This document shows, one piece after another, positions 1-51,949 of a stretch of 51,949 nucleotides of DNA. The translations under genes were made by a program, and so were the position numbers. Every line of letters begins with the position of its first letter. Position 1 is the first letter of the stretch. The DNA comes from Flavobacterium branchiophilum NBRC 15030 = ATCC 35035 (lineage in GTDB: Bacteria; Bacteroidota; Bacteroidia; Flavobacteriales; Flavobacteriaceae). The DNA is taken from the NCBI RefSeq assembly GCF_002217205.1, contig NZ_MUGT01000054.1:1-51949 (forward strand), read 5' to 3'. The notes beneath the pieces were generated by a model. That model searched no databases. It was not told the DNA's origin and saw only the letters and a program-made list of their open reading frames with translations.

Positions 1-2
1 AA

Positions 3-239
3 GAAATAAGCCAACCTACGGTAAATTTCAAACAAATTAACAACATCATTCAACAACTAAAATCTGGATTACGAACAATACAAACTCACGTTAGTAAACA
101 TCATTTACAAAAATATTTAAACGAATATTTTTATCGATTAAATAGATCAATATATAAAGAAACAATTTTTGATAATCTAATAAAAAGAATGATAAATCAC
201 GAATGGGTAGGATGGAAATTAATTGTAGCTCCTAAGTAA
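3..239 (+). pseudogene. IS1595/ISXO2-like transposase, C-terminal part (cut by window edge)
   Basis: An open frame runs from the window edge to a TAA at 237-239 and encodes 78 residues. They include GLRTIQTHVSKHHLQKYL, then EYFYRLNRS, and end in EWVGWKLIVAPK. The HVSKHHLQ-YL-E--YR-NR pattern is typical of the C-terminal end of the DDE transposases of IS1595/ISXO2-type elements. The catalytic part lies outside the window, so whether the element is intact cannot be judged. No terminal inverted repeat was recognised between the stop and the neighbouring ATPase fragment, which suggests a remnant or an old insertion. The family call is fairly firm; activity is unknown. Confidence 0.6.
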
Positions 240-525
240 GTAACTCGAAAATGAAATTTTTAAATACTAATAAAAATTGATCATTTATTTTAATTTTGAT
301 TAAAAAACTTATATTTAAACAGTTTTTCCAAAAAAACTTATCAATATTAAAATAATCACAATCAACAAACTCATTAATTATTCTAAGAATTGTTGTTTTT
401 CCAGTTCCATTTTTACCAATAAAACATACTTTATTTACCGGTTCTCCCGTTTTGGGGTCGGTAAAATCGATGTAAGTATCTTGAAATTGTTTGTATCCTT
501 TGATATGTATGCTGCAGATTTTCAT
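232..525 (-). pseudogene. Truncated AAA ATPase, N-terminal fragment
   Basis: The fragment begins MKICSIHIKGYKQFQDTYID and carries a Walker A motif, GKNGTGKTT, at about residues 37-45. This is the usual N-terminus of the SMC-like/OLD-like AAA ATPases (AAA_15/AAA_21 type) found in many defence and orphan loci. The frame stays plausible until about position 250 and then stops inside the transposase gene. The Walker B, signature and any effector domain are therefore missing. I chose the ATG at 525 rather than the one at 564 because the family normally starts with M-K-I-x-x-I-x-I. The gene was probably cut by insertion of, or deletion next to, the IS1595-like element. The fragment should be non-functional. 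Confidence 0.6.
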
Positions 526-696
526 TATTTTCCAAATTTTACAACAAATATAAACATTTGACATTTAAAATACAATTAGAATCTTATTTAAACTTTTATT
601 AAGTAATTACATGTTTAACGTATCCTAATTGAATTTTATTATTGTAGTTGTAATGCTATAAACGCATCATTTTTTGTTTTTTATAAAATATTATAG

Positions 697-1251
697 CTAT
701 TTCTTAATTCTATTTTCATTTTGTTTTACAAAGGCATCCCAGCCAGTATAATTTTTTCCTATTTCTTGTTTGCCAGAATTAAAAAAATGACACACAGCAG
801 CCGCTAAACCATCGGTTGAATCCAGGTTTTTGGGCAAGGTTTTTAAATCTAATAATTGTTGTAACATCTTGGCTACTTGCTCTTTGCTGGCATTTCCGTT
901 GCCTGTTATGGCCATTTTTATTTTCTTGGGTTCATATTCTGTAATGGGAATCCCCCTAGACAAACCCGCTGCCATAGCTACTCCTTGGGCTCTACCTAGT
1001 TTGAGCATTGATTGGACATTTTTACCAAAAAAAGGTGCCTCAATGGCTATTTCGTCTGGATGATGTGTTTCTATAAGTTCGATGGTACGTTCAAAAATAA
1101 TTTTTAATTTTTGATAATGATTATCGTATTTGGATAATTGTAACTCATTGAGTTGTAAAAAAGTCATTTTTTTTTGGACAACTTTGATCAGTCCAAATCC
1201 CATTATGGTTGTTCCTGGATCTATTCCAAGTATGATGCGTTCGTGTGTCAA
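697..1251 (-). CDS. ruvC: Holliday junction resolvase RuvC
   Basis: This 184-aa protein is the endonuclease that resolves Holliday junctions together with RuvAB in recombinational repair. The N-terminus IILGIDPGTTIMGFGLI is the family hallmark, and the RNase H-like acidic residues are visible: D11 in GIDPGTT, E71 in AIEAPFFGKN, and D144/D147 in LDSTDGLAAAVCH. Length and architecture are normal for bacterial RuvC. The gene is monocistronic, divergent from the membrane protein gene that starts at 1331, with about 80 bases of shared upstream DNA. Nothing unusual is seen. Confidence 0.95.
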   Translation of the reverse strand: MTHERIILGIDPGTTIMGFGLIKVVQKKMTFLQLNELQLSKYDNHYQKLKIIFERTIELIETHHPDEIAIEAPFFGKNVQSMLKLGRAQGVAMAAGLSRGIPITEYEPKKIKMAITGNGNASKEQVAKMLQQLLDLKTLPKNLDSTDGLAAAVCHFFNSGKQEIGKNYTGWDAFVKQNENRIKK

Positions 1252-1330
1252 AAGTCTTGTTTTTAAGGTATTAAAATGTAAAAAACATAAATTGTATTGG
1301 CAAGTCTAAAGTTTTCCTTTACTTTGTACC

Positions 1331-2257
1331 ATGATAATTATTGCAGACAAAGTTAAACATTTATTGGTTTTTGCTATCAAAATTTTAATTGTTTTGGGAG
1401 CTTTCTATTTTATTTATAATCAATTGGTTCACAATCCCAAATTGGATTGGCAAAAAATTCAAAAATTAGTTTTTCAAAAAGCCACTTTTTTGGGAGTGAT
1501 AACCATGTTTTTTTTGAGTTTTGTAAACCGTTTTTTAGAAATTATAAAATGGCAAAATTTAGTTTCTACTTTCAAATCCATTAGCTTGGCCGAGGCTACA
1601 AAACAAGTTTTGAGTGCCTTAACAGCAGGTTTGTTTACCCCAAATGGTTTGGGCGAATATGCTGGAAAAGCCTTTTATTTTAAAGCAACCGAGACCAAAA
1701 AAGTTATTTTTTTAAATCTGGTTTGCAATGGCATACAAATGATAATTACCATTTTTTTTGGAACTATTGGTCTCTTTATTTTAGGTTACACCAAAATAGG
1801 CGGGCTTATTTTATTGGTAGTTGGGATACTATGTGTAGTCTTATATTTTGTAAAAGATATTAAATTTAAAATATATTCTTTAAAAAATATTTATACCGAA
1901 TGGCATCGTATTCCAAAAATTATACATACAAAAAATTTATTTTTAGCCTTGGGTCGCTATATCACTTTTTCGCATCAATATTACATGTTATTTATAGCTT
2001 TCGATGTGCAGGTGCCTTACATAACGCTAATGGCCTCCATAGCATCGGTTTATTTTTTGGCCTCATCTTTACCGTCATTTCAGTTTTTAGATTTTGCTGT
2101 AAAAGGCAGTATAGCGGTTTATTTTTTGCAACAACTTGGAGTTCAGGAGTGGATAGCCGTTTGGGTAACAACGCTTTTATGGCTGCTTAATACCGCTATT
2201 CCTGTTGGTATTGGTAGTTTTTATGTAATGCAATTCAAGATAAATAAAAATCTTTGA
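1331..2257 (+). CDS. Lysylphosphatidylglycerol synthase TM-region / flippase-like membrane protein
   Basis: The 308-aa protein is hydrophobic almost throughout, with about eight predicted membrane segments. It carries the family signature LTAGLFTPNGLGEYAGKAFYF at about residues 95-115, which matches the G-x-x-TP-x-x-x-GE-x motif of the lysylphosphatidylglycerol_synthase_TM (UPF0104) family. The C-terminal ASSLPSFQFLDFAVKGS repeats that style. The soluble aminoacyl-PG synthase domain of MprF is absent, so this is a stand-alone flippase-like protein and lipid substrate is unknown. A TTTACTTTGTACC promoter-like sequence lies directly upstream. It is transcribed divergently from ruvC. Confidence 0.8.
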   Translation: MIIIADKVKHLLVFAIKILIVLGAFYFIYNQLVHNPKLDWQKIQKLVFQKATFLGVITMFFLSFVNRFLEIIKWQNLVSTFKSISLAEATKQVLSALTAGLFTPNGLGEYAGKAFYFKATETKKVIFLNLVCNGIQMIITIFFGTIGLFILGYTKIGGLILLVVGILCVVLYFVKDIKFKIYSLKNIYTEWHRIPKIIHTKNLFLALGRYITFSHQYYMLFIAFDVQVPYITLMASIASVYFLASSLPSFQFLDFAVKGSIAVYFLQQLGVQEWIAVWVTTLLWLLNTAIPVGIGSFYVMQFKINKNL

Positions 2258-2386
2258 AATTGCTATTAACAACTTGTTTGTTGCAAACAAACGCCAATAA
2301 ACAAAAGGCGGTAACATATTTGACCAAATTACAAATATGAAAATTGGAACACCCCTTTTTTATTACAATGAATGATACAACAGCAG

Positions 2387-2427
2387 ATCATCTTTGCCAA
2401 TGATTCATATATTTTGACAAAGATGAT
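2387..2427. terminator. Inverted repeat between convergent genes
   Basis: The arm atcatctttg (2387-2396) pairs with caaagatgat (2418-2427) across a 21-base loop. It lies between the ends of the plus-strand membrane protein gene (2257) and the minus-strand CoA transferase gene (2434). The stem reaches almost to the CoA-transferase stop codon. A shorter palindrome, ttgtttg-ttg-caaacaa, sits at 2274-2290. Either could terminate transcription, but neither is followed by a long T tract, so the call is tentative. Confidence 0.4.
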
Positions 2428-2433
2428 GGCGTA

Positions 2434-3087
2434 TTAAATAATCATTTCAGGTATGTTGCCTTCTATAATCAATTGGGCTTCTGTAGCAGCAATAATGTGT
2501 TCTACACTTACACCAGGAGCTCTTTCGAGCAACTGAAACCCTTTTGGTGTTACTTGTAATACGGCCAATTCTGTTACCACTTTTTTTACACAACCAACGC
2601 CTGTAAGTGGAAGGCTGCATTTTTTTAAAATTTTACTTTCGCCTGCTTTGTTTACGTGCATCATGGCTACAATTATATTTTCTGCAGAGGCCACTAAATC
2701 CATTGCTCCACCCATGCCTTTTACCATTTTGCCTGGTATTTTCCAATTGGCAATATCGCCATTTTCCGAAACTTCCATAGCTCCCAAAATGGTCAAATCA
2801 ACGTGTTGCCCACGAATCATACCAAAACTAAAGGCAGAATCAAAAAAACTAGCACCTGGCAAGGTTGTAATAGTTTGTTTGCCCGCATTGATGAGGTCTG
2901 CATCTTCCTGGCCCTCTATTGGAAAAGGCCCCATACCTAATACTCCATTTTCGCTTTGAAATTCGACCGAAATATTTTGCGGCACATAATTAGCTACAAG
3001 TGTGGGGATGCCAATTCCTAAATTTACATAAAACCCATCTTGAACTTCTTTGGCAATTCTTTTTGCAATATCTTCTTTTGTTAGCAT
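2434..3087 (-). CDS. scoB: 3-oxoacid CoA-transferase, subunit B
   Basis: The 217-aa protein is the beta subunit of a succinyl-CoA:3-ketoacid (or acetate/butyrate-acetoacetate) CoA-transferase, which moves CoA between succinyl-CoA and acetoacetate. The N-terminal GFYVNLGIGIPTLVANYVP and the SENGVLGMGPFP motif at about residues 45-56 are diagnostic; E46 in SENG is the residue that forms the glutamyl-CoA intermediate in this family. The GGAMDLV segment is also typical. It follows the subunit A gene after 30 bases on the same strand, the usual two-gene operon. Exact substrate (3-oxoacid versus other) cannot be read from the sequence. Confidence 0.9.
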   Translation of the reverse strand: MLTKEDIAKRIAKEVQDGFYVNLGIGIPTLVANYVPQNISVEFQSENGVLGMGPFPIEGQEDADLINAGKQTITTLPGASFFDSAFSFGMIRGQHVDLTILGAMEVSENGDIANWKIPGKMVKGMGGAMDLVASAENIIVAMMHVNKAGESKILKKCSLPLTGVGCVKKVVTELAVLQVTPKGFQLLERAPGVSVEHIIAATEAQLIIEGNIPEMII

Positions 3088-3117
3088 CTTATTTTTCTTA
3101 AAAATATTTTCAAAATT

Positions 3118-3816
3118 TTATTTTTTTCGAACAGTTCGTTGTTCAATTCGTTTTTCGAAGTGATTGCCCTGAAAAATTCTTTGTACTAATATGCCAGGAA
3201 TGTGTATTTGATTTGGATCTAAACTTCCGGCGGGTACTAATTCTTCTACTTCGGCAACAGTAATAGCCGCAGCACCACACATGCAGGGATTAAAATTTCG
3301 AGCTGTACCTTTAAAAATAAGATTTCCAGCTTCGTCTCCTTTCCATGCTTTTACAATGGCAAAATCTGCCTGAAAGGCATGCTCTAAAATGTGCATTTTA
3401 CCATTAAATTCTCGAGATTCTTTGCCAATGGCTACTTCTGTGCCATAGCCCGCTGGCGTAAAAAATGCTGGTATGCCTGCTTGTGCTGCTCGACATCTTT
3501 CTGCCAAGGTGCCTTGTGGAATCAAATCAACTTCCAGCTCGCCCGATAGCATTTGACGCTCAAACTCGGCATTTTCGCCTACATAAGACGATATCATTTT
3601 CCGAATTTGTTTGTTTTGAAGTAATAAACCTAAACCAAAATCATCCACACCTGCATTATTAGATATACAAGTCAAATTGTTAATTTTCATATCAACAAGT
3701 GCTGCAATTGCATTTTCTGGAATGCCACACAATCCAAAGCCTCCTAACATCAAGGTCATATTGCTTTGAATGCCTTCTAGTGCCGCTTGTACGTGGGCTA
3801 CTTTTTTTGAAATCAT
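3118..3816 (-). CDS. scoA: 3-oxoacid CoA-transferase, subunit A
   Basis: The 232-aa alpha subunit partners the downstream subunit B. It shows the CoA-binding glycine motif [14 protein letters not shown] near residues 23-36, the [13 protein letters not shown] segment, and the conserved [25 protein letters not shown] stretch (positions about 101-125). Length is normal for the family. It is the first gene of the two-gene operon; upstream lie about 180 AT-rich bases and then the terminator hairpin of the MFS gene. Together the two proteins catalyse CoA transfer in ketone body or amino acid catabolism in the cytoplasm. Confidence 0.9.
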
Positions 3817-3999
3817 AATTTTTTAGGGACTTTATTTATTATCAACTTATTAAATATTTGTATATAGTATAAGGCCTTTTTTGTGGCTGTTGCACTTTTT
3901 TTTTGCCTTATTTCAAAATGATTTCAATTATAATTTTCAGTTTATACCAAAAAAATTGAATTTATAACAAAATTAAGGTTTTAAATGTAATAATAAAAT

Positions 4000-4037
4000 A
4001 AAAACATCATTTTTTATTCAAAAAAAATGATGTTTTT
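4000..4037 (-). terminator. Rho-independent-type terminator of the MFS gene
   Basis: A perfect 16-bp inverted repeat (4000-4015 and 4022-4037, arms aaaaacatcatttttt and aaaaaatgatgttttt) has a six-base loop. On the minus strand it follows the MFS stop codon by about 20 bases, and the descending arm is T-rich and runs on into an AT-rich tail. The stem is AT-rich, as is usual in flavobacteria. Confidence 0.65.
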
Positions 4038-4056
4038 AAATTGGGGGAATGTATGA

Positions 4057-5274
4057 TTATGATTTGTTTTTTTGAAAAGAGAAATAAGCTATCAACGTAC
4101 TGATAAACATTAAAATGCCTCCTAAAACAAATGGAGCTCCTGGAAATATAAAAGGGGCTTGGTTGTGAGTAAAATAATAAAAAACGGAACTCATCATGGG
4201 CGGGCCAATGATGGCAGAAGCACTCATCAAACTAGACAAAGTGCCTTGAATTTCGCCTTGCTCGTTTGCGGGTACTTGACTAGACACAACCGCTTGCATG
4301 GCCGGTCCTGCTATGCCTCCAAGACAGTAAGGAATTAAAAACACAAACATCATCCAACTTTTGGTAGCGGTGGCAAACAAAAACATTCCTACACAATACA
4401 ATGCCATACCTAAATATATACTTTTTTCGTTGCCCAATTTTGGATTGATAACTCGAATCAAACCCCCTTGAACAATTCCTACTAAAAGTCCAATGGCACC
4501 AAGCGAAAAGCCTACCATTTTTTCGTCCCATTTGAATTGGTACATTGTAAAATAGCTCCAATTGCTATGTACTGCGTGAGAGGCTATGTAAAGTAAAAAA
4601 ATAGAAAATACTAGTCCTATAAGGTGAGGGTATTTTTTGAGATGCAAAAAGGCTCCAATTGGATTGGCTCTTTTTAGATTGAATGGCCTACGGTTGTCAA
4701 TGTCTAATGATTCTGGTAAAATAAATAGGCCATACAAAAAATTAACCAAACAAAGTACAGCTGCCGCATAAAAAGGGACTCTAGAGCCATATTGTCCTAA
4801 AATGCCACCAATTACAGGGCCAATTATAAATCCTAGCCCAAAAGCTGCTCCAATCATTCCAAAATTTTTGGCTCTATTTTCGGGTGTGCTAACATCTGCA
4901 ATATAGGCAGAGGCAGTAGTAATACTAGCTCCCGTTAGTCCAGCAATAATTCGACCTACAAATAACCATTGGATTGTTGGGGCAAATGCCAAAAGCAAAT
5001 AATCCATAGAAAAAGCAAATAAAGAAATCAAAATAATGGGTCTTCTTCCGTATTGATCACTTAAATTTCCAATTAGTGGTGCAAATAAAAACTGTGTTAT
5101 GGCATAAGCAAATGTCAGCCAACCGCCATATTTTGAGGCTTCGCTAATGTCGCCGTGTATCAATTCCTTGATTAATTTCGGAATTACAGGTATAATGATA
5201 CCCCAACCCGTAATGTCTATTAGCATGGTGATAAAGATGAATCCAATTGCAGCAGATTTTTTATTAGATGACAT
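4057..5274 (-). CDS. MFS transporter, TetA-like (TCR/Tet family)
   Basis: The 405-aa protein has about twelve hydrophobic segments, the count expected for the major facilitator superfamily. Motif [13 protein letters not shown], lies in the first cytoplasmic loop, and the following [23 protein letters not shown] matches motif C-like sequence of Tet and other drug/H+ antiporters. The start region [21 protein letters not shown] resembles TetA. It therefore probably exports a small molecule by proton antiport, but chromosomal flavobacterial members of this family are not necessarily tetracycline pumps and no regulator gene lies nearby. It is transcribed alone, with its own terminator. Confidence 0.85.
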
Positions 5275-5446
5275 AAAATGTTGTTTGATAATTGTTTTTT
5301 AGAAAATGTTGTTTCTTTTGTATTTACAAGACTATATTTTTGAAAAAATAAACCCTATTTCTTCAAATACAAATGTTGCAAATAAAATGTGAATGTATAA
5401 AAAAAAAGATAATATTTTGATATATATATTAATATTTGTTAAAAAA

Positions 5447-6673
5447 TTACATTTTAAATTTTAAATCTGCAATACTGTCTAATTCATTTTTTAGCGGCAA
5501 CATATATTTGTTAAATGCAGGCTTACTGTTGTTATCCATTGGGGTAGAGGTGGGTAGTTTTAATTTTAGGGCATCTACCTGAACACCGTTTTTCCAAAAT
5601 CGATAACAAACGTGAGGACCTGTGGCTAATCCTGTGCTGCCCACTTTGCCAATGATGTCGCCTTGTTTGACCGTTTGCCCCCTACGAACTACTATTTTGG
5701 ACATGTGCAGGTATTGTGTGGCATAAGTACGGTCGTGTTTGACTTTTACAAAATTGCCATTTCCAGCCGTATATCCTGTTTGTTCTACTACTCCACTTGC
5801 TGTTGTCATGATGGGAGTACCTTGTGGTGCAGCATAATCTGTTCCGTTGTGTGCCTTCCATATTTGTTGCACAGGATGAAACCTGCTTTTGGTGTAATGC
5901 GAGGTGATGTTGATGAATTTTAGCGGAGCTTTTAGAAAAAAATTCTTTAAGGTTTTGCCATTTTCATCATAATAATCAGTGCGACTGCGGGGCGAAATTT
6001 GGTATGGGAAAGCATATATTTTGCGGCCTTTATATTCAAAAAATGCTGCTTTTAAGCTGTCCACACCATCATAAATAGTGTCGTCTATATACCTTTCGGT
6101 AATGGTAATGGCAAACTTATCGCCTCGCCTCGATTTGAAAAAATCGATAGACCAAGCATACATTTTTGTAATTTTATTGGCTAAATTGGCATCGATGCCA
6201 TATTTGTTAAGTGTATAATATAGCGAGCCATCTAACCGACCTGCAATAGTACGTTGTTTATAAGAAATAGGTTTGGATTTGTTGTAAACCAACAATGAAT
6301 CTCTAAAATCAATTAATGTAAAATGGCCTCTATCCTTTTGATATACAAAATACTGCAACTTTTTGGAGGCATATTTTGTTCTCAATAACCAGTAGGGTTT
6401 GCCCACTTTTATGGTTTTGACGTCAAATGAATCTTTAACCGTTTCGATGACTTGATGAACTTCTCGTTTGCCAAGGTTTTGTTTTTCTAATATTGCTCCA
6501 AAAGAATCTCCGTTTTTGATAGTATCTTGTATGACGTCAAAATTGTTTAGTACCAATCCAAAATCGACTACAATGGGAGCCACTTTTGGTTGGGGCAATA
6601 CGACGACTTCGTTGTTGTTTTTACAAGATATAAATCCAATAAAAAACAATATGAGAATTGTTTTTCTAAACAT
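5447..6673 (-). CDS. M23-family peptidoglycan endopeptidase, lipoprotein
   Basis: The 408-aa precursor has a short lipoprotein signal ending FIGFISCKNNN, with Cys17 the likely lipidated residue, so it should be membrane-anchored. The C-terminal third is a LytM/M23 metallopeptidase domain: HNGTDYAAPQGTPIM gives the first His and the Asp, and QYLHMSKI and TGPHVCYRFWKNG give the later histidines. A central region (about residues 60-230) resembles the Csd3/OapA-like inhibitory and linker segments common in this class. In the last motif the second His of the usual H-x-H zinc site is replaced by Cys (HVC). It should cleave peptidoglycan cross-links during growth. It is unlinked to the genes on either side by overlap. 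Confidence 0.85.
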   Translation of the reverse strand: MFRKTILILFFIGFISCKNNNEVVVLPQPKVAPIVVDFGLVLNNFDVIQDTIKNGDSFGAILEKQNLGKREVHQVIETVKDSFDVKTIKVGKPYWLLRTKYASKKLQYFVYQKDRGHFTLIDFRDSLLVYNKSKPISYKQRTIAGRLDGSLYYTLNKYGIDANLANKITKMYAWSIDFFKSRRGDKFAITITERYIDDTIYDGVDSLKAAFFEYKGRKIYAFPYQISPRSRTDYYDENGKTLKNFFLKAPLKFINITSHYTKSRFHPVQQIWKAHNGTDYAAPQGTPIMTTASGVVEQTGYTAGNGNFVKVKHDRTYATQYLHMSKIVVRRGQTVKQGDIIGKVGSTGLATGPHVCYRFWKNGVQVDALKLKLPTSTPMDNNSKPAFNKYMLPLKNELDSIADLKFKM

Positions 6674-6711
6674 AATATTCTATTTTATTTGGCAATAATA
6701 ATAAAAATTTT

Positions 6712-7650
6712 TTATTCGCCCCAATGTTTGAGTTCCTCTTCCGACCAAAGTTCTGGAAAAAAGATCCTGCGTTGGTATTTAGGGTGCATGTATTTTTTCC
6801 AATCGCTTCCTCCTGTTGCCTCTCCGTTGCCCAAGCCACTTTGTTCGATGTATTTGATGGCGGTGTTCAAATGTTGCATTACCCATGTTACATTTACCGT
6901 ATGGTCATAATGTTTCATGGCTTGAATCAGTTGGGGATTTTGCTGAGCCGATTCGGGCAATTGCTTGAACTTTTGCCAAATGTTAATGTCTTTATAATCA
7001 GACATATATTGTAAAAAAAGGGCTTTGTATTTTTTTTCAAATTCTAAAATCAAATACGATTTTTGACCCGTTTGATGGTCTTTGCCAGCTGCTTGCCAAT
7101 ACAAATGTTCAAATGCTGTTTGGTAATTAGTGTCTATTTGAGGGGTGTTTCGATACCTAAAATCTATCAAATTGATTACATCTGTTGATACAAATTCTAT
7201 CAAACGGTATTGGGCACTCTGAAAACCACTAGCGGGTGTTAAAGTGGTTCTAAATTTCATATATTGTGCTACTTCCATCCCATTTCCCATGATATCAAAC
7301 GAAGTAGTAAGCATGTCAAAATACCGACTCATACGACCTAATTTGTCTGTAAATAGTTCAGTTGCCTGTGTAGGGTTTTTTGAAAAATCATGATGGCAAA
7401 TTTGATTCATCTCCCATAATATCATTTTAAATAACAATTCGTTAATTTGATGATACATAATAAATACCATTTCGTCTGGCAAAACAGTACGCTGTGTTTG
7501 TAAATTGAGCAACGCATCAGTTTGAATGTAATCCCAGTAGGTGATGGGTTTAGCCCACAACAATCCTTCCAAATGGGTTTCGGTATGTTGATTGATGTTT
7601 GAAAATTTGTCGTTTAATGCAGCAATAATCTTCGGAATGCTATCTTCCAT
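6712..7650 (-). CDS. kynA: Tryptophan 2,3-dioxygenase
   Basis: The 312-aa protein is a heme enzyme that opens the indole ring of tryptophan to N-formylkynurenine, the first step of the kynurenine route. Recognisable family segments are LLWAKPITYWDYIQTDALLNLQ, DEMVFIMYHQINELLFK and the TLTPASGFQSAQYRLIEF block, which contains the conserved substrate-loop S-G-F-Q-S. The C-terminal HLNTAIKYIEQSGLGNGEATGGSDWKKYMHPK carries the typical GTGGS-like loop, here ATGGS. The ATG shares its A with the TAA of the DUF3108 gene (TAATG), so the two are probably translationally coupled. Other kynurenine genes are not in the window. Confidence 0.93.
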   Translation of the reverse strand: MEDSIPKIIAALNDKFSNINQHTETHLEGLLWAKPITYWDYIQTDALLNLQTQRTVLPDEMVFIMYHQINELLFKMILWEMNQICHHDFSKNPTQATELFTDKLGRMSRYFDMLTTSFDIMGNGMEVAQYMKFRTTLTPASGFQSAQYRLIEFVSTDVINLIDFRYRNTPQIDTNYQTAFEHLYWQAAGKDHQTGQKSYLILEFEKKYKALFLQYMSDYKDINIWQKFKQLPESAQQNPQLIQAMKHYDHTVNVTWVMQHLNTAIKYIEQSGLGNGEATGGSDWKKYMHPKYQRRIFFPELWSEEELKHWGE

Positions 7651-8426
7651 TAGTTTGTTTTTATTTTAAATGAATTATTTAGTCCTTTGAAACTTTGTAA
7701 ATCGGCTTTTAACGAACCCACTACTAAACTGGCCTTGATGCGAATCGGTATTTTATTATCATCGTCGGAAATCCAAACGGTTAAACTTTCTTGTTCTTTA
7801 AAAACCCGACCTGTTTGAACTAAAGGACGAAATATTTTGGTAGGTACTACTCCAAAATCCGTATCTAAATCTTCTTTTCCTAAATATTTGAGTTTGAATT
7901 TGGTTATTTCATCATCAAAAAACATATCAATAGCAATAGATTCTCCTACTTTCACTTTATCTACCATAGGATGATTTCTTAAATAATAGAACGTCGAAAT
8001 AATATCTTGAACCTCTTCGGTAACATGAAATGTTTTTTCGGTTTTGTCTTTATAGTTTTTAACAAATACTTTATTGGCATCCTGATTGAAAAAACCCTCC
8101 TGGTTTTTGGTATAGCCTCCCTCATTTATTTTTCTAACAAATTGAAAGGGTTTGCCTGTATTTCTGTCAAAATAACTTTCATAATTGTCTTCTACTTTAA
8201 AAAACATTTTGGTCATACCTGTTGTATAACCTTTGCCAACGGCATGAAAAACTTTTCTATTGTTTACAACGGCATCTTTTAATTCTAGTGTGGCATATCC
8301 TGCATTGACAAAGCCATAATGAATTCTAAATTTAAACCATTCTCCCACTTCAAAGGCATCTTCTCGTTGTACACTATCAAAGCTTAAAAGACTACAGATA
8401 CACAAAATTGCAACTATTTTTTTCAT
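7650..8426 (-). CDS. DUF3108 domain-containing exported protein
   Basis: I place the start at 8426, giving 258 aa, because MKKIVAILCICSLLSFDSVQ is a clear signal peptide; an upstream in-frame ATG at 8498 would add 24 residues, overlap the terminator hairpin and hide the signal. The rest matches the DUF3108 pattern of a beta-rich envelope protein: FKFRIHYGFVNAGYATLEL, the GKGYTTGMTKMFFKVEDNYESYFD stretch, and SFKGLNNSFKI at the end. Function of the family is unknown. A promoter at 8468-8498 fits the chosen start, and the gene overlaps kynA at TAATG. Confidence 0.8.
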   Translation of the reverse strand: MKKIVAILCICSLLSFDSVQREDAFEVGEWFKFRIHYGFVNAGYATLELKDAVVNNRKVFHAVGKGYTTGMTKMFFKVEDNYESYFDRNTGKPFQFVRKINEGGYTKNQEGFFNQDANKVFVKNYKDKTEKTFHVTEEVQDIISTFYYLRNHPMVDKVKVGESIAIDMFFDDEITKFKLKYLGKEDLDTDFGVVPTKIFRPLVQTGRVFKEQESLTVWISDDDNKIPIRIKASLVVGSLKADLQSFKGLNNSFKIKTN

Positions 8427-8467
8427 CTTGAATTGTATTTTTTTTTGAATTGTTACAAATTTCGTTC

Positions 8468-8498
8468 CAAATGTATGAAAACAAAAAAACCCAGTCAA
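8468..8498 (-). promoter_or_regulatory. Promoter of the DUF3108-kynA operon
   Basis: Read on the minus strand, TTG (8498-8496), 20 bases, then TACATTTG (8475-8468) is an exact match to the Bacteroidota TTG-N17-23-TAnnTTTG consensus. It predicts a start about 35 bases before the ATG at 8426. The -33 part overlaps the loop of the upstream terminator hairpin, showing that the operon starts independently of the small transcript upstream. Confidence 0.65.
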
Positions 8499-8515
8499 AT
8501 AAATGACCGAGTTTT
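8483..8515 (-). terminator. Terminator of the putative small RNA
   Basis: On the minus strand the RNA would read AAAACUCGGUCA, a six-base loop, then UGACUGGGUUUU followed by further U residues. All twelve positions pair, two of them as G-U wobbles that would not pair in a plus-strand transcript. This asymmetry fixes the direction of transcription as leftward. Confidence 0.65.
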
Positions 8516-8596
8516 TATGCTATTAACCAACCAAAAAATTATAAATTATGAAAACTTATAAAAAAACAGATAGGAAACCACTCCTAATTGTTTTAC
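8483..8596 (-). ncRNA. Putative small RNA, about 110 nt
   Basis: A complete transcription unit without a convincing reading frame on this strand: a consensus promoter at 8601-8631, about 110 bases, and a hairpin with a seven-base U tract at 8483-8515. The body includes a small hairpin, TAGGA-gtggtt-TCCTA (about 8571-8586), and a sequence rich in TTGGTTGGTTAATAG before the terminator. The next gene downstream has its own promoter, so this is not simply an attenuated leader. Rfam has a flavobacterial intergenic family called Flavo-1 that this might belong to, but I could not compare it. The orientation and boundaries are inferred from the signals alone. Confidence 0.5.
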
Positions 8597-8600
8597 GGTG

Positions 8601-8631
8601 CAAATTTAATATATTTTTGTTAAATATTCAA
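8601..8631 (-). promoter_or_regulatory. Promoter of the putative small RNA
   Basis: On the minus strand, TTG (8631-8629), 20 bases, then TAAATTTG (8608-8601) matches the Bacteroidota promoter consensus exactly. The predicted start is near 8595. Confidence 0.6.
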
Positions 8632-9340
8632 CATTTTATCAATTTTAACATATATTTATCAACTATATGGTTGCGATAACGTTGTATTATGAAAAATTGA
8701 TAAAAAAAACTCGTTTTTTTTATGCAGAATGTTTTTTTTGGCTATAATAATTATATTTTATAAATGGTCTTACTTTTTTATATAAACTACATTATTTTCT
8801 TTTTATTGCTCATGCAACAAATTTTTAAGGCTATTTCTTTATGGTTTTAATTAATATTACAAAAAATGACTGTTTGTAACAGACAACAACTCAAATTCAA
8901 TTAATTTACTTCACAATAATACTGTTGCGGTTAGTCAATTATTAAAACACTTAACTAATGTTTTGAATTGATATTAAAACTTAAAAAACGTATTAAGAGA
9001 GTGATCATTGGGCTAAATGAACACCATATTACATTTTGATTGCCATGTACCATTTTATAGAGTAAATCAGTCTCTAATGAATGGTGTTTCGTTATTTAAA
9101 ATATTTTAGAATATAAAAGCAATAAGTTGGTTCCGTTTTTTGATTGAAATAATAAATGTTAAATGACTAAAAATTAAATTTTTAATTCGAAATAACTTCT
9201 ATTTATCGCTTCTTACATTTACTTTTATTTCGATTGAAAATAGTCTATCAATAACTGTATTTTTAGTGAATTTTTCAATTAGAACTGATTACAAAAATAG
9301 TATATTTGTAAACAATAAACAGATAGAATAAAAAAGTTCT
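8632..9340. other. Gene-free AT-rich stretch before the ter cluster
   Basis: No frame here has coding character on either strand. The only structure noticed is an inverted repeat, aacaccat (9020-9027) with atggtgtt (9081-9088), enclosing about 50 bases, and a second TAnnTTTG-like box (TATATTTG, 9301-9308) upstream of the main ter promoter without a good -33 partner. The unusually long leader region may carry regulatory sites for the ter operon, but none can be named. Confidence 0.4.
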
Positions 9341-9371
9341 TTGTTTTTTTTAATTATTTCAAATACTTTTG
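9341..9371 (+). promoter_or_regulatory. Main promoter of the ter cluster
   Basis: TTG (9341-9343), 20 bases, then TACTTTTG (9364-9371) is an exact consensus match. It predicts a transcript start about 28 bases before the first terD ATG at 9406. No comparable promoter was recognised before the later genes up to 22132, whose spacing is mostly 1-20 bases, so this may drive the whole operon. Confidence 0.7.
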
Positions 9372-9405
9372 TAATATTGTAAATCTATTATAAACAATTT
9401 TAAGC

Positions 9406-9981
9406 ATGGCAATAAATTTACAAAAAGGTCAAAAAATTGACATCGGATTATCAAAAATCACGGTAGGTTTAGGTTGGGATCCCAATGAAGGCACAGGACA
9501 TGGTTTTGATTTAGACGCTTCGGCAATCATGATTGATGAAAACAGAAAATTATTAGGCGAAGAATATTTTATTTTTTATAACAATTTGAGTTCGCCAGAC
9601 GGTTCTTTAACCCACACGGGCGATGACCCAACAGGTGGAAACAGCGACGGAAGTGACGATGAAGCAATAAAAGTAGATCTTAATCTAGTAAACGAAAAAG
9701 TGCAAGAAATCCTTTTTGTAGTTACTATTGAAGACTTTGAACGCAGAAAACAAAACTTTGGACAAGTTAGAAATTCGTACATCCGAATAGTGGATGAAAA
9801 CACAAATACAGAAATTGCCAAATACGAATTGGACGAAGACTTTTCTATAGAAACAGGTGTTGAGTTTGGAAGGCTTTATAAAAGAAATGGCCAATGGAAA
9901 TTTGAAGCTTCGGGTATAGGCTATCGAGCTGATTTGGGTTTCTTTTTAGAGAAATATTATTCAGGACAAATCATCAAATAA
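9406..9981 (+). CDS. TerD family protein (paralogue 1)
   Basis: The 191-aa protein is a single TerD domain, a calcium-binding beta-sandwich found in tellurite and stress clusters. Family landmarks are the start MAINLQKGQKIDI, KITVGLGWD, FDLDASAIMI, and the acidic loop HTGDDPTGGNSDGSDDEAI, which would supply the Ca2+ ligands, then VVTIEDFERRKQNFGQVRNSYIRI and the end LYKRNGQWKFEASG. It is the first gene of the cluster. The HAD gene follows after 2 bases. TerD proteins are cytoplasmic or membrane-associated; the precise biochemical role is not settled. Its loop is longer than in paralogues 2 and 4. Confidence 0.92.
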   Translation: MAINLQKGQKIDIGLSKITVGLGWDPNEGTGHGFDLDASAIMIDENRKLLGEEYFIFYNNLSSPDGSLTHTGDDPTGGNSDGSDDEAIKVDLNLVNEKVQEILFVVTIEDFERRKQNFGQVRNSYIRIVDENTNTEIAKYELDEDFSIETGVEFGRLYKRNGQWKFEASGIGYRADLGFFLEKYYSGQIIK

Positions 9982-9983
9982 TT

Positions 9984-10661
9984 TTGAAAAACACATCATT
10001 TCCTAACTTGCCAATACATCAATTCGAACATTTGTCTTTTGATTTATGGCTTACATTAATTCGATCGAATCCTGAATTTAAAGCCAAAAGGAATCAATTA
10101 TTTCTTGATTTTTTTGAAATCAAGGCCTCTTTTGAAACCGTAAGTAAGATCATAAGATATTATGATGTGTTATGCAATACTATGAATGAAAAAACGGGTT
10201 TAAATATTGATACTTTTGAAATTTATTATTTAATTTTAAACGCATTACAGGTTGATATTTCAGCCATTTCTATCGAAAAATTAAATTTATTTTATTCGGA
10301 AACAGAAAAATTATTTATGCAATATAAACCAGTATTAATATATCCTAAATTGAAACAACAATTTAATGTTTGGTCTAAAGAGCATAAAACAATTAATATT
10401 TTGAGTAATACTGGATTTATAAAAGGAAAAACATTGCGTAAATTATTAAATTATTATGAGTTAGATACTTACATTTCTTTTCAAATATATTCTGATGAAG
10501 AAAAGTTTTCTAAACCAAATTTTATTATATTTGACAAAGTTTTTTGCCAAGTAAACCAAATCAAATCGCTCCAAAAAAACCAAATTGTACATATTGGCGA
10601 TAATCCATTAGCCGATTATCAGGGAGCAGCTTCTTTTGGATTTAAAGCAATATTAATTTAA
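9984..10661 (+). CDS. HAD-superfamily hydrolase-like protein of the ter cluster
   Basis: The start is a TTG two bases after the terD stop; no ATG fits the N-terminal alignment better. The 225-aa protein has the HAD layout: motif I LSFDLWLTLI, motif II ILSNTGF, motif III Lys in EEKFSKPNF, and motif IV VHIGDNPLADYQGAASFGF. The second Asp of the usual DxDxT is a Trp (DLWLT), so it keeps the nucleophile but lacks the general acid of typical phosphatases; a similar variation occurs in haloacid-dehalogenase-like branches. HAD and PRTase genes have been reported together in ter clusters, where they were proposed to act on a nucleotide-like metabolite. The substrate is unknown. Confidence 0.8.
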   Translation: MKNTSFPNLPIHQFEHLSFDLWLTLIRSNPEFKAKRNQLFLDFFEIKASFETVSKIIRYYDVLCNTMNEKTGLNIDTFEIYYLILNALQVDISAISIEKLNLFYSETEKLFMQYKPVLIYPKLKQQFNVWSKEHKTINILSNTGFIKGKTLRKLLNYYELDTYISFQIYSDEEKFSKPNFIIFDKVFCQVNQIKSLQKNQIVHIGDNPLADYQGAASFGFKAILI

Positions 10662-10671
10662 TAAAATATAA

Positions 10672-11475
10672 GTGAATACACGTTTTAGCTTACATAAAAT
10701 AATAGACAAAGACCAATATCCTTTTGATCCAAAGGCTTACAGCTGGTTTAAATTTGGCGATAAAAAATATGCACAAGCATTTGCTTATGATTTGTTTCAA
10801 GCATTTATTTCAAATTATAAAGAGGTACTTTTAAAACATGACGAAATTGTCATTTTACCTAGCCCTTATTTGTCTATTCCTACGGCTTCTAATTTTTTGT
10901 GTTATTATTTTAAAAAAGAACTCAATCAATTTTTATTCCATCACCATAAAAAGGCCTCTTTAGAATCTAAAATCTATCGCAATCAAACGTATGTTACGGA
11001 TTATGGTAATTTAAACTTTGAGGATAGGGTGCAATTGATTTCGAATGATACTTATTATATTGACAGTAATTTTATAAAAAACAAACTATGTTTGTTTGTA
11101 GATGATATAAAAATAACCGGAAGTCATGAGCATACTGTAAATAAAATTCTAAATCAATATCAGGTCAAAGGCGATTTTATATTTATTTATTTTGCAGAAT
11201 TAATTAATAAAGAAATACATCCAAAAATTGAAAATTTTTATAACTATTATGCTGTTCAAAACCTACATGATATTATCAACATCATCAACAGGCCAACTTT
11301 TCAGTACAATACTAGAATTGTAAAATACATTTTGAATTTGAATCAAGATTCGTTTCAAACTTTAATAAATGCTATTGGAGAAAACCAAAAAAAGGAATTA
11401 TTTCATTTGGCAATTAGTAATAATTACCATCAAATCACGGATTATAAAACAAATATTCAATCAATTATAATTTAA
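10672..11475 (+). CDS. Phosphoribosyltransferase-like protein of the ter cluster
   Basis: This 267-aa protein starts with GTG ten bases after the HAD gene. The best motif is LFVDDIKITGSHEHTV at about residues 141-156, which fits the type I PRTase PRPP-binding loop (hydrophobic strand, two acids, then small residues and T-G). An upstream IVILPSPYLSIPTASN segment would be the other substrate-side loop. The family occurs in ter clusters beside HAD proteins. The C-terminal 100 residues are alpha-helical and unassigned. Reaction and base specificity cannot be inferred; the ATP-grasp and lyase-like genes of larger ter metabolite modules are not present here. Confidence 0.7.
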   Translation: MNTRFSLHKIIDKDQYPFDPKAYSWFKFGDKKYAQAFAYDLFQAFISNYKEVLLKHDEIVILPSPYLSIPTASNFLCYYFKKELNQFLFHHHKKASLESKIYRNQTYVTDYGNLNFEDRVQLISNDTYYIDSNFIKNKLCLFVDDIKITGSHEHTVNKILNQYQVKGDFIFIYFAELINKEIHPKIENFYNYYAVQNLHDIINIINRPTFQYNTRIVKYILNLNQDSFQTLINAIGENQKKELFHLAISNNYHQITDYKTNIQSIII

Positions 11476-11491
11476 AAAAAAACTAAAAATT

Positions 11492-12046
11492 ATGGCTATT
11501 AATTTACAAAAAGGGCAAAGAGAAAATATCAATGCTCCACAATTTACAATCGGTTTAGGTTGGGACACCAATCAATCGTCAACAGGCTCAGGATTTGATT
11601 TAGACGCTTCGGTTTTTGTATTAGGCGAAAACAAAAAAATGTTGTCCGATGATCATTTTGTTTTTTATAACAACTTAAAAACACCAGATGGCGCTGTAGA
11701 GCACACCGGAGATAATTTAACAGGTGATGGCGATGGGGATGACGAGCAAATCAAGGTAAATTTATCAAAAATAGCAGCCAATGCTTCTGAAATTTGTATT
11801 GTTGTTACCATTCATGATGCCGAAGAACGAAAACAAAATTTTGGACAAGTTCGCAATTCTTTCATCCGAATATTTGATACAGCAAGCAATCAAGAGATTT
11901 TAAAATATGAATTGGACGAAGATTTTTCTATAGAAACTGCAGTAGAATTTGGTCGAATTTACAAACGCAATGACGAATGGAAATTTGAAGCAGTAGGAAT
12001 GGGAATGAAAGGCGGATTACAAGATTATTTAAACAAATACAATTAA
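11492..12046 (+). CDS. terD: TerD family protein (paralogue 2)
   Basis: The 184-aa protein is a classical TerD domain: MAINLQKGQRENI, FTIGLGWDTN, FDLDASVFVLG, the acidic loop HTGDNLTGDGDGDDEQI, VVTIHDAEERKQNFGQVRNSFIRIFD, and YELDEDFSIETAVEFGRIYKRN. It closely resembles paralogue 4 (14732-15286), including the C-terminal GGLQDYLNKYN. The next TerD gene starts three bases after its stop. The acidic loop should bind Ca2+ as in other TerD/TerZ proteins. Confidence 0.95.
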   Translation: MAINLQKGQRENINAPQFTIGLGWDTNQSSTGSGFDLDASVFVLGENKKMLSDDHFVFYNNLKTPDGAVEHTGDNLTGDGDGDDEQIKVNLSKIAANASEICIVVTIHDAEERKQNFGQVRNSFIRIFDTASNQEILKYELDEDFSIETAVEFGRIYKRNDEWKFEAVGMGMKGGLQDYLNKYN

Positions 12047-12049
12047 ATC

Positions 12050-12658
12050 ATGGCTATCAATTTAGAAAAAGGACAAAGAATCAACCTCGAAAAAGGCAAT
12101 GGAAGCAAATTACAAAATATTTGTGTAGGAATCAACTGGGGTGCTATTGAGAAAAAAGGGTTGTTTGGTACCAAAAAAGAAGCCGTAGATTTAGACGGAA
12201 GTTGCACCGTTTATGATGCCAATAAAAATGCAATAGATACCGTTAGTTTTAAAAAATTAATGTCATCTGATCAAGCTATAAAACACAGCGGTGATGATTT
12301 AACAGGCGATTTGAATGGAGACGATGGTCTTGATAATGAGATTATTACATTAGATTTAGCCCGTTTAAATCCGAATGCAAATTATGTTGCATTTTATATC
12401 AATAGTTTCCGTGGACAAGATTTTAAAGATATTCCTTTTGCATCCATTCGTATTTTTGAAGGAACGCCTTCAAGAGTGCAAGAAGTTTTTGCAAAATATG
12501 ATGTGGCAAACGATAAAAATTTTGCAGGAAGTGTCTCTATGGTTTTAGGTGTTTTCTACAAAAGAAATAATGAGTGGAAATTTAATGCTATTGGGGAACC
12601 AACTAGAGATCGAAATATCGAAGAAACAGTGGTTACAATTCAACAAAATTATTTATAA
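12050..12658 (+). CDS. TerD family protein (paralogue 3, TerZ-like long form)
   Basis: The 202-aa protein belongs to a divergent TerD branch: MAINLEKGQRINL, ICVGINWG followed by an insertion with basic residues (EKKGLFGTKKEAVDLDGSC), then KHSGDDLTGDLNGDDGLDNEIITLDL and the end KYDVANDKNFAGSVSMVLGVFYKRN. The DxDG and GDDLTG acidic clusters keep the calcium-binding character. It pairs with paralogue 2 exactly as paralogue 5 pairs with paralogue 4. It is followed after four bases by telA. Confidence 0.92.
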   Translation: MAINLEKGQRINLEKGNGSKLQNICVGINWGAIEKKGLFGTKKEAVDLDGSCTVYDANKNAIDTVSFKKLMSSDQAIKHSGDDLTGDLNGDDGLDNEIITLDLARLNPNANYVAFYINSFRGQDFKDIPFASIRIFEGTPSRVQEVFAKYDVANDKNFAGSVSMVLGVFYKRNNEWKFNAIGEPTRDRNIEETVVTIQQNYL

Positions 12659-12662
12659 TTAA

Positions 12663-13751
12663 ATGGAAACCAATCAAAACATGCATCCAGAGAATGCTTT
12701 AGTCATTTCTAAAGAAGGAACGGTAAATTTAGAAGTGATTTCTCCAGCAGACATGACTGTTTATCAACCTATTACTGAAAAATTAGTAGAAAGCGACACC
12801 AATTCAATCATCAATTTTGGGGCTGAAATTCAACAAAATATTTCCAAACAAAGTGATCATTTTTTGAATTCCGTTCGAACGTATAATTCCGGAGAAGTGG
12901 GCAATCATATCAATGAATTATTAACCGAATTGAATTATATAGACGTTGACGAATTGCAACAATCGGGTTTTAAGAAATTCTTGAAAAATGTTCCTTTTCT
13001 GAAAAATTTGGTAACAAATGTTGAAAAAATGTTCCAAAAATATGATAAAGTTACAGCAAATATTGAAAAAATAAGCAATAAGGTGAAAGCAGGAATGATC
13101 AATTCTGCAAAAGATAATGCCGCTTTGCAAACTATGTTTGATGCCAATGTAAATCAAATTAAGGAAATCGAAAAATACATCGTTGCGGGTTCGTTGAAAT
13201 GGAAACAAGTTAACGAAGATTTGGCCGTTATGGAAGGCAATCCATCGCAATATCAAGACTATCAAATTGCCGATAAAAGAGATTTTTCTATCCGTTTAGA
13301 CAAGCGATTGGCAGACATGAAAATTGTTCGTTTTATTATGATGCAAACCCTGGCACAAATTCGTGTGGTGCAAAATAATAACACCTCAATAGCCGAAAAA
13401 GCACAATCTATATTGACCACGACCATGCCTGTTTGGAAAAACCAATTGACATTGGCAGTAGCATTACAACGTCAAAAACAAAATATTGAGGTGCAAAGAA
13501 AAGTATCCGAAACAACGAATACAATTCTACAAAAAAATGCGGAAATGCTCAAACAAAATAGCATCGAAGTGGCTCGAGAAAATGAAAATACCATTGTGTC
13601 TTTGGAAACCTTAAAAATGACTACACAATCTTTGATTGAAACCTTAACAGAGGTGAAACAAATTCATGAACAAGGTACAGAAACAAGAAGAGCATTGGAT
13701 ACGGGATTACAACAATTAGAAACCGAATTGAAGAAAAATATTATTTCTTAA
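12663..13751 (+). CDS. telA: Toxic anion resistance protein TelA family
   Basis: The 362-aa protein is almost entirely alpha-helical with long amphipathic stretches and matches the TelA/KlaA family (toxic anion resistance, PF05816). Typical segments are the start ISPADMTVYQPI, FLKNVPFLKNLVTNVEKMFQKYDKV, the QYQDYQIADKRDFSIRLDKRLADMK block, and the coiled-coil-rich C-terminus with EVQRKVSETTNTILQKNAEML. TelA genes occur in tellurite and stress clusters and associate with TerD-like proteins or membranes; the mechanism is unknown. Here it separates the two TerD pairs and precedes an unassigned gene. Confidence 0.9.
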   Translation: METNQNMHPENALVISKEGTVNLEVISPADMTVYQPITEKLVESDTNSIINFGAEIQQNISKQSDHFLNSVRTYNSGEVGNHINELLTELNYIDVDELQQSGFKKFLKNVPFLKNLVTNVEKMFQKYDKVTANIEKISNKVKAGMINSAKDNAALQTMFDANVNQIKEIEKYIVAGSLKWKQVNEDLAVMEGNPSQYQDYQIADKRDFSIRLDKRLADMKIVRFIMMQTLAQIRVVQNNNTSIAEKAQSILTTTMPVWKNQLTLAVALQRQKQNIEVQRKVSETTNTILQKNAEMLKQNSIEVARENENTIVSLETLKMTTQSLIETLTEVKQIHEQGTETRRALDTGLQQLETELKKNIIS

Positions 13752-13770
13752 TCTATAAAAAATCATTTTT

Positions 13771-14730
13771 TTGGAAGAAAATGCCCTCATAAAAGACAGT
13801 GAAAAGCGCATAAACAAGTTGAAAGTATTGCATCATTTTTTTGATCATCAACTTGTTGTGGCTATTTCCGTTCGCACAAGGGTTATTCATGATATATTCG
13901 CTTCAAATACGGCTTTGGATAGCAACAAATTAGAGCTTTTTCATTTGCAATATACCGATTCACTTTTGGATGTATTGAAAAAATTAAAGAAAAAAAACGA
14001 ACAAAAATATTTGATTTTCAATAATGAAATCACGATAAATCAAGAATTGATAGATGAATTTCAAAAAGAAATAGAAAAAGATGTTTTTTATGATAGGGTA
14101 AAAACACACAACTTGATCATGCAGGCATTTATGCAATCGCTTTATCAGGATTTGGCTTATGAAAATACGGTTTCTGTTTTAACCAATTTGAAAGAAAAAA
14201 ACGATTTATCAGACGAATTGGGATTGGAATTTTATCGTAAAATTTCAGAAGAAAATTATCAAAAATTTGTATCCTATCCTAGAAATGCTTCGTATCAGTT
14301 TTTAGATTTTGAAATCGAAAAAAAATTAATTGGAAAACTAAATACACAACATTTTATGTTCAAATTAGGTTGTGGTTTTCAATTTAATGGCTTTTTTATT
14401 GAAGTTTATGAATTCATTCATAGCAATGACTATTTTGTTTATATAAAAGACAAAAAACAGTATTTTTTCATTAATAAAAAAGATTTTAATGGCTTGGATT
14501 TTTCAAGAAACAAGTCCAATAAAAAGGAAATTATTGTGCAACTCAAACAAAAAAATGAACAAATTCAAATAAAAGCCAAACAGCAATTGCATTTGGTGCC
14601 CAATGAAGTAGAAAATGTATTAAAAGAGTATTTAGACAAAATTACTTCGGTAGAATTTTTAGATGATTTACAAAATATCGATGAAGAAACAAATATTTTA
14701 AAAACAATGTTAAACTTAAACATAAAATAA
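13771..14730 (+). CDS. Unassigned protein of the ter cluster, 319 aa
   Basis: I do not recognise this protein. A TTG at 13771, 19 bases after telA, gives the longest frame. The first 190 residues look helical and charged (DSEKRINKLKVLHHFFDHQLVVAISVR and onwards), while the last 130 look like beta strands (FKLGCGFQFNGFFIEVYEFIHSNDYFVYIKDKKQYFF) followed by a Lys/Gln-rich helix. No signal peptide, membrane segment or catalytic motif is visible. It is embedded between telA and terD with one base to the next ATG, so it almost certainly belongs to the same operon, perhaps as a TelA partner. That role is a guess. Confidence 0.6.
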   Translation: MEENALIKDSEKRINKLKVLHHFFDHQLVVAISVRTRVIHDIFASNTALDSNKLELFHLQYTDSLLDVLKKLKKKNEQKYLIFNNEITINQELIDEFQKEIEKDVFYDRVKTHNLIMQAFMQSLYQDLAYENTVSVLTNLKEKNDLSDELGLEFYRKISEENYQKFVSYPRNASYQFLDFEIEKKLIGKLNTQHFMFKLGCGFQFNGFFIEVYEFIHSNDYFVYIKDKKQYFFINKKDFNGLDFSRNKSNKKEIIVQLKQKNEQIQIKAKQQLHLVPNEVENVLKEYLDKITSVEFLDDLQNIDEETNILKTMLNLNIK

Positions 14731-14731
14731 T

Positions 14732-15286
14732 ATGGCGATCAATTTAGAAAAAGGTCAAAGAGAAAAAATTAATGTACCGAGCTTCAAAGTAGGCTTGGGA
14801 TGGGATAGCAATCAAAGTGCCACAGGGGATGCATTCGATATTGATGCCTCGGTTTTCATTTTAGGAGCAAACGGAAAATTAGTAAGTGATAATCATTTTG
14901 TATTTTTCAATAATTTAGCGTCACCAGATGGAGCTGTGGTGCATAGTGGTGATAATTTAACAGGTGCTGGCGATGGAGATGATGAAGTAATTTCAATAGA
15001 TTTATCCAAAATAACAAACGATGTAACCGAAATTACATTTGTTGTAACCATTCACAAAGCCGCTGAAAAAAGACAAAATTTTGGTCAAATTAGAAATTCA
15101 TTTATCCGAGTTGTGAACCAACAAAATAATGAAGAAATCGTTAAATACGAATTAGATGAAGATTTTTCTATAGAAACCGCAGTCGAATTTGGACGAATTT
15201 ATAAACGCAATGACGAATGGCGTTTTGAAGCCGTTGGGAATGGACTAAAAGGCGGATTACAAGATTTTTTAAACAAATATAACTAA
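14732..15286 (+). CDS. terD: TerD family protein (paralogue 4)
   Basis: The 184-aa TerD domain protein is a near twin of paralogue 2 in length and motif order: MAINLEKGQREKI, FKVGLGWDSN, FDIDASVFILG, the acidic loop HSGDNLTGAGDGDDEVI, VVTIHKAAEKRQNFGQIRNSFIRV, YELDEDFSIETAVEFGRIYKRN and GGLQDFLNKYN. It is followed after 16 bases by the long-form TerD paralogue 5, repeating the order seen at 11492-12658. Confidence 0.95.
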   Translation: MAINLEKGQREKINVPSFKVGLGWDSNQSATGDAFDIDASVFILGANGKLVSDNHFVFFNNLASPDGAVVHSGDNLTGAGDGDDEVISIDLSKITNDVTEITFVVTIHKAAEKRQNFGQIRNSFIRVVNQQNNEEIVKYELDEDFSIETAVEFGRIYKRNDEWRFEAVGNGLKGGLQDFLNKYN

Positions 15287-15302
15287 CCAAAATCAATCAA
15301 AA

Positions 15303-15962
15303 ATGGCAATTAATTTATCAAAAGGTCAAAAAATTGACTTAAGAAAAACCACAGGCGAAACATTAACAAACTTTTGTGTAGGTGTAAACTGGGGTGGTAT
15401 TGAAAAGAAAACATTATTCGGTTTATCCAAAACAACTCAAGATGTAGATTTGGATTTAAGCTGTGTATTAATTGACGATCAAAACAATATTTGCGATCAT
15501 TTATATTCTCCATTATATCGTGTGGAAGTATTGCAACAATTTGGTCTTCCTAAAGGAAAATTATTAACTTCGGATAGCGCTTTGAAACATACAGGTGATG
15601 ATTTACAAGGAGATAAAGGTGGTGATGATGGTCTTGACAACGAAATTATTACGGTAGATTTAACAAAAATAAATAGCAATGTAAGCCAAATATTCTTCTT
15701 CTTGAACAATGCAGGTGCTGAAGATTTTGCTCAAATTCCGTATGCAAAAATCAGAATGTATGAAGGAACGCCAACGCGTGTAAATTCCGTTTTTGCAGAT
15801 TATAATGTTTCTGCTGAAGCACAATATGCAGGTAAACGCTCATTAATTATGGGTAAATTATACAAAAGAAATGGCGAATGGAAATTTAGTGCCATTGGAG
15901 ATCCAACAGAAGATTCTTTCTTAGGACAAACTATTCATCGAATTGTAAAATCCTATCTATAA
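15303..15962 (+). CDS. TerD family protein (paralogue 5, TerZ-like long form)
   Basis: The 219-aa protein is the counterpart of paralogue 3: MAINLSKGQKIDL, FCVGVNWGGIEKKTLFG, VDLDLSCVLIDD, KHTGDDLQGDKGGDDGLDNEIITVDL and SLIMGKLYKRNGEWKFSAIGDPTED. It has about 17 extra residues between strands (LYSPLYRVEVLQQFGLPKGK) compared with paralogue 3. The C-termini are also alike (IVKSYL here, IQQNYL there). It presumably binds calcium through the GDD loops. Confidence 0.92.
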   Translation: MAINLSKGQKIDLRKTTGETLTNFCVGVNWGGIEKKTLFGLSKTTQDVDLDLSCVLIDDQNNICDHLYSPLYRVEVLQQFGLPKGKLLTSDSALKHTGDDLQGDKGGDDGLDNEIITVDLTKINSNVSQIFFFLNNAGAEDFAQIPYAKIRMYEGTPTRVNSVFADYNVSAEAQYAGKRSLIMGKLYKRNGEWKFSAIGDPTEDSFLGQTIHRIVKSYL

Positions 15963-15965
15963 TTT

Positions 15966-16367
15966 ATGCTAATCAAAAACATCGAAGGATTACGAGTTGC
16001 AGAAATTAAAGATTTAGTAAATAGAGGGGGGAAATTTGTTATTTTCCCCTATACCATTTCTTTTGTTGTTATGACTCTTCAACGCAATTCCGATATCTAT
16101 TTTATTCGTCCTGAAGAAAAATCAATAAAATATTCTTTATCTTATGTTTTAATGAATTTTTTTATTGGTTGGTGGGGCATTCCTTGGGGTCCCATTTACA
16201 CAATTGGTGCTATTTACAGACATTTACAAGGTGGTAAAGATGTAACCGCTATTGTCCTGACAGACCTGATTCAAAATGATCCTGAAGCAGATACTTCAAC
16301 TTATGCTATCAATACCATGAATTCTTCAGATTCTAATGCTAACAATGGGTATAATATTCCCCGTTAA
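15966..16367 (+). CDS. Small membrane-associated protein of the ter cluster
   Basis: The 133-aa protein begins MLIKNIEGLRVAEIKDLVNRGGKF, followed by a hydrophobic segment FVIFPYTISFVVMTLQR and, around residues 58-80, a very aromatic stretch MNFFIGWWGIPWGPIYTIGAI that looks membrane-embedded. The last 35 residues are polar and Asn/Ser-rich. I recognise no characterised family. Its position, three bases after TerD paralogue 5 and 12 bases before the first terY, makes it an operon member and a candidate membrane docking subunit. Confidence 0.65.
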   Translation: MLIKNIEGLRVAEIKDLVNRGGKFVIFPYTISFVVMTLQRNSDIYFIRPEEKSIKYSLSYVLMNFFIGWWGIPWGPIYTIGAIYRHLQGGKDVTAIVLTDLIQNDPEADTSTYAINTMNSSDSNANNGYNIPR

Positions 16368-16379
16368 TTTCAATTTATT

Positions 16380-17018
16380 ATGAGAAGATTACCAGTTTAT
16401 TTGCTTTTAGACACTTCGGGTTCCATGAATGGCGAACCTATTGAAGCCGTGAAAAATGGCGTTCAAGTGATGATTTCTTCTTTAAGACAAAATCCGCAAG
16501 CTATTGAAACCGCTTTTTTGAGTGTTATTACCTTTGATAGTGTGGCACAACAACTTATTCCGCTTACCGATTTGGCTTCTTTTCAAATGGTAGATTTGAA
16601 AGCAACTGGAGTTACCGCTCTTGGTGAAGCACTAAAATTAGTAGCTCACAAAATAGATACCGAAGTAGCTAAAACTACTATGGATCACAAAGGCGACTGG
16701 AAACCATTAGTATTTATTATGACCGATGGAATTCCAACTGACGACTGGCAAGCCGGATTAATTGAATTTAAAAACAGAAAAACCGCATTTACCGTAGCTT
16801 GTGCCGCAGGTAGTGGTGCAGATACAAAAGTACTCAAACAAATTACAGATAATGTAGTGAGTTTGGACAATGCAGATGGTGCGAGTATTAGTAAATTTTT
16901 TCAATGGGTAACCGCTTCTATCGGCGTTAGTTCTACAAAAGTGGAAGACAATGGTAAAGATATCCAAGGGTTTAAAGAATTGCCACCGCCACCGCCTGAA
17001 TTAAATATTGTAGTTTAA
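16380..17018 (+). CDS. TerY-like vWA domain protein 1
   Basis: The 212-aa protein is a single von Willebrand A domain. The metal site DTSGSM (DxSxS, residues 11-15) lies right after the start MRRLPVYLLL, the MIDAS threonine is in GVTALGEAL, and the conserved Asp in FIMTDGIPTDD. This is the TerY type, which in ter systems works with a PP2C phosphatase and a kinase, both encoded downstream. The C-terminus is a short proline run followed by a hydrophobic end (LPPPPPELNIVV), also seen in TerY protein 2. One base separates its stop from the microprotein start. Confidence 0.9.
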   Translation: MRRLPVYLLLDTSGSMNGEPIEAVKNGVQVMISSLRQNPQAIETAFLSVITFDSVAQQLIPLTDLASFQMVDLKATGVTALGEALKLVAHKIDTEVAKTTMDHKGDWKPLVFIMTDGIPTDDWQAGLIEFKNRKTAFTVACAAGSGADTKVLKQITDNVVSLDNADGASISKFFQWVTASIGVSSTKVEDNGKDIQGFKELPPPPPELNIVV

Positions 17019-17019
17019 A

Positions 17020-17175
17020 ATGTCAAAATTCGGATTTTCATTTTCGCTTTCTAGATTATTAGGCATTACAGGTGTAAAGCAACGTTTTGCTAGAAAAACA
17101 GGCATACCAACATCAAAAACTGGTATAGAACGAAAAATGGGAAGTTTGATAATTCGTTCCTTATTTAAAAAATAA
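17020..17175 (+). CDS. 51-aa basic microprotein of the ter cluster
   Basis: A short frame, ATG at 17020 and TAA at 17173-17175, fits exactly between terY1 (one base gap) and terY2 (four base gap). The product, beginning MSKFGFSFSLSRLLGITGVK and continuing QRFARKTGIPTSKTGIERK, is strongly basic and has aromatic residues at the N-terminus. Short proteins of this look (FGFSFS, a G-I-T-x-x-K-x-x-x-AR-x-TGIPT core) seem familiar from other Bacteroidota, which suggests conservation, but I know no function. The perfect packing within the operon is the strongest evidence that it is a real gene. Confidence 0.65.
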   Translation: MSKFGFSFSLSRLLGITGVKQRFARKTGIPTSKTGIERKMGSLIIRSLFKK

Positions 17176-17179
17176 TTTT

Positions 17180-17815
17180 ATGAGAAGATTACCCGTTTAT
17201 TTTTTATTAGACACTTCGGGTTCTATGTATGGCGAACCTATTCAGGCTTTGAATAATGCCCTTGCTGGAATGGTCAATAATTTACGTCAAGACCCATTAG
17301 CGCTGGATTCTCTTTGGATCAGTATTATTACTTTTGATCGAGATGTAAACGAAATTTGCCCGTTGACCGAATTGGCTTTGTTTCAATTGCCAGAAATTTC
17401 TTGTCCGCAAAGTGGCCCCACGCATACTGGAAAGGCTTTAGAATTATTGTATAGCAAAGTTCAAACCGATATAATGAAAAGTACTGAAACCCAAAAAGGC
17501 GATTGGAAACCCTTACTTTTTCTTTTTACAGACGGAAAACCTTCTGATATTCAATTATATAACGAAATAGCGCCTAAGTTTAAAAATCTAAATTTTGGAG
17601 CCATTGTTGCTTGTGCAGCAGGAAATTTAGCCGATGATTCCAAATTAAAACTATTGACCGATGATGTGGTACATTTAGACAATGCGGATAGTGCTACATT
17701 AAAGCAATTTTTCAGATGGGTTTCTGAAACTATTGAACAAGGAAATAAAAGTCAAGGAACTGGAGAAAGTGTAGCACTTCCTCCTCCTCCAAGCGAAATA
17801 ACTTTAGTAATATGA
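17180..17815 (+). CDS. TerY-like vWA domain protein 2
   Basis: The 211-aa protein is a paralogue of TerY 1: MRRLPVYFLLDTSGSMYGEPI with the DxSxS metal site at 11-15, GPTHTGKALELL holding the MIDAS threonine, and LFLFTDGKPSD. The C-terminus again ends in prolines and a hydrophobic tail (VALPPPPSEITLVI). Its TGA overlaps the ATG of the next small membrane protein gene (ATGA), implying translational coupling. Expected to bind divalent metal and mediate protein-protein contacts in the TerY/kinase/phosphatase module. Confidence 0.9.
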   Translation: MRRLPVYFLLDTSGSMYGEPIQALNNALAGMVNNLRQDPLALDSLWISIITFDRDVNEICPLTELALFQLPEISCPQSGPTHTGKALELLYSKVQTDIMKSTETQKGDWKPLLFLFTDGKPSDIQLYNEIAPKFKNLNFGAIVACAAGNLADDSKLKLLTDDVVHLDNADSATLKQFFRWVSETIEQGNKSQGTGESVALPPPPSEITLVI

Positions 17816-18066
17816 GAACGCTTTTGCATTTCTTTATTATTATAGTCATTGTAGGGCTGTTTTTATACAATAAATTATTGCCTTATAAAGAAAAACTCAA
17901 TCCACAATATAAAAAAGTGTTTTCCTTTTTTGACGCTATTTTTTCTCCTGTTTTTGAAATATTGAAGTCAATTTTTAAACCTGTTCAAGTAGGATACGGA
18001 TTATTTGTGGACATGACCCAAGTGATTGTTTTACTGATTTTATTGTTTTTATTACATTTATTTTAA
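17812..18066 (+). CDS. Small two-helix membrane protein of the ter cluster
   Basis: The 84-aa protein has a hydrophobic N-terminal helix (LLHFFIIIVIVGLFLYNKLL), a positively charged middle and a second hydrophobic helix at the C-terminus (TQVIVLLILLFLLHLF). No family is recognised. The ATG overlaps the terY2 stop, and the stop is three bases before terY3, so it is part of the operon. It resembles YggT-like proteins in size and layout, but that is only a loose similarity. It could recruit TerY proteins to the membrane (inference). Confidence 0.65.
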   Translation: MRTLLHFFIIIVIVGLFLYNKLLPYKEKLNPQYKKVFSFFDAIFSPVFEILKSIFKPVQVGYGLFVDMTQVIVLLILLFLLHLF

Positions 18067-18069
18067 AAT

Positions 18070-19116
18070 ATGAGAAGATTACCTATATATTTCTTGATAG
18101 ACGTTTCCGAATCGATGGTTGGGGAACAAATTCAATTTGTTGAAGAAGGAATGGCAACAATAATCAAAGCCATTAAACAAGATCCACACGCTATTGAAAC
18201 CGTTTGGGTCTCCATTATTATTTTTGCGGGTCAAGCCAAAACCCTTGTGCCTTTGCAAGAAATCGTGAGTTTCTATCCGCCAAAATTCCCTATTGGTGGA
18301 GGCACTTCTTTCGGAAAAGGTCTGGGGCATTTGATGTATGAACTTAGAAAAAACACGGTTAAAACTACTTTTGAACAAAAAGGCGATTGGAAACCAATTG
18401 TATTTTTGTTTACAGATGGTGTACCCACTGATGATGCCAAACCTGCAATAAACGAATGGAAACAAAATTGGGCAAGAACAGCAAATCTTGTAACCATTTC
18501 TTTTGGTGACGATACCGATACATCGCTTTTGAGTGAATTGACTGAAAATGTTTTACAATTTAAAAATACAACGGAAGAAGATTATAAAAAATTCTTCAAA
18601 TGGATTACCGATTCCATCAAAACAAGCAGCGTTAGTGTCGAAAAAAGCAGCTCCGGCTTTGAATTAGCCGAAATTGATCATGACACGATAACAAAAATTG
18701 ATTTGACCAAGCAACCACCAAAAAAAGTGAATGTGGACAGTAATTTTGTAGTGCTTTCAGCAAAATGTCAAAATTCTAAACGTCCGTATTTAATGAAATA
18801 TAAAAAATTCGTCCAACCCTCTATTTATGCGGGTATGGAAACGCGTTCGTATCGATTAGTAGGTGGTTTTCAGATCGATAACTCCTATTTTGATTTGTCC
18901 GATGATGAGCAAATGAACACACAAATCAATAGTGAAGAGTTAGTTGGTGCTCCTGCCTGCCCTTGCTGTGACAATCAATATGGTTTTGCTATGTGCCAAT
19001 GTGGAAAAATTCATTGCATTGGCGACGAAGAACTAAACACCTGCCCATGGTGTGGCAATCAAGGAAATTATGGCTTTGGAGATGGCAGTTTTGATGTAAA
19101 CAGAACATTAGGATAA
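18070..19116 (+). CDS. TerY-like vWA protein 3 with C-terminal zinc ribbon
   Basis: The 348-aa protein joins a vWA domain (residues 1 to about 205) to an extra C-terminal part. The metal site reads DVSESM, which keeps DxSxS, with GGTSFGKGL and FLFTDGVPTDD downstream. A linker follows, then a beta-rich segment (VVLSAKCQNSKRPYLMKYKK and onwards) and a cysteine-rich end at about 294-336 with CPCC, CQCGKIHC and CPWCGN, which fits the TerY-C zinc ribbon. Unlike TerY 1 and 2 it has no proline tail. It precedes the PP2C gene by nine bases. Confidence 0.88.
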   Translation: MRRLPIYFLIDVSESMVGEQIQFVEEGMATIIKAIKQDPHAIETVWVSIIIFAGQAKTLVPLQEIVSFYPPKFPIGGGTSFGKGLGHLMYELRKNTVKTTFEQKGDWKPIVFLFTDGVPTDDAKPAINEWKQNWARTANLVTISFGDDTDTSLLSELTENVLQFKNTTEEDYKKFFKWITDSIKTSSVSVEKSSSGFELAEIDHDTITKIDLTKQPPKKVNVDSNFVVLSAKCQNSKRPYLMKYKKFVQPSIYAGMETRSYRLVGGFQIDNSYFDLSDDEQMNTQINSEELVGAPACPCCDNQYGFAMCQCGKIHCIGDEELNTCPWCGNQGNYGFGDGSFDVNRTLG

Positions 19117-19125
19117 TCAAAAAAA

Positions 19126-20607
19126 ATGACAAAATCATATATAGAAAAATTATTATTTGCTCACAATAAGACAATAACTCCAAAAAATAATCTTATTTTT
19201 GAAGCATTTATTAACGATTCTGAAATAATAAATGCAGTTGCAACTATATTAAATCAACAAAAACAAATTATGGCAAATTGGCAAATTCGTGAAAGTATTC
19301 ATGACATCATTTCGGCTTCCATTCCAATTCCTAATGGCACCGTTGGAAAAGTATATGACTATGCTTTTGCTAATGAAAATGCGCTTTGGAACAACATGCT
19401 CCATTTTGAAATGAAAGGTCTTGAAAATGTCGGTTTGCAATTTGACCCTATTGAAAAACGAATTTTTGGAACCCCAAATAACAATGGTGATTTTAAAATA
19501 ATTTTAAAATTCAGAGTTAATGGTGAACTAGAAAACAGCATTTTAAACGAAAAAACAATCAATTTAATCATCAATGCCGATCCAAAATCGCTTTGGCAAA
19601 ATAAAGCGAGTGATCATACGGATCCATTTTGGAAAGAAGATAATGTAACTTCTTTTGAAAAAATTGGCGATAAAAATATTGTAGTAGCTTCAAAAAGAGG
19701 ACGTTCTCATGCCAATGTAGGTTCGTTTCGAGACGATGATTTTGCCTTTCATCATTTTGAAAAAAACAATTGGAGTGTTGTTGCCGTTTCTGATGGTGCT
19801 GGAAGTGCAAAATATTCCAGAAAAGGCTCAGAAATAGCTTGTAATGAAGTCATTAATTTTTTTGAAATCCATTTTACAGAAGCTCCATTAAACGATTTTG
19901 ATTTGCTTTTAAAAGAATATGCCAAAGAAAATAATTTGGCTAAAGAACTAATAAATACAGAAGCAATTCCTCAAGAGCAGCCGATACAAGAGCAAAAAAC
20001 TGCGTCGAATAAAACATCCAATCAAATAGCGATAAGCAAATTTATTTACCATTATTTAGGCGGTTGTGCCAAACACGTTTTTAATAAATTAGATGATTTT
20101 GCAAATAAAAACGGTTTTGAAATCAAAGATTTGCACAGTACATTAATTTTTACCTTGTTCAAAAAATACGATTTTGGGTATGTTTTACTTTCTTTTGGTG
20201 TGGGCGATTGTCCTATTGCTGTCATCAACAAAGATTTTTCTGATTTTAAACTCATGAATTGGCTAGATGTGGGAGATTATGGCGGAGGCACCCGATTTAT
20301 TACCATGCCTGAAATTTTTACAAATGATAAATTTTCAAGTCGATTTGGTTTTAAAATTTTTGATGATTTTTCATATTTAATGCTCATGACAGATGGTATT
20401 TATGATGCCAAATTTGTGGTGGAAGCCAATTTGGAGAAATTAGATAAATGGAAAGAATTTATTGCCGATTTGAACGGAAATAATGAAGATCAAGCAAAAG
20501 TAATTTTTGATGCAACCCATCCTGATTTAGCCCATCAACTATCAAATTGGATGGATTTTTGGAGTCCAGGAAATCATGATGACCGAACTTTAGCCGTGAT
20601 ATTTTAA
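19126..20607 (+). CDS. PP2C-family protein phosphatase with N-terminal Ig-like region
   Basis: The 493-aa protein carries a PPM/PP2C catalytic domain from about residue 180: RSHANVGSFRDDDFAF, AVSDGAGSAKYSRKGSEIA (D223), LLMLMTDGIYDAKF with a metal-site Asp near 423, and GNHDDRTLAVIF at the end. It should remove phosphate from Ser/Thr using Mn or Mg. The first 150 residues contain a segment (GKVYDYAF, FDPIEKRIFGTPNNNGDF, NLIINADPKSLW) that resembles a putative-Ig (He_PIG/cadherin-like) fold. That fusion is unusual for a cytoplasmic phosphatase. A polar Gln/Glu/Pro linker interrupts the catalytic domain near 285-300. With the next gene it forms the phosphatase/kinase pair of the cluster. Confidence 0.88.
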   Translation: MTKSYIEKLLFAHNKTITPKNNLIFEAFINDSEIINAVATILNQQKQIMANWQIRESIHDIISASIPIPNGTVGKVYDYAFANENALWNNMLHFEMKGLENVGLQFDPIEKRIFGTPNNNGDFKIILKFRVNGELENSILNEKTINLIINADPKSLWQNKASDHTDPFWKEDNVTSFEKIGDKNIVVASKRGRSHANVGSFRDDDFAFHHFEKNNWSVVAVSDGAGSAKYSRKGSEIACNEVINFFEIHFTEAPLNDFDLLLKEYAKENNLAKELINTEAIPQEQPIQEQKTASNKTSNQIAISKFIYHYLGGCAKHVFNKLDDFANKNGFEIKDLHSTLIFTLFKKYDFGYVLLSFGVGDCPIAVINKDFSDFKLMNWLDVGDYGGGTRFITMPEIFTNDKFSSRFGFKIFDDFSYLMLMTDGIYDAKFVVEANLEKLDKWKEFIADLNGNNEDQAKVIFDATHPDLAHQLSNWMDFWSPGNHDDRTLAVIF

Positions 20608-20623
20608 TTTAAAAACAATTCAA

Positions 20624-22132
20624 ATGTCGATAATAACAGTAAAATCAATATTAAATGACGCAACTTATCAATATATTGATACGGGTGACCCCAAAAGTGG
20701 CACTGCTAAAAATGTCTATTTTAGTCCCGATAGAAAATATGTTGTAGCCATTTTCAAAGAAAAACAAGATTTCAACCAAATTGACCGTCTCAAACGTATT
20801 GCAAGTGTGCAACTCGAACGCATAAAAAAAATGGATGGAGGCGATTATTATTTGGAAGAATTGTTCCGATGGCCCACGGATGTTATTGAATCCAATGGAA
20901 AAACAGGGATAATTGTTCCGATTTATAAACCCAATTATTTCTTTAAAATAGGGTATGCCAATCAAGATTTAATCAAAGGAGAAGAAAAAAACGGAAAGTG
21001 GTTTGCTGGTGCTAAATTTAGAAACAAACTATTTCCATTGAGTTTAGATGCTTCAGAACTAGGCAATTGGCTCAATTATTTTCAAATTTGTATCAATATT
21101 TGCAGAGGTGTAAAAAAATTGCACCAAATGGGATTGGCACATTCCGATTTATCGTATAATAATGTTTTGATAGATCCCATTACAAAATCCGCCGTGATTA
21201 TTGATTTAGATGGCATGGTGGTACCAGGAATTTATCCCGCAGAAGTATTAGGTACGGCTGATTTTATAGCTCCTGAAGTATTGGCTACCAAACATTTGGA
21301 CCTCAACGATCCGAATAGAAAGTTGCCAAATATCAGAACCGATTTGCATGCCTTACCCGTTTTGATTTATATGTTATTATTACACAGACATCCATTAAAA
21401 GGTGGAAAAGTGCATGATTTGGACACCGAAAAAGACGATTTACTTTCAATGGGAGAAAAAGCGTTGTTTATAGAACATCCATCAGACAAAAGCAATCGCC
21501 CGAAAATGAATCAAGTTTCCAAATGGGATTTATATTGGTCGGATATTGACAAATTGCCATACACCATCACTGGACCCTATTTGAAACCGCTTTTTGACCG
21601 AGCCTTTATCGATGGTCTGCATCAACCTATGGCACGGCCAACTGCCGAAGAATGGGAAACTGCTTTGTTGAAAACTTCCGATTTGGTGCAAACTTGTAGC
21701 AATACCGCTTGCGAACAAAAATGGTATGTGTTTGATAATACCAACACGCCTAGATGTCCGTTTTGTGGCACCAAACACCAAGGTTCATTGCCTATTTTGG
21801 ATTTTTATTCACAATTCAATGAAGGCGTTTGGAAACCAGAAAATCATCGGTTGATGGTGTATCACAACCAATATTTGTTTCAATGGCATGTGAATAAAAA
21901 CATCATTCGCAGTGAAAAATTGTCCAATGAACAAAAAATTCCTGTTGGATATTTTACTTTTATTGATAACAAATGGGTATTTGTGAACCAAAAATTAACT
22001 TCTTTGGTGGATAAAACAGCAAACAAAGAAATCCCTATTGGAACCATGCTCGAACTCACGGATGGAAAACAAATTCTATTGTCCAAAGAACCCGGCGGAA
22101 GAGTGATGCTGGTAACCTTGGCTAATAAATAA
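20624..22132 (+). CDS. Ser/Thr protein kinase-like protein with zinc ribbon
   Basis: The 502-aa protein has a protein-kinase fold in its first 340 residues. The catalytic loop reads HSDLSYNN at about residues 173-180 and the metal-binding segment is DLDG near 195 instead of DFG; APEVL (in IAPEVLAT) follows as the APE motif. A four-Cys zinc ribbon (CSNTACEQKW ... CPFCGTKH) lies at about 357-382, and the remaining 120 residues are beta-rich. The arrangement matches the kinase partner of TerY and PP2C in ter clusters. It has no membrane segment. Catalytic residues appear complete, so it is probably active. Confidence 0.85.
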   Translation: MSIITVKSILNDATYQYIDTGDPKSGTAKNVYFSPDRKYVVAIFKEKQDFNQIDRLKRIASVQLERIKKMDGGDYYLEELFRWPTDVIESNGKTGIIVPIYKPNYFFKIGYANQDLIKGEEKNGKWFAGAKFRNKLFPLSLDASELGNWLNYFQICINICRGVKKLHQMGLAHSDLSYNNVLIDPITKSAVIIDLDGMVVPGIYPAEVLGTADFIAPEVLATKHLDLNDPNRKLPNIRTDLHALPVLIYMLLLHRHPLKGGKVHDLDTEKDDLLSMGEKALFIEHPSDKSNRPKMNQVSKWDLYWSDIDKLPYTITGPYLKPLFDRAFIDGLHQPMARPTAEEWETALLKTSDLVQTCSNTACEQKWYVFDNTNTPRCPFCGTKHQGSLPILDFYSQFNEGVWKPENHRLMVYHNQYLFQWHVNKNIIRSEKLSNEQKIPVGYFTFIDNKWVFVNQKLTSLVDKTANKEIPIGTMLELTDGKQILLSKEPGGRVMLVTLANK

Positions 22133-22195
22133 AAAAAATATTATTTTAAAACACGATTTATAATTCAAAATTTTTTAAACTCAAATAAATTAAAA

Positions 22196-23194
22196 ATGAA
22201 CAATCACCCTATTTTTTCGGAGCATCCATGGCTCATTGTTACTTTTGCAGTAGCTGTTTTTGTCATGTTATTATTAGATCTTGGTATCTTTAACAAAAAA
22301 AGTCATGAAGTGTCGAACAAAGAAGCCATAACCTGGTCATTAGTTTGGATTTCTCTAGCAATGGCTTTCAGTGGTTTGGTATATTATTATGCAGGAGCTG
22401 CGAAATTTTATGAATTTCAATCGGCATATTGGATAGAAAAAGCCTTATCTGTGGACAATTTATTTGTGTTTATTCTTGTTTTCAAATTTTTTGATGTTGC
22501 AAATACGAACAAGCACAAAGTATTATTTTGGGGAATCATTGGAGCATTGGTATTGCGAGCCCTATTTATATTCTCAGGAGCCTTTTTGATTGAATTGACC
22601 TATTTGAACAAATTGTTAGGCATTGCAGGAATAGAAGGATTCCAATATGACATCAATATTATCATGACTTTGTTTGGTTTGTTTTTGGTATATGCAGGAA
22701 TCAAATCATGGTCATCAGGAGATGAAGACGAAGACGAAGATTACAACGATACACGAGGAGCAAAATTGATTCGAAAATTTTTCAATGTGAGTGATAAATA
22801 CGATGGTGATAAATTTTTCACTTATGAAAATGGCGTAAAATTCGCAACACCATTATTAGTAGTTGTGGCAGTTATTGAGTTTACCGATTTGTTGTTTGCA
22901 GTAGATTCTATACCAGCCATTTTTGCCATTTCAAACGATCCATTTATACTTTATACTTCCAATATTTTTGCGATTTTAGGACTTAGAGCCTTGTTTTTCT
23001 TATTAGACAATTTCATCCATTTGTTCAACAAATTGCCTTATGGATTGGCAGTAATTCTATCCTTCATTGGAGTAAAAATGATCATTGCCCCGTTTTATCA
23101 TATCGAATCGTTGCATTCCTTGCTAGTTATCGGAGGTGTTTTGGTTATTTCTGTGATTTTGTCACTCCTATTTCCAGACAAGCAAGAAGAATAA
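22196..23194 (+). CDS. terC: TerC family integral membrane protein
   Basis: The 332-aa protein has about nine hydrophobic segments and the TerC signatures: acidic residues inside membrane helices in YWIEKALSVDNLFVFILVF and VVVAVIEFTDLLFAVDSIPAIFAIS, with NIFAILGLRALFFLL after. A cytoplasmic acidic linker (SSGDEDEDEDYND) is present. TerC proteins are tied to tellurite resistance and to manganese or other metal export. The gene starts 63 bases after the kinase stop, a bigger gap than elsewhere in the cluster, so it may have its own promoter, though none is clear. It is the last gene before a hairpin terminator. Confidence 0.93.
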   Translation: MNNHPIFSEHPWLIVTFAVAVFVMLLLDLGIFNKKSHEVSNKEAITWSLVWISLAMAFSGLVYYYAGAAKFYEFQSAYWIEKALSVDNLFVFILVFKFFDVANTNKHKVLFWGIIGALVLRALFIFSGAFLIELTYLNKLLGIAGIEGFQYDINIIMTLFGLFLVYAGIKSWSSGDEDEDEDYNDTRGAKLIRKFFNVSDKYDGDKFFTYENGVKFATPLLVVVAVIEFTDLLFAVDSIPAIFAISNDPFILYTSNIFAILGLRALFFLLDNFIHLFNKLPYGLAVILSFIGVKMIIAPFYHIESLHSLLVIGGVLVISVILSLLFPDKQEE

Positions 23195-23202
23195 TCAATT
23201 AA

Positions 23203-23366
23203 AATACCAAACACTCATATAAAATAGCCCAATCTGCTAGCTCTTTTTCTCCAAATATTTCACAAAAAAATAATTACGTAGCCCAGCTATGAAATGATTT
23301 TTTTATAAAATCTTGAAAAAAAATAGCATTGCATTTTTAGACTATTTTATATAAGTGTTTGGTATT
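23203..23366. mobile_element. MITE-like element with 25-bp terminal inverted repeats
   Basis: The arms 23203-23227 (starting aataccaaacactcatat) and 23342-23366 are inverted copies matching at 24 of 25 positions, and enclose about 114 AT-rich bases with further internal self-complementarity. There is no coding frame. Size and layout fit a non-autonomous MITE or a large cruciform-forming repeat. No target-site duplication could be confirmed. Confidence 0.5.
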
Positions 23367-23374
23367 AAAAGTCA

Positions 23375-23419
23375 AAACACAGTAGCAACTTATTTTTTAG
23401 ATAAGTTGCTACTGTGTTT
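23375..23419. terminator. Terminator between terC and hemH
   Basis: A perfect 19-bp inverted repeat (23375-23393 and 23401-23419, arm starting aaacacagtagcaac) with a seven-base loop lies between the convergent terC and hemH genes. Both flanks are A/T-rich, so it could serve both directions. Confidence 0.75.
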
Positions 23420-23475
23420 ATGAAATCAATAGAAATACGGGTGTTAGTATCTTTGGTATAAACCAGGTGGTTTTG

Positions 23476-24495
23476 TTATTTTTCTAATTGAAATTCTGTA
23501 ATCCATTTTGCCACCACACCACACCATTCGTCTTCGTCATTCATACACGGAATGGCCATAAACTCTTCGCCTCCATGATGCAAAAATTGCTCATTGGCTT
23601 CCATAGCAATTTCTTCCAATGTTTCTAAACAATCTGCCACAAATGCTGGCGTTACAACGGCTAATTTCTTAATTCCTTTTTCGGGCATTTTGTTGATTTC
23701 TACATCCGTATAAGGTGTTAACCATTTGTCTCCTGCCAATCTCGACTGGAATGTTTGGCTGTATTTCCCTTCGGGAATGTTCAATAATCGTACCACTTGT
23801 TTTGTGGTTTCATAACATTGATGACGATAGCAAAATTCGTGTGCTGGCGAAGGTGTATTGCAGCAAGTACCATCTATGGTACAATGCGATTTTGTAACGT
23901 CTGTTTTTCGAATATGACGTTTTGGAATGCCATGATAAGAAAACAACAAATGATCGTAATCAAAACCTTCCAAATGTTTTTTTATCGAATTGGCTAACGC
24001 TTCAATATATCCGGGTTTGTTGTAAAATGCTGGAACTGTTGTGAATTTCATGTTAGGGAAATGCTTCGCACGAAGCTCTTCTGCTAACACCAAAATTGTG
24101 GTTGTAGAAGCCATTGCATGCTGCGGATATAAAGGAAAAAGCATGACTTCTGTTACGCCTTTGTCGTGCAATTCTTGTAACCCTTTTAGAATAGTCATGG
24201 TGCCATATCGCATGGATAATGCCACAGGGATGTCCACCAAAGTTTTCACTTTTTCGTGCATTTTTTTAGAAATCACAATCAAAGGAGAACCTTCGCTTGT
24301 CCAAATTCGGGCATAAGCTTCTGCTGATTTTTTTGGTCGGGTTTGCAATATGATACCTCTTACCAACAATGCACGCAATAAAAACGGAACGTCAATGACG
24401 TATTTATCCATTAAAAATTCATCTAAATAGGGTTTAACGTCTTTTGCTGTAGGACTTTCTGGTGAGCCTAAATTTACTAATAATACTCCTTTCAT
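23476..24495 (-). CDS. hemH: Ferrochelatase
   Basis: The 339-aa enzyme inserts Fe2+ into protoporphyrin IX, the last step of protoheme synthesis. The start MKGVLLVNLGSPESPTAKDV and the motif LLFSYHGIPKRHIRKTD, with the catalytic His in SYHG, are diagnostic, and FQSRLAGDKWLTPYTD is the second hallmark. A cysteine-rich insert (DGTCCNTPSPAHEFCYRHQC) could bind a cluster or metal. The ATG is one base downstream of the mod stop, so it is probably co-transcribed with the restriction-modification operon, although its normal partners are the heme genes that lie on the other side of that operon. Confidence 0.95.
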   Translation of the reverse strand: MKGVLLVNLGSPESPTAKDVKPYLDEFLMDKYVIDVPFLLRALLVRGIILQTRPKKSAEAYARIWTSEGSPLIVISKKMHEKVKTLVDIPVALSMRYGTMTILKGLQELHDKGVTEVMLFPLYPQHAMASTTTILVLAEELRAKHFPNMKFTTVPAFYNKPGYIEALANSIKKHLEGFDYDHLLFSYHGIPKRHIRKTDVTKSHCTIDGTCCNTPSPAHEFCYRHQCYETTKQVVRLLNIPEGKYSQTFQSRLAGDKWLTPYTDVEINKMPEKGIKKLAVVTPAFVADCLETLEEIAMEANEQFLHHGGEEFMAIPCMNDEDEWCGVVAKWITEFQLEK

Positions 24496-24496
24496 T

Positions 24497-26359
24497 TTAT
24501 TGTATCGCTTTAATGGTTTCGTCTCCGCTAATATTTCTCACTTTTATTCTCAAAGGTTTTTTGTTACTTACTATTTTGCCGTCCCAAAAGTTTTTTGATT
24601 TTACGCCGTTTGTAATTATATAACCGAGTTTGTCAATTTTAATTTCTGTCGTGCTGTGCCATTGTCCTTCTGTGTTTTCGCAGTCAAGGGCAATAAGTTC
24701 TATGAGCTCTAAACCTTCTTCGCTGATGCTGATTGGGTTGAATGTTTTGCCTTTAGTAACAGATTGTAAATTTCCTTTCTGGTTGAATTCATTAATTTTC
24801 TGAATAAGTCTGTCGCTGATGAATTTTGTAATTTCCGTCTCGTAACCATCTTCAGTTTTGGTGGTTTTGAAATCTATGATGTCCTCTATTACTACATCGT
24901 GCAACAGATTTTTAAGGTCTTTTAGTTCAACTTCTATTTCTGTTGCGTTGTTGTCTTTAATGAATTTTTCTAATGCCTTTTGGTCGTCAATGTCTATGTA
25001 ATACACAATTACTTTTTTGGCATTAACTTCTAGGTTTGATAGTTCCTGATTGATTATGGTATTTATGGTTGGAATATCCAACACCTTTTCTTGTGTATTG
25101 AGTAAATTAGGCACGTAAACCGGCACAATGCCTTCTTTACTTTTTGTGATTGCACCAAACCAAAAATTGCTAATTCCTTTTACTCCCTTTTGCAAACCTG
25201 GAATAAGCGTTGCCAATTTATCCATTGTCTGCTGTGGGTTGCGGAATAAGCTAACACCATCTTTTATTTCTAAAATTTGAAAGTTGGCTTTAGCTTCGAC
25301 TAATCTGTCTCTTACCGTCTGAATACTGTTTAAACCTATGTCAACGTGAATAAATTTTCTTCCCAAGTCGCTAGAAATTTTGGCTGTAACTCCACTACCT
25401 CCAAAGAAATCGGCTACTACCATATTTTTTTTTGAAGCAATTTCAATTAAAAGTTCAATCAACCCTTCTGGCTTCTGAGTGGAATAATCTACCCTTTCTT
25501 TAGAAACATTTAAAACTGGTCTACAACTATATTCTTTAATATTGCCATCAGGCATTACTCTGTTAATAACACCCAAAAGTGTATCTGTTAAGATTGTATC
25601 AACATAAAATTTACCATTTTCATCTGTTAAAGTGCCTATAAACTGTTTATCTAAATATTGTCTTTCCTTTATTGTATTGATCTCAAAATTGTTTCTGTCA
25701 TTTGTATAGAAATAAATTGAATCGTGTTTACGAGCAATTGAAGCTTTTTTTGATGCTCCACCACTTCTATATGACCATATAATTTCATTTACAAAATTAT
25801 CTTCACCAAATACCTCATCCATTAAAATTTTTACATAATGTCCAATATGCCAATCCAAATGCATATAGATACTTGCGGTTTCACTCATTATGCTTTTGAT
25901 TGCCATCAAGTTTTCATACATCCAATTTAAGTAATCTTCCTTCTGCCATACATCACCGTACATTTTTTCTTCAAATGCTTTAAGTTCTTCAATGTCCATT
26001 TCTTGCTCGGCAGCGGCTATTTTTTCTGCAAGTTTTGGATTTTTCCGCAAGTAAACTTTTTTAGAATAATCAGCACCACTTGCAAAAGGAGGGTCAATGT
26101 AAACCAAATCAAGTTTAATTCCTTTTTCTTTCAAGTAGGCACAAGCCGAAATACATTCGCCACGAATTACCAAATTTTCAGAAGGTTCGCCTACTGTTTC
26201 CAATGGTTCTACTTCGTAGTAAGGCATACCTCTTTTTATGCGGTCGTAAACTTTGTCGTTTTCACGGTAACGCAGCACTCTTTGTGTTCGGGTAATGTTA
26301 TCTAATATCGCTTGTCCTTCAACCGTGTTAGGGTAATAGGGTATGTATTTTACTGGCAT
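24497..26359 (-). CDS. mod: Type III restriction-modification system DNA methyltransferase (Mod)
   Basis: The 620-aa protein is an adenine-N6 (or cytosine-N4) methyltransferase of the beta class. The catalytic motif IV, DPPF, is at residues 89-92 in LDLVYIDPPFASGADY, and the AdoMet-binding motif I, VADFFGGSGVTAKI, comes later at about 315-328, the order expected for Mod subunits. The middle holds the target recognition region. The last 200 residues are unassigned. The gene lies in one operon with res, separated by a four-helix-bundle gene. Seven-base repeats lie just before the ATG. It recognises DNA and methylates one strand to protect from Res. Confidence 0.9.
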   Translation of the reverse strand: MPVKYIPYYPNTVEGQAILDNITRTQRVLRYRENDKVYDRIKRGMPYYEVEPLETVGEPSENLVIRGECISACAYLKEKGIKLDLVYIDPPFASGADYSKKVYLRKNPKLAEKIAAAEQEMDIEELKAFEEKMYGDVWQKEDYLNWMYENLMAIKSIMSETASIYMHLDWHIGHYVKILMDEVFGEDNFVNEIIWSYRSGGASKKASIARKHDSIYFYTNDRNNFEINTIKERQYLDKQFIGTLTDENGKFYVDTILTDTLLGVINRVMPDGNIKEYSCRPVLNVSKERVDYSTQKPEGLIELLIEIASKKNMVVADFFGGSGVTAKISSDLGRKFIHVDIGLNSIQTVRDRLVEAKANFQILEIKDGVSLFRNPQQTMDKLATLIPGLQKGVKGISNFWFGAITKSKEGIVPVYVPNLLNTQEKVLDIPTINTIINQELSNLEVNAKKVIVYYIDIDDQKALEKFIKDNNATEIEVELKDLKNLLHDVVIEDIIDFKTTKTEDGYETEITKFISDRLIQKINEFNQKGNLQSVTKGKTFNPISISEEGLELIELIALDCENTEGQWHSTTEIKIDKLGYIITNGVKSKNFWDGKIVSNKKPLRIKVRNISGDETIKAIQ

Positions 26360-26363
26360 CTTT

Positions 26364-26405
26364 TTAATTGTTAATTGTTAATTGTTAATTGTTAGTGGTT
26401 AATTG
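26364..26405. repeat. Heptanucleotide tandem repeat before mod
   Basis: Six tandem units of TTAATTG: four perfect (26364-26391), one variant (ttagtgg, 26392-26398) and one perfect (26399-26405). They begin four bases upstream of the mod ATG and overlap the end of the four-helix-bundle gene. A seven-base unit is not a multiple of three and can change length by slippage. Confidence 0.8.
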
Positions 26406-26770
26406 TTAATGTTCAACTTAACCGATTTGATGATTGATGTTAGAAGTTTGATTATTTCTATTGCATCAGTATTAATGCTTTGAAATTGCTCAATGGTTAA
26501 ATAGTCAGTTTCTTTGAGCAATTCGAGCCAATAGATACTTTCATTTATTTCTTTTTGAGCAATAGCCATTTTGTGTTTAAAATCCGCTTTGCTTTCAGCG
26601 TGTTCGGCTTCACGAACCAATGCACCAACTGCAGTTCCACTTCTCAACAATTGCTTTGAAAGAACAAACTCTTTTTTTGTTTCACACAAAAATTGATAGA
26701 GCTTTACTACTCTAATAGCAAATGCAAAACTTTTATTTTTGATGATATTCTCTGTCATTTCATTAACCAT
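26399..26770 (-). CDS. Four-helix bundle protein (23S rRNA-IVP family)
   Basis: The 123-aa protein matches the four-helix-bundle/S23 family, named for proteins encoded in 23S rRNA intervening sequences but usually free-standing in Bacteroidota. Typical segments are NKSFAFAIRVVKLYQFL, KQLLRSGTAVGALVREAEHAESKADFKHKM and QKEINESIYWLELLKE. An alternative start at Met5 (26758) is also plausible. It sits between res and mod in the same direction. Its end runs into the seven-base repeats, so its last residues are encoded by the repeat tract. Function is unknown. Confidence 0.85.
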   Translation of the reverse strand: MVNEMTENIIKNKSFAFAIRVVKLYQFLCETKKEFVLSKQLLRSGTAVGALVREAEHAESKADFKHKMAIAQKEINESIYWLELLKETDYLTIEQFQSINTDAIEIIKLLTSIIKSVKLNINN

Positions 26771-26783
26771 TTACAATTAACCA

Positions 26784-29663
26784 TTAATCATTGAAGAACT
26801 GGTTCAACTTGTCATTCAATTTTGTAATGTTGGCCGCTATGTTCTTGCTGTCTTCCAAATACAGGAAGTCGAAACGTTGATAGCCGAATTTTTCTAGGTT
26901 GAGTTTTAAAAACTCGGTTTCTACAAAATCCTTTCTTTTTACGAAGTCGGGATTATTACTAAATCCTTCTCCTTTTGTTTCAATCATCAAAATTTTATGT
27001 ATTTTTTCTTTTGCAGTTCTTTTAATGACAAGAAAATCAGTTGTGTATTGACCAACTTTATTCCAACGGTTTGAATTGTTTTTTGCAAAGCAATCTATTT
27101 TAAATTGCGTTAGATAATTATCACCGTTGTAGTAAATTTCCAAATCCTTCGTCTTAAAGTCCGCTAAACGCAGTGTTTCTTGTATGGCTTGCATTTCAAA
27201 ACCACTACTACCACTTGCACCAAAATTGTATGGTAAATAATGGAATGTATTATTTTTAGATTTTATTGGTAGAGAATAATCTTTATCTGATTTGAAAGTT
27301 TCATATTCAGGAACCCACTTTTCCATTCCTTGACTTATCATAGTTTCCTTCATTACCTGATAAGCCTTTTCAACTTCTGCCCAATCAAATTCTATATCTG
27401 CATTTGTTTTATCTAATTCAAGAATTTTGTTTGTGTCGGCTTCGCTCGGATATAGTTTAGGATTTTGCTCTACATCGTTTAAGCGTTCTGCAATCAATAA
27501 TTCCGCTTGTTTCGGAATTACTTCTGTGTCTGTTTGTAATTCTCTTTTAATGCTAAATGCAACTCGAATTTTAGATTGTATCAAATGTAAATCATACAAT
27601 TCATTGAAAAAGCGGTTTCCGTCTTTTTCAAAAGAAAGGGTTTCAAATATTTCGTTTAGTTCTGTATCGTATTGGTGCAATTGCGTTTCTGAAATCAACC
27701 CAAAACTTTGACGACTTATTTCAAAAAGCCATTGGTTGTAATTTGCAAATGCAATTCCTGTTTCGTTAATGATATCAATAGTTCCAGTATCAATGTTAGC
27801 TATTTCACTAGTGCTTATCAATGCCGAAGCCTTATAATCCTCTATTTTATTGAAAAGTGCTAATAATTTAGCTTTTGTGTTTGCGTTTTCTTCTTCATCA
27901 ATGCTTTGATAAGTTACCTTCATTTGATAAAATTCCACTTTTGGCAATTGCAAATATTCCATACGACTGTGGCGTTCCACCATTTCCGCTTTCCCAATTC
28001 GTTTGGTGCTGTTTAGTTCGTCAATGCTGCTGTTTTGTTCTTGTTTCAACTGTTTGTTCAGTGTATCGGCATTGTCTTTATTCAACCATATTAAAGCGGT
28101 TTCCTCTTTCCCTTTATCCACTTGGCGTAAACATCTGCAAGAAGTTTGCAATACCATATTTTGAGGACTGTCTCCTTTTTGAGAAAGGATGACGCCTGTT
28201 AAACTTGGGCAGTCCCAACCTTCTTTACCAACTTGCACCAGAAGAATGTAACGCTTTTTTGAAATTGCCAAATCCAATGAACGAAACTCTAATTCATTCT
28301 CCTTTGGCAAAGTGTATTTTTTATTTCCTCCGTGAAATTTTAAAATCTCGGCAGGATTTATTTTCAATTCGCTTGTCAGGAAAGGGTAAACTTCTTCTTC
28401 TAAAACTTCAATGTTGCTGCAATAGATAGCAATCTTTGCAATTGCTCCATTTTCATAAACTGTTTTCTTGTATTGTGTATCAAAGTCTTCAATTCCTTTT
28501 TTAATGATTTGAAAACGGTCAAGGTTTTGCCCGATTTTTACTGTCGGTGTTTTTAGGAATTTTTTAATTGCTGTTACCAACGGATAATAATAAACCGTGT
28601 TGGTTATTTGAGAAAATTTAAAAGCGTAATCACCTGCTTTGATAGTTTCAGCACCCTGCAAATATGGCGTTCCTGAAAAACCTAAAACGGTTGTAATGTT
28701 CCCTTTGCTGTGCCAATAATTTACGGCTTGCCGTAATTTAATATCATCGGTTGCTGCGTGGTGAACTTCATCTATAAGGATTGTCAAGTTCGGAATTTGT
28801 CCGAACAATCTTTTTAAATCGTTGCTTGTATCTTTTTCTTCTTCGTCAAGTTCCAATTCTGTTTGAGCATTGAATTTGAAACTTTCTAAAATCACTTTCT
28901 CTGCATTTACTACAAATACTTGACCAAATGGATTAGGTAAACAGGCGTTTACTTTTTGTGCATTTGGATTTCTTGCCTTGTTACTTTTCTTAGCTGATTT
29001 CTGCTCGTCCAAAACATCAAACTTCAATAGTTTTTTCAGTTTGCTTGCCGATGGCTCGGGCAATACCCAAGAAGGTTCGTAATTTTCAATTGTCTTTAAA
29101 CTCGGAACGATAGAAGATTTTAAACCTGAAGGAATAAGCACCAAAAAATTATGTGCAAATGCTTTGTTCTCTGGTTCGTTGTCGGCAAAATACAAGTCTA
29201 AGTAAATGAAAGCAGCCATCAGAAAAGTTTTACCTGCACCCATTGGCAAACTCATTAAATAGTCGGCATAGCTTACGTTGTAAAAAATGCTTTTAATGAT
29301 GGTATCGTAATCTAATGCGGTTGGATTACTCAAAATTTCATTTTCCAGACCTTGGATTTTTTGTTGTTTTGCAAAATCATACAAGGCATAAGCATTTTTA
29401 TTTTGGGTTAAATATTCTCTAGCATTTTGATTGATGTTTAATTTGGATAAATCGGTCTCTTTTGTAAAAAAGCCTTCAGAGAATAATTTCCAAAGTGGTT
29501 TGTTCTGCCCCTCAATTTTTAAAAATAAATATGTTTCAATAGCCTCAATTTGGGTATCCCTTAGGTTTCCTTTAGTCCTTATATATTGAAGCAAGTTACT
29601 GATGCTACATCTTTCAGATAGTAACCAAATATTTTTTTTTTCTTTTATACTATTTTGAAGCAT
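26784..29663 (-). CDS. res: Type III restriction endonuclease subunit (Res)
   Basis: The 959-aa protein combines a superfamily 2 helicase-like motor with a nuclease. Walker A is MGAGKT at residues 141-146, the DEAD-type box is DEVH near 297 (ILIDEVHHAATDD), SGTPY follows, and motif VI reads QTSCRCLRQ. The C-terminus has a PD-(D/E)xK nuclease core, TTDFLVIKR then MIETKGEG. It cleaves DNA when two sites lack methylation, working with Mod. It is the first gene of the operon, with a TATATTTG promoter element (29691-29698) about 29 bases before the ATG. Lengths of all three genes look complete, so the system may be active. Confidence 0.88.
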   Translation of the reverse strand: MLQNSIKEKKNIWLLSERCSISNLLQYIRTKGNLRDTQIEAIETYLFLKIEGQNKPLWKLFSEGFFTKETDLSKLNINQNAREYLTQNKNAYALYDFAKQQKIQGLENEILSNPTALDYDTIIKSIFYNVSYADYLMSLPMGAGKTFLMAAFIYLDLYFADNEPENKAFAHNFLVLIPSGLKSSIVPSLKTIENYEPSWVLPEPSASKLKKLLKFDVLDEQKSAKKSNKARNPNAQKVNACLPNPFGQVFVVNAEKVILESFKFNAQTELELDEEEKDTSNDLKRLFGQIPNLTILIDEVHHAATDDIKLRQAVNYWHSKGNITTVLGFSGTPYLQGAETIKAGDYAFKFSQITNTVYYYPLVTAIKKFLKTPTVKIGQNLDRFQIIKKGIEDFDTQYKKTVYENGAIAKIAIYCSNIEVLEEEVYPFLTSELKINPAEILKFHGGNKKYTLPKENELEFRSLDLAISKKRYILLVQVGKEGWDCPSLTGVILSQKGDSPQNMVLQTSCRCLRQVDKGKEETALIWLNKDNADTLNKQLKQEQNSSIDELNSTKRIGKAEMVERHSRMEYLQLPKVEFYQMKVTYQSIDEEENANTKAKLLALFNKIEDYKASALISTSEIANIDTGTIDIINETGIAFANYNQWLFEISRQSFGLISETQLHQYDTELNEIFETLSFEKDGNRFFNELYDLHLIQSKIRVAFSIKRELQTDTEVIPKQAELLIAERLNDVEQNPKLYPSEADTNKILELDKTNADIEFDWAEVEKAYQVMKETMISQGMEKWVPEYETFKSDKDYSLPIKSKNNTFHYLPYNFGASGSSGFEMQAIQETLRLADFKTKDLEIYYNGDNYLTQFKIDCFAKNNSNRWNKVGQYTTDFLVIKRTAKEKIHKILMIETKGEGFSNNPDFVKRKDFVETEFLKLNLEKFGYQRFDFLYLEDSKNIAANITKLNDKLNQFFND

Positions 29664-29690
29664 TATTAAAAATTACGTTTAATTAATTTA

Positions 29691-29698
29691 CAAATATA
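29691..29698 (-). promoter_or_regulatory. Probable -7 element of the restriction-modification operon
   Basis: On the minus strand the sequence TATATTTG (29698-29691) matches TAnnTTTG and lies about 28 bases before the res ATG. No TTG lies at the right distance, so the promoter is only half supported. Confidence 0.4.
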
Positions 29699-29716
29699 AT
29701 CAAATTTTTGTTGTTA

Positions 29717-30583
29717 TTAGCCATTTAAATTCATCAAATACTTTTTTGGCGTAGTGCCAAATTTCTTTTTGAAAGCTGCAATAAAATGGCTTGAGGTGCT
29801 GTAACCAATTTTCAATCCCACTTCATTTACATTATACGAACCCGAATCTAGCAACTGTCTAGCATAATCCATTTTATAATCAAATAAAAAATTAAAAACC
29901 GTATCGCCATAAATTTCTTTAAAACCTGCTTTTAATTTTTTTAATGAAATGCCAACTTCATCTGCCAATTCTTGTAAACCTGGTGGCTCTGCCATGTTTT
30001 TTATAATGATTTCTTTCGCTTTTTTTATTTTCAAAACATTTTCTTCATCTGATAAAAAAGGACAATGTTCTGCATTGGGATCTTCATTGGTATTAAAAAA
30101 CAAACTCAATAATTCGTAACTTTTTCCTTTTAAATACAAAGTTTTAATTGACGAATTTTGGTTGTAATGAAATATTTGATTCAACACGATTGACATAGAA
30201 GGACTGATGCTTTCTTCTGCATAATATTTTTTTTCTAAATTGTCTTTGCTCAAAAACGGAATCATTTCTGAATCGGATGAAAATAAAGTATGAAATTTTT
30301 TGATAGAAATTAGAATAGAAATTATCCAACTTTTAGGTGCTATTTCTAAATGAAGTGGTAATTCTTTTTGCGGATTGTATAGCAAGAGCGCTTTTTCTTC
30401 ATTCAAATCTAATGTATAAGAATTATTGTTAAAAATAAATTTCCCTTTCCCTTTTACATTAAAATGAAACTGAATTAAACCCGAACCTACTTGTTTTTCT
30501 AATATTTCGGTACTTTCAGCATCGTTTTGAAATCGGAGTAAACTAAAATCGGTATCAATAATTATTTCTTCAAATGAACTCAT
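29717..30583 (-). CDS. AraC family transcriptional regulator
   Basis: I use the ATG at 30583, giving 288 aa (MSSFEEIIIDTDFSLLRF); the longer frame from 30622 adds a non-conserved stretch. The C-terminal 100 residues are a double helix-turn-helix AraC/XylS domain, with LADEVGISLKKLKAGFKEIYGD for the first HTH and VNEVGLKIGYSTSSHFIAAFKKKFGTTPKKY for the second, which is highly typical. The N-terminal half is a beta-rich ligand or dimerisation domain. It is divergent from hemA, a common arrangement in flavobacteria, so it may regulate heme genes or itself. Confidence 0.9.
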   Translation of the reverse strand: MSSFEEIIIDTDFSLLRFQNDAESTEILEKQVGSGLIQFHFNVKGKGKFIFNNNSYTLDLNEEKALLLYNPQKELPLHLEIAPKSWIISILISIKKFHTLFSSDSEMIPFLSKDNLEKKYYAEESISPSMSIVLNQIFHYNQNSSIKTLYLKGKSYELLSLFFNTNEDPNAEHCPFLSDEENVLKIKKAKEIIIKNMAEPPGLQELADEVGISLKKLKAGFKEIYGDTVFNFLFDYKMDYARQLLDSGSYNVNEVGLKIGYSTSSHFIAAFKKKFGTTPKKYLMNLNG

Positions 30584-30755
30584 AGCGTTGTTTTTTTTAT
30601 AGAAAAATAATTTTAAATTCAAATTTTTTATTTATATTAATTCTAAACTAACATGTTTCAAGGGCTTAATATTGGTACAAAGTTATTGTTTTCTATCCAA
30701 ATAAGAACTCTTTTTTATAAAAAAACTAATTACGATAAAAAAAGTACTTGTAGCG

Positions 30756-30787
30756 TTGTTTTTGTAAAGGTGTAAACTTTAATTTTG
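30756..30787 (+). promoter_or_regulatory. Promoter of the hemA operon
   Basis: TTG (30756-30758), 21 bases, TAATTTTG (30780-30787) fits the flavobacterial consensus and lies 26 bases before the hemA ATG. On the opposite strand TAACTTTG (30685-30678) could be the -7 of the araC promoter, without a good -33. Confidence 0.6.
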
Positions 30788-30813
30788 TGCGTCTTTAAGA
30801 GATAATACAAACT

Positions 30814-32106
30814 ATGAATAATCAAACACCAGCAAAGCAAACTACATTTTATGCCATTGGCTTGAGCTACAAAAAAGCTGATGCCGAAATAAGAGGTAAA
30901 TTTAGTTTGGATGAAAAAGCCAAAATAGCATTGTTGGAACAGGCCAAAATCAATGACATTGAAAGTTTGATTGTAACATCGACCTGCAATAGAACAGAAA
31001 TATACGGTTTTGCACAGCATCCTTTTCAGTTGATACAATTGCTTTGTGATAATAGTTTGGGTACCGTTGAAGAGTTTCGGAAATATGCCTACATTTATAA
31101 ACAAAAGGAAGCATTAAATCATATTTTCAGAGTAGGAACGGGTTTGGATAGTCAAATTTTGGGTGATTTTGAAATTATTGCCCAACTAAAAAATGCTTTT
31201 GTAGAAAGTAAAAAACGCCATTTGGTCAATGCTTATTTGGAGCGTTTGGTCAATTCGGTCATTCAAGCGAGTAAGAAAGTAAAAAATGAAACCGAAATTT
31301 CTAGTGGTGCTACTTCCGTTTCTTTTGCCGCGGTTCAATATATTTTTAAAAATGTAGAAGCCATTTCTGATAAAAATATTTTGCTTTTCGGAACAGGAAA
31401 AATTGGTAGAAATACTTGTGAAAATCTCGTAAAACATTCCAAACACGATCAAATTACGCTGATAAATAGAACAAAGGACAAGGCAGAAAAACTTGCCAAA
31501 AAACTTAATCTTGTTGTAAAAGATTATACCGATTTACAAATAGAATTACAAAAGGCAGATGTAGTTGTTGTGGCAACAGGTGCTCAGAATCCTACAGTTG
31601 ATTTGGATATATTGAATTTAAAAAAACCATTGCTTATTTTAGATTTATCGATTCCAAAGAATGTAAACGAAAATGTAAAACAAAATCCTTTGGTTACCTT
31701 AGTTCACATGGATCATTTATCGGAAATCACTGATGAAACTTTAGAGAACAGAAAACAACATATCCCTGCTGCCGAAGCAATTATTAATGAAATATTATCT
31801 GAATTTCTAACATGGTCCAAAGGTAGAAAATATGCACCAACCATTCATGCTTTAAAAGCAAAATTGAATGCTATTAAAGTATCGGAAATCAATCACTTGA
31901 AAAAGAAAAATGCCGATTTCAACGATGAATATGCCGAAATTGTTACTGATAAATTAATTCAAAAAATAACCAGTCATTTTGCTAATCATTTGAAAGATGA
32001 TAACACGGTTGTGGATGAAAGTGTAGAATGGATAAATAAAGTTTTTCAAATAAGCCCCCTAACCCCCAAAGGGGGAATTCCCAAAAAAGAATTAAATGAG
32101 CAATAA
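30814..32106 (+). CDS. hemA: Glutamyl-tRNA reductase
   Basis: The 430-aa protein reduces glutamyl-tRNA to glutamate-1-semialdehyde, the committed step of the C5 route to heme. The catalytic Cys is C58 in LIVTSTCNRTEIYG, and the NADPH-binding LLFGTGKIGRNTCENL and the dimerisation C-terminus are all present. The last 18 residues, ISPLTPKGGIPKKELNEQ, come from a GC-rich repeat (32054-32080) and are not part of the normal family C-terminus. The gene overlaps hemC by 11 bases. Feedback by heme is usual for the enzyme family, but no direct evidence is seen here. Confidence 0.95.
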   Translation: MNNQTPAKQTTFYAIGLSYKKADAEIRGKFSLDEKAKIALLEQAKINDIESLIVTSTCNRTEIYGFAQHPFQLIQLLCDNSLGTVEEFRKYAYIYKQKEALNHIFRVGTGLDSQILGDFEIIAQLKNAFVESKKRHLVNAYLERLVNSVIQASKKVKNETEISSGATSVSFAAVQYIFKNVEAISDKNILLFGTGKIGRNTCENLVKHSKHDQITLINRTKDKAEKLAKKLNLVVKDYTDLQIELQKADVVVVATGAQNPTVDLDILNLKKPLLILDLSIPKNVNENVKQNPLVTLVHMDHLSEITDETLENRKQHIPAAEAIINEILSEFLTWSKGRKYAPTIHALKAKLNAIKVSEINHLKKKNADFNDEYAEIVTDKLIQKITSHFANHLKDDNTVVDESVEWINKVFQISPLTPKGGIPKKELNEQ

Positions 32107-32147
32107 AAATAACAATCCAACTATTCTCCCTTCGGGGGCTAGAGGAC
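32054..32147. repeat. Inverted pair of GC-rich repeats at the hemA/hemC junction
   Basis: One copy (32054-32080, gccccctaacccccaaaggg and on) lies in the hemA C-terminus. An inverted copy (about 32123-32147, with ctcccttcgggggctagagg) lies in the hemC N-terminus. The two can pair over about 24 bases with five mismatches. The loop between them holds the hemC ATG (32096) and the hemA stop. In an AT-rich genome these G/C runs stand out. Confidence 0.75.
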
Positions 32148-33067
32148 CTATCCGCATAGGCACCCGCGATAGTGAACTCGCACTTTGGCAAGCCAAAACA
32201 GTTGAAAAACAGTTGAACGATTTGGGTTACAAAACGGAAATTATCGCCGTAAAATCTGAAGGAGATATTGTTTTAAACAAACCATTGTACGAACTAGGAA
32301 TTACGGGAATTTTTACCAAAACCCTCGATATTGCAATGATTAATGGTCAGGTAGATATTGCGGTACATTCCATGAAAGACGTGCCAACATTATTGCCAAA
32401 TGGAATTGTGCAAGGTGCAGTTTTGGAAAGAGCTTCTGTCTTTGATGTTTTGGTTTATAAAGATAATTTAGATTTTTTATCTCAAGAAAACAGCATTATT
32501 GCAAGCAGTAGTTTACGAAGAAAGGCAAGTTGGTTGCACAAATATCCTACGCATACCATAGAAGATATTCGTGGAAATGTAAATACCAGAATGCAAAAAG
32601 TAGCAGAATCCGACACTTGGAGCGGTGCTATTTTTGCCGAAGCTGGTTTGGAGCGCATCAACCTAAAACCAGAAAAAGCAATTGTTTTAGATTGGATGAT
32701 TCCCGCACCAGCACAAGGAGCGATGCTTGTGGTAGCTATGGCGAATGACGAATTTACCCGAGAAGCTGTGAGCCAATTGAACGATATTGAAACAGAGATT
32801 TGCACCCATATTGAAAGACAATTTCTAAAAACTTTAGAAGGCGGTTGTACAGCTCCGATTGGGGCTTTGGCAAAATATGATGAGGTGAAAGACACTATTG
32901 ATTTCCAAGGAGTTTTGTTTTCGGTTGATGGAAAACAAAAAATCGAAATCGAAAAATCGGTTGATATATCCGAGTGGAAGAAATTAGGATTCCATGCAGC
33001 ACAAGAAATTTTGAATAACGGAGGTGCCGAATTGATGATCGCAATTAAGGAACAATTGAAAAAATAA
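32096..33067 (+). CDS. hemC: Hydroxymethylbilane synthase (porphobilinogen deaminase)
   Basis: The 323-aa enzyme joins four porphobilinogens into hydroxymethylbilane. Family motifs are IRIGTRDSELALWQAKTVE, HSMKDVPTLLP, SSLRRKASWLHKYP, and GGCTAPIGA with the dipyrromethane-binding Cys at about residue 251. The first 18 residues (MSNKNNNPTILPSGARGP) precede the normal start of the fold; ILPSGARG is encoded by the GC-rich repeat. The start ATG lies inside hemA, 11 bases before its end. It is followed after 83 bases by hemD. Confidence 0.95.
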   Translation: MSNKNNNPTILPSGARGPIRIGTRDSELALWQAKTVEKQLNDLGYKTEIIAVKSEGDIVLNKPLYELGITGIFTKTLDIAMINGQVDIAVHSMKDVPTLLPNGIVQGAVLERASVFDVLVYKDNLDFLSQENSIIASSSLRRKASWLHKYPTHTIEDIRGNVNTRMQKVAESDTWSGAIFAEAGLERINLKPEKAIVLDWMIPAPAQGAMLVVAMANDEFTREAVSQLNDIETEICTHIERQFLKTLEGGCTAPIGALAKYDEVKDTIDFQGVLFSVDGKQKIEIEKSVDISEWKKLGFHAAQEILNNGGAELMIAIKEQLKK

Positions 33068-33068
33068 A

Positions 33069-33135
33069 TTTTAACCATTAAGATATTAAGAAAATTAAGA
33101 ATAAGCTTGATGAACCTTAATGCCTTAATGGTTTA
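33069..33135. repeat. Inverted-repeat element between hemC and hemD
   Basis: The sequence ttaaccattaagatattaag (about 33071-33090) is inverted, with three mismatches, at 33115-33134 (cttaatgccttaatggttta). The 66-base element fills most of the hemC-hemD gap. Similar CCTTAATG-type palindromes are common between flavobacterial genes. It is AT-rich and unrelated to the GC-rich repeats beside it. Confidence 0.55.
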
Positions 33136-33150
33136 ATAAAAAACAAAACA

Positions 33151-33828
33151 ATGGCAAATCCAACCCGAATTTTATCGACGAAAGTGCTTTTGAGTCATCA
33201 AAAACAAGTCTTGACAGATGTTGGTTTGGAGGTGTTGGAATATAATTTTATACAGGTAGAAACCAAAAATTTTGAATTAAAAGGTATTAAAGACCATTTG
33301 ATTTTTACAAGTCAGAATGCGGTACGAAGTTTTTTGAACCATCCACAATTTGAGAAAAATAAATCAGGTCTTCAATCGAAAAAAGCGTTTTGTGTAGGCG
33401 TTAAAAGCAAAACCATTTTGACCGATGCGGGTTTTGAAGTGGTAGCTTATGCAGATTATGCTTCCGATTTAGCGGAGATTGTCAGTTTGATTTATGCCGA
33501 TGGGAGCTATACTTTTTTCACTGGAAATTTGCGAAAAGAAACCATGCCTTTGGCGTTAAAAGAAGCTGGAATTGCGTTCAACGAAATTGAGGTATATGAA
33601 ACCAAATTGACTCCCAAAAAAATAACAGAATCGATAGATGCGATTTTGTTTTTCAGTCCGTCAGGTGTAGAAAGTTATTTGAAAGACAACAAAATCAAAA
33701 AAGAAATGTGCTTTTGCATTGGCGAAACGACTGCTGAAGCCTTAGAAAAAGTAACCAAAAACAGTATCGTTGCACAACACCCTTCTATTGAAGCCTTACT
33801 CGACGATGTAATCGAAGAATTAAAATAA
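33151..33828 (+). CDS. hemD: Uroporphyrinogen-III synthase
   Basis: The 225-aa protein closes hydroxymethylbilane with ring-D inversion to uroporphyrinogen III. HemD sequences vary greatly, but the two-domain layout and typical patches are visible: LIFTSQNAVRSFL, FCVGVKSKTILTDAGFEVVAYADYASDLAEIV, and ILFFSPSGVESYL with MCFCIGETTAEALEK near the end. The operon position between hemC and hemE settles the assignment. Its TAA is directly followed by a GC-rich repeat copy. Confidence 0.9.
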   Translation: MANPTRILSTKVLLSHQKQVLTDVGLEVLEYNFIQVETKNFELKGIKDHLIFTSQNAVRSFLNHPQFEKNKSGLQSKKAFCVGVKSKTILTDAGFEVVAYADYASDLAEIVSLIYADGSYTFFTGNLRKETMPLALKEAGIAFNEIEVYETKLTPKKITESIDAILFFSPSGVESYLKDNKIKKEMCFCIGETTAEALEKVTKNSIVAQHPSIEALLDDVIEELK

Positions 33829-33954
33829 GCCCCCTAACCCAAAGGGGGGATGTGGGAAGTTTATAAATTAAATAAATATTAAAATTTAGAAAGTTTAAAT
33901 TAATACAATGAACAATATAGACAATCAAATTCTCCCTTCGGGGGTTAGGGGTCT
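33829..33954. repeat. Second inverted pair of GC-rich repeats at hemD/hemE
   Basis: One copy starts at the base after the hemD stop (33829-33859, gccccctaacccaaaggggg and on), and an inverted copy (33930-33954, tctcccttcgggggttaggg) is inside hemE after its eighth codon. As at hemA/hemC, the start codon (hemE ATG, 33908) lies in the loop between the arms. Confidence 0.75.
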
Positions 33955-34975
33955 GCAAAACGACCTTTTTTTACGAGCTTTAAACAACGAAAAAGTAGAA
34001 CGCCCACCCGTTTGGATGATGCGTCAAGCTGGAAGATATTTACCCGAATTTAGAGCTTTGCGAGATAAATACGATTTTTTTACCCGTTGTGAAACCCCAG
34101 AATTAGCGGCTGAAATTACCGTGCAACCCATTCGAATTGTAAAACCCGATGCGGCAATTTTGTTTTCGGATATTTTGGTGGTACCAAGAGCGATGGGAAT
34201 TCATGTAGAATTAAAAGACAATCTAGGACCGATAATCCCAAATCCGATTCGTACCATGGAACAAGTGAACCAAGTATTTGTGCCTGATGTAAATGAAACT
34301 TTGGGTTATGTTTTTGATGCCATCAAATTAACCAAAGAAATGCTGAATAACGAAGTGCCTTTGATTGGTTTTGCAGGTTCCCCTTGGACGATTTTTTGCT
34401 ATGCGGTGGAAGGAAAAGGATCCAAAAGTTTTGATACTGCCAAAGGATTTTGTTTCTCCAATCCAGTTGCAGCACACACTTTATTGCAAAAAATCACCGA
34501 TACGACGATTTTATATTTGAAAGAAAAAGTAAAAGCAGGTTGCAACGCCATTCAGATTTTTGATTCTTGGGGCGGGATGTTGTCACCAGTGGATTATCAA
34601 GAATTTTCTTGGAAATACATCAACCAAATTGTAGAGACTTTGGCAGACGAAACAAAGGTGATTGTTTTTGGAAAAGGATGTTGGTTTGCTTTGGGCGAAA
34701 TGGCAAAATCAAAAGCTTCGGCTTTGGGTGTAGATTGGACGTGTTCGCCAAGAAATGCCCGTTATTTAACAGGCGGAAACATCACCTTACAAGGGAATTT
34801 TGACCCAAGTCGTTTACTATCACCAATTCCAACCATCAAAAAAATGGTGCATGAAATGATTGATGAATTTGGAAAAGACAATTACATCGTAAATTTGGGT
34901 CACGGTATTTTGCCGAACATTCCTGTGGATCATGCCAAGGCGTTTGTGGAGGCGGTGAAGGAGTATGGGATGTAA
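33908..34975 (+). CDS. hemE: Uroporphyrinogen decarboxylase
   Basis: The 355-aa enzyme decarboxylates uroporphyrinogen III to coproporphyrinogen III. The hallmark [17 protein letters not shown] lies at about residues 33-49, and [33 protein letters not shown] and [19 protein letters not shown] are also typical. The normal protein starts about at [10 protein letters not shown]; the preceding 17 residues, with ILPSGVRG, are added by the GC-rich repeat. The gene is the last of the contiguous hemACDE run; hemF follows after a 2.3-kb block of accessory DNA. Confidence 0.95.
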
Positions 34976-34982
34976 ACGCACC

Positions 34983-35140
34983 TCCTACAAGGTTTCCAAA
35001 ACCATGAATACGGTTCAACTACTTCGAGGTTTTTTATCTCTTGCAAGGTTTCCAAAACCTTGTAGGTGTTTTAAAATTGAAAGCGTTCAAAACAGTAAAA
35101 GCGTTATTACTCCTGCAAGGTTTCCAAAACCTTGTAGGTG
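34983..35140. repeat. Three palindromic repeats upstream of the RAYT gene
   Basis: Two near-perfect copies of a 26-28 bp palindrome, with tgcaaggtttccaaaacctt in common, lie at 35042-35067 and 35112-35140, and a degenerate copy (ctacaaggtttccaaaacc) at 34985-35003. Each copy is self-complementary around TTCCAAAACC. They share orientation; the copies after the transposase gene are inverted. Confidence 0.75.
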
Positions 35141-35165
35141 AAAAAAAATGATATAATCAGTAGAT

Positions 35166-35717
35166 ATGAAACTTGAAATTTTAGAAAAAGATAATTTTTA
35201 TCACATTTATAACAAAGGAATAAATGGCACTAATATATTTGAAAATGAAGAAAACAAACTATTTTTCCTGAAACAGTTAGCTAAATATTTATCTGAAAAA
35301 ATTTCCGTTTTAGCATATTGTTTAATGGATAATCATTTCCATTTTGTTATCAGGATTGATGAAGAAGATAAAATCGTTACCCAAGCATTTTCTAATTTTT
35401 TTAATTCTTATGCAAAGGCTTTCAATAAACAGAATAATAGAACAGGAAGTCTTTTTGAAAAACATTTTAAAAGAATAAAACTTGAAAATGAATTGTATTT
35501 GAAGAATTTAATTATTTATGTACATCTAAATCCTAAACATCATTTAGGTTTGGACTATAAAAATTTTAAATTTTCATCTTTTCAAGCCATTCTTTCCGAT
35601 AGCTATACTAGTATAAAAAGAAACGATGTCATTCAATTGTTTGGAGATTTGGATAATTTTGTTTTTTGCCATAATCAAAAAAATGATTTTTTAAATGAAA
35701 AATATACATTTGAATAG
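35166..35717 (+). CDS. REP-associated tyrosine transposase (RAYT)
   Basis: The 183-aa protein belongs to the Y1 transposase (IS200-like) superfamily, RAYT branch. The HUH-type metal motif is in LMDNHFHFVIRI (HFH near residue 57), and the catalytic tyrosine is probably in NSYAKAFNKQNNRTGSLFEKHFKRI, followed by LIIYVHLNPKHH, all typical of RAYTs. Such single-copy domesticated transposases act on REP palindromes. Here, matching palindromes lie on both sides, at 34983-35140 and 35779-35806, with a further copy before hemF. The protein appears complete. It is inserted between hemE and hemF. Confidence 0.85.
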   Translation: MKLEILEKDNFYHIYNKGINGTNIFENEENKLFFLKQLAKYLSEKISVLAYCLMDNHFHFVIRIDEEDKIVTQAFSNFFNSYAKAFNKQNNRTGSLFEKHFKRIKLENELYLKNLIIYVHLNPKHHLGLDYKNFKFSSFQAILSDSYTSIKRNDVIQLFGDLDNFVFCHNQKNDFLNEKYTFE

Positions 35718-35778
35718 TTATCAAAATTAAATATAAAATTGAAAGTATAAATATCGATAAATAATAACAAATATAGAT

Positions 35779-35806
35779 ACCTACAAGGTCTTGAAGACCT
35801 TGCAGG
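35779..35806. repeat. Palindromic repeat downstream of the RAYT gene
   Basis: The 28-bp palindrome starting acctacaaggtcttgaag is the reverse complement type of the repeats left of the RAYT gene, with TCTTGAAGA in place of TTTTGGAAA at the centre (a paired change that keeps the stem). It precedes the next small gene by 26 bases. Confidence 0.75.
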
Positions 35807-35831
35807 AATCCTAGAAATCAAATTAAAAAAT

Positions 35832-36245
35832 ATGAATTGGTCTAAAATTTTAACTGTAGAAGTACCTTTGTTTTTACTAGTAATAAATATTTTATTTTTA
35901 TTTACTGGAAGAAATACAAATCCAATGACATTTAGGTATAATAAAATTTTTACTCCAGATTTAAATACATGGGTTTATATTTCATTATGTTTTGTTTTAG
36001 GTTTGATAGGTATTTATTATCGTAATTTTAATATTGCCTTGTACTATTCAAGTCCGCTTTTTCTATTATTTGGGTTGATTTTTTGTAATCAAATTTTCAA
36101 AACGATATTTAATAGAAATATAATTATTGCTACAAGATGGGATTTTAAATCAGCTAAAATTAATGTTTTTGATAGAATATTTGGTTTTTTAATAGTTATA
36201 GCTCCGTTTCTTATGCCTATAATTTATCAGCAAATAATTAAATAA
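35832..36245 (+). CDS. Small integral membrane protein, unassigned
   Basis: The 137-aa protein has four probable membrane segments (about 8-25, 46-65, 69-92 and 115-135), for example VEVPLFLLVINILFLF and FGFLIVIAPFLMPIIYQ. No family is recognised and no motif suggests a function. It lies in the accessory block between hemE and hemF, between a RAYT-type repeat and the BRO-like gene, with its own AT-rich leader. It has the look of an accessory cargo gene. Confidence 0.6.
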   Translation: MNWSKILTVEVPLFLLVINILFLFTGRNTNPMTFRYNKIFTPDLNTWVYISLCFVLGLIGIYYRNFNIALYYSSPLFLLFGLIFCNQIFKTIFNRNIIIATRWDFKSAKINVFDRIFGFLIVIAPFLMPIIYQQIIK

Positions 36246-36287
36246 TTAAAATAATTTCTTTAACCATTTATAAATTTTTTCATCCCA

Positions 36288-37121
36288 ATGACCAAAGAAA
36301 CCGCAATAAAACTATTTGAACAAAAACAAATTCGTTCTGTTTGGAGCGAAGAAGAGGAAAAATGGTATTTTTCTATTGTTGATGTTATTCAAGTTCTTAT
36401 TGAAAATGATAGACCAAGAAAATATTGGAGTGATTTAAAAGCTAAATTACTCAAAGAAGGAAGTGAAGTGTCCGATAAAATCGGACAGTTGAAATTGCAA
36501 GCCGAGGATGGTAAAATGAGATTTACGGATGTTGCTGATACAGAACAATTGTTCCGACTAATTCAATCGGTTTCTTCCAAAAAAGCGGAACCTTTTAAAT
36601 TGTGGTTGGCTCAAGTAGGTAGAGAACGAATCGAGGAAATAGAAGATCCAGAGCTGGGTTTTGACAGACTAATGGAAACCTATCTCAAAAAAGGCTATTC
36701 TAAATCTTGGATCAATCAACGTTTAAAAAGCATTGAGGTTAGAAAAGAATTAACAGACGAATGGGAAAATCGTGGAGTGAAAAATGGACAAGAGTTTGCT
36801 ATTTTAACAGATGAAATAACAAAAGCTTGGAGTGGTTTGTCTGTCAAAGAATATAAAAATCACAAGGGCTTGAAAAAAGAAAATTTGCGAGATAACATGA
36901 GTAATTTGGAATTGGTTTTAAATATGTTAGCCGAAGCCACAACTACTGAAATTAGCAAAGAAAAGCAACCTAAAACCTTTTCTGAAAACAAAAAAATAGC
37001 CAAACAAGGTGGTACGATTGCAGGAAATACTCGTAAGGAAATAGAACAAAAAACAGGTAAAAAAGTGGTAAATAAACTAAATGCTTCGGACTATTTAAAT
37101 AACAAAAAAGAATTAGAATAA
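36288..37121 (+). CDS. BRO family / DinD-like protein
   Basis: The 277-aa protein has an N-terminal Bro-N domain: IRSVWSEEEEKWYFSIVDVIQVLIENDRPRKYW at about residues 15-48, followed by the typical FTDVADTEQLFRLIQSVSSKKAEPFKLWLAQVGRERIEE. Its C-terminal part (TYLKKGYSKSWINQRLKSIEVRKELTDEWENRG, then AKQGGTIAGNTRKEIEQKTGK) resembles DNA-damage-inducible protein D. Similar proteins occur in phages and mobile regions as antirepressors or SOS-linked proteins. It is free-standing in the accessory block within the hem cluster. The function here is unknown. Confidence 0.8.
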   Translation: MTKETAIKLFEQKQIRSVWSEEEEKWYFSIVDVIQVLIENDRPRKYWSDLKAKLLKEGSEVSDKIGQLKLQAEDGKMRFTDVADTEQLFRLIQSVSSKKAEPFKLWLAQVGRERIEEIEDPELGFDRLMETYLKKGYSKSWINQRLKSIEVRKELTDEWENRGVKNGQEFAILTDEITKAWSGLSVKEYKNHKGLKKENLRDNMSNLELVLNMLAEATTTEISKEKQPKTFSENKKIAKQGGTIAGNTRKEIEQKTGKKVVNKLNASDYLNNKKELE

Positions 37122-37212
37122 TGAATAACAAATTTAATGCTTATACCTTTAAGTTTATAAAAAAGCTAAAAAATTAAAGACTCAATTAAAATAAATAGTA
37201 ACAAAAATAGAT

Positions 37213-37240
37213 ACCTACAAGGACTTGAAGACCTTGCAGG
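37213..37240. repeat. RAYT-type palindromic repeat before hemF
   Basis: A copy of the palindrome starting acctacaaggacttgaag, nearly identical to 35779-35806 and with the same preceding bases (atagat). It lies twelve bases before the hemF ATG, so hemF translation starts just downstream of a hairpin. Confidence 0.75.
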
Positions 37241-37251
37241 AAAAGTGAAAA

Positions 37252-38178
37252 ATGAAAAACAAATTTTATACTTACATCCAAACCCTGCAAGATCAAATCT
37301 GTAAAGGGTTAGAAGACATCGACGGAAAAGCCAAATTCCGTGAGGATTTATGGGACAGACCCGAAGGCGGTGGCGGTCGCACCCGCGTGATTGAAAACGG
37401 AAACGTTTTTGAAAAAGGGGGCGTAAACATTTCAGCCGTTCATGGCAAATTGCCTGAGTCTATGCAAAAAATGTTTAATGTGGGAGAAGCGGATTTCTTT
37501 GCTTGTGGATTGAGTATGGTCATTCACCCAAAAAATCCAATGGTACCCACAACGCATGCCAATTGGCGGTATTTTGAAACTTATCCTTCAACAGAGTCTG
37601 GAGAAACTCCCCCTTCGGGGGCGGGGGGGCTGTCGTGGTTTGGCGGTGGTCAAGATTTGACGCCTTATTATTTGTTTGAAGATGACGCTGTTCATTTTCA
37701 TCAAACGTGCAAAACGGCTTGCGACAAACACCATCCTGATTTTTATTCAAAATACAAAAAACAATGTGATGACTATTTTTGGAACGCACATCGAAATGAA
37801 GCCCGAGGAATTGGAGGTTTGTTCTTCGATTATTTGAAAGCAACCGAGGAGCAATCCATGGAAGATTGGTACAATTTTGTTACCGAAATTGGCAATTCGT
37901 TTCTTGAAGCTTACGTGCCAATTGTAGAAAAAAGAAAGGATTTGGCATATACACCAGAGCAACGCACTTGGCAGGAAATCCGTCGGGGTCGTTATGTTGA
38001 GTTTAATTTGGTGCACGACAAAGGCACTCTTTTTGGCTTAAAAACGAATGGAAGAATAGAATCGATTTTGATGAGTTTGCCTCCTCACGTGCAATGGCAT
38101 TATGACCATCATCCTGTGGCGGGAAGCGATGAAGAAAAATTGTTGCAAGTACTACAACATCCAAAAGATTGGTTATAA
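37252..38178 (+). CDS. hemF: Oxygen-dependent coproporphyrinogen III oxidase
   Basis: The 308-aa enzyme oxidatively decarboxylates coproporphyrinogen III to protoporphyrinogen IX using O2. Family motifs are RPEGGGGRTRVIENGNVFEKGGVNIS, THANWRYFE, WFGGGQDLTPYYLFEDD, and the end FNLVHDKGTLFGLKTNGRIESILMSLPP. Between THANWRYFE and WFGGG there are about 15 extra residues (from PSTESGETPPSGAGGLS), encoded by a GC-rich repeat; the related enzymes have a short link here. If the loop is tolerated, the enzyme should still work. Confidence 0.95.
   Translation: MKNKFYTYIQTLQDQICKGLEDIDGKAKFREDLWDRPEGGGGRTRVIENGNVFEKGGVNISAVHGKLPESMQKMFNVGEADFFACGLSMVIHPKNPMVPTTHANWRYFETYPSTESGETPPSGAGGLSWFGGGQDLTPYYLFEDDAVHFHQTCKTACDKHHPDFYSKYKKQCDDYFWNAHRNEARGIGGLFFDYLKATEEQSMEDWYNFVTEIGNSFLEAYVPIVEKRKDLAYTPEQRTWQEIRRGRYVEFNLVHDKGTLFGLKTNGRIESILMSLPPHVQWHYDHHPVAGSDEEKLLQVLQHPKDWL
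37604..37632. repeat. GC-rich repeat inside hemF
   Basis: The tract containing ctcccccttcgggggcgggg is a fifth copy of the repeat family seen at hemA, hemC, hemD and hemE. It is read as TPPSGAGGL, the same frame that gives ILPSGARG in hemC and ILPSGVRG in hemE, and interrupts an otherwise conserved loop of the enzyme. Confidence 0.75.
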
Positions 38179-38197
38179 CATTGGAATTCAAATAATT

Positions 38198-38235
38198 AAA
38201 AAGGGTTGTCTGATATTTTTTGGTTGGCTCTTTTT
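38198..38235 (+). terminator. Terminator after hemF
   Basis: The bases aaaaagggttg (38198-38208) can pair with ggttggctcttttt (38222-38235) in RNA, using some G-U pairs, and end in a T run. It lies 20 bases after the hemF stop. The 38236-38395 stretch that follows shows no gene. Confidence 0.5.
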
Positions 38236-38395
38236 AATTGTTTTCACTATTTGGATATGGAATACCTAATATTTCATCCATAATTTTTAGAAAAAACAAC
38301 CTCCTTGTTGTGTTATTTATTGGAGTAAATGGTATTTCATTGCTCATGCGATGTAAAGGCTATTGGTATTATATTTAACATCAATAAAAAATGTT

Positions 38396-38403
38396 TATCT
38401 TTG
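38396..38403 (+). promoter_or_regulatory. -7 element of the trhO-trhP-ferredoxin operon
   Basis: TATCTTTG matches TAnnTTTG and lies 35 bases before the trhO ATG. No TTG was found at 17-23 bases upstream, so only half of the promoter is visible. Confidence 0.5.
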
Positions 38404-38438
38404 CCCTTCAAATATTCTCAACTTAAAAGTTATATAGC

Positions 38439-39476
38439 ATGCAACTGTACAATACTTTGAGTGCTGAAGAAAGAGCCAAATGGATAGACGCTGCGGGTAA
38501 GCAACGTTTAACCCTATCTTTTTATGCCTATACTCATTTAGAAAATCCTACACAATTTAGAAACGAATTGTTTTTAGCCTGGCATCAATTGGATGTTTTG
38601 GGGCGTATATATGTAGCACATGAAGGAATAAATGCCCAATTGTCGTTGCCTGCCGATCGTTTTTATGATTTTAAAAATGCGATAGAGGTATATGATTTTA
38701 TGAAAGGAATCCGCCTTAATATTGCTGTAGAGCAACAAAATCATTCCTTTTTGAAACTAACGATCAAGGTTAGAGACAAAATACTTGCCGATGGATTACA
38801 AGACAAAACATTTGATGTTACCAACATTGGCACGCATCTAAAGGCCAAAGCATTTAATGACTTGATGGACAATCCAAACACCATAGTTATTGACATGCGA
38901 AATCATTATGAAAGCGAAATAGGTCATTTTCAAAATGCAATAACACCCGATGTGGATACCTTTAGAGCCAGTTTGCCATTAATTGAAAAACAATTAGAAC
39001 AATACAAATCAGACAAAAATCTTTTGATGTATTGCACCGGTGGGATAAGATGCGAAAAAGCCAGTGCTTATTTTAAACACAAAGGTTTTGAACATGTATA
39101 TCAGTTGGAAGGAGGCATTATTGAATATACCAAACAAATCAAAGAAGAAGGTTTAGAAAGCAAGTTTATTGGCAAGAATTTTGTATTTGATCACCGCTTG
39201 GGCGAAAGAATTACTTCAGACATAATAGCCCATTGTCATCAATGTGGAGAACTTTGTGATACCCATACAAATTGTATTAATGATGGTTGCCACTTGTTAT
39301 TTATCCAATGCGATACTTGCAAAGCAAAAATGCAAAATTGCTGTTCGGATGCGTGTTTAGAAACGATTCAATTACCCGAAGACATTCAAAAACAGTTGCG
39401 AAAAAATAAGAAAAAGACAGGAAATCCGATTTTCAAAAAAGGAAAATCTGAAGTATTAACTTTTAAAAAGCAATAA
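38439..39476 (+). CDS. trhO: tRNA uridine(34) hydroxylase TrhO (rhodanese family)
   Basis: The 345-aa protein is the YceA/TrhO-type rhodanese-domain enzyme that uses O2 to form 5-hydroxyuridine at tRNA wobble position 34. The N-terminal ferredoxin-like part (LGRIYVAHEGINAQLSLP), the rhodanese active loop MYCTGGIRCEKASAYF with Cys near 199, and a C-terminal cysteine-rich stretch (CHQCGELCDTHTNC to CCSDAC) are in the right order. Three bases separate it from trhP, the enzyme of the other pathway to the same modification. The name comes from family knowledge; the Cys-rich end is normal for this family. Confidence 0.88.
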   Translation: MQLYNTLSAEERAKWIDAAGKQRLTLSFYAYTHLENPTQFRNELFLAWHQLDVLGRIYVAHEGINAQLSLPADRFYDFKNAIEVYDFMKGIRLNIAVEQQNHSFLKLTIKVRDKILADGLQDKTFDVTNIGTHLKAKAFNDLMDNPNTIVIDMRNHYESEIGHFQNAITPDVDTFRASLPLIEKQLEQYKSDKNLLMYCTGGIRCEKASAYFKHKGFEHVYQLEGGIIEYTKQIKEEGLESKFIGKNFVFDHRLGERITSDIIAHCHQCGELCDTHTNCINDGCHLLFIQCDTCKAKMQNCCSDACLETIQLPEDIQKQLRKNKKKTGNPIFKKGKSEVLTFKKQ

Positions 39477-39479
39477 AAA

Positions 39480-40715
39480 ATGATACAAAAAATAGAATTA
39501 ATGGCTCCTGCTGGCAATTTTGAGTCGTTACAAGCCGCCATAGATAATGGAGCCGATTCTGTATATTTTGGAGTAGAACAGCTCAATATGAGAGCAAGGG
39601 CTACCGTCAATTTTACTATGGATGATTTGGAAGAAATAGCTACACGATGTGCTACCAAAAACATTAGAACTTACTTAACGTTGAACACAATTATATATGA
39701 CCACGATTTATCAATCGTAAAAACATTATTAAACAAAGCTAAGGAAGCTCAAATTACTGCCGTTATTGCATCGGATCAAGCGGTTATTGCAATGGCCCGA
39801 AGTATTGGTATGGAAGTTCACATTTCGACCCAATTGAATATTACTAATATTGAAACAATCAAGTTTTATAGCTTATTTGCCGATACGATGGTATTGAGCC
39901 GTGAGTTGAGCTTGCGTCAAGTAAAGAATATTACAGATCAAATTGCAAAAGAACAAATCAAAGGCCCCAACGGAAAGTTAATAGAAATTGAAATTTTTGG
40001 TCATGGTGCTTTGTGTATGGCTGTTTCGGGCAAATGTTATTTGAGTTTACATTCGCACAACTCGTCTGCCAATAGAGGGGCTTGTAAACAAAATTGTCGT
40101 AAAAAATATACCGTAATTGATCAAGAAAGCGGCTTTGAAATAGAAGTTGATAACGAATATTTGATGTCGCCAAAAGATTTGTGTACATTAGATTTTTTAG
40201 ATCAAGTAATAGAATCAGGTATTCAAGTACTTAAAATTGAGGGTAGGGGCAGAGCACCAGAATATGTAGCCACGGTTATCAAAACGTATAGAGAGGCTAT
40301 AGATGCTTTTTATGAAGGTAGCTTTACAAAAGAAAAAATTAAAGTGTGGATGGAAGCTTTGAATACGGTATATAACAGAGGATTTTGGGCAGGATATTAT
40401 TTGGGGCAAGAACTGGGCGAATGGAGCGATGTACCAGGCTCATTGGCCACACAAAAGAAAGTTTATGTTGGCAAAGCAGCTCATTTTTTTCCAAAAGCCA
40501 GTATTGGCGAATTTAAAATTGAAGCTTATGATATTAAAATAGGCGATAAAATACTGATAACAGGACACAATACAGGAGCCCAAGAAATGCTGATAGAAGA
40601 AATGTATGTGGCAGATCAACCAGTTCAAAAAGCTACAAAAGGCGATAAATGTACTTTTAAACTTGATTTTAGAATCAGAATGTCTGATAAATTATATAAA
40701 ATAGTAGAGAACTAA
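39480..40715 (+). CDS. trhP: Peptidase U32 family, tRNA 5-hydroxyuridine synthase TrhP
   Basis: The 411-aa protein is a U32-family enzyme of the TrhP/YegQ type, which makes 5-hydroxyuridine at tRNA position 34 using a prephenate-derived route. It begins IELMAPAGNFESLQAAIDNGADSVYFG, the classic U32 start, and has four Cys in GALCMAVSGKCYLS and RGACKQNCRKKY that should hold an Fe-S cluster, plus YLMSPKDLCTLDFLDQVIESGI and LKIEGRGRAPEYVATVIKTYREAID. Its stop codon overlaps the first base of the ferredoxin gene (TAATG). It lies beside trhO, so both routes are encoded together. Confidence 0.88.
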   Translation: MIQKIELMAPAGNFESLQAAIDNGADSVYFGVEQLNMRARATVNFTMDDLEEIATRCATKNIRTYLTLNTIIYDHDLSIVKTLLNKAKEAQITAVIASDQAVIAMARSIGMEVHISTQLNITNIETIKFYSLFADTMVLSRELSLRQVKNITDQIAKEQIKGPNGKLIEIEIFGHGALCMAVSGKCYLSLHSHNSSANRGACKQNCRKKYTVIDQESGFEIEVDNEYLMSPKDLCTLDFLDQVIESGIQVLKIEGRGRAPEYVATVIKTYREAIDAFYEGSFTKEKIKVWMEALNTVYNRGFWAGYYLGQELGEWSDVPGSLATQKKVYVGKAAHFFPKASIGEFKIEAYDIKIGDKILITGHNTGAQEMLIEEMYVADQPVQKATKGDKCTFKLDFRIRMSDKLYKIVEN

Positions 40716-40945
40716 TGGTCATCATTACATTGCAAAGAGACAAGTGCATTGGCTGTAATTACTGTGTAGAAATGGCTCCAGCTCATTTTCAGATGTCTAA
40801 AAAAGACGGAAAATCTGTATTGATTCATTCCCAAAACGCCAAAGGATTTTATACCCTAAAGGCTTATGACCATGGCATTACCGAAAGTTGCGAACTAGCG
40901 GCAAAAGCCTGTCCAGTTCATATTATTACTGTAAAAGTAACTTAA
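40715..40945 (+). CDS. Small ferredoxin, [4Fe-4S] type
   Basis: The 76-aa protein has a CxxCxxC motif in DKCIGCNYCVEMAP and a remote Cys-Pro in AAKACPVH, with one further Cys (ESCELAA). This fits a mono-cluster ferredoxin that carries electrons. The ATG overlaps the trhP stop. Its coupling to a U32 enzyme that needs Fe-S chemistry suggests it is the electron donor for TrhP, or that it helps TrhO; which one is inference. Confidence 0.85.
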   Translation: MVIITLQRDKCIGCNYCVEMAPAHFQMSKKDGKSVLIHSQNAKGFYTLKAYDHGITESCELAAKACPVHIITVKVT

Positions 40946-40956
40946 TATATTGATCT

Positions 40957-40996
40957 AACTTACAAAATAATAAGTATAATTATTTTGTAAGTTTTT
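40957..40996. terminator. Terminator between ferredoxin and histidine kinase genes
   Basis: Perfect 15-bp arms, aacttacaaaataat (40957-40971) and attattttgtaagtt (40979-40993), with a seven-base loop and a T run to 40996. It sits between the convergent ferredoxin (ends 40945) and kinase (ends 41005) genes and could serve both. Confidence 0.75.
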
Positions 40997-41004
40997 GTTT
41001 GTCT

Positions 41005-42183
41005 TTAATGTGTTTTGTAACTTATTTGAAAAGTAGTGCCCTTGTCTATTTCGGATTGCATCACTTTGATACTTCCTTTATGATAGGCTTCTACAATACG
41101 TTTAGTAAGCGACAAGCCGAGTCCCCACCCTCTTTTTTTGGTAGTAAAACCGGGTTCAAATATTTTGTTAAAATCTTTTTTAAAAATGCCTTTGCCTGTA
41201 TCTGAAATCAAAATCCTTACATAAACGCTATCATATTCTATTTTCAAACTTATTTTTCCTTTGCCTTTCATAGCATCAATTGCATTTTTTACTAAATTTT
41301 CTATTGTCCAGCTGTGTAAAATAGGGTTTATTTTAATATAAATCGGATTAGAAGGTGCTTGAAAATGAAATGAAATTTGTTTAGAAAACCGAGATTGTAG
41401 GTATTCAAATGATTGTTGCGTTTCGAAAATAATGTCCAAATCTTCTAAAACAGGTTCGGATCCAATTTTTGAAAACCGATCAGTAATCATCAGCAAACGG
41501 TTGATGTCTTTTTCAATTTCTACAACAAGTGTTGGCTCTATTTCATCAGCTTTCATAATTTCTATCCATCCCATAAGAGAGGAGAGGGGAGTGCCAATTT
41601 GATGGGCTGTTTCTTTTGCCATGCCGGCCCAAAGTTTGTTTTGCGATGCTACTTTATGGCTTCGGTAATAATTGTATATCAATAAAATAAAAAGCAAAAT
41701 AATGAGCAACAACGAAATAGGGTAATATTTTAATTTGTTTAACAAATCAGAATTGCCATAATATAGTTTTTGAGATTTGCCAGGCTCATAAACCATTACA
41801 ATGGGTTCGTTTTGATTTTTTAATTTTTGTAAATAAGCCTTTGATTCTTCTTTATTTTTTACAATGTTTTCATCAATATTGGTTGTGTTGATGATCGAAT
41901 CTTTTTCAGTAACCATTATGGGAATTCGGGCATCTTGAATGATTTTTAACAACAATTCAATATCGGTATTTTCATTAGCATTTATTAACGATTTTTGAGC
42001 CTCTGCCCAATGTTCCATTTTAATACGCTCTTCTATTTTAAATATTTGAAAAAATGAAAAAGTATTCCATAAAATAAGCGAAATCACTACAAATGAGGCC
42101 AGGATTAAGCCCCAGCGAGTAATTTCTTTTTTGGGAAACGACAAACTATTTTTTATTCTATTATATGTGTTGTAACGTTCCAT
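41005..42183 (-). CDS. Membrane sensor histidine kinase
   Basis: The 392-aa protein has two membrane helices (about residues 26-46 and 152-170), with an extracytoplasmic region of about 110 residues between them. The kinase core is clear: H-box AKETAHQIGTPLSSLMGW, N-box IENLVKNAIDAM, G1 ISDTGKGI, F-box FEPGFTTK and G2 GWGLGLSL. No response regulator is adjacent. The start overlaps the end of the HD-domain gene by 31 bases. It should autophosphorylate in response to an envelope signal. Confidence 0.9.
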   Translation of the reverse strand: MERYNTYNRIKNSLSFPKKEITRWGLILASFVVISLILWNTFSFFQIFKIEERIKMEHWAEAQKSLINANENTDIELLLKIIQDARIPIMVTEKDSIINTTNIDENIVKNKEESKAYLQKLKNQNEPIVMVYEPGKSQKLYYGNSDLLNKLKYYPISLLLIILLFILLIYNYYRSHKVASQNKLWAGMAKETAHQIGTPLSSLMGWIEIMKADEIEPTLVVEIEKDINRLLMITDRFSKIGSEPVLEDLDIIFETQQSFEYLQSRFSKQISFHFQAPSNPIYIKINPILHSWTIENLVKNAIDAMKGKGKISLKIEYDSVYVRILISDTGKGIFKKDFNKIFEPGFTTKKRGWGLGLSLTKRIVEAYHKGSIKVMQSEIDKGTTFQISYKTH

Positions 42184-42818
42184 TCTTTATAAAATTGTTC
42201 TAAATACATTTCCATAAAACGATGCCTCTCTGTGGCCAATTCTTTTCCTTTTGCAGTATTCATTTGGTCTTTTAGCAACAATAATTTTTCATAAAAATGA
42301 TTGATTGTTGGTGCGGTACTGTTTTTGTAGGCTTCTTTGCTCATTCCTATTTCGGGTTTAATACTAGGGTCATAAATCATTCGATTTTTGAAACCCCCAT
42401 AATTAAAAGTTCTTGCAATACCAATGGCTCCTAAAGCATCTAATCTGTCGGCATCTTGAACGATTTGTAGCTCTATCGAATGGTATGTACTCTCTTGGTG
42501 TCCACCCTTAAAGGAAATGTTTATTATAATCAATACAACTTGCTCGATAACAGTTGGTTCTACCTGTTGATTTTCTAAAAAATACCGAGCCTTTTGAGGG
42601 GCAATAGTTTCATTGCCCCCATAAAATTTGCTGTCTGCAATATCATGCAACAAAGCGGCCAACGACACAACAAGCAAATTGCACGTTTCGTTTTGTGCTA
42701 TCAATAACGCATTTTGATACACTCGGGCTACATGAAACCAATCATGTCCAGATTCGGCATTATACAGCTCTTTCTGAACATATTGAATTGTATTGTTGAT
42801 TAGTTTTGTTGTTGTCAT
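42153..42818 (-). CDS. HD-domain metal-dependent phosphohydrolase
   Basis: I use the ATG at 42818 (MTTTKLINNTIQYVQKELY), giving 221 aa; an earlier in-frame ATG at 42857 is less likely. The HD motif is in LAALLHDIADSKF, preceded by HDWFHVARVYQNALLIA and followed by DADRLDALGAIGIARTF, which match the YedJ/HD-superfamily phosphohydrolases. Substrate is probably a nucleotide or phosphate ester. Its last 31 bases overlap the histidine kinase gene. Confidence 0.88.
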   Translation of the reverse strand: MTTTKLINNTIQYVQKELYNAESGHDWFHVARVYQNALLIAQNETCNLLVVSLAALLHDIADSKFYGGNETIAPQKARYFLENQQVEPTVIEQVVLIIINISFKGGHQESTYHSIELQIVQDADRLDALGAIGIARTFNYGGFKNRMIYDPSIKPEIGMSKEAYKNSTAPTINHFYEKLLLLKDQMNTAKGKELATERHRFMEMYLEQFYKEWNVTTHIIE

Positions 42819-42948
42819 AGCATGCAATTTTTTATTATTACAAAAAATAGTAAACAAATAAATTGGTTCAAGTTTTTTTTAAACGTTTTTTCAATGGTAC
42901 ACTTTATAAAACTCAAAACACACAAGTTTTTTTGTTCTTGTTTTGGTT

Positions 42949-44115
42949 TTACTCCACAAATTCAAACCATTTTACGTCCGCATTTGATGAATTTACCACA
43001 TTTTCTATAAATGCCATACCTCGAACGCCGTCCTGTTCATTTGGATAATCCAGCATTTGTGCTGTTGGAGTATTGCCGTTTTTTTCGGACAAAATGGTTA
43101 AAGCAAAATTTTTGTAAATATTTGCAAAAGCTTCCAAATATCCCTCTGGATGGCCTCCGGGTGTTCTACAATTATCGGTCATGTATGGACTTTGAAAACC
43201 ATAGTTGGCACCAGCTCTATAAATTTGTGTTGGGGCATCTAACCATTTTACCAATAGGGTGTTTGGCTCCATTTGATGCCACTCAATGCCGCCTTTTTCG
43301 CCATAAATTCTTATTCTCAATGCGTTTTCTTCGCCAGCCGCTACTTGCGAAGCCATCAAAACACCACTGGCTCCGTTATCAAACCGAAGTAAAACGTTGC
43401 CATCGTCGTCTAATTTTCTACCGGGCACTTTAATACTTAAATCAGCACATAAAGTCGTGATTTTTTGGCCCGATATGTATTCTGCCAAATGGGCTGCGTG
43501 GGTACCAATATCGCCCATACACCCACTTTTGCCGCTTTTGTTAGGATCTGTTCGCCAAGCTGCTTGTGCATTTCCTTCGCTTTCAGATAATTCACTCAAC
43601 CAACCTTGTGGATATTCGACCCATATTTTACGAATGTTTCCAAAATCGCCGTTTTTTACCATAGCTTTGGCTTGTTTTACCATAGGATAACCAGAGTAGG
43701 TATGGGTTAAACAAAGTCTTAGTCCAGTTTTTTGTACTTTTTCTCTTAATAATTTAGCTTCTTCTAGTGTAAAGGTGATGGGCTTTTCCAATACGACATG
43801 AAAACCCAAATCGAGTGCCATCATGGCGGGTTCAAAATGAGCAAAATTGGGAGTTACTATCGATACTATGTCTATGCGTTCTGCAGCTGGCAATGCCGCT
43901 TCTTGGATAAGCATGTCTTGATAACTACCATAAATTCTATTAGCATCCAAGCCCAAATCCAATCCTGATGCTAATGCCGTTTCAGGATTGCTGCTCAATG
44001 CACCTGCGGTTAAGCTAATCAAGCCGTCTATGCCTATTGCATGCCTGTGAATACTGCCAATGAAAGCATTTTTACCGCCTCCAATCATACCCATTTTAAG
44101 TTTTTTAATTTCCAT
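42949..44115 (-). CDS. Gfo/Idh/MocA family oxidoreductase
   Basis: The 388-aa NAD(P)-dependent enzyme has an N-terminal Rossmann fold, KLKMGMIGGGKNAFIGSIHRHA, and the EKPITFTLEEAKLL motif with the family Lys at about residue 112. The C-terminal half carries GCMGDIGTHAAHLAEYISG, with the conserved Asp/His of the active site. Members oxidise sugars or inositols; the substrate is not predictable. It is a single gene with a long AT-rich leader. Confidence 0.9.
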   Translation of the reverse strand: MEIKKLKMGMIGGGKNAFIGSIHRHAIGIDGLISLTAGALSSNPETALASGLDLGLDANRIYGSYQDMLIQEAALPAAERIDIVSIVTPNFAHFEPAMMALDLGFHVVLEKPITFTLEEAKLLREKVQKTGLRLCLTHTYSGYPMVKQAKAMVKNGDFGNIRKIWVEYPQGWLSELSESEGNAQAAWRTDPNKSGKSGCMGDIGTHAAHLAEYISGQKITTLCADLSIKVPGRKLDDDGNVLLRFDNGASGVLMASQVAAGEENALRIRIYGEKGGIEWHQMEPNTLLVKWLDAPTQIYRAGANYGFQSPYMTDNCRTPGGHPEGYLEAFANIYKNFALTILSEKNGNTPTAQMLDYPNEQDGVRGMAFIENVVNSSNADVKWFEFVE

Positions 44116-44879
44116 TTTTTTACGTTTTTAGTTTGATAGTAGTTGTTTAATAGTTCTTAATTTTTTTAAAATTTCAACATTATTTTATGATATTTTAAAA
44201 AATATAAAATAATATTATCATTAATTTTTAGATTTAATGCACACCAAAAAACCAATAAATTACATTGTTGCAAGGGTGCAAATTACTGTTTTTTTATCAT
44301 AAATCAGCAATTTAGCAACAGCTTTATTCTCAATTTTTATCAAAAACAATATTGAAAATCGGACTAAATAACTACCTAGTTCATTCTTAGTCGCTTTTGA
44401 TTTTTATTAATATCTACAAATAAATAATAAAAATATTATTATATAATAAATATATATTTACAAAAGAATTAATAAATATAATAAAAAAATTCTTAAAATG
44501 CAATTCATTTTTTTGTTTTTAATAAACACCATGTTGTATGAAAAAAATAATGAAAGTCGAATCTTGTTACTTACCAAGTCCAATCAACTATTCGGTATAT
44601 TTCCAATATTTTCAATAATAATGGATGATTTAAGTCCTTAAATTCAATTTTTCCCGTTTATTTTTTGGTAAATATACTTATTTTGATGTTTTATTTCCAA
44701 ATCTTTTATTTGACACTATTAATTAAGGCATTTATGGGTTTGAAGTTAGACATTTTTTTAAGGAGTTTTATTTCAATTAAAGCTAATTTTAGATAAAAAA
44801 TTGAAAACATCGATTATTTTTTAAAAGAATCGTTTTATATTTCTATTTTAATTGTTATATTTACAAATTTTTTTAGAGT
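44116..44879. other. Gene-free AT-rich stretch
   Basis: About 760 bases with no frame of coding character on either strand, including a run of almost pure A/T at 44415-44490. Nothing resembling a tRNA or a clear repeat is visible. TATATTTA at 44856-44863 may be the -7 element for the following lipoprotein gene, lacking a TTG partner. Confidence 0.4.
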
Positions 44880-45527
44880 ATGAAAAAACTTATATTTTAT
44901 AGCTTTTGTTTGCTACTAACGGGTTGTTTTAACATTACCGAAACGGTCAAATATGGTACTAACCACAGTGGCAGTTATGGACTGCAAGTGGATTTTTCAA
45001 ATTCGTGGCTCAAAACCAAAACCGCCATCATGTTGGAGGAAGTAGAGGGTACCAAAATTCCAAATGAAGCCGAAATCAAATCGAGATTGCTACAATTTAA
45101 AACCACGATATCCAAAATAAATGGCATTTCTGATATTGTAACATCAACTGATTTTGACCATTATATTTTCAAAGTTCAATTTCATTTTCAATCATTAGAA
45201 GCCCTCAACAAAGCTTTGAATCAGCTTGATAATCAGAAAAAAATAGTACATTTTAAAGAGGATAAAGGCCAGTTTGAAAGAATTGCGGCTTATCCGTTGC
45301 CCAAAAAATTAATAGAAAAAGAAGACAAAAAAGACGATTTGCTAAAAGCCTATATCATGGCTATTTATACTTTTGATACGGAAATCCTATCTGCCCAAAA
45401 TGCTGCTAGTAAAATTTCGAAATCGAAAAAAACCGTCTTTTTGAAACATAATGTTTGGTCTGTTTTACAACATACTGCTCAAATGGACAATAAAATTGAG
45501 TTGAAAACCAATAACTTAACACAATAA
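44880..45527 (+). CDS. Exported lipoprotein, unassigned
   Basis: The 215-aa protein begins MKKLIFYSFCLLLTGCFNIT, a clear lipoprotein signal with Cys16 as the lipidation site. The remainder is polar and has no recognisable domain; a middle segment (SKINGISDIVTSTDFDHYIFKVQF and on) looks beta-alpha. It is followed 51 bases later by another exported protein gene on the same strand, and the two probably form an operon. Nothing more can be said of its function. Confidence 0.7.
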   Translation: MKKLIFYSFCLLLTGCFNITETVKYGTNHSGSYGLQVDFSNSWLKTKTAIMLEEVEGTKIPNEAEIKSRLLQFKTTISKINGISDIVTSTDFDHYIFKVQFHFQSLEALNKALNQLDNQKKIVHFKEDKGQFERIAAYPLPKKLIEKEDKKDDLLKAYIMAIYTFDTEILSAQNAASKISKSKKTVFLKHNVWSVLQHTAQMDNKIELKTNNLTQ

Positions 45528-45578
45528 AACAAGAAGCATCAATTAACATTACAATTACAAACAACTAATTTACTTTTT

Positions 45579-47459
45579 ATGAAAAAATGGCTTTATTTGC
45601 TTGCATTAGCAACTTCATTTACTTTTGCTCAACACAAAACGGATTATTTTATACATTTCAATACAGCACAATTGGTACAAAAAGTGCCTTTAGACAGCCT
45701 TTTGGGGCATAAAATGTTTAAAAACTGGAATCAACAAGGCAAGAATATATCCCTGAAAGATTGGGTTACTATTTTTGATACCTCAAAACCCATGTCTATT
45801 CACGGAAATTTTTCTGATTCTATTCCGTATTACCAAATGACTTTTGCCTTGTCTAATGAAAAAGATTTGGAAAATTGGATTAACAAAAAAATGGCTCAAA
45901 AGGCAAACACTCCAATCGATACCCTTGATGAGACAATCAAAATATACAATAATTACAAAACATATTCACCAAAAGGACAATCTTTTACTATGGCATGGAA
46001 TAAAAATTATGCTATTATTTACGGATTATTAAAATCGAAACGCCATGCCTACCCTCAAAACGATACAGACGAATTCACGATAGACTCTACAGCAGTGGAG
46101 GTAGATTCGGCTTATGCAATTGCAGATACTGTGGCTGTTGATTATGCTGTAGAGATGCCAAATGACAGCACCGAAGCTGTTGCTTATACTGTAAATGCAG
46201 ACGATGACCTACAAGCCACAGCAGTTGCAGATGATGCCGTAGCTGCAAGCGAAACAACAGAAGAAAGTGAGGAAGCTTACCAACAATATTTGAAGGAACA
46301 AGAAGCAAAAGAAGCAGCCGAAGCTATAGAAAATCAATTGAAACAAGAAACAGCCATAAAAATACTGTTTGAAAATGGTTTTGTAGTTCCTACATCCAAT
46401 AAAATCAATCCCAATGCAGATATATCTTCTTGGTTAGACTATCAAGCAGTGTATTCGAGTTTAGATGTATTGAAATATTGGTACAAAAGTTTTGCTCCAA
46501 AACCCAATAACTTGTTTGCCAATAACAGAGTAATTGGTATGGTTGCCGATTTTTATTTTGATAATGACAAGGTTAGCATGCATGAAACCGTAGAATATTC
46601 AGCTGCAATGGCCAATATAATGGAAGAAATTATGAGCCGAAAAGCCAATAAAAAGGTATTTGATTATTTCCCAAAACAAACCCCATTAGCTTATGCAACC
46701 TACCATTTTAGTACAGAAGCATTACTTAAAAATTATTCACAATTATCTGAACAAGCGTTGGCAAGTTTGCCAATTGAGAATGAAGATGCTAAAATTGTTA
46801 CCGATTTGATGAGTACCCTAATAGACGAAAAAGCTACTGCAACCTTGTTTGATGGTGATTTTTCGGTGTTTTTACATCAATTAGAATCGTATGATGCTAC
46901 TTTCAAATCGACTACTTATGACGACAATTATGAACCCATAGAAGAAGAAAAAACCATTACCAAAACCCGACCAATTATCAGCATGATCATGACAACCACA
47001 CACGAAACTTTTCCTGATAGAATATTGGATTTGGGTGTGCGAAAAAATATTTTGATACAAAACAACAACAGCTATTTTTTGAAAAAAGAAGATCCTAAAT
47101 TAGGAAAATTTGTAATTCAAAAACAAGGCGATGTTTTGATTTTTACAAACGGATTGGATTATTTGAGTCAAGGTACAGCATCCGATTTTGCCAAACAATT
47201 GAAAAAAGATTTGAAAAAGAATTACTTTTTAGGTACAGTTAATTTGCAGGATTTGATGAAACAAATTATTAAAAAACAAGATTTTGGGTCAAATACTGCC
47301 AATGTTTTGCAATGGAGCAATCAGTTTAAAGACCTACAATTTGTAGCTCCAAAAAAAGTATCTCAAAACAGCATGTCGTTTGATATGGAACTCCATTCAA
47401 ATCATACCAACAAAAACATTATCCTTCAAACATTAGATTTGATGAGCTATTTGAATTAA
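45579..47459 (+). CDS. Large exported protein with acidic low-complexity region
   Basis: The 626-aa protein has a signal peptide (MKKWLYLLALATSFTFAQ) and then a globular first part. Residues about 165-255 are an Ala/Val/Asp/Glu-rich low-complexity tract (for example TVAVDYAVEMPNDSTEAVAY) running into a coiled-coil-like ending (QQYLKEQEAKEAAEAIEN). The remaining 370 residues are a mixed fold with no clear catalytic motif. I do not recognise a named family. Related proteins seem to occur in flavobacteria beside the small lipoprotein. Likely periplasmic or cell-surface. Confidence 0.7.
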   Translation: MKKWLYLLALATSFTFAQHKTDYFIHFNTAQLVQKVPLDSLLGHKMFKNWNQQGKNISLKDWVTIFDTSKPMSIHGNFSDSIPYYQMTFALSNEKDLENWINKKMAQKANTPIDTLDETIKIYNNYKTYSPKGQSFTMAWNKNYAIIYGLLKSKRHAYPQNDTDEFTIDSTAVEVDSAYAIADTVAVDYAVEMPNDSTEAVAYTVNADDDLQATAVADDAVAASETTEESEEAYQQYLKEQEAKEAAEAIENQLKQETAIKILFENGFVVPTSNKINPNADISSWLDYQAVYSSLDVLKYWYKSFAPKPNNLFANNRVIGMVADFYFDNDKVSMHETVEYSAAMANIMEEIMSRKANKKVFDYFPKQTPLAYATYHFSTEALLKNYSQLSEQALASLPIENEDAKIVTDLMSTLIDEKATATLFDGDFSVFLHQLESYDATFKSTTYDDNYEPIEEEKTITKTRPIISMIMTTTHETFPDRILDLGVRKNILIQNNNSYFLKKEDPKLGKFVIQKQGDVLIFTNGLDYLSQGTASDFAKQLKKDLKKNYFLGTVNLQDLMKQIIKKQDFGSNTANVLQWSNQFKDLQFVAPKKVSQNSMSFDMELHSNHTNKNIILQTLDLMSYLN

Positions 47460-47540
47460 CAACTTTAGTTTAAAAAATAATAGGAATACAAAATTTTGCA
47501 AATAATAAAAAAAATGTTATTTTGTATTTCTATTATTTTA

Positions 47541-47656
47541 TATGAATCGAGCCTAAGGCTCTAATATACAACGTGTAAATCCCGTAGGGATGACCCATAT
47601 TATAACAACGGATTTCAATCCGTTGGATAAATGAAATAAAAATAAAATGAGCAAAG
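47541..47656. repeat. Palindrome-rich repeat unit, copy 1
   Basis: The unit holds three short palindromes: gagcctaaggctc (47549-47561), atcccgtagggat (47579-47591) and aacggatttcaatccgtt (47607-47624). It is repeated with few changes at 47792-47910. Such short palindromes are widely dispersed in Bacteroidota genomes. Confidence 0.75.
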
Positions 47657-47796
47657 AAAACATAAACGCATTCAGTATAGTAAGGAAAGTATGGGTGTTT
47701 TGCCAAACTTTGCGAGATGATATGAGCCGAGTCTATGGCTCTTTTCTCGTGTTGCTTGTAATATCGACTGGACTGAAGTCCAGCCTTATAATATGA
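47647..47796 (+). pseudogene. Likely relic of a type I methylase (hsdM) N-terminus
   Basis: A 49-codon frame encodes MSKENINAFSIVRKVWVFCQ then TLRDDMSRVYGSF. The part SIVRKVWVFCQTLRDD resembles the start of type I restriction HsdM proteins, where xxVWNFCHxLRDDGxxYGDY is usual. Homology seems to stop after LRDD, exactly where a palindrome (47724-47741, gagccgagtctatggctc) begins, and the frame ends in repeat DNA. No catalytic motif of the methylase is left. I read it as a relic broken by a palindromic repeat. The match is short, so the call is uncertain. Confidence 0.45.
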
Positions 47797-47910
47797 ATCG
47801 AGCCTACGGCTCTAATATACAAAGTGTAAATCCCGTAGGGATGACCGATTTTGTAACAACGGATTTTAATCCGTTTAATAAATGAAATAAAAAAAAATAA
47901 AATGAGCAAA
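47792..47910. repeat. Palindrome-rich repeat unit, copy 2
   Basis: This is a direct copy of 47541-47656 with small changes, at an offset of 251 bases. The same three palindromes are present (gagcctacggctc, atcccgtagggat, aacggattttaatccgtt). Just upstream another palindrome, ctggactgaagtccag, lies at 47768-47783. Confidence 0.75.
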
Positions 47911-48023
47911 CAAAAAACCCTTTAACACCGAGGACTTGAAACGGAAAGCTGGATAAGCTCCCGGAAAAAGTAGGAAACACCCTTTGATTTGAATTGATAA
48001 AAATGAGTGGCTGGTATTGTAAT

Positions 48024-48054
48024 TTGTATCTATTGACAAAATTGTTTAATTTTA
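48024..48054 (+). promoter_or_regulatory. Probable polA promoter
   Basis: TTG (48024-48026), 20 bases, TAATTTTA (48047-48054) is one mismatch from the consensus, and 25 bases before the polA ATG. Confidence 0.5.
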
Positions 48055-48079
48055 CGCAATAATATTTTAAAACCACAAC

Positions 48080-50899
48080 ATGGACACACCAAAACGGCTT
48101 TTTCTGCTCGATGCTTATGCTTTAATCTTTAGGGGCTATTATGCTTTTATCAAAAATCCACGAATCAATTCAAAAGGCCTTGATACCTCTGCTATTATGG
48201 GATTTATGAATGCGTTGATGGACGTTATCAAACGAGAAAAACCCGATCATTTGGCGGTAGCTTTTGACAAAGGTGGGAGTGATTATCGGTATGAAATGTA
48301 TCAGGAGTACAAGGCACACCGAGACGAAACACCCGAAGCTATTAAAATTGCGGTACCTTATATTCAGGAATTGTTGCGGGCCATGCACATTCCTATTATT
48401 GAAAAAGCTGGTTTTGAAGCTGATGATTTGATTGGAACATTGGCCAAGCAAGCCGAAAAAAAGGGTTATCGGGTGTTTATGGTAACTCCCGATAAGGATT
48501 TTGCCCAACTGGTTTCAGAAAATATTTTTATGTATAAACCCGCTCGAATGGGCAATGACATAGAAATATGGGGTGTGCGTGAGGTTTTAGAAAAATTTGA
48601 AATTAGCAATCCGCTGCAAGTGATTGATTTTTTGGGAATGATGGGCGATGCGGCCGACAACATTCCGGGGCTACCTGGAGTGGGAGAAAAAACGGCTAAG
48701 AAATTTTTGGCCGAGTTTGGCTCTCTCGAAAATCTTTTGAACAATACTGATAAACTAAAAGGAGCTATCAAAACTAAAATTGAGGCCAATGCCGAGTTAG
48801 GCCTTTTGTCAAAAAAGTTAGCAACAATATTATTAGATTGTCCTGTTGAATTTGATGAGCATGATTTTGAACTTTCTACCCCTGATATTGAAAAAACAGA
48901 CGCTTTGTTTCAGGAATTGGAGTTCCGACAAATGAAAGCACAATTTGACAAATTGTACAACGGCAATGCTACCGAAGTTGAAACTGTAAAAAAAGTGGCG
49001 GTCAAAAAAACCCATGAAGAACAATTTGATTTGTTTGGATTTTCGGACGAAGATACCACAGAAATTCAAGCTAATACATACTACAATACACTCGACAATA
49101 CACCACATTTTTATCAAATTGTTCAGGGTGATCTGCCTTTACGTTTATTGATGACCAACTTGTTGAGTCAGCAAACGGTTTGTTTTGATACCGAAACAAC
49201 AGGTATCAATACGCTTCATGCCGAACTTGTAGGTATATCTTTTTCGTACGAAAAAGGCAAGGGTTTTTATATCCCATTTCCAGAAAATCAGGACGAAGCT
49301 TTGGCATTGGCTCAAAAATTAAAACCCTTTTTTGAAAATGAATCCATCGAAAAGGTGGGACAAAATATCAAATATGACCTGAAGATTTTGACAAATTACA
49401 ACATTCAAGTCAAAGGGCCTTTGTTTGACACTATGATTGCCCATTATTTGATCAATCCTGATATGCGTCATAACATGGATGTATTGAGTGAAACCTATTT
49501 GAAATACAGCCCAAAATCGATAGAAACTTTGATTGGCAAGAAAGGAAAAGGACAACTGTCTATGCGTCAGGTAGATTTAGAAGCAATAAAGGAATATGCT
49601 GTGGAGGATGCAGATATTACTTTACAACTGAAAGACAATTTTAGTCCCATATTAGATAAAGCTGAAACAAAAAAATTATTTAACAACATCGAATTGCCTT
49701 TAATTTCGGTTTTGGCCGATATGGAAACAGAAGGTATCAATCTTGACGTTCCATTTCTGAAAGAAATGTCGGTTGAAATGCAAAAAGAAATCAACAGTTT
49801 TGAGCAAAAAATATATGAAACTGCTGGCGAAAAATTCAATTTGGCTTCGCCAAAACAATTGGGCGATATATTGTTTGACAAACTAAAAATTGGAGGTGCT
49901 AAACAAAAGAAAACCAAAACTGGGCAATATGCTACTGGGGAAGAGGTTTTGAGTTACTTGGCAAACGAACATCAAATTGTAAAAGACATTTTAGAATGGC
50001 GACAAATGGTGAAATTGCAAAGCACATACATTGACGCATTGCCTAATCAGGTTGATAGTAAAACAGGCAGGGTGCACACCGATTATATGCAAACTGTAGC
50101 TGCCACGGGTAGGTTGAGTTCCAATAATCCGAATTTACAAAACATTCCCATTCGAACAGAAAGAGGGCGATTGATTCGAAAAGCGTTCATTGCACGAAAT
50201 GAAGATTATATTTTGCTTTCTGCGGATTATTCTCAGATTGAGCTTCGTATTATTGCTGCATTATCGGGCGAAGAAAACATGATCAAAGCGTTTCAAAACA
50301 ACGAAGATATTCACAAAAGTACGGCTGCCAAAGTATTTAATATCCCCTTGGAAGACGTTACCAAAGAGCAACGAAGCCATGCCAAGACCGTCAATTTCGG
50401 TATCATATATGGGGTTTCGGCTTTTGGATTGAGCAATCAAACCTCGCTTTCAAGAAAAGAAAGTGCCGAATTGATAGACGCCTATTACCAAACCTATCCA
50501 AAATTGAAATCATACATGTCGGCACAAGTGGATTTTGCAAGAGAAAATGGCTACGTTCAAACCGTTTTGGGCAGACGACGCTATTTGAAAGACATCAATT
50601 CGGCCAATGCCGTAGTAAGAAGTGCCGCCGAACGAAATGCCGTAAACGCACCTATACAAGGAAGTGCCGCAGATATTATCAAAATAGCGATGATCAATAT
50701 TCACAAAAAATTGATTTCAGAAAACTGGAAATCAAAAATGTTGTTGCAAGTGCATGATGAGTTGGTTTTTGACGTACATCACTCAGAGTTGGAAAGCATC
50801 AAACCGATGATTAAACACGAAATGGAAACCGCTTTCAAGATGAATGTACCCCTCGAAGTAGAACTAGGCGACGGAAAAAATTGGTTGGAGGCCCATTAG
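48080..50899 (+). CDS. polA: DNA polymerase I
   Basis: The 939-aa enzyme has the three usual domains. The 5'-nuclease occupies residues 1-290 (LFLLDAYALIFRGYYAF, VAFDKGGSDYRYEMYQEYKAHR, FLGMMGDAADNIPGLPGVGEKTA). The 3'-5' exonuclease follows with VCFDTETTGI near 370 and YAVEDADITLQL, so the Asp/Glu residues for proofreading are present, unlike in some bacteria that lost them. The polymerase has motif A LLSADYSQIELRIIAALSGE (about 716), motif B RSHAKTVNFGIIYGVSAFGLS and motif C LQVHDELVFDVH. It fills repair gaps and removes primers. Nothing unusual is visible, except that it is preceded by repeats. Confidence 0.96.
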   Translation: MDTPKRLFLLDAYALIFRGYYAFIKNPRINSKGLDTSAIMGFMNALMDVIKREKPDHLAVAFDKGGSDYRYEMYQEYKAHRDETPEAIKIAVPYIQELLRAMHIPIIEKAGFEADDLIGTLAKQAEKKGYRVFMVTPDKDFAQLVSENIFMYKPARMGNDIEIWGVREVLEKFEISNPLQVIDFLGMMGDAADNIPGLPGVGEKTAKKFLAEFGSLENLLNNTDKLKGAIKTKIEANAELGLLSKKLATILLDCPVEFDEHDFELSTPDIEKTDALFQELEFRQMKAQFDKLYNGNATEVETVKKVAVKKTHEEQFDLFGFSDEDTTEIQANTYYNTLDNTPHFYQIVQGDLPLRLLMTNLLSQQTVCFDTETTGINTLHAELVGISFSYEKGKGFYIPFPENQDEALALAQKLKPFFENESIEKVGQNIKYDLKILTNYNIQVKGPLFDTMIAHYLINPDMRHNMDVLSETYLKYSPKSIETLIGKKGKGQLSMRQVDLEAIKEYAVEDADITLQLKDNFSPILDKAETKKLFNNIELPLISVLADMETEGINLDVPFLKEMSVEMQKEINSFEQKIYETAGEKFNLASPKQLGDILFDKLKIGGAKQKKTKTGQYATGEEVLSYLANEHQIVKDILEWRQMVKLQSTYIDALPNQVDSKTGRVHTDYMQTVAATGRLSSNNPNLQNIPIRTERGRLIRKAFIARNEDYILLSADYSQIELRIIAALSGEENMIKAFQNNEDIHKSTAAKVFNIPLEDVTKEQRSHAKTVNFGIIYGVSAFGLSNQTSLSRKESAELIDAYYQTYPKLKSYMSAQVDFARENGYVQTVLGRRRYLKDINSANAVVRSAAERNAVNAPIQGSAADIIKIAMINIHKKLISENWKSKMLLQVHDELVFDVHHSELESIKPMIKHEMETAFKMNVPLEVELGDGKNWLEAH

Positions 50900-50940
50900 A
50901 AAGTGGTCAGTGTTCAGTAGCAGTTGGCAGTTAAATTTGT

Positions 50941-50970
50941 TTTGTCATTTCGACAGAGGAGAAATCTCAT
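50941..50970. repeat. Short interspersed repeat after polA
   Basis: The sequence gtcatttcgacagaggagaa (50944-50963) continuing atctca resembles the GTCATTTCGAC...GAGAAATCTC element scattered through many flavobacterial genomes. It lies between polA and the next gene together with a CAGT-rich tract (50900-50932). Confidence 0.45.
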
Positions 50971-50984
50971 AATATTAGAATTTA

Positions 50985-51335
50985 ATGAAATATTTAGCTT
51001 TTTTTATAAAATTTATTTTTTTGTTTCTAATTTCATATTTTGTAATTGGAACAATTATCATTAATATCACAGGAGAAACAGGAATAAATAAAACCGTAGG
51101 TTGGGCTTGGGATTTGACTAGTTTTATTATTCCTCTTTCACTAATTTATTTTTCTACATATTCTGCATTGTTTTTAATGAAGATTAAAACCAATATGCTG
51201 TTCTCTATACTAAGTATACTTTTGCTTTTATTTTCTGTTTTATTCAAAAACTATATTACTGTTTTCTTCTTAATAAGCTTTTTGATTTTTTTATCAAACG
51301 TTATTTTTTCCATTTATTTGAAATTCAAAAAATGA
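50985..51335 (+). CDS. Small integral membrane protein, unassigned
   Basis: The 116-aa protein has four hydrophobic segments (about 7-27, 40-62, 71-86 and 88-112), with MKYLAFFIKFIFLFLISYFVIG as the start. No family is recognised. Its TGA overlaps the ATG of the DUF1493 gene (ATGA), so the two form a translation-coupled pair. Confidence 0.65.
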   Translation: MKYLAFFIKFIFLFLISYFVIGTIIINITGETGINKTVGWAWDLTSFIIPLSLIYFSTYSALFLMKIKTNMLFSILSILLLLFSVLFKNYITVFFLISFLIFLSNVIFSIYLKFKK

Positions 51336-51751
51336 TTACTGAAAAAGAAATAATTGATTTTATAGAATCGGAATATTGGAAATCAAATCTTAAGTCAGAT
51401 TCTGATATTTTTACATTATTGAAAATTAACGGTAATGATTGTGATGATTTACTGTCAAAATATGCTGAAACATATAATGTTGATATGAACGATTTTCTTT
51501 GGTATTTTCATTATCAAGAAGAAGCAAGTTTGACATTTAATTTTGGTAACATATTTTTTAAAAACCCTCATAATAGAGTAAAAGAAATTCCGTTTACACC
51601 AAAAATGCTAGCTGAATTTGCTGTGTCTAAAAAATGGAAAATTGATTATCCCGTTCATGATTTACCAAAATATCGTTATGATATTATTATAAATATAATT
51701 ATTTTAGGAATATTGATTTTAGGGATAATATTACTGAAAGTGAAATTTTAA
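51332..51751 (+). CDS. DUF1493 family protein with C-terminal membrane helix
   Basis: The 139-aa protein resembles DUF1493: a helical acidic N-terminal part with LLKINGNDCDDLLSKYAETYNVDMNDFLWYFHYQEE, and then a beta-helical middle (FTPKMLAEFAVSKKWKIDYPVHDLP). A hydrophobic C-terminal segment (NIIIILGILILGIILLKV-like) would anchor it. DUF1493 proteins have no established function; they often lie next to small membrane proteins. It overlaps the preceding gene by four bases. Confidence 0.7.
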   Translation: MITEKEIIDFIESEYWKSNLKSDSDIFTLLKINGNDCDDLLSKYAETYNVDMNDFLWYFHYQEEASLTFNFGNIFFKNPHNRVKEIPFTPKMLAEFAVSKKWKIDYPVHDLPKYRYDIIINIIILGILILGIILLKVKF

Positions 51752-51893
51752 CATCTTTATTTCAATAGAGTTTAAAAATATCATTTTTGTCCTATAAAAG
51801 TAAAATACAATTTTAATGCTTTGATTTTTAATTGTTTAAATATTGAAATTATATTTCAGCTTTTTTTATGCAGCAATTAAAACAAAAAAATTG

Positions 51894-51949
51894 CCACAGA
51901 TTTCACAGATTTAGCGGATTTTTTACGATAAAATCTGTGAAATCTGTGG
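51894..51949. repeat. Perfect inverted repeat at the window end
   Basis: Arms of 19 bases, ccacagatttcacagattt (51894-51912) and its exact complement (51931-51949), enclose 18 bases. The sequence resembles a widespread Bacteroidota palindromic repeat. It may continue past the window. Confidence 0.7.

Follow-up and report, generated by a model that had tools for sequence, protein, structure and literature searches.

Ter systems have been linked to stress tolerance, metals, phage resistance and colicin resistance. The ter genes of Klebsiella are reported to form two operons, one of which is predicted to yield a nucleoside-like metabolite (PMC8115787); Te, Zn and Mn induce them, and terC affects resistance to Zn and tellurite (PMC12054061). 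TerC was also reported to confer stress tolerance in a study that found Klebsiella TerC dispensable for metal and radical stress (PMC9933665), contrary to PMC12054061. In Bacillus, TerC proteins metalate exported enzymes, and the TerC gene meeF lies within the operon yceCDEmeeF (PMC10550928). The biofilm proteomes in which TelA and TerD were recorded came from Paracoccus and Pseudomonas rather than Flavobacterium (PMC11962581). The literature matches listed included none in which a ter system of Bacteroidota was studied experimentally.

Results

A compact ter gene run on one strand

The window analysed here is the whole 51,949-nucleotide stretch of Flavobacterium branchiophilum DNA. An ORF check of the window placed 18 ORFs, all on the + strand, at 9406-23194. 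Pfam searches assigned five TerD proteins (E values from 5e-29 to 1e-74), a HAD protein, PRTase_3, TelA, three vWA proteins (the third being the bearer of TerY_C), PP2C, a kinase and TerC, and left four of the 18 proteins (319, 133, 51 and 84 aa) without assignment above the curated cut-off. The gene set of the original prediction was therefore recovered in full, with TerD, TelA, TerY-P, HAD/PRTase and TerC united in one compact gene run. The features are as follows.

9341..9371, +, possible promoter of Bacteroidota type, TTG-N20-TACTTTTG / TTG-N20-TANNTTTG (motif match; its end lies 34 bp upstream of the first ATG)
9406..9981, +, TerD a, 191 aa (PF02342 1.9e-68)
9984..10661, +, HAD hydrolase (HAD_2), second Asp of DxD replaced by Trp (PF13419 7.6e-6)
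10672..11475, +, PRTase_3, PRPP-loop DDxxxTG (PF15610 9.9e-105)
11492..12046, +, TerD b (PF02342 1.4e-74)
12050..12658, +, TerD c, divergent type (PF02342 1.2e-31)
12663..13751, +, TelA (PF05816 5.5e-96)
13771..14730, +, u319, partner of TelA, no Pfam family (AlphaFold2 and co-occurrence)
14732..15286, +, TerD d (PF02342 9.6e-74)
15303..15962, +, TerD e (PF02342 5.1e-29)
15966..16367, +, u133, possible membrane hairpin (conserved motifs; low-confidence model)
16380..17018, +, vWA1, complete MIDAS, C-terminal PPxE tail (PF00092 8.5e-13)
17020..17175, +, u51, basic microprotein, 51 aa (12 K/R, 1 D/E; pN/pS)
17180..17815, +, vWA2, complete MIDAS, PPxE-type tail as in vWA1 (PF00092 1.6e-12)
17812..18066, +, u84, small probable membrane protein (YGGT below cut-off)
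18070..19116, +, TerY, vWA and TerY_C metal-binding domain (PF15616 7.2e-52)
19126..20607, +, PP2C phosphatase (PP2C_2; PF13672 9.5e-28)
20624..22132, +, Ser/Thr-type kinase (Pkinase) with four-Cys ribbon (PF00069 2.9e-10)
22196..23194, +, TerC, Alx type (PF03741 2.4e-47; TIGR03718 352 bits, cut-off 246)
23375..23419, no strand, 19-bp inverted repeat between TerC and convergent hemH (T-run on the minus strand)

The intergenic gaps are, in order, 2, 10, 16, 3, 4, 19, 1, 16, 3, 12, 1, 4, -4, 3, 9, 16 and 63 bp, so that 16 of 17 measure 19 bp or less, in keeping with the predicted spacing of mostly under 20 bases. Because of this tight spacing, the 18 genes are likely to form a single operon. On the further proposal that this operon is driven by one promoter, site statistics point both ways. 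In its favour, two Bacteroidota-type sites (spacer 17-23) occur in the 907 bp upstream against 0.26 expected, a number reached in 3% of 500 random sequences. Against it, the whole window contains 5 spacer-20 sites where 2.6 are expected, a count equalled in 9 of 100 shuffles, and among 69 relatives a strict match within 250 bp before TerD a is limited to 9. Sigma-70-type matches equal the shuffled expectation (76 versus 74.3). The site at 9341-9371 is a possible promoter of a kind whose window-wide frequency is not above chance. The inverted repeat was rejected as the operon terminator; since its T-run sits on the minus strand, it suits hemH better. Rfam gave no RNA at gathering scores at 8400-24000, and an ARAGORN scan of the window was free of tRNA genes.

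A Ter system of a different layout

The operon holds one TerC and five TerD proteins, the latter being all the TerD matches of the genome. Pfam identified TerB in none of the 18 proteins, and the two TerB matches elsewhere in the genome are weak and partial (26.7 and 22.1 bits, cut-off 24.4). With TerD and TerC present and TerB missing, the operon would therefore represent a Ter system of a layout other than terZABCDEF. PRTase and HAD genes, as in a Ter biosynthetic cluster, are both present; ATP-grasp, StiP and HpcH/HpaI genes of the IncHI2 type are absent from the 18. TerY-like vWA, PP2C and Ser/Thr kinase genes are adjacent, as in the TerY-P triad.

We compared this arrangement with an IncHI2A plasmid locus of Enterobacter cloacae (L072, NZ_CP123599.1). 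Both have the order vWA, vWA, TerY-C, PP2C, kinase, together with the TerD family, TerC and a PRTase-domain gene, and the two short plasmid vWA proteins end in PPPPPExxxxx, akin to the PPxE tails here. The plasmid locus, however, runs over two strands, contains TerB, TerW, ATP-grasp, StiP and HpcH/HpaI, and has a TerD gene between the short vWA genes; the plasmid also carries terZ, TerB, terC and terD. In contrast, the window operon keeps to one strand, has TelA-u319, HAD-PRTase_3 and u133/u84, lacks TerB, and has u51 between its vWA genes. YceC-E of the Bacillus yceCDEmeeF operon are presumably TerD proteins. If so, TerD-type and TerC genes share one operon there as here, a likeness by description only, and the available text of that description does not name a TerY-P module (PMC10550928).

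Gene order is conserved across Bacteroidota, whereas cassettes vary

The best 80 of 375 TerY loci in named genomes, all of them from Bacteroidota by record title, were examined for gene order. Those of ten core genes that are present are colinear on a single strand in 74 of the 80, and the core order is for this reason not due to chance. TerY, PP2C and kinase are adjacent in 77 of the 78 loci holding all three. The order is common to Flavobacterium, Pedobacter, Chitinophaga, Taibaiella, Emticicia, Algoriphagus, Dyadobacter and others, and among the plasmids examined, vWA-TerD-vWA-TerY-PP2C-kinase also occurs on one from Enterobacter and one from Moraxella. Flavobacterium johnsoniae CI04 (L086) is one carrier of the operon, and F. 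difficile (L075) one of the species with u51. Bacteroidota ter operons (L039-L070, L073-L152) are near-identical to the window operon in order and strand but vary in cassette content (TelA-u319, HAD, u51, x155). Counted over the 80 loci, some of which end at contig ends, TelA is present in 35, HAD in 53, u84 in 51, u51 in 18, and x155, a gene absent from the window, in 26; u319 accompanies TelA in 35/35. HAD-PRTase and TelA-u319 are therefore optional cassettes, the microprotein is optional too, and none of them defines the system. Of the predicted distinct flavobacterial variant, the compact union is supported and the exclusivity is not: judged on gene order and content, we read the operon as the Ter stress system in a layout shared across Bacteroidota. 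Recurrence of the order in many genomes, named beforehand as refuting the prediction, is thus observed, although not as a well-characterised system.

Cassettes also change position. In four Chitinophaga loci (L136, L137, L141, L145), HAD-PRT-TerD-TerD-TelA-u319 follows TerC on the opposite strand; HAD-PRT-TerD-TerD lies between u51 and vWA2 in L116, and PRT after the kinase in L126. Such relocations, and the absence of HAD, TelA and u51 each from many of the 80 loci, would fit two or three independent systems (a TerD-TelA-metabolite cassette, TerY-P and TerC) joined by cassette exchange and co-transcribed without joint function. We consider this quite improbable, as the cassettes remain in the same locus even after relocation, the spacing is tight, and strand and order are kept in nearly all loci.

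Metal and catalytic sites of the phosphorylation module

MIDAS residues are kept in all three vWA proteins (71-73 of 73 per residue in vWA1, 80-82 of 82 in vWA2, 83/83 in TerY). The C-terminal PPxE tail is found in 72/72 vWA1, 70/81 vWA2 and 0/82 TerY sequences, and this nine-residue ending, PPxExxxxx-COOH, is common to Bacteroidota and proteobacterial plasmids. The metal-binding Asp residues of PP2C are present in 81/81 sequences (one position being D or E), and the His-x-Asp and D-L-D aspartates of the kinase in 80/80. The kinase position aligned as the VAIK lysine is Arg in 59/80 and the Asn position is Lys in 24/80, so that kinase activity is not assured. Its four-Cys ribbon (residues 358-381) has Cys in 80/80, and the 121 residues after it matched neither a family above cut-off nor any chain of solved structure.

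The TerY-P triads described in PMC11090510 likewise combine vWA, PP2C and kinase, and in CoCoNuT TerY-P the kinase domain is followed by a zinc ribbon, as it is here; the window differs in having three full-MIDAS vWA proteins inside a ter operon. No McrB-like GTPase/HEPN gene (CoCoNuT type II or III-A) is found in the flanking genes at 1331-8498 and 23476-32106. Stand-alone defence by TerY-P triads (Gao 2020, via PMC11090510 and PMC7699616) and the tie of R478 ter to phage inhibition (a paper cited within PMC12054061) raise a mainly anti-phage reading, in which TerY-P would sense infection and halt phage growth by way of TerD, TelA and whatever HAD-PRTase produces, with variable slots serving as sensors or effectors. 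A type III R-M set beyond hemH, 1.3 to 6.5 kb from the operon end, the patchy occurrence of the cluster (TerY_C in 33 of 398 genomes of its own genus, Flavobacterium), and the Macro, RDD, AIM24 and DUF4234 proteins that fill the same slots in other loci would agree with it. Yet PADLOC, run on ten proteins (PRTase, TerD c, TelA, u319, u133, three vWA, PP2C and kinase), matched the kinase alone, and this only to models for kinases from other systems. TerY-P kinases tested in defence are reported to end in an OB fold (PMC11090510); in the window kinase the zinc ribbon is followed by the unassigned 121 residues, which may or may not fold likewise. No TerY relative was found on the viral contigs searched. 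Taken together, we regard a mainly anti-phage role as rather unlikely.

TerD, HAD and the unassigned proteins

TerD d shares 72% identity with TerD b, and TerD e 49% with TerD c. The nearest NCBIfam model of the HAD protein is REG-2-like (TIGR02252, 1e-17, below the model cut-off). Since the second Asp of its DxD motif is replaced by Trp in 54/54 sequences, phosphatase activity is doubtful. The AlphaFold2 model of u319 (pLDDT 81.6, pTM 0.58) is helical with a small beta part and gave no Foldseek match at E ≤0.001; the best VIA-align rows (Z ≤8.2) are mostly coiled-coil or helical proteins and carry little meaning. The u133 protein is possibly a membrane hairpin, marked by a conserved GWWGxxWGPxYT, and has Y-x-[IV]-[PN] motifs within its C-tail; its structure model is poor (pLDDT 62). 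The YGGT match of u84, probably a small membrane protein, is sub-threshold (20.5 bits, cut-off 27). For u319, u133, u51 and u84, no match was obtained in NCBIfam at E ≤1 or in PHROGs at E <0.1; PADLOC had none for u319 and u133.

The microprotein u51 is coding and belongs to a roaming family

Over a 34-codon core of u51, pN was below pS in 105/105 pairs from 15 bacterial sequences including the window, with a ratio of about 0.29. The u51 gene is coding; a chance ORF or tRNA shadow was rejected on the pN/pS values of two sets (0.29 and 0.26) and on the absence of tRNA genes from 13 viral loci. The family roams: of 13 viral contigs, 10 have a member near integrases, in a count that keeps near-identical contigs (L165 and L166 encode identical u51-like letters). 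With both serine and tyrosine integrases as neighbours, u51 is unlikely to be an excisionase tied to a single integrase type. Against annotated phage records, the window u51 gave no match at E ≤1, and for its L116 relative no more than five matches, all weak (E ~6), were obtained. Within its own genus, u51 was found in 23 of 398 genomes; because 18 of these 23 fall outside the 33 with TerY_C, a ter-specific part was rejected.

Discussion

From gene content and order, the conservation of active-site and metal-site residues and the behaviour of the cassettes, we infer a complex, its signal, a client and a metabolite. The explanation we favour, and hold to be moderately probable, is a Ter stress-response operon of Bacteroidota layout that acts at the envelope as a phosphorylation switch linked to metals. 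Inner-membrane TerC would form a metal-linked envelope complex with the TerD proteins, TelA-u319, u133 and u84, for which the three vWA proteins, with their intact metal sites, would serve as metal-dependent scaffolds. A client, be it TerD, TelA or the vWA tails, would have its phosphorylation set by kinase and PP2C, and the complex would thereby be switched on in response to stress from metals or oxyanions or at the envelope. Where present, the optional HAD-PRTase cassette is predicted to supply a nucleotide-like metabolite that feeds the switch.

More speculatively, and in our judgment unlikely, the operon may be a recruiting platform that combines a conserved vWA docking peptide with a slot for interchangeable small partners. 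The PPxExxxxx-COOH of the short vWA proteins would assemble the phospho-switch, and the slot between the tailed vWA genes would hold TerD on plasmids and u51 in some Bacteroidota. A conserved vWA tail as docking peptide, with a small-partner slot that accommodates the roaming u51, is apparently undescribed so far.

For the Ter family, the compact one-strand form in named Flavobacterium and Pedobacter, together with natural cassette losses, offers a clean set for genetic dissection, and assembly of the switch can be probed through two concrete handles, the conserved vWA tail and the roaming microprotein. If the platform reading is true, u51 would have come from a mobile element and been domesticated to serve the Ter switch as input or output.

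The ter genes likely form a single operon

We assigned 14 of the 18 proteins encoded on the forward strand at 9406-23194 with Pfam: five TerD, a HAD, a PRTase_3 (PRT), TelA, three vWA proteins, of which the third (TerY) carries the TerY_C domain, a PP2C, a protein kinase and TerC. The other four, of 319, 133, 51 and 84 residues (u319, u133, u51 and u84), matched no family above the curated cut-off. All five TerD matches of the genome lie inside this cluster. Sixteen of the 17 intergenic gaps are at most 19 bp, the kinase-TerC gap being 63 bp, and because of this tight spacing the genes are likely to form one operon. Of the one promoter-driven operon originally predicted, the single unit is likely and the promoter a possible one. 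A Bacteroidota-type promoter match has its 3' end 34 bp ahead of the first gene, and the 907 bp upstream hold two such matches against 0.26 expected (two were reached by 3% of random sequences); yet over the whole window these matches show no excess over chance, and a strict match within 250 bp ahead of TerDa, the first TerD gene, is present in only 9 of 69 relatives. Two sites lie downstream:

23375-23419, T-run on the minus strand: 19-bp inverted repeat flanked by TerC and the convergently transcribed ferrochelatase gene (hemH)
23277-23291, plus strand: terminator-like site, weaker than the 23375-23419 repeat

The gene order recurs across Bacteroidota

Searched with one TerY protein, 100 genomes from 100 genera of the family gave a single match, the genome of origin. 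Within Flavobacterium, the TerY_C family is found in 33 of 398 genomes; in stretches of up to 20 kb from the 32 others, HAD, PRTase and TerD genes stand ahead of TerY-PP2C-kinase in 30, the exceptions being L040 and L057, a locus of just 5.9 kb. A TerY alignment scan of named genomes yielded 375 relatives, and we examined the best 80, all Bacteroidota by title and overlapping with the 32 genus genomes. Among these best 80 of 375, 74 loci keep the genes present on one strand in the order HAD, PRT, TelA, u319, vWA1, vWA2, TerY, PP2C, kinase, TerC, and six deviate in order or strand (L116, L126, L136, L137, L141, L145); TerY, PP2C and kinase are contiguous in 77 of the 78 loci with all three. This gene-order comparison across other Bacteroidota argues against the distinct flavobacterial variant that had been proposed, since flavobacteria share the layout with other members of the phylum. 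An analysis by Anantharaman et al. in 2012 reportedly named these ter systems.

TerY relatives also occur on 2316 plasmid records, mainly of enterobacterial genera, at identities below 60% throughout. Both plasmids that we examined, one of IncHI2A type from Enterobacter and one from Moraxella, carry vWA, TerD, vWA, TerY, PP2C and kinase in that order, so the set of three vWA proteins, PP2C and kinase is no flavobacterial invention.

Cassettes and variable slots

Table. Presence of each gene in the best 80 of 375 loci; counts are lower bounds, as several loci end at contig ends. x155 is a protein of about 155 residues in other loci.
Gene, loci (at least)
TerDa, 71
HAD, 53
PRT, 54
TelA, 35
u319, 35
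u133, 35
vWA1, 70
u51, 18
vWA2, 79
x155, 26
u84, 51
TerY, 80
PP2C, 79
kinase, 78
TerC, 65

TelA and u319 always occur as a pair (35 of 82 loci); HAD is found in 53 of 82, PRT in 54 and both in 53. In four Chitinophaga loci (L136, L137, L141, L145) a HAD-PRT-TerD-TerD-TelA-u319 block sits 3' of TerC on the opposite strand, and in L116 HAD-PRT-TerD-TerD is inserted between u51 and vWA2. The window's TerD paralogues share 72% (TerDb and TerDd) and 49% identity (TerDc and TerDe). Among 67 loci of at least 19 kb, those with TelA mostly have 4-5 TerD genes (32 of 34) and those without it 1-4 (33 of 33), the two classes overlapping at four. We infer that TelA-u319 has been gained or lost through recombination between TerD pairs.

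Slots between the vWA genes or ahead of TerY hold RDD, AIM24, DUF4234, Macro or x155 proteins in other loci. Around vWA2, Macro, RDD and AIM24 proteins were seen at L117:9495-10004, L097:8450-9052 and L136:9372-10001; x155, absent from the window, lies between vWA2 and u84 in L041, L045-L048 and others (26 of the best 80 of 375).

Active-site residues and putative docking peptides

Each of the window's three vWA proteins has a full set of MIDAS residues, as do nearly all relatives; CoCoNuT type III-A differs in that its second vWA is without the threonine (PMC11090510). The PP2C metal ligands are invariant among relatives, one position being D or E. The kinase's His-x-Asp and D-L-D aspartates are invariant too, but 59 of 80 kinases have Arg at the position aligned as the VAIK lysine and 24 of 80 have Lys at the Asn position; the four ribbon cysteines are present in 80 of 80. 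The kinase C-terminus (21767-22132), 121 residues that follow this zinc ribbon, had no match to a solved chain at E up to 1 and none to a Pfam family above cut-off (best, Methylase_S, E 0.032). In HAD the second Asp is replaced by Trp in 54 of 54 proteins, which makes ordinary phosphatase chemistry doubtful.

One C-terminal pattern, PPxExxxxx-COOH, ends 72 of 72 vWA1 proteins, 70 of 81 vWA2 and 0 of 82 TerY, and is also found in both plasmid loci (L071, L072; Moraxella, Enterobacter). In the window it is encoded in the short vWA proteins:

16989-17015, plus strand: PPxExxxxx tail
17786-17812, plus strand: PPxExxxxx tail

The last 45 residues of u133 contain at least one Y-x-[IV]-[PN] motif in 34 of 34 proteins and at least two in 28, against 1 of 34 for the first 90 residues. 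Both patterns were derived from the same sequences in which they were counted, so the counts express conservation and are no independent test. Judged by sequence, the vWA tail and the u133 motifs look like docking peptides.

The u51 microprotein is found beyond ter loci

The u51 microprotein (17020-17175, plus strand) is basic, with 12 K/R against 1 D/E, and is under purifying selection. Among the best 80 of 375 loci, 18 bear it and all 18 have it in the slot that separates vWA1 from vWA2, L116 having a second copy at another place. Its family occurs in 23 of 398 genomes of the genus, and the overlap with the 33 TerY_C genomes is only five (G000, G240, G241, G321, G336). Phylum-wide, 3 of 198 genomes matched, one weakly, and the two loci besides the window, each a stretch of about 3 kb, have no ter gene.

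In the 18 genus genomes without TerY_C the neighbours of u51 vary. Ten neighbouring proteins, from ten of 20 stretches (L226-L245), were scanned; they matched DUF2130, a CLC channel, an S1/P1 nuclease, a type I-like restriction helicase, an AAA ATPase, an epimerase, a KAP NTPase and Bflower_3, and two gave no match. The KAP NTPase was scanned in L244 only, with blastp relatives at the equivalent position in L241 and L242; the u51-like genes of these three loci also stand beside a protein of about 206 residues. An unannotated u51 relative is present on a Criblamydia plasmid (L156), and the family occurs on 13 IMG/VR viral contigs (L157-L169). An integrase is a near neighbour in 10 of these 13, serine-type in L158, L163 and L167 and tyrosine-type in L159, L160, L162, L164, L165, L166 and L168, a raw count with no chance baseline from contigs some of which are near-identical; no integrase was among the scanned neighbours in L157, L161 and L169.

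The operon occupies a variable genomic site

The operon and hemH converge 3' to 3'. Between hemH and the AraC gene preceding hemA, a type III restriction-modification set is inserted:

24497-26359, minus strand: methylase (N6/N4)
26399-26770, minus strand: S23-like 23S_rRNA_IVP protein
26784-29663, minus strand: helicase (ResIII)

We opened the hemH site in ten relatives without TerY_C, in stretches of 14-17 kb. All ten keep the order hemH-AraC-hemA and none has a ter gene match in these stretches; the distance from hemH to AraC is at most 250 bp in seven and 1.1-5.1 kb in the remaining three, and two further relatives have a widened AraC-hemA gap. The site is therefore a variable one. Of the 112 relative loci only L122 has a window flank protein near the operon (one of the 16 looked for); the flank covered in these loci is short and mostly downstream. 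The flanking genes scanned around the window's operon include neither a transposase nor an integrase. Probably the operon can move as a unit.

Functional reading

Among the matches listed in a literature search, none dealt with a ter system of Bacteroidota; PMC11962581 reports TelA and TerD for other genera, not Flavobacterium. A pure defence system would fit the tie of TerY-P (TerY-like vWA, PP2C and kinase) to phage defence (PMC11090510 and PMC7699616), and we regard it as the less likely reading. Other published work implicates TerC in metalation of exported proteins (PMC10550928), connects ter with Zn, Mn and tellurite (PMC12054061) and with stress tolerance, with TerC dispensable for metal stress (PMC9933665), and predicts a nucleoside-like metabolite for a Klebsiella biosynthetic cluster (PMC8115787). 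On the strength of this work together with that on TerY-P, we favour, with some confidence, a phospho-regulated, metal-linked envelope stress system.

The cluster is a real operon and a good representative of a known kind that is common in Bacteroidota and modular. Two of its parts are worth following, the tail of the vWA proteins and the microprotein with its roaming family.
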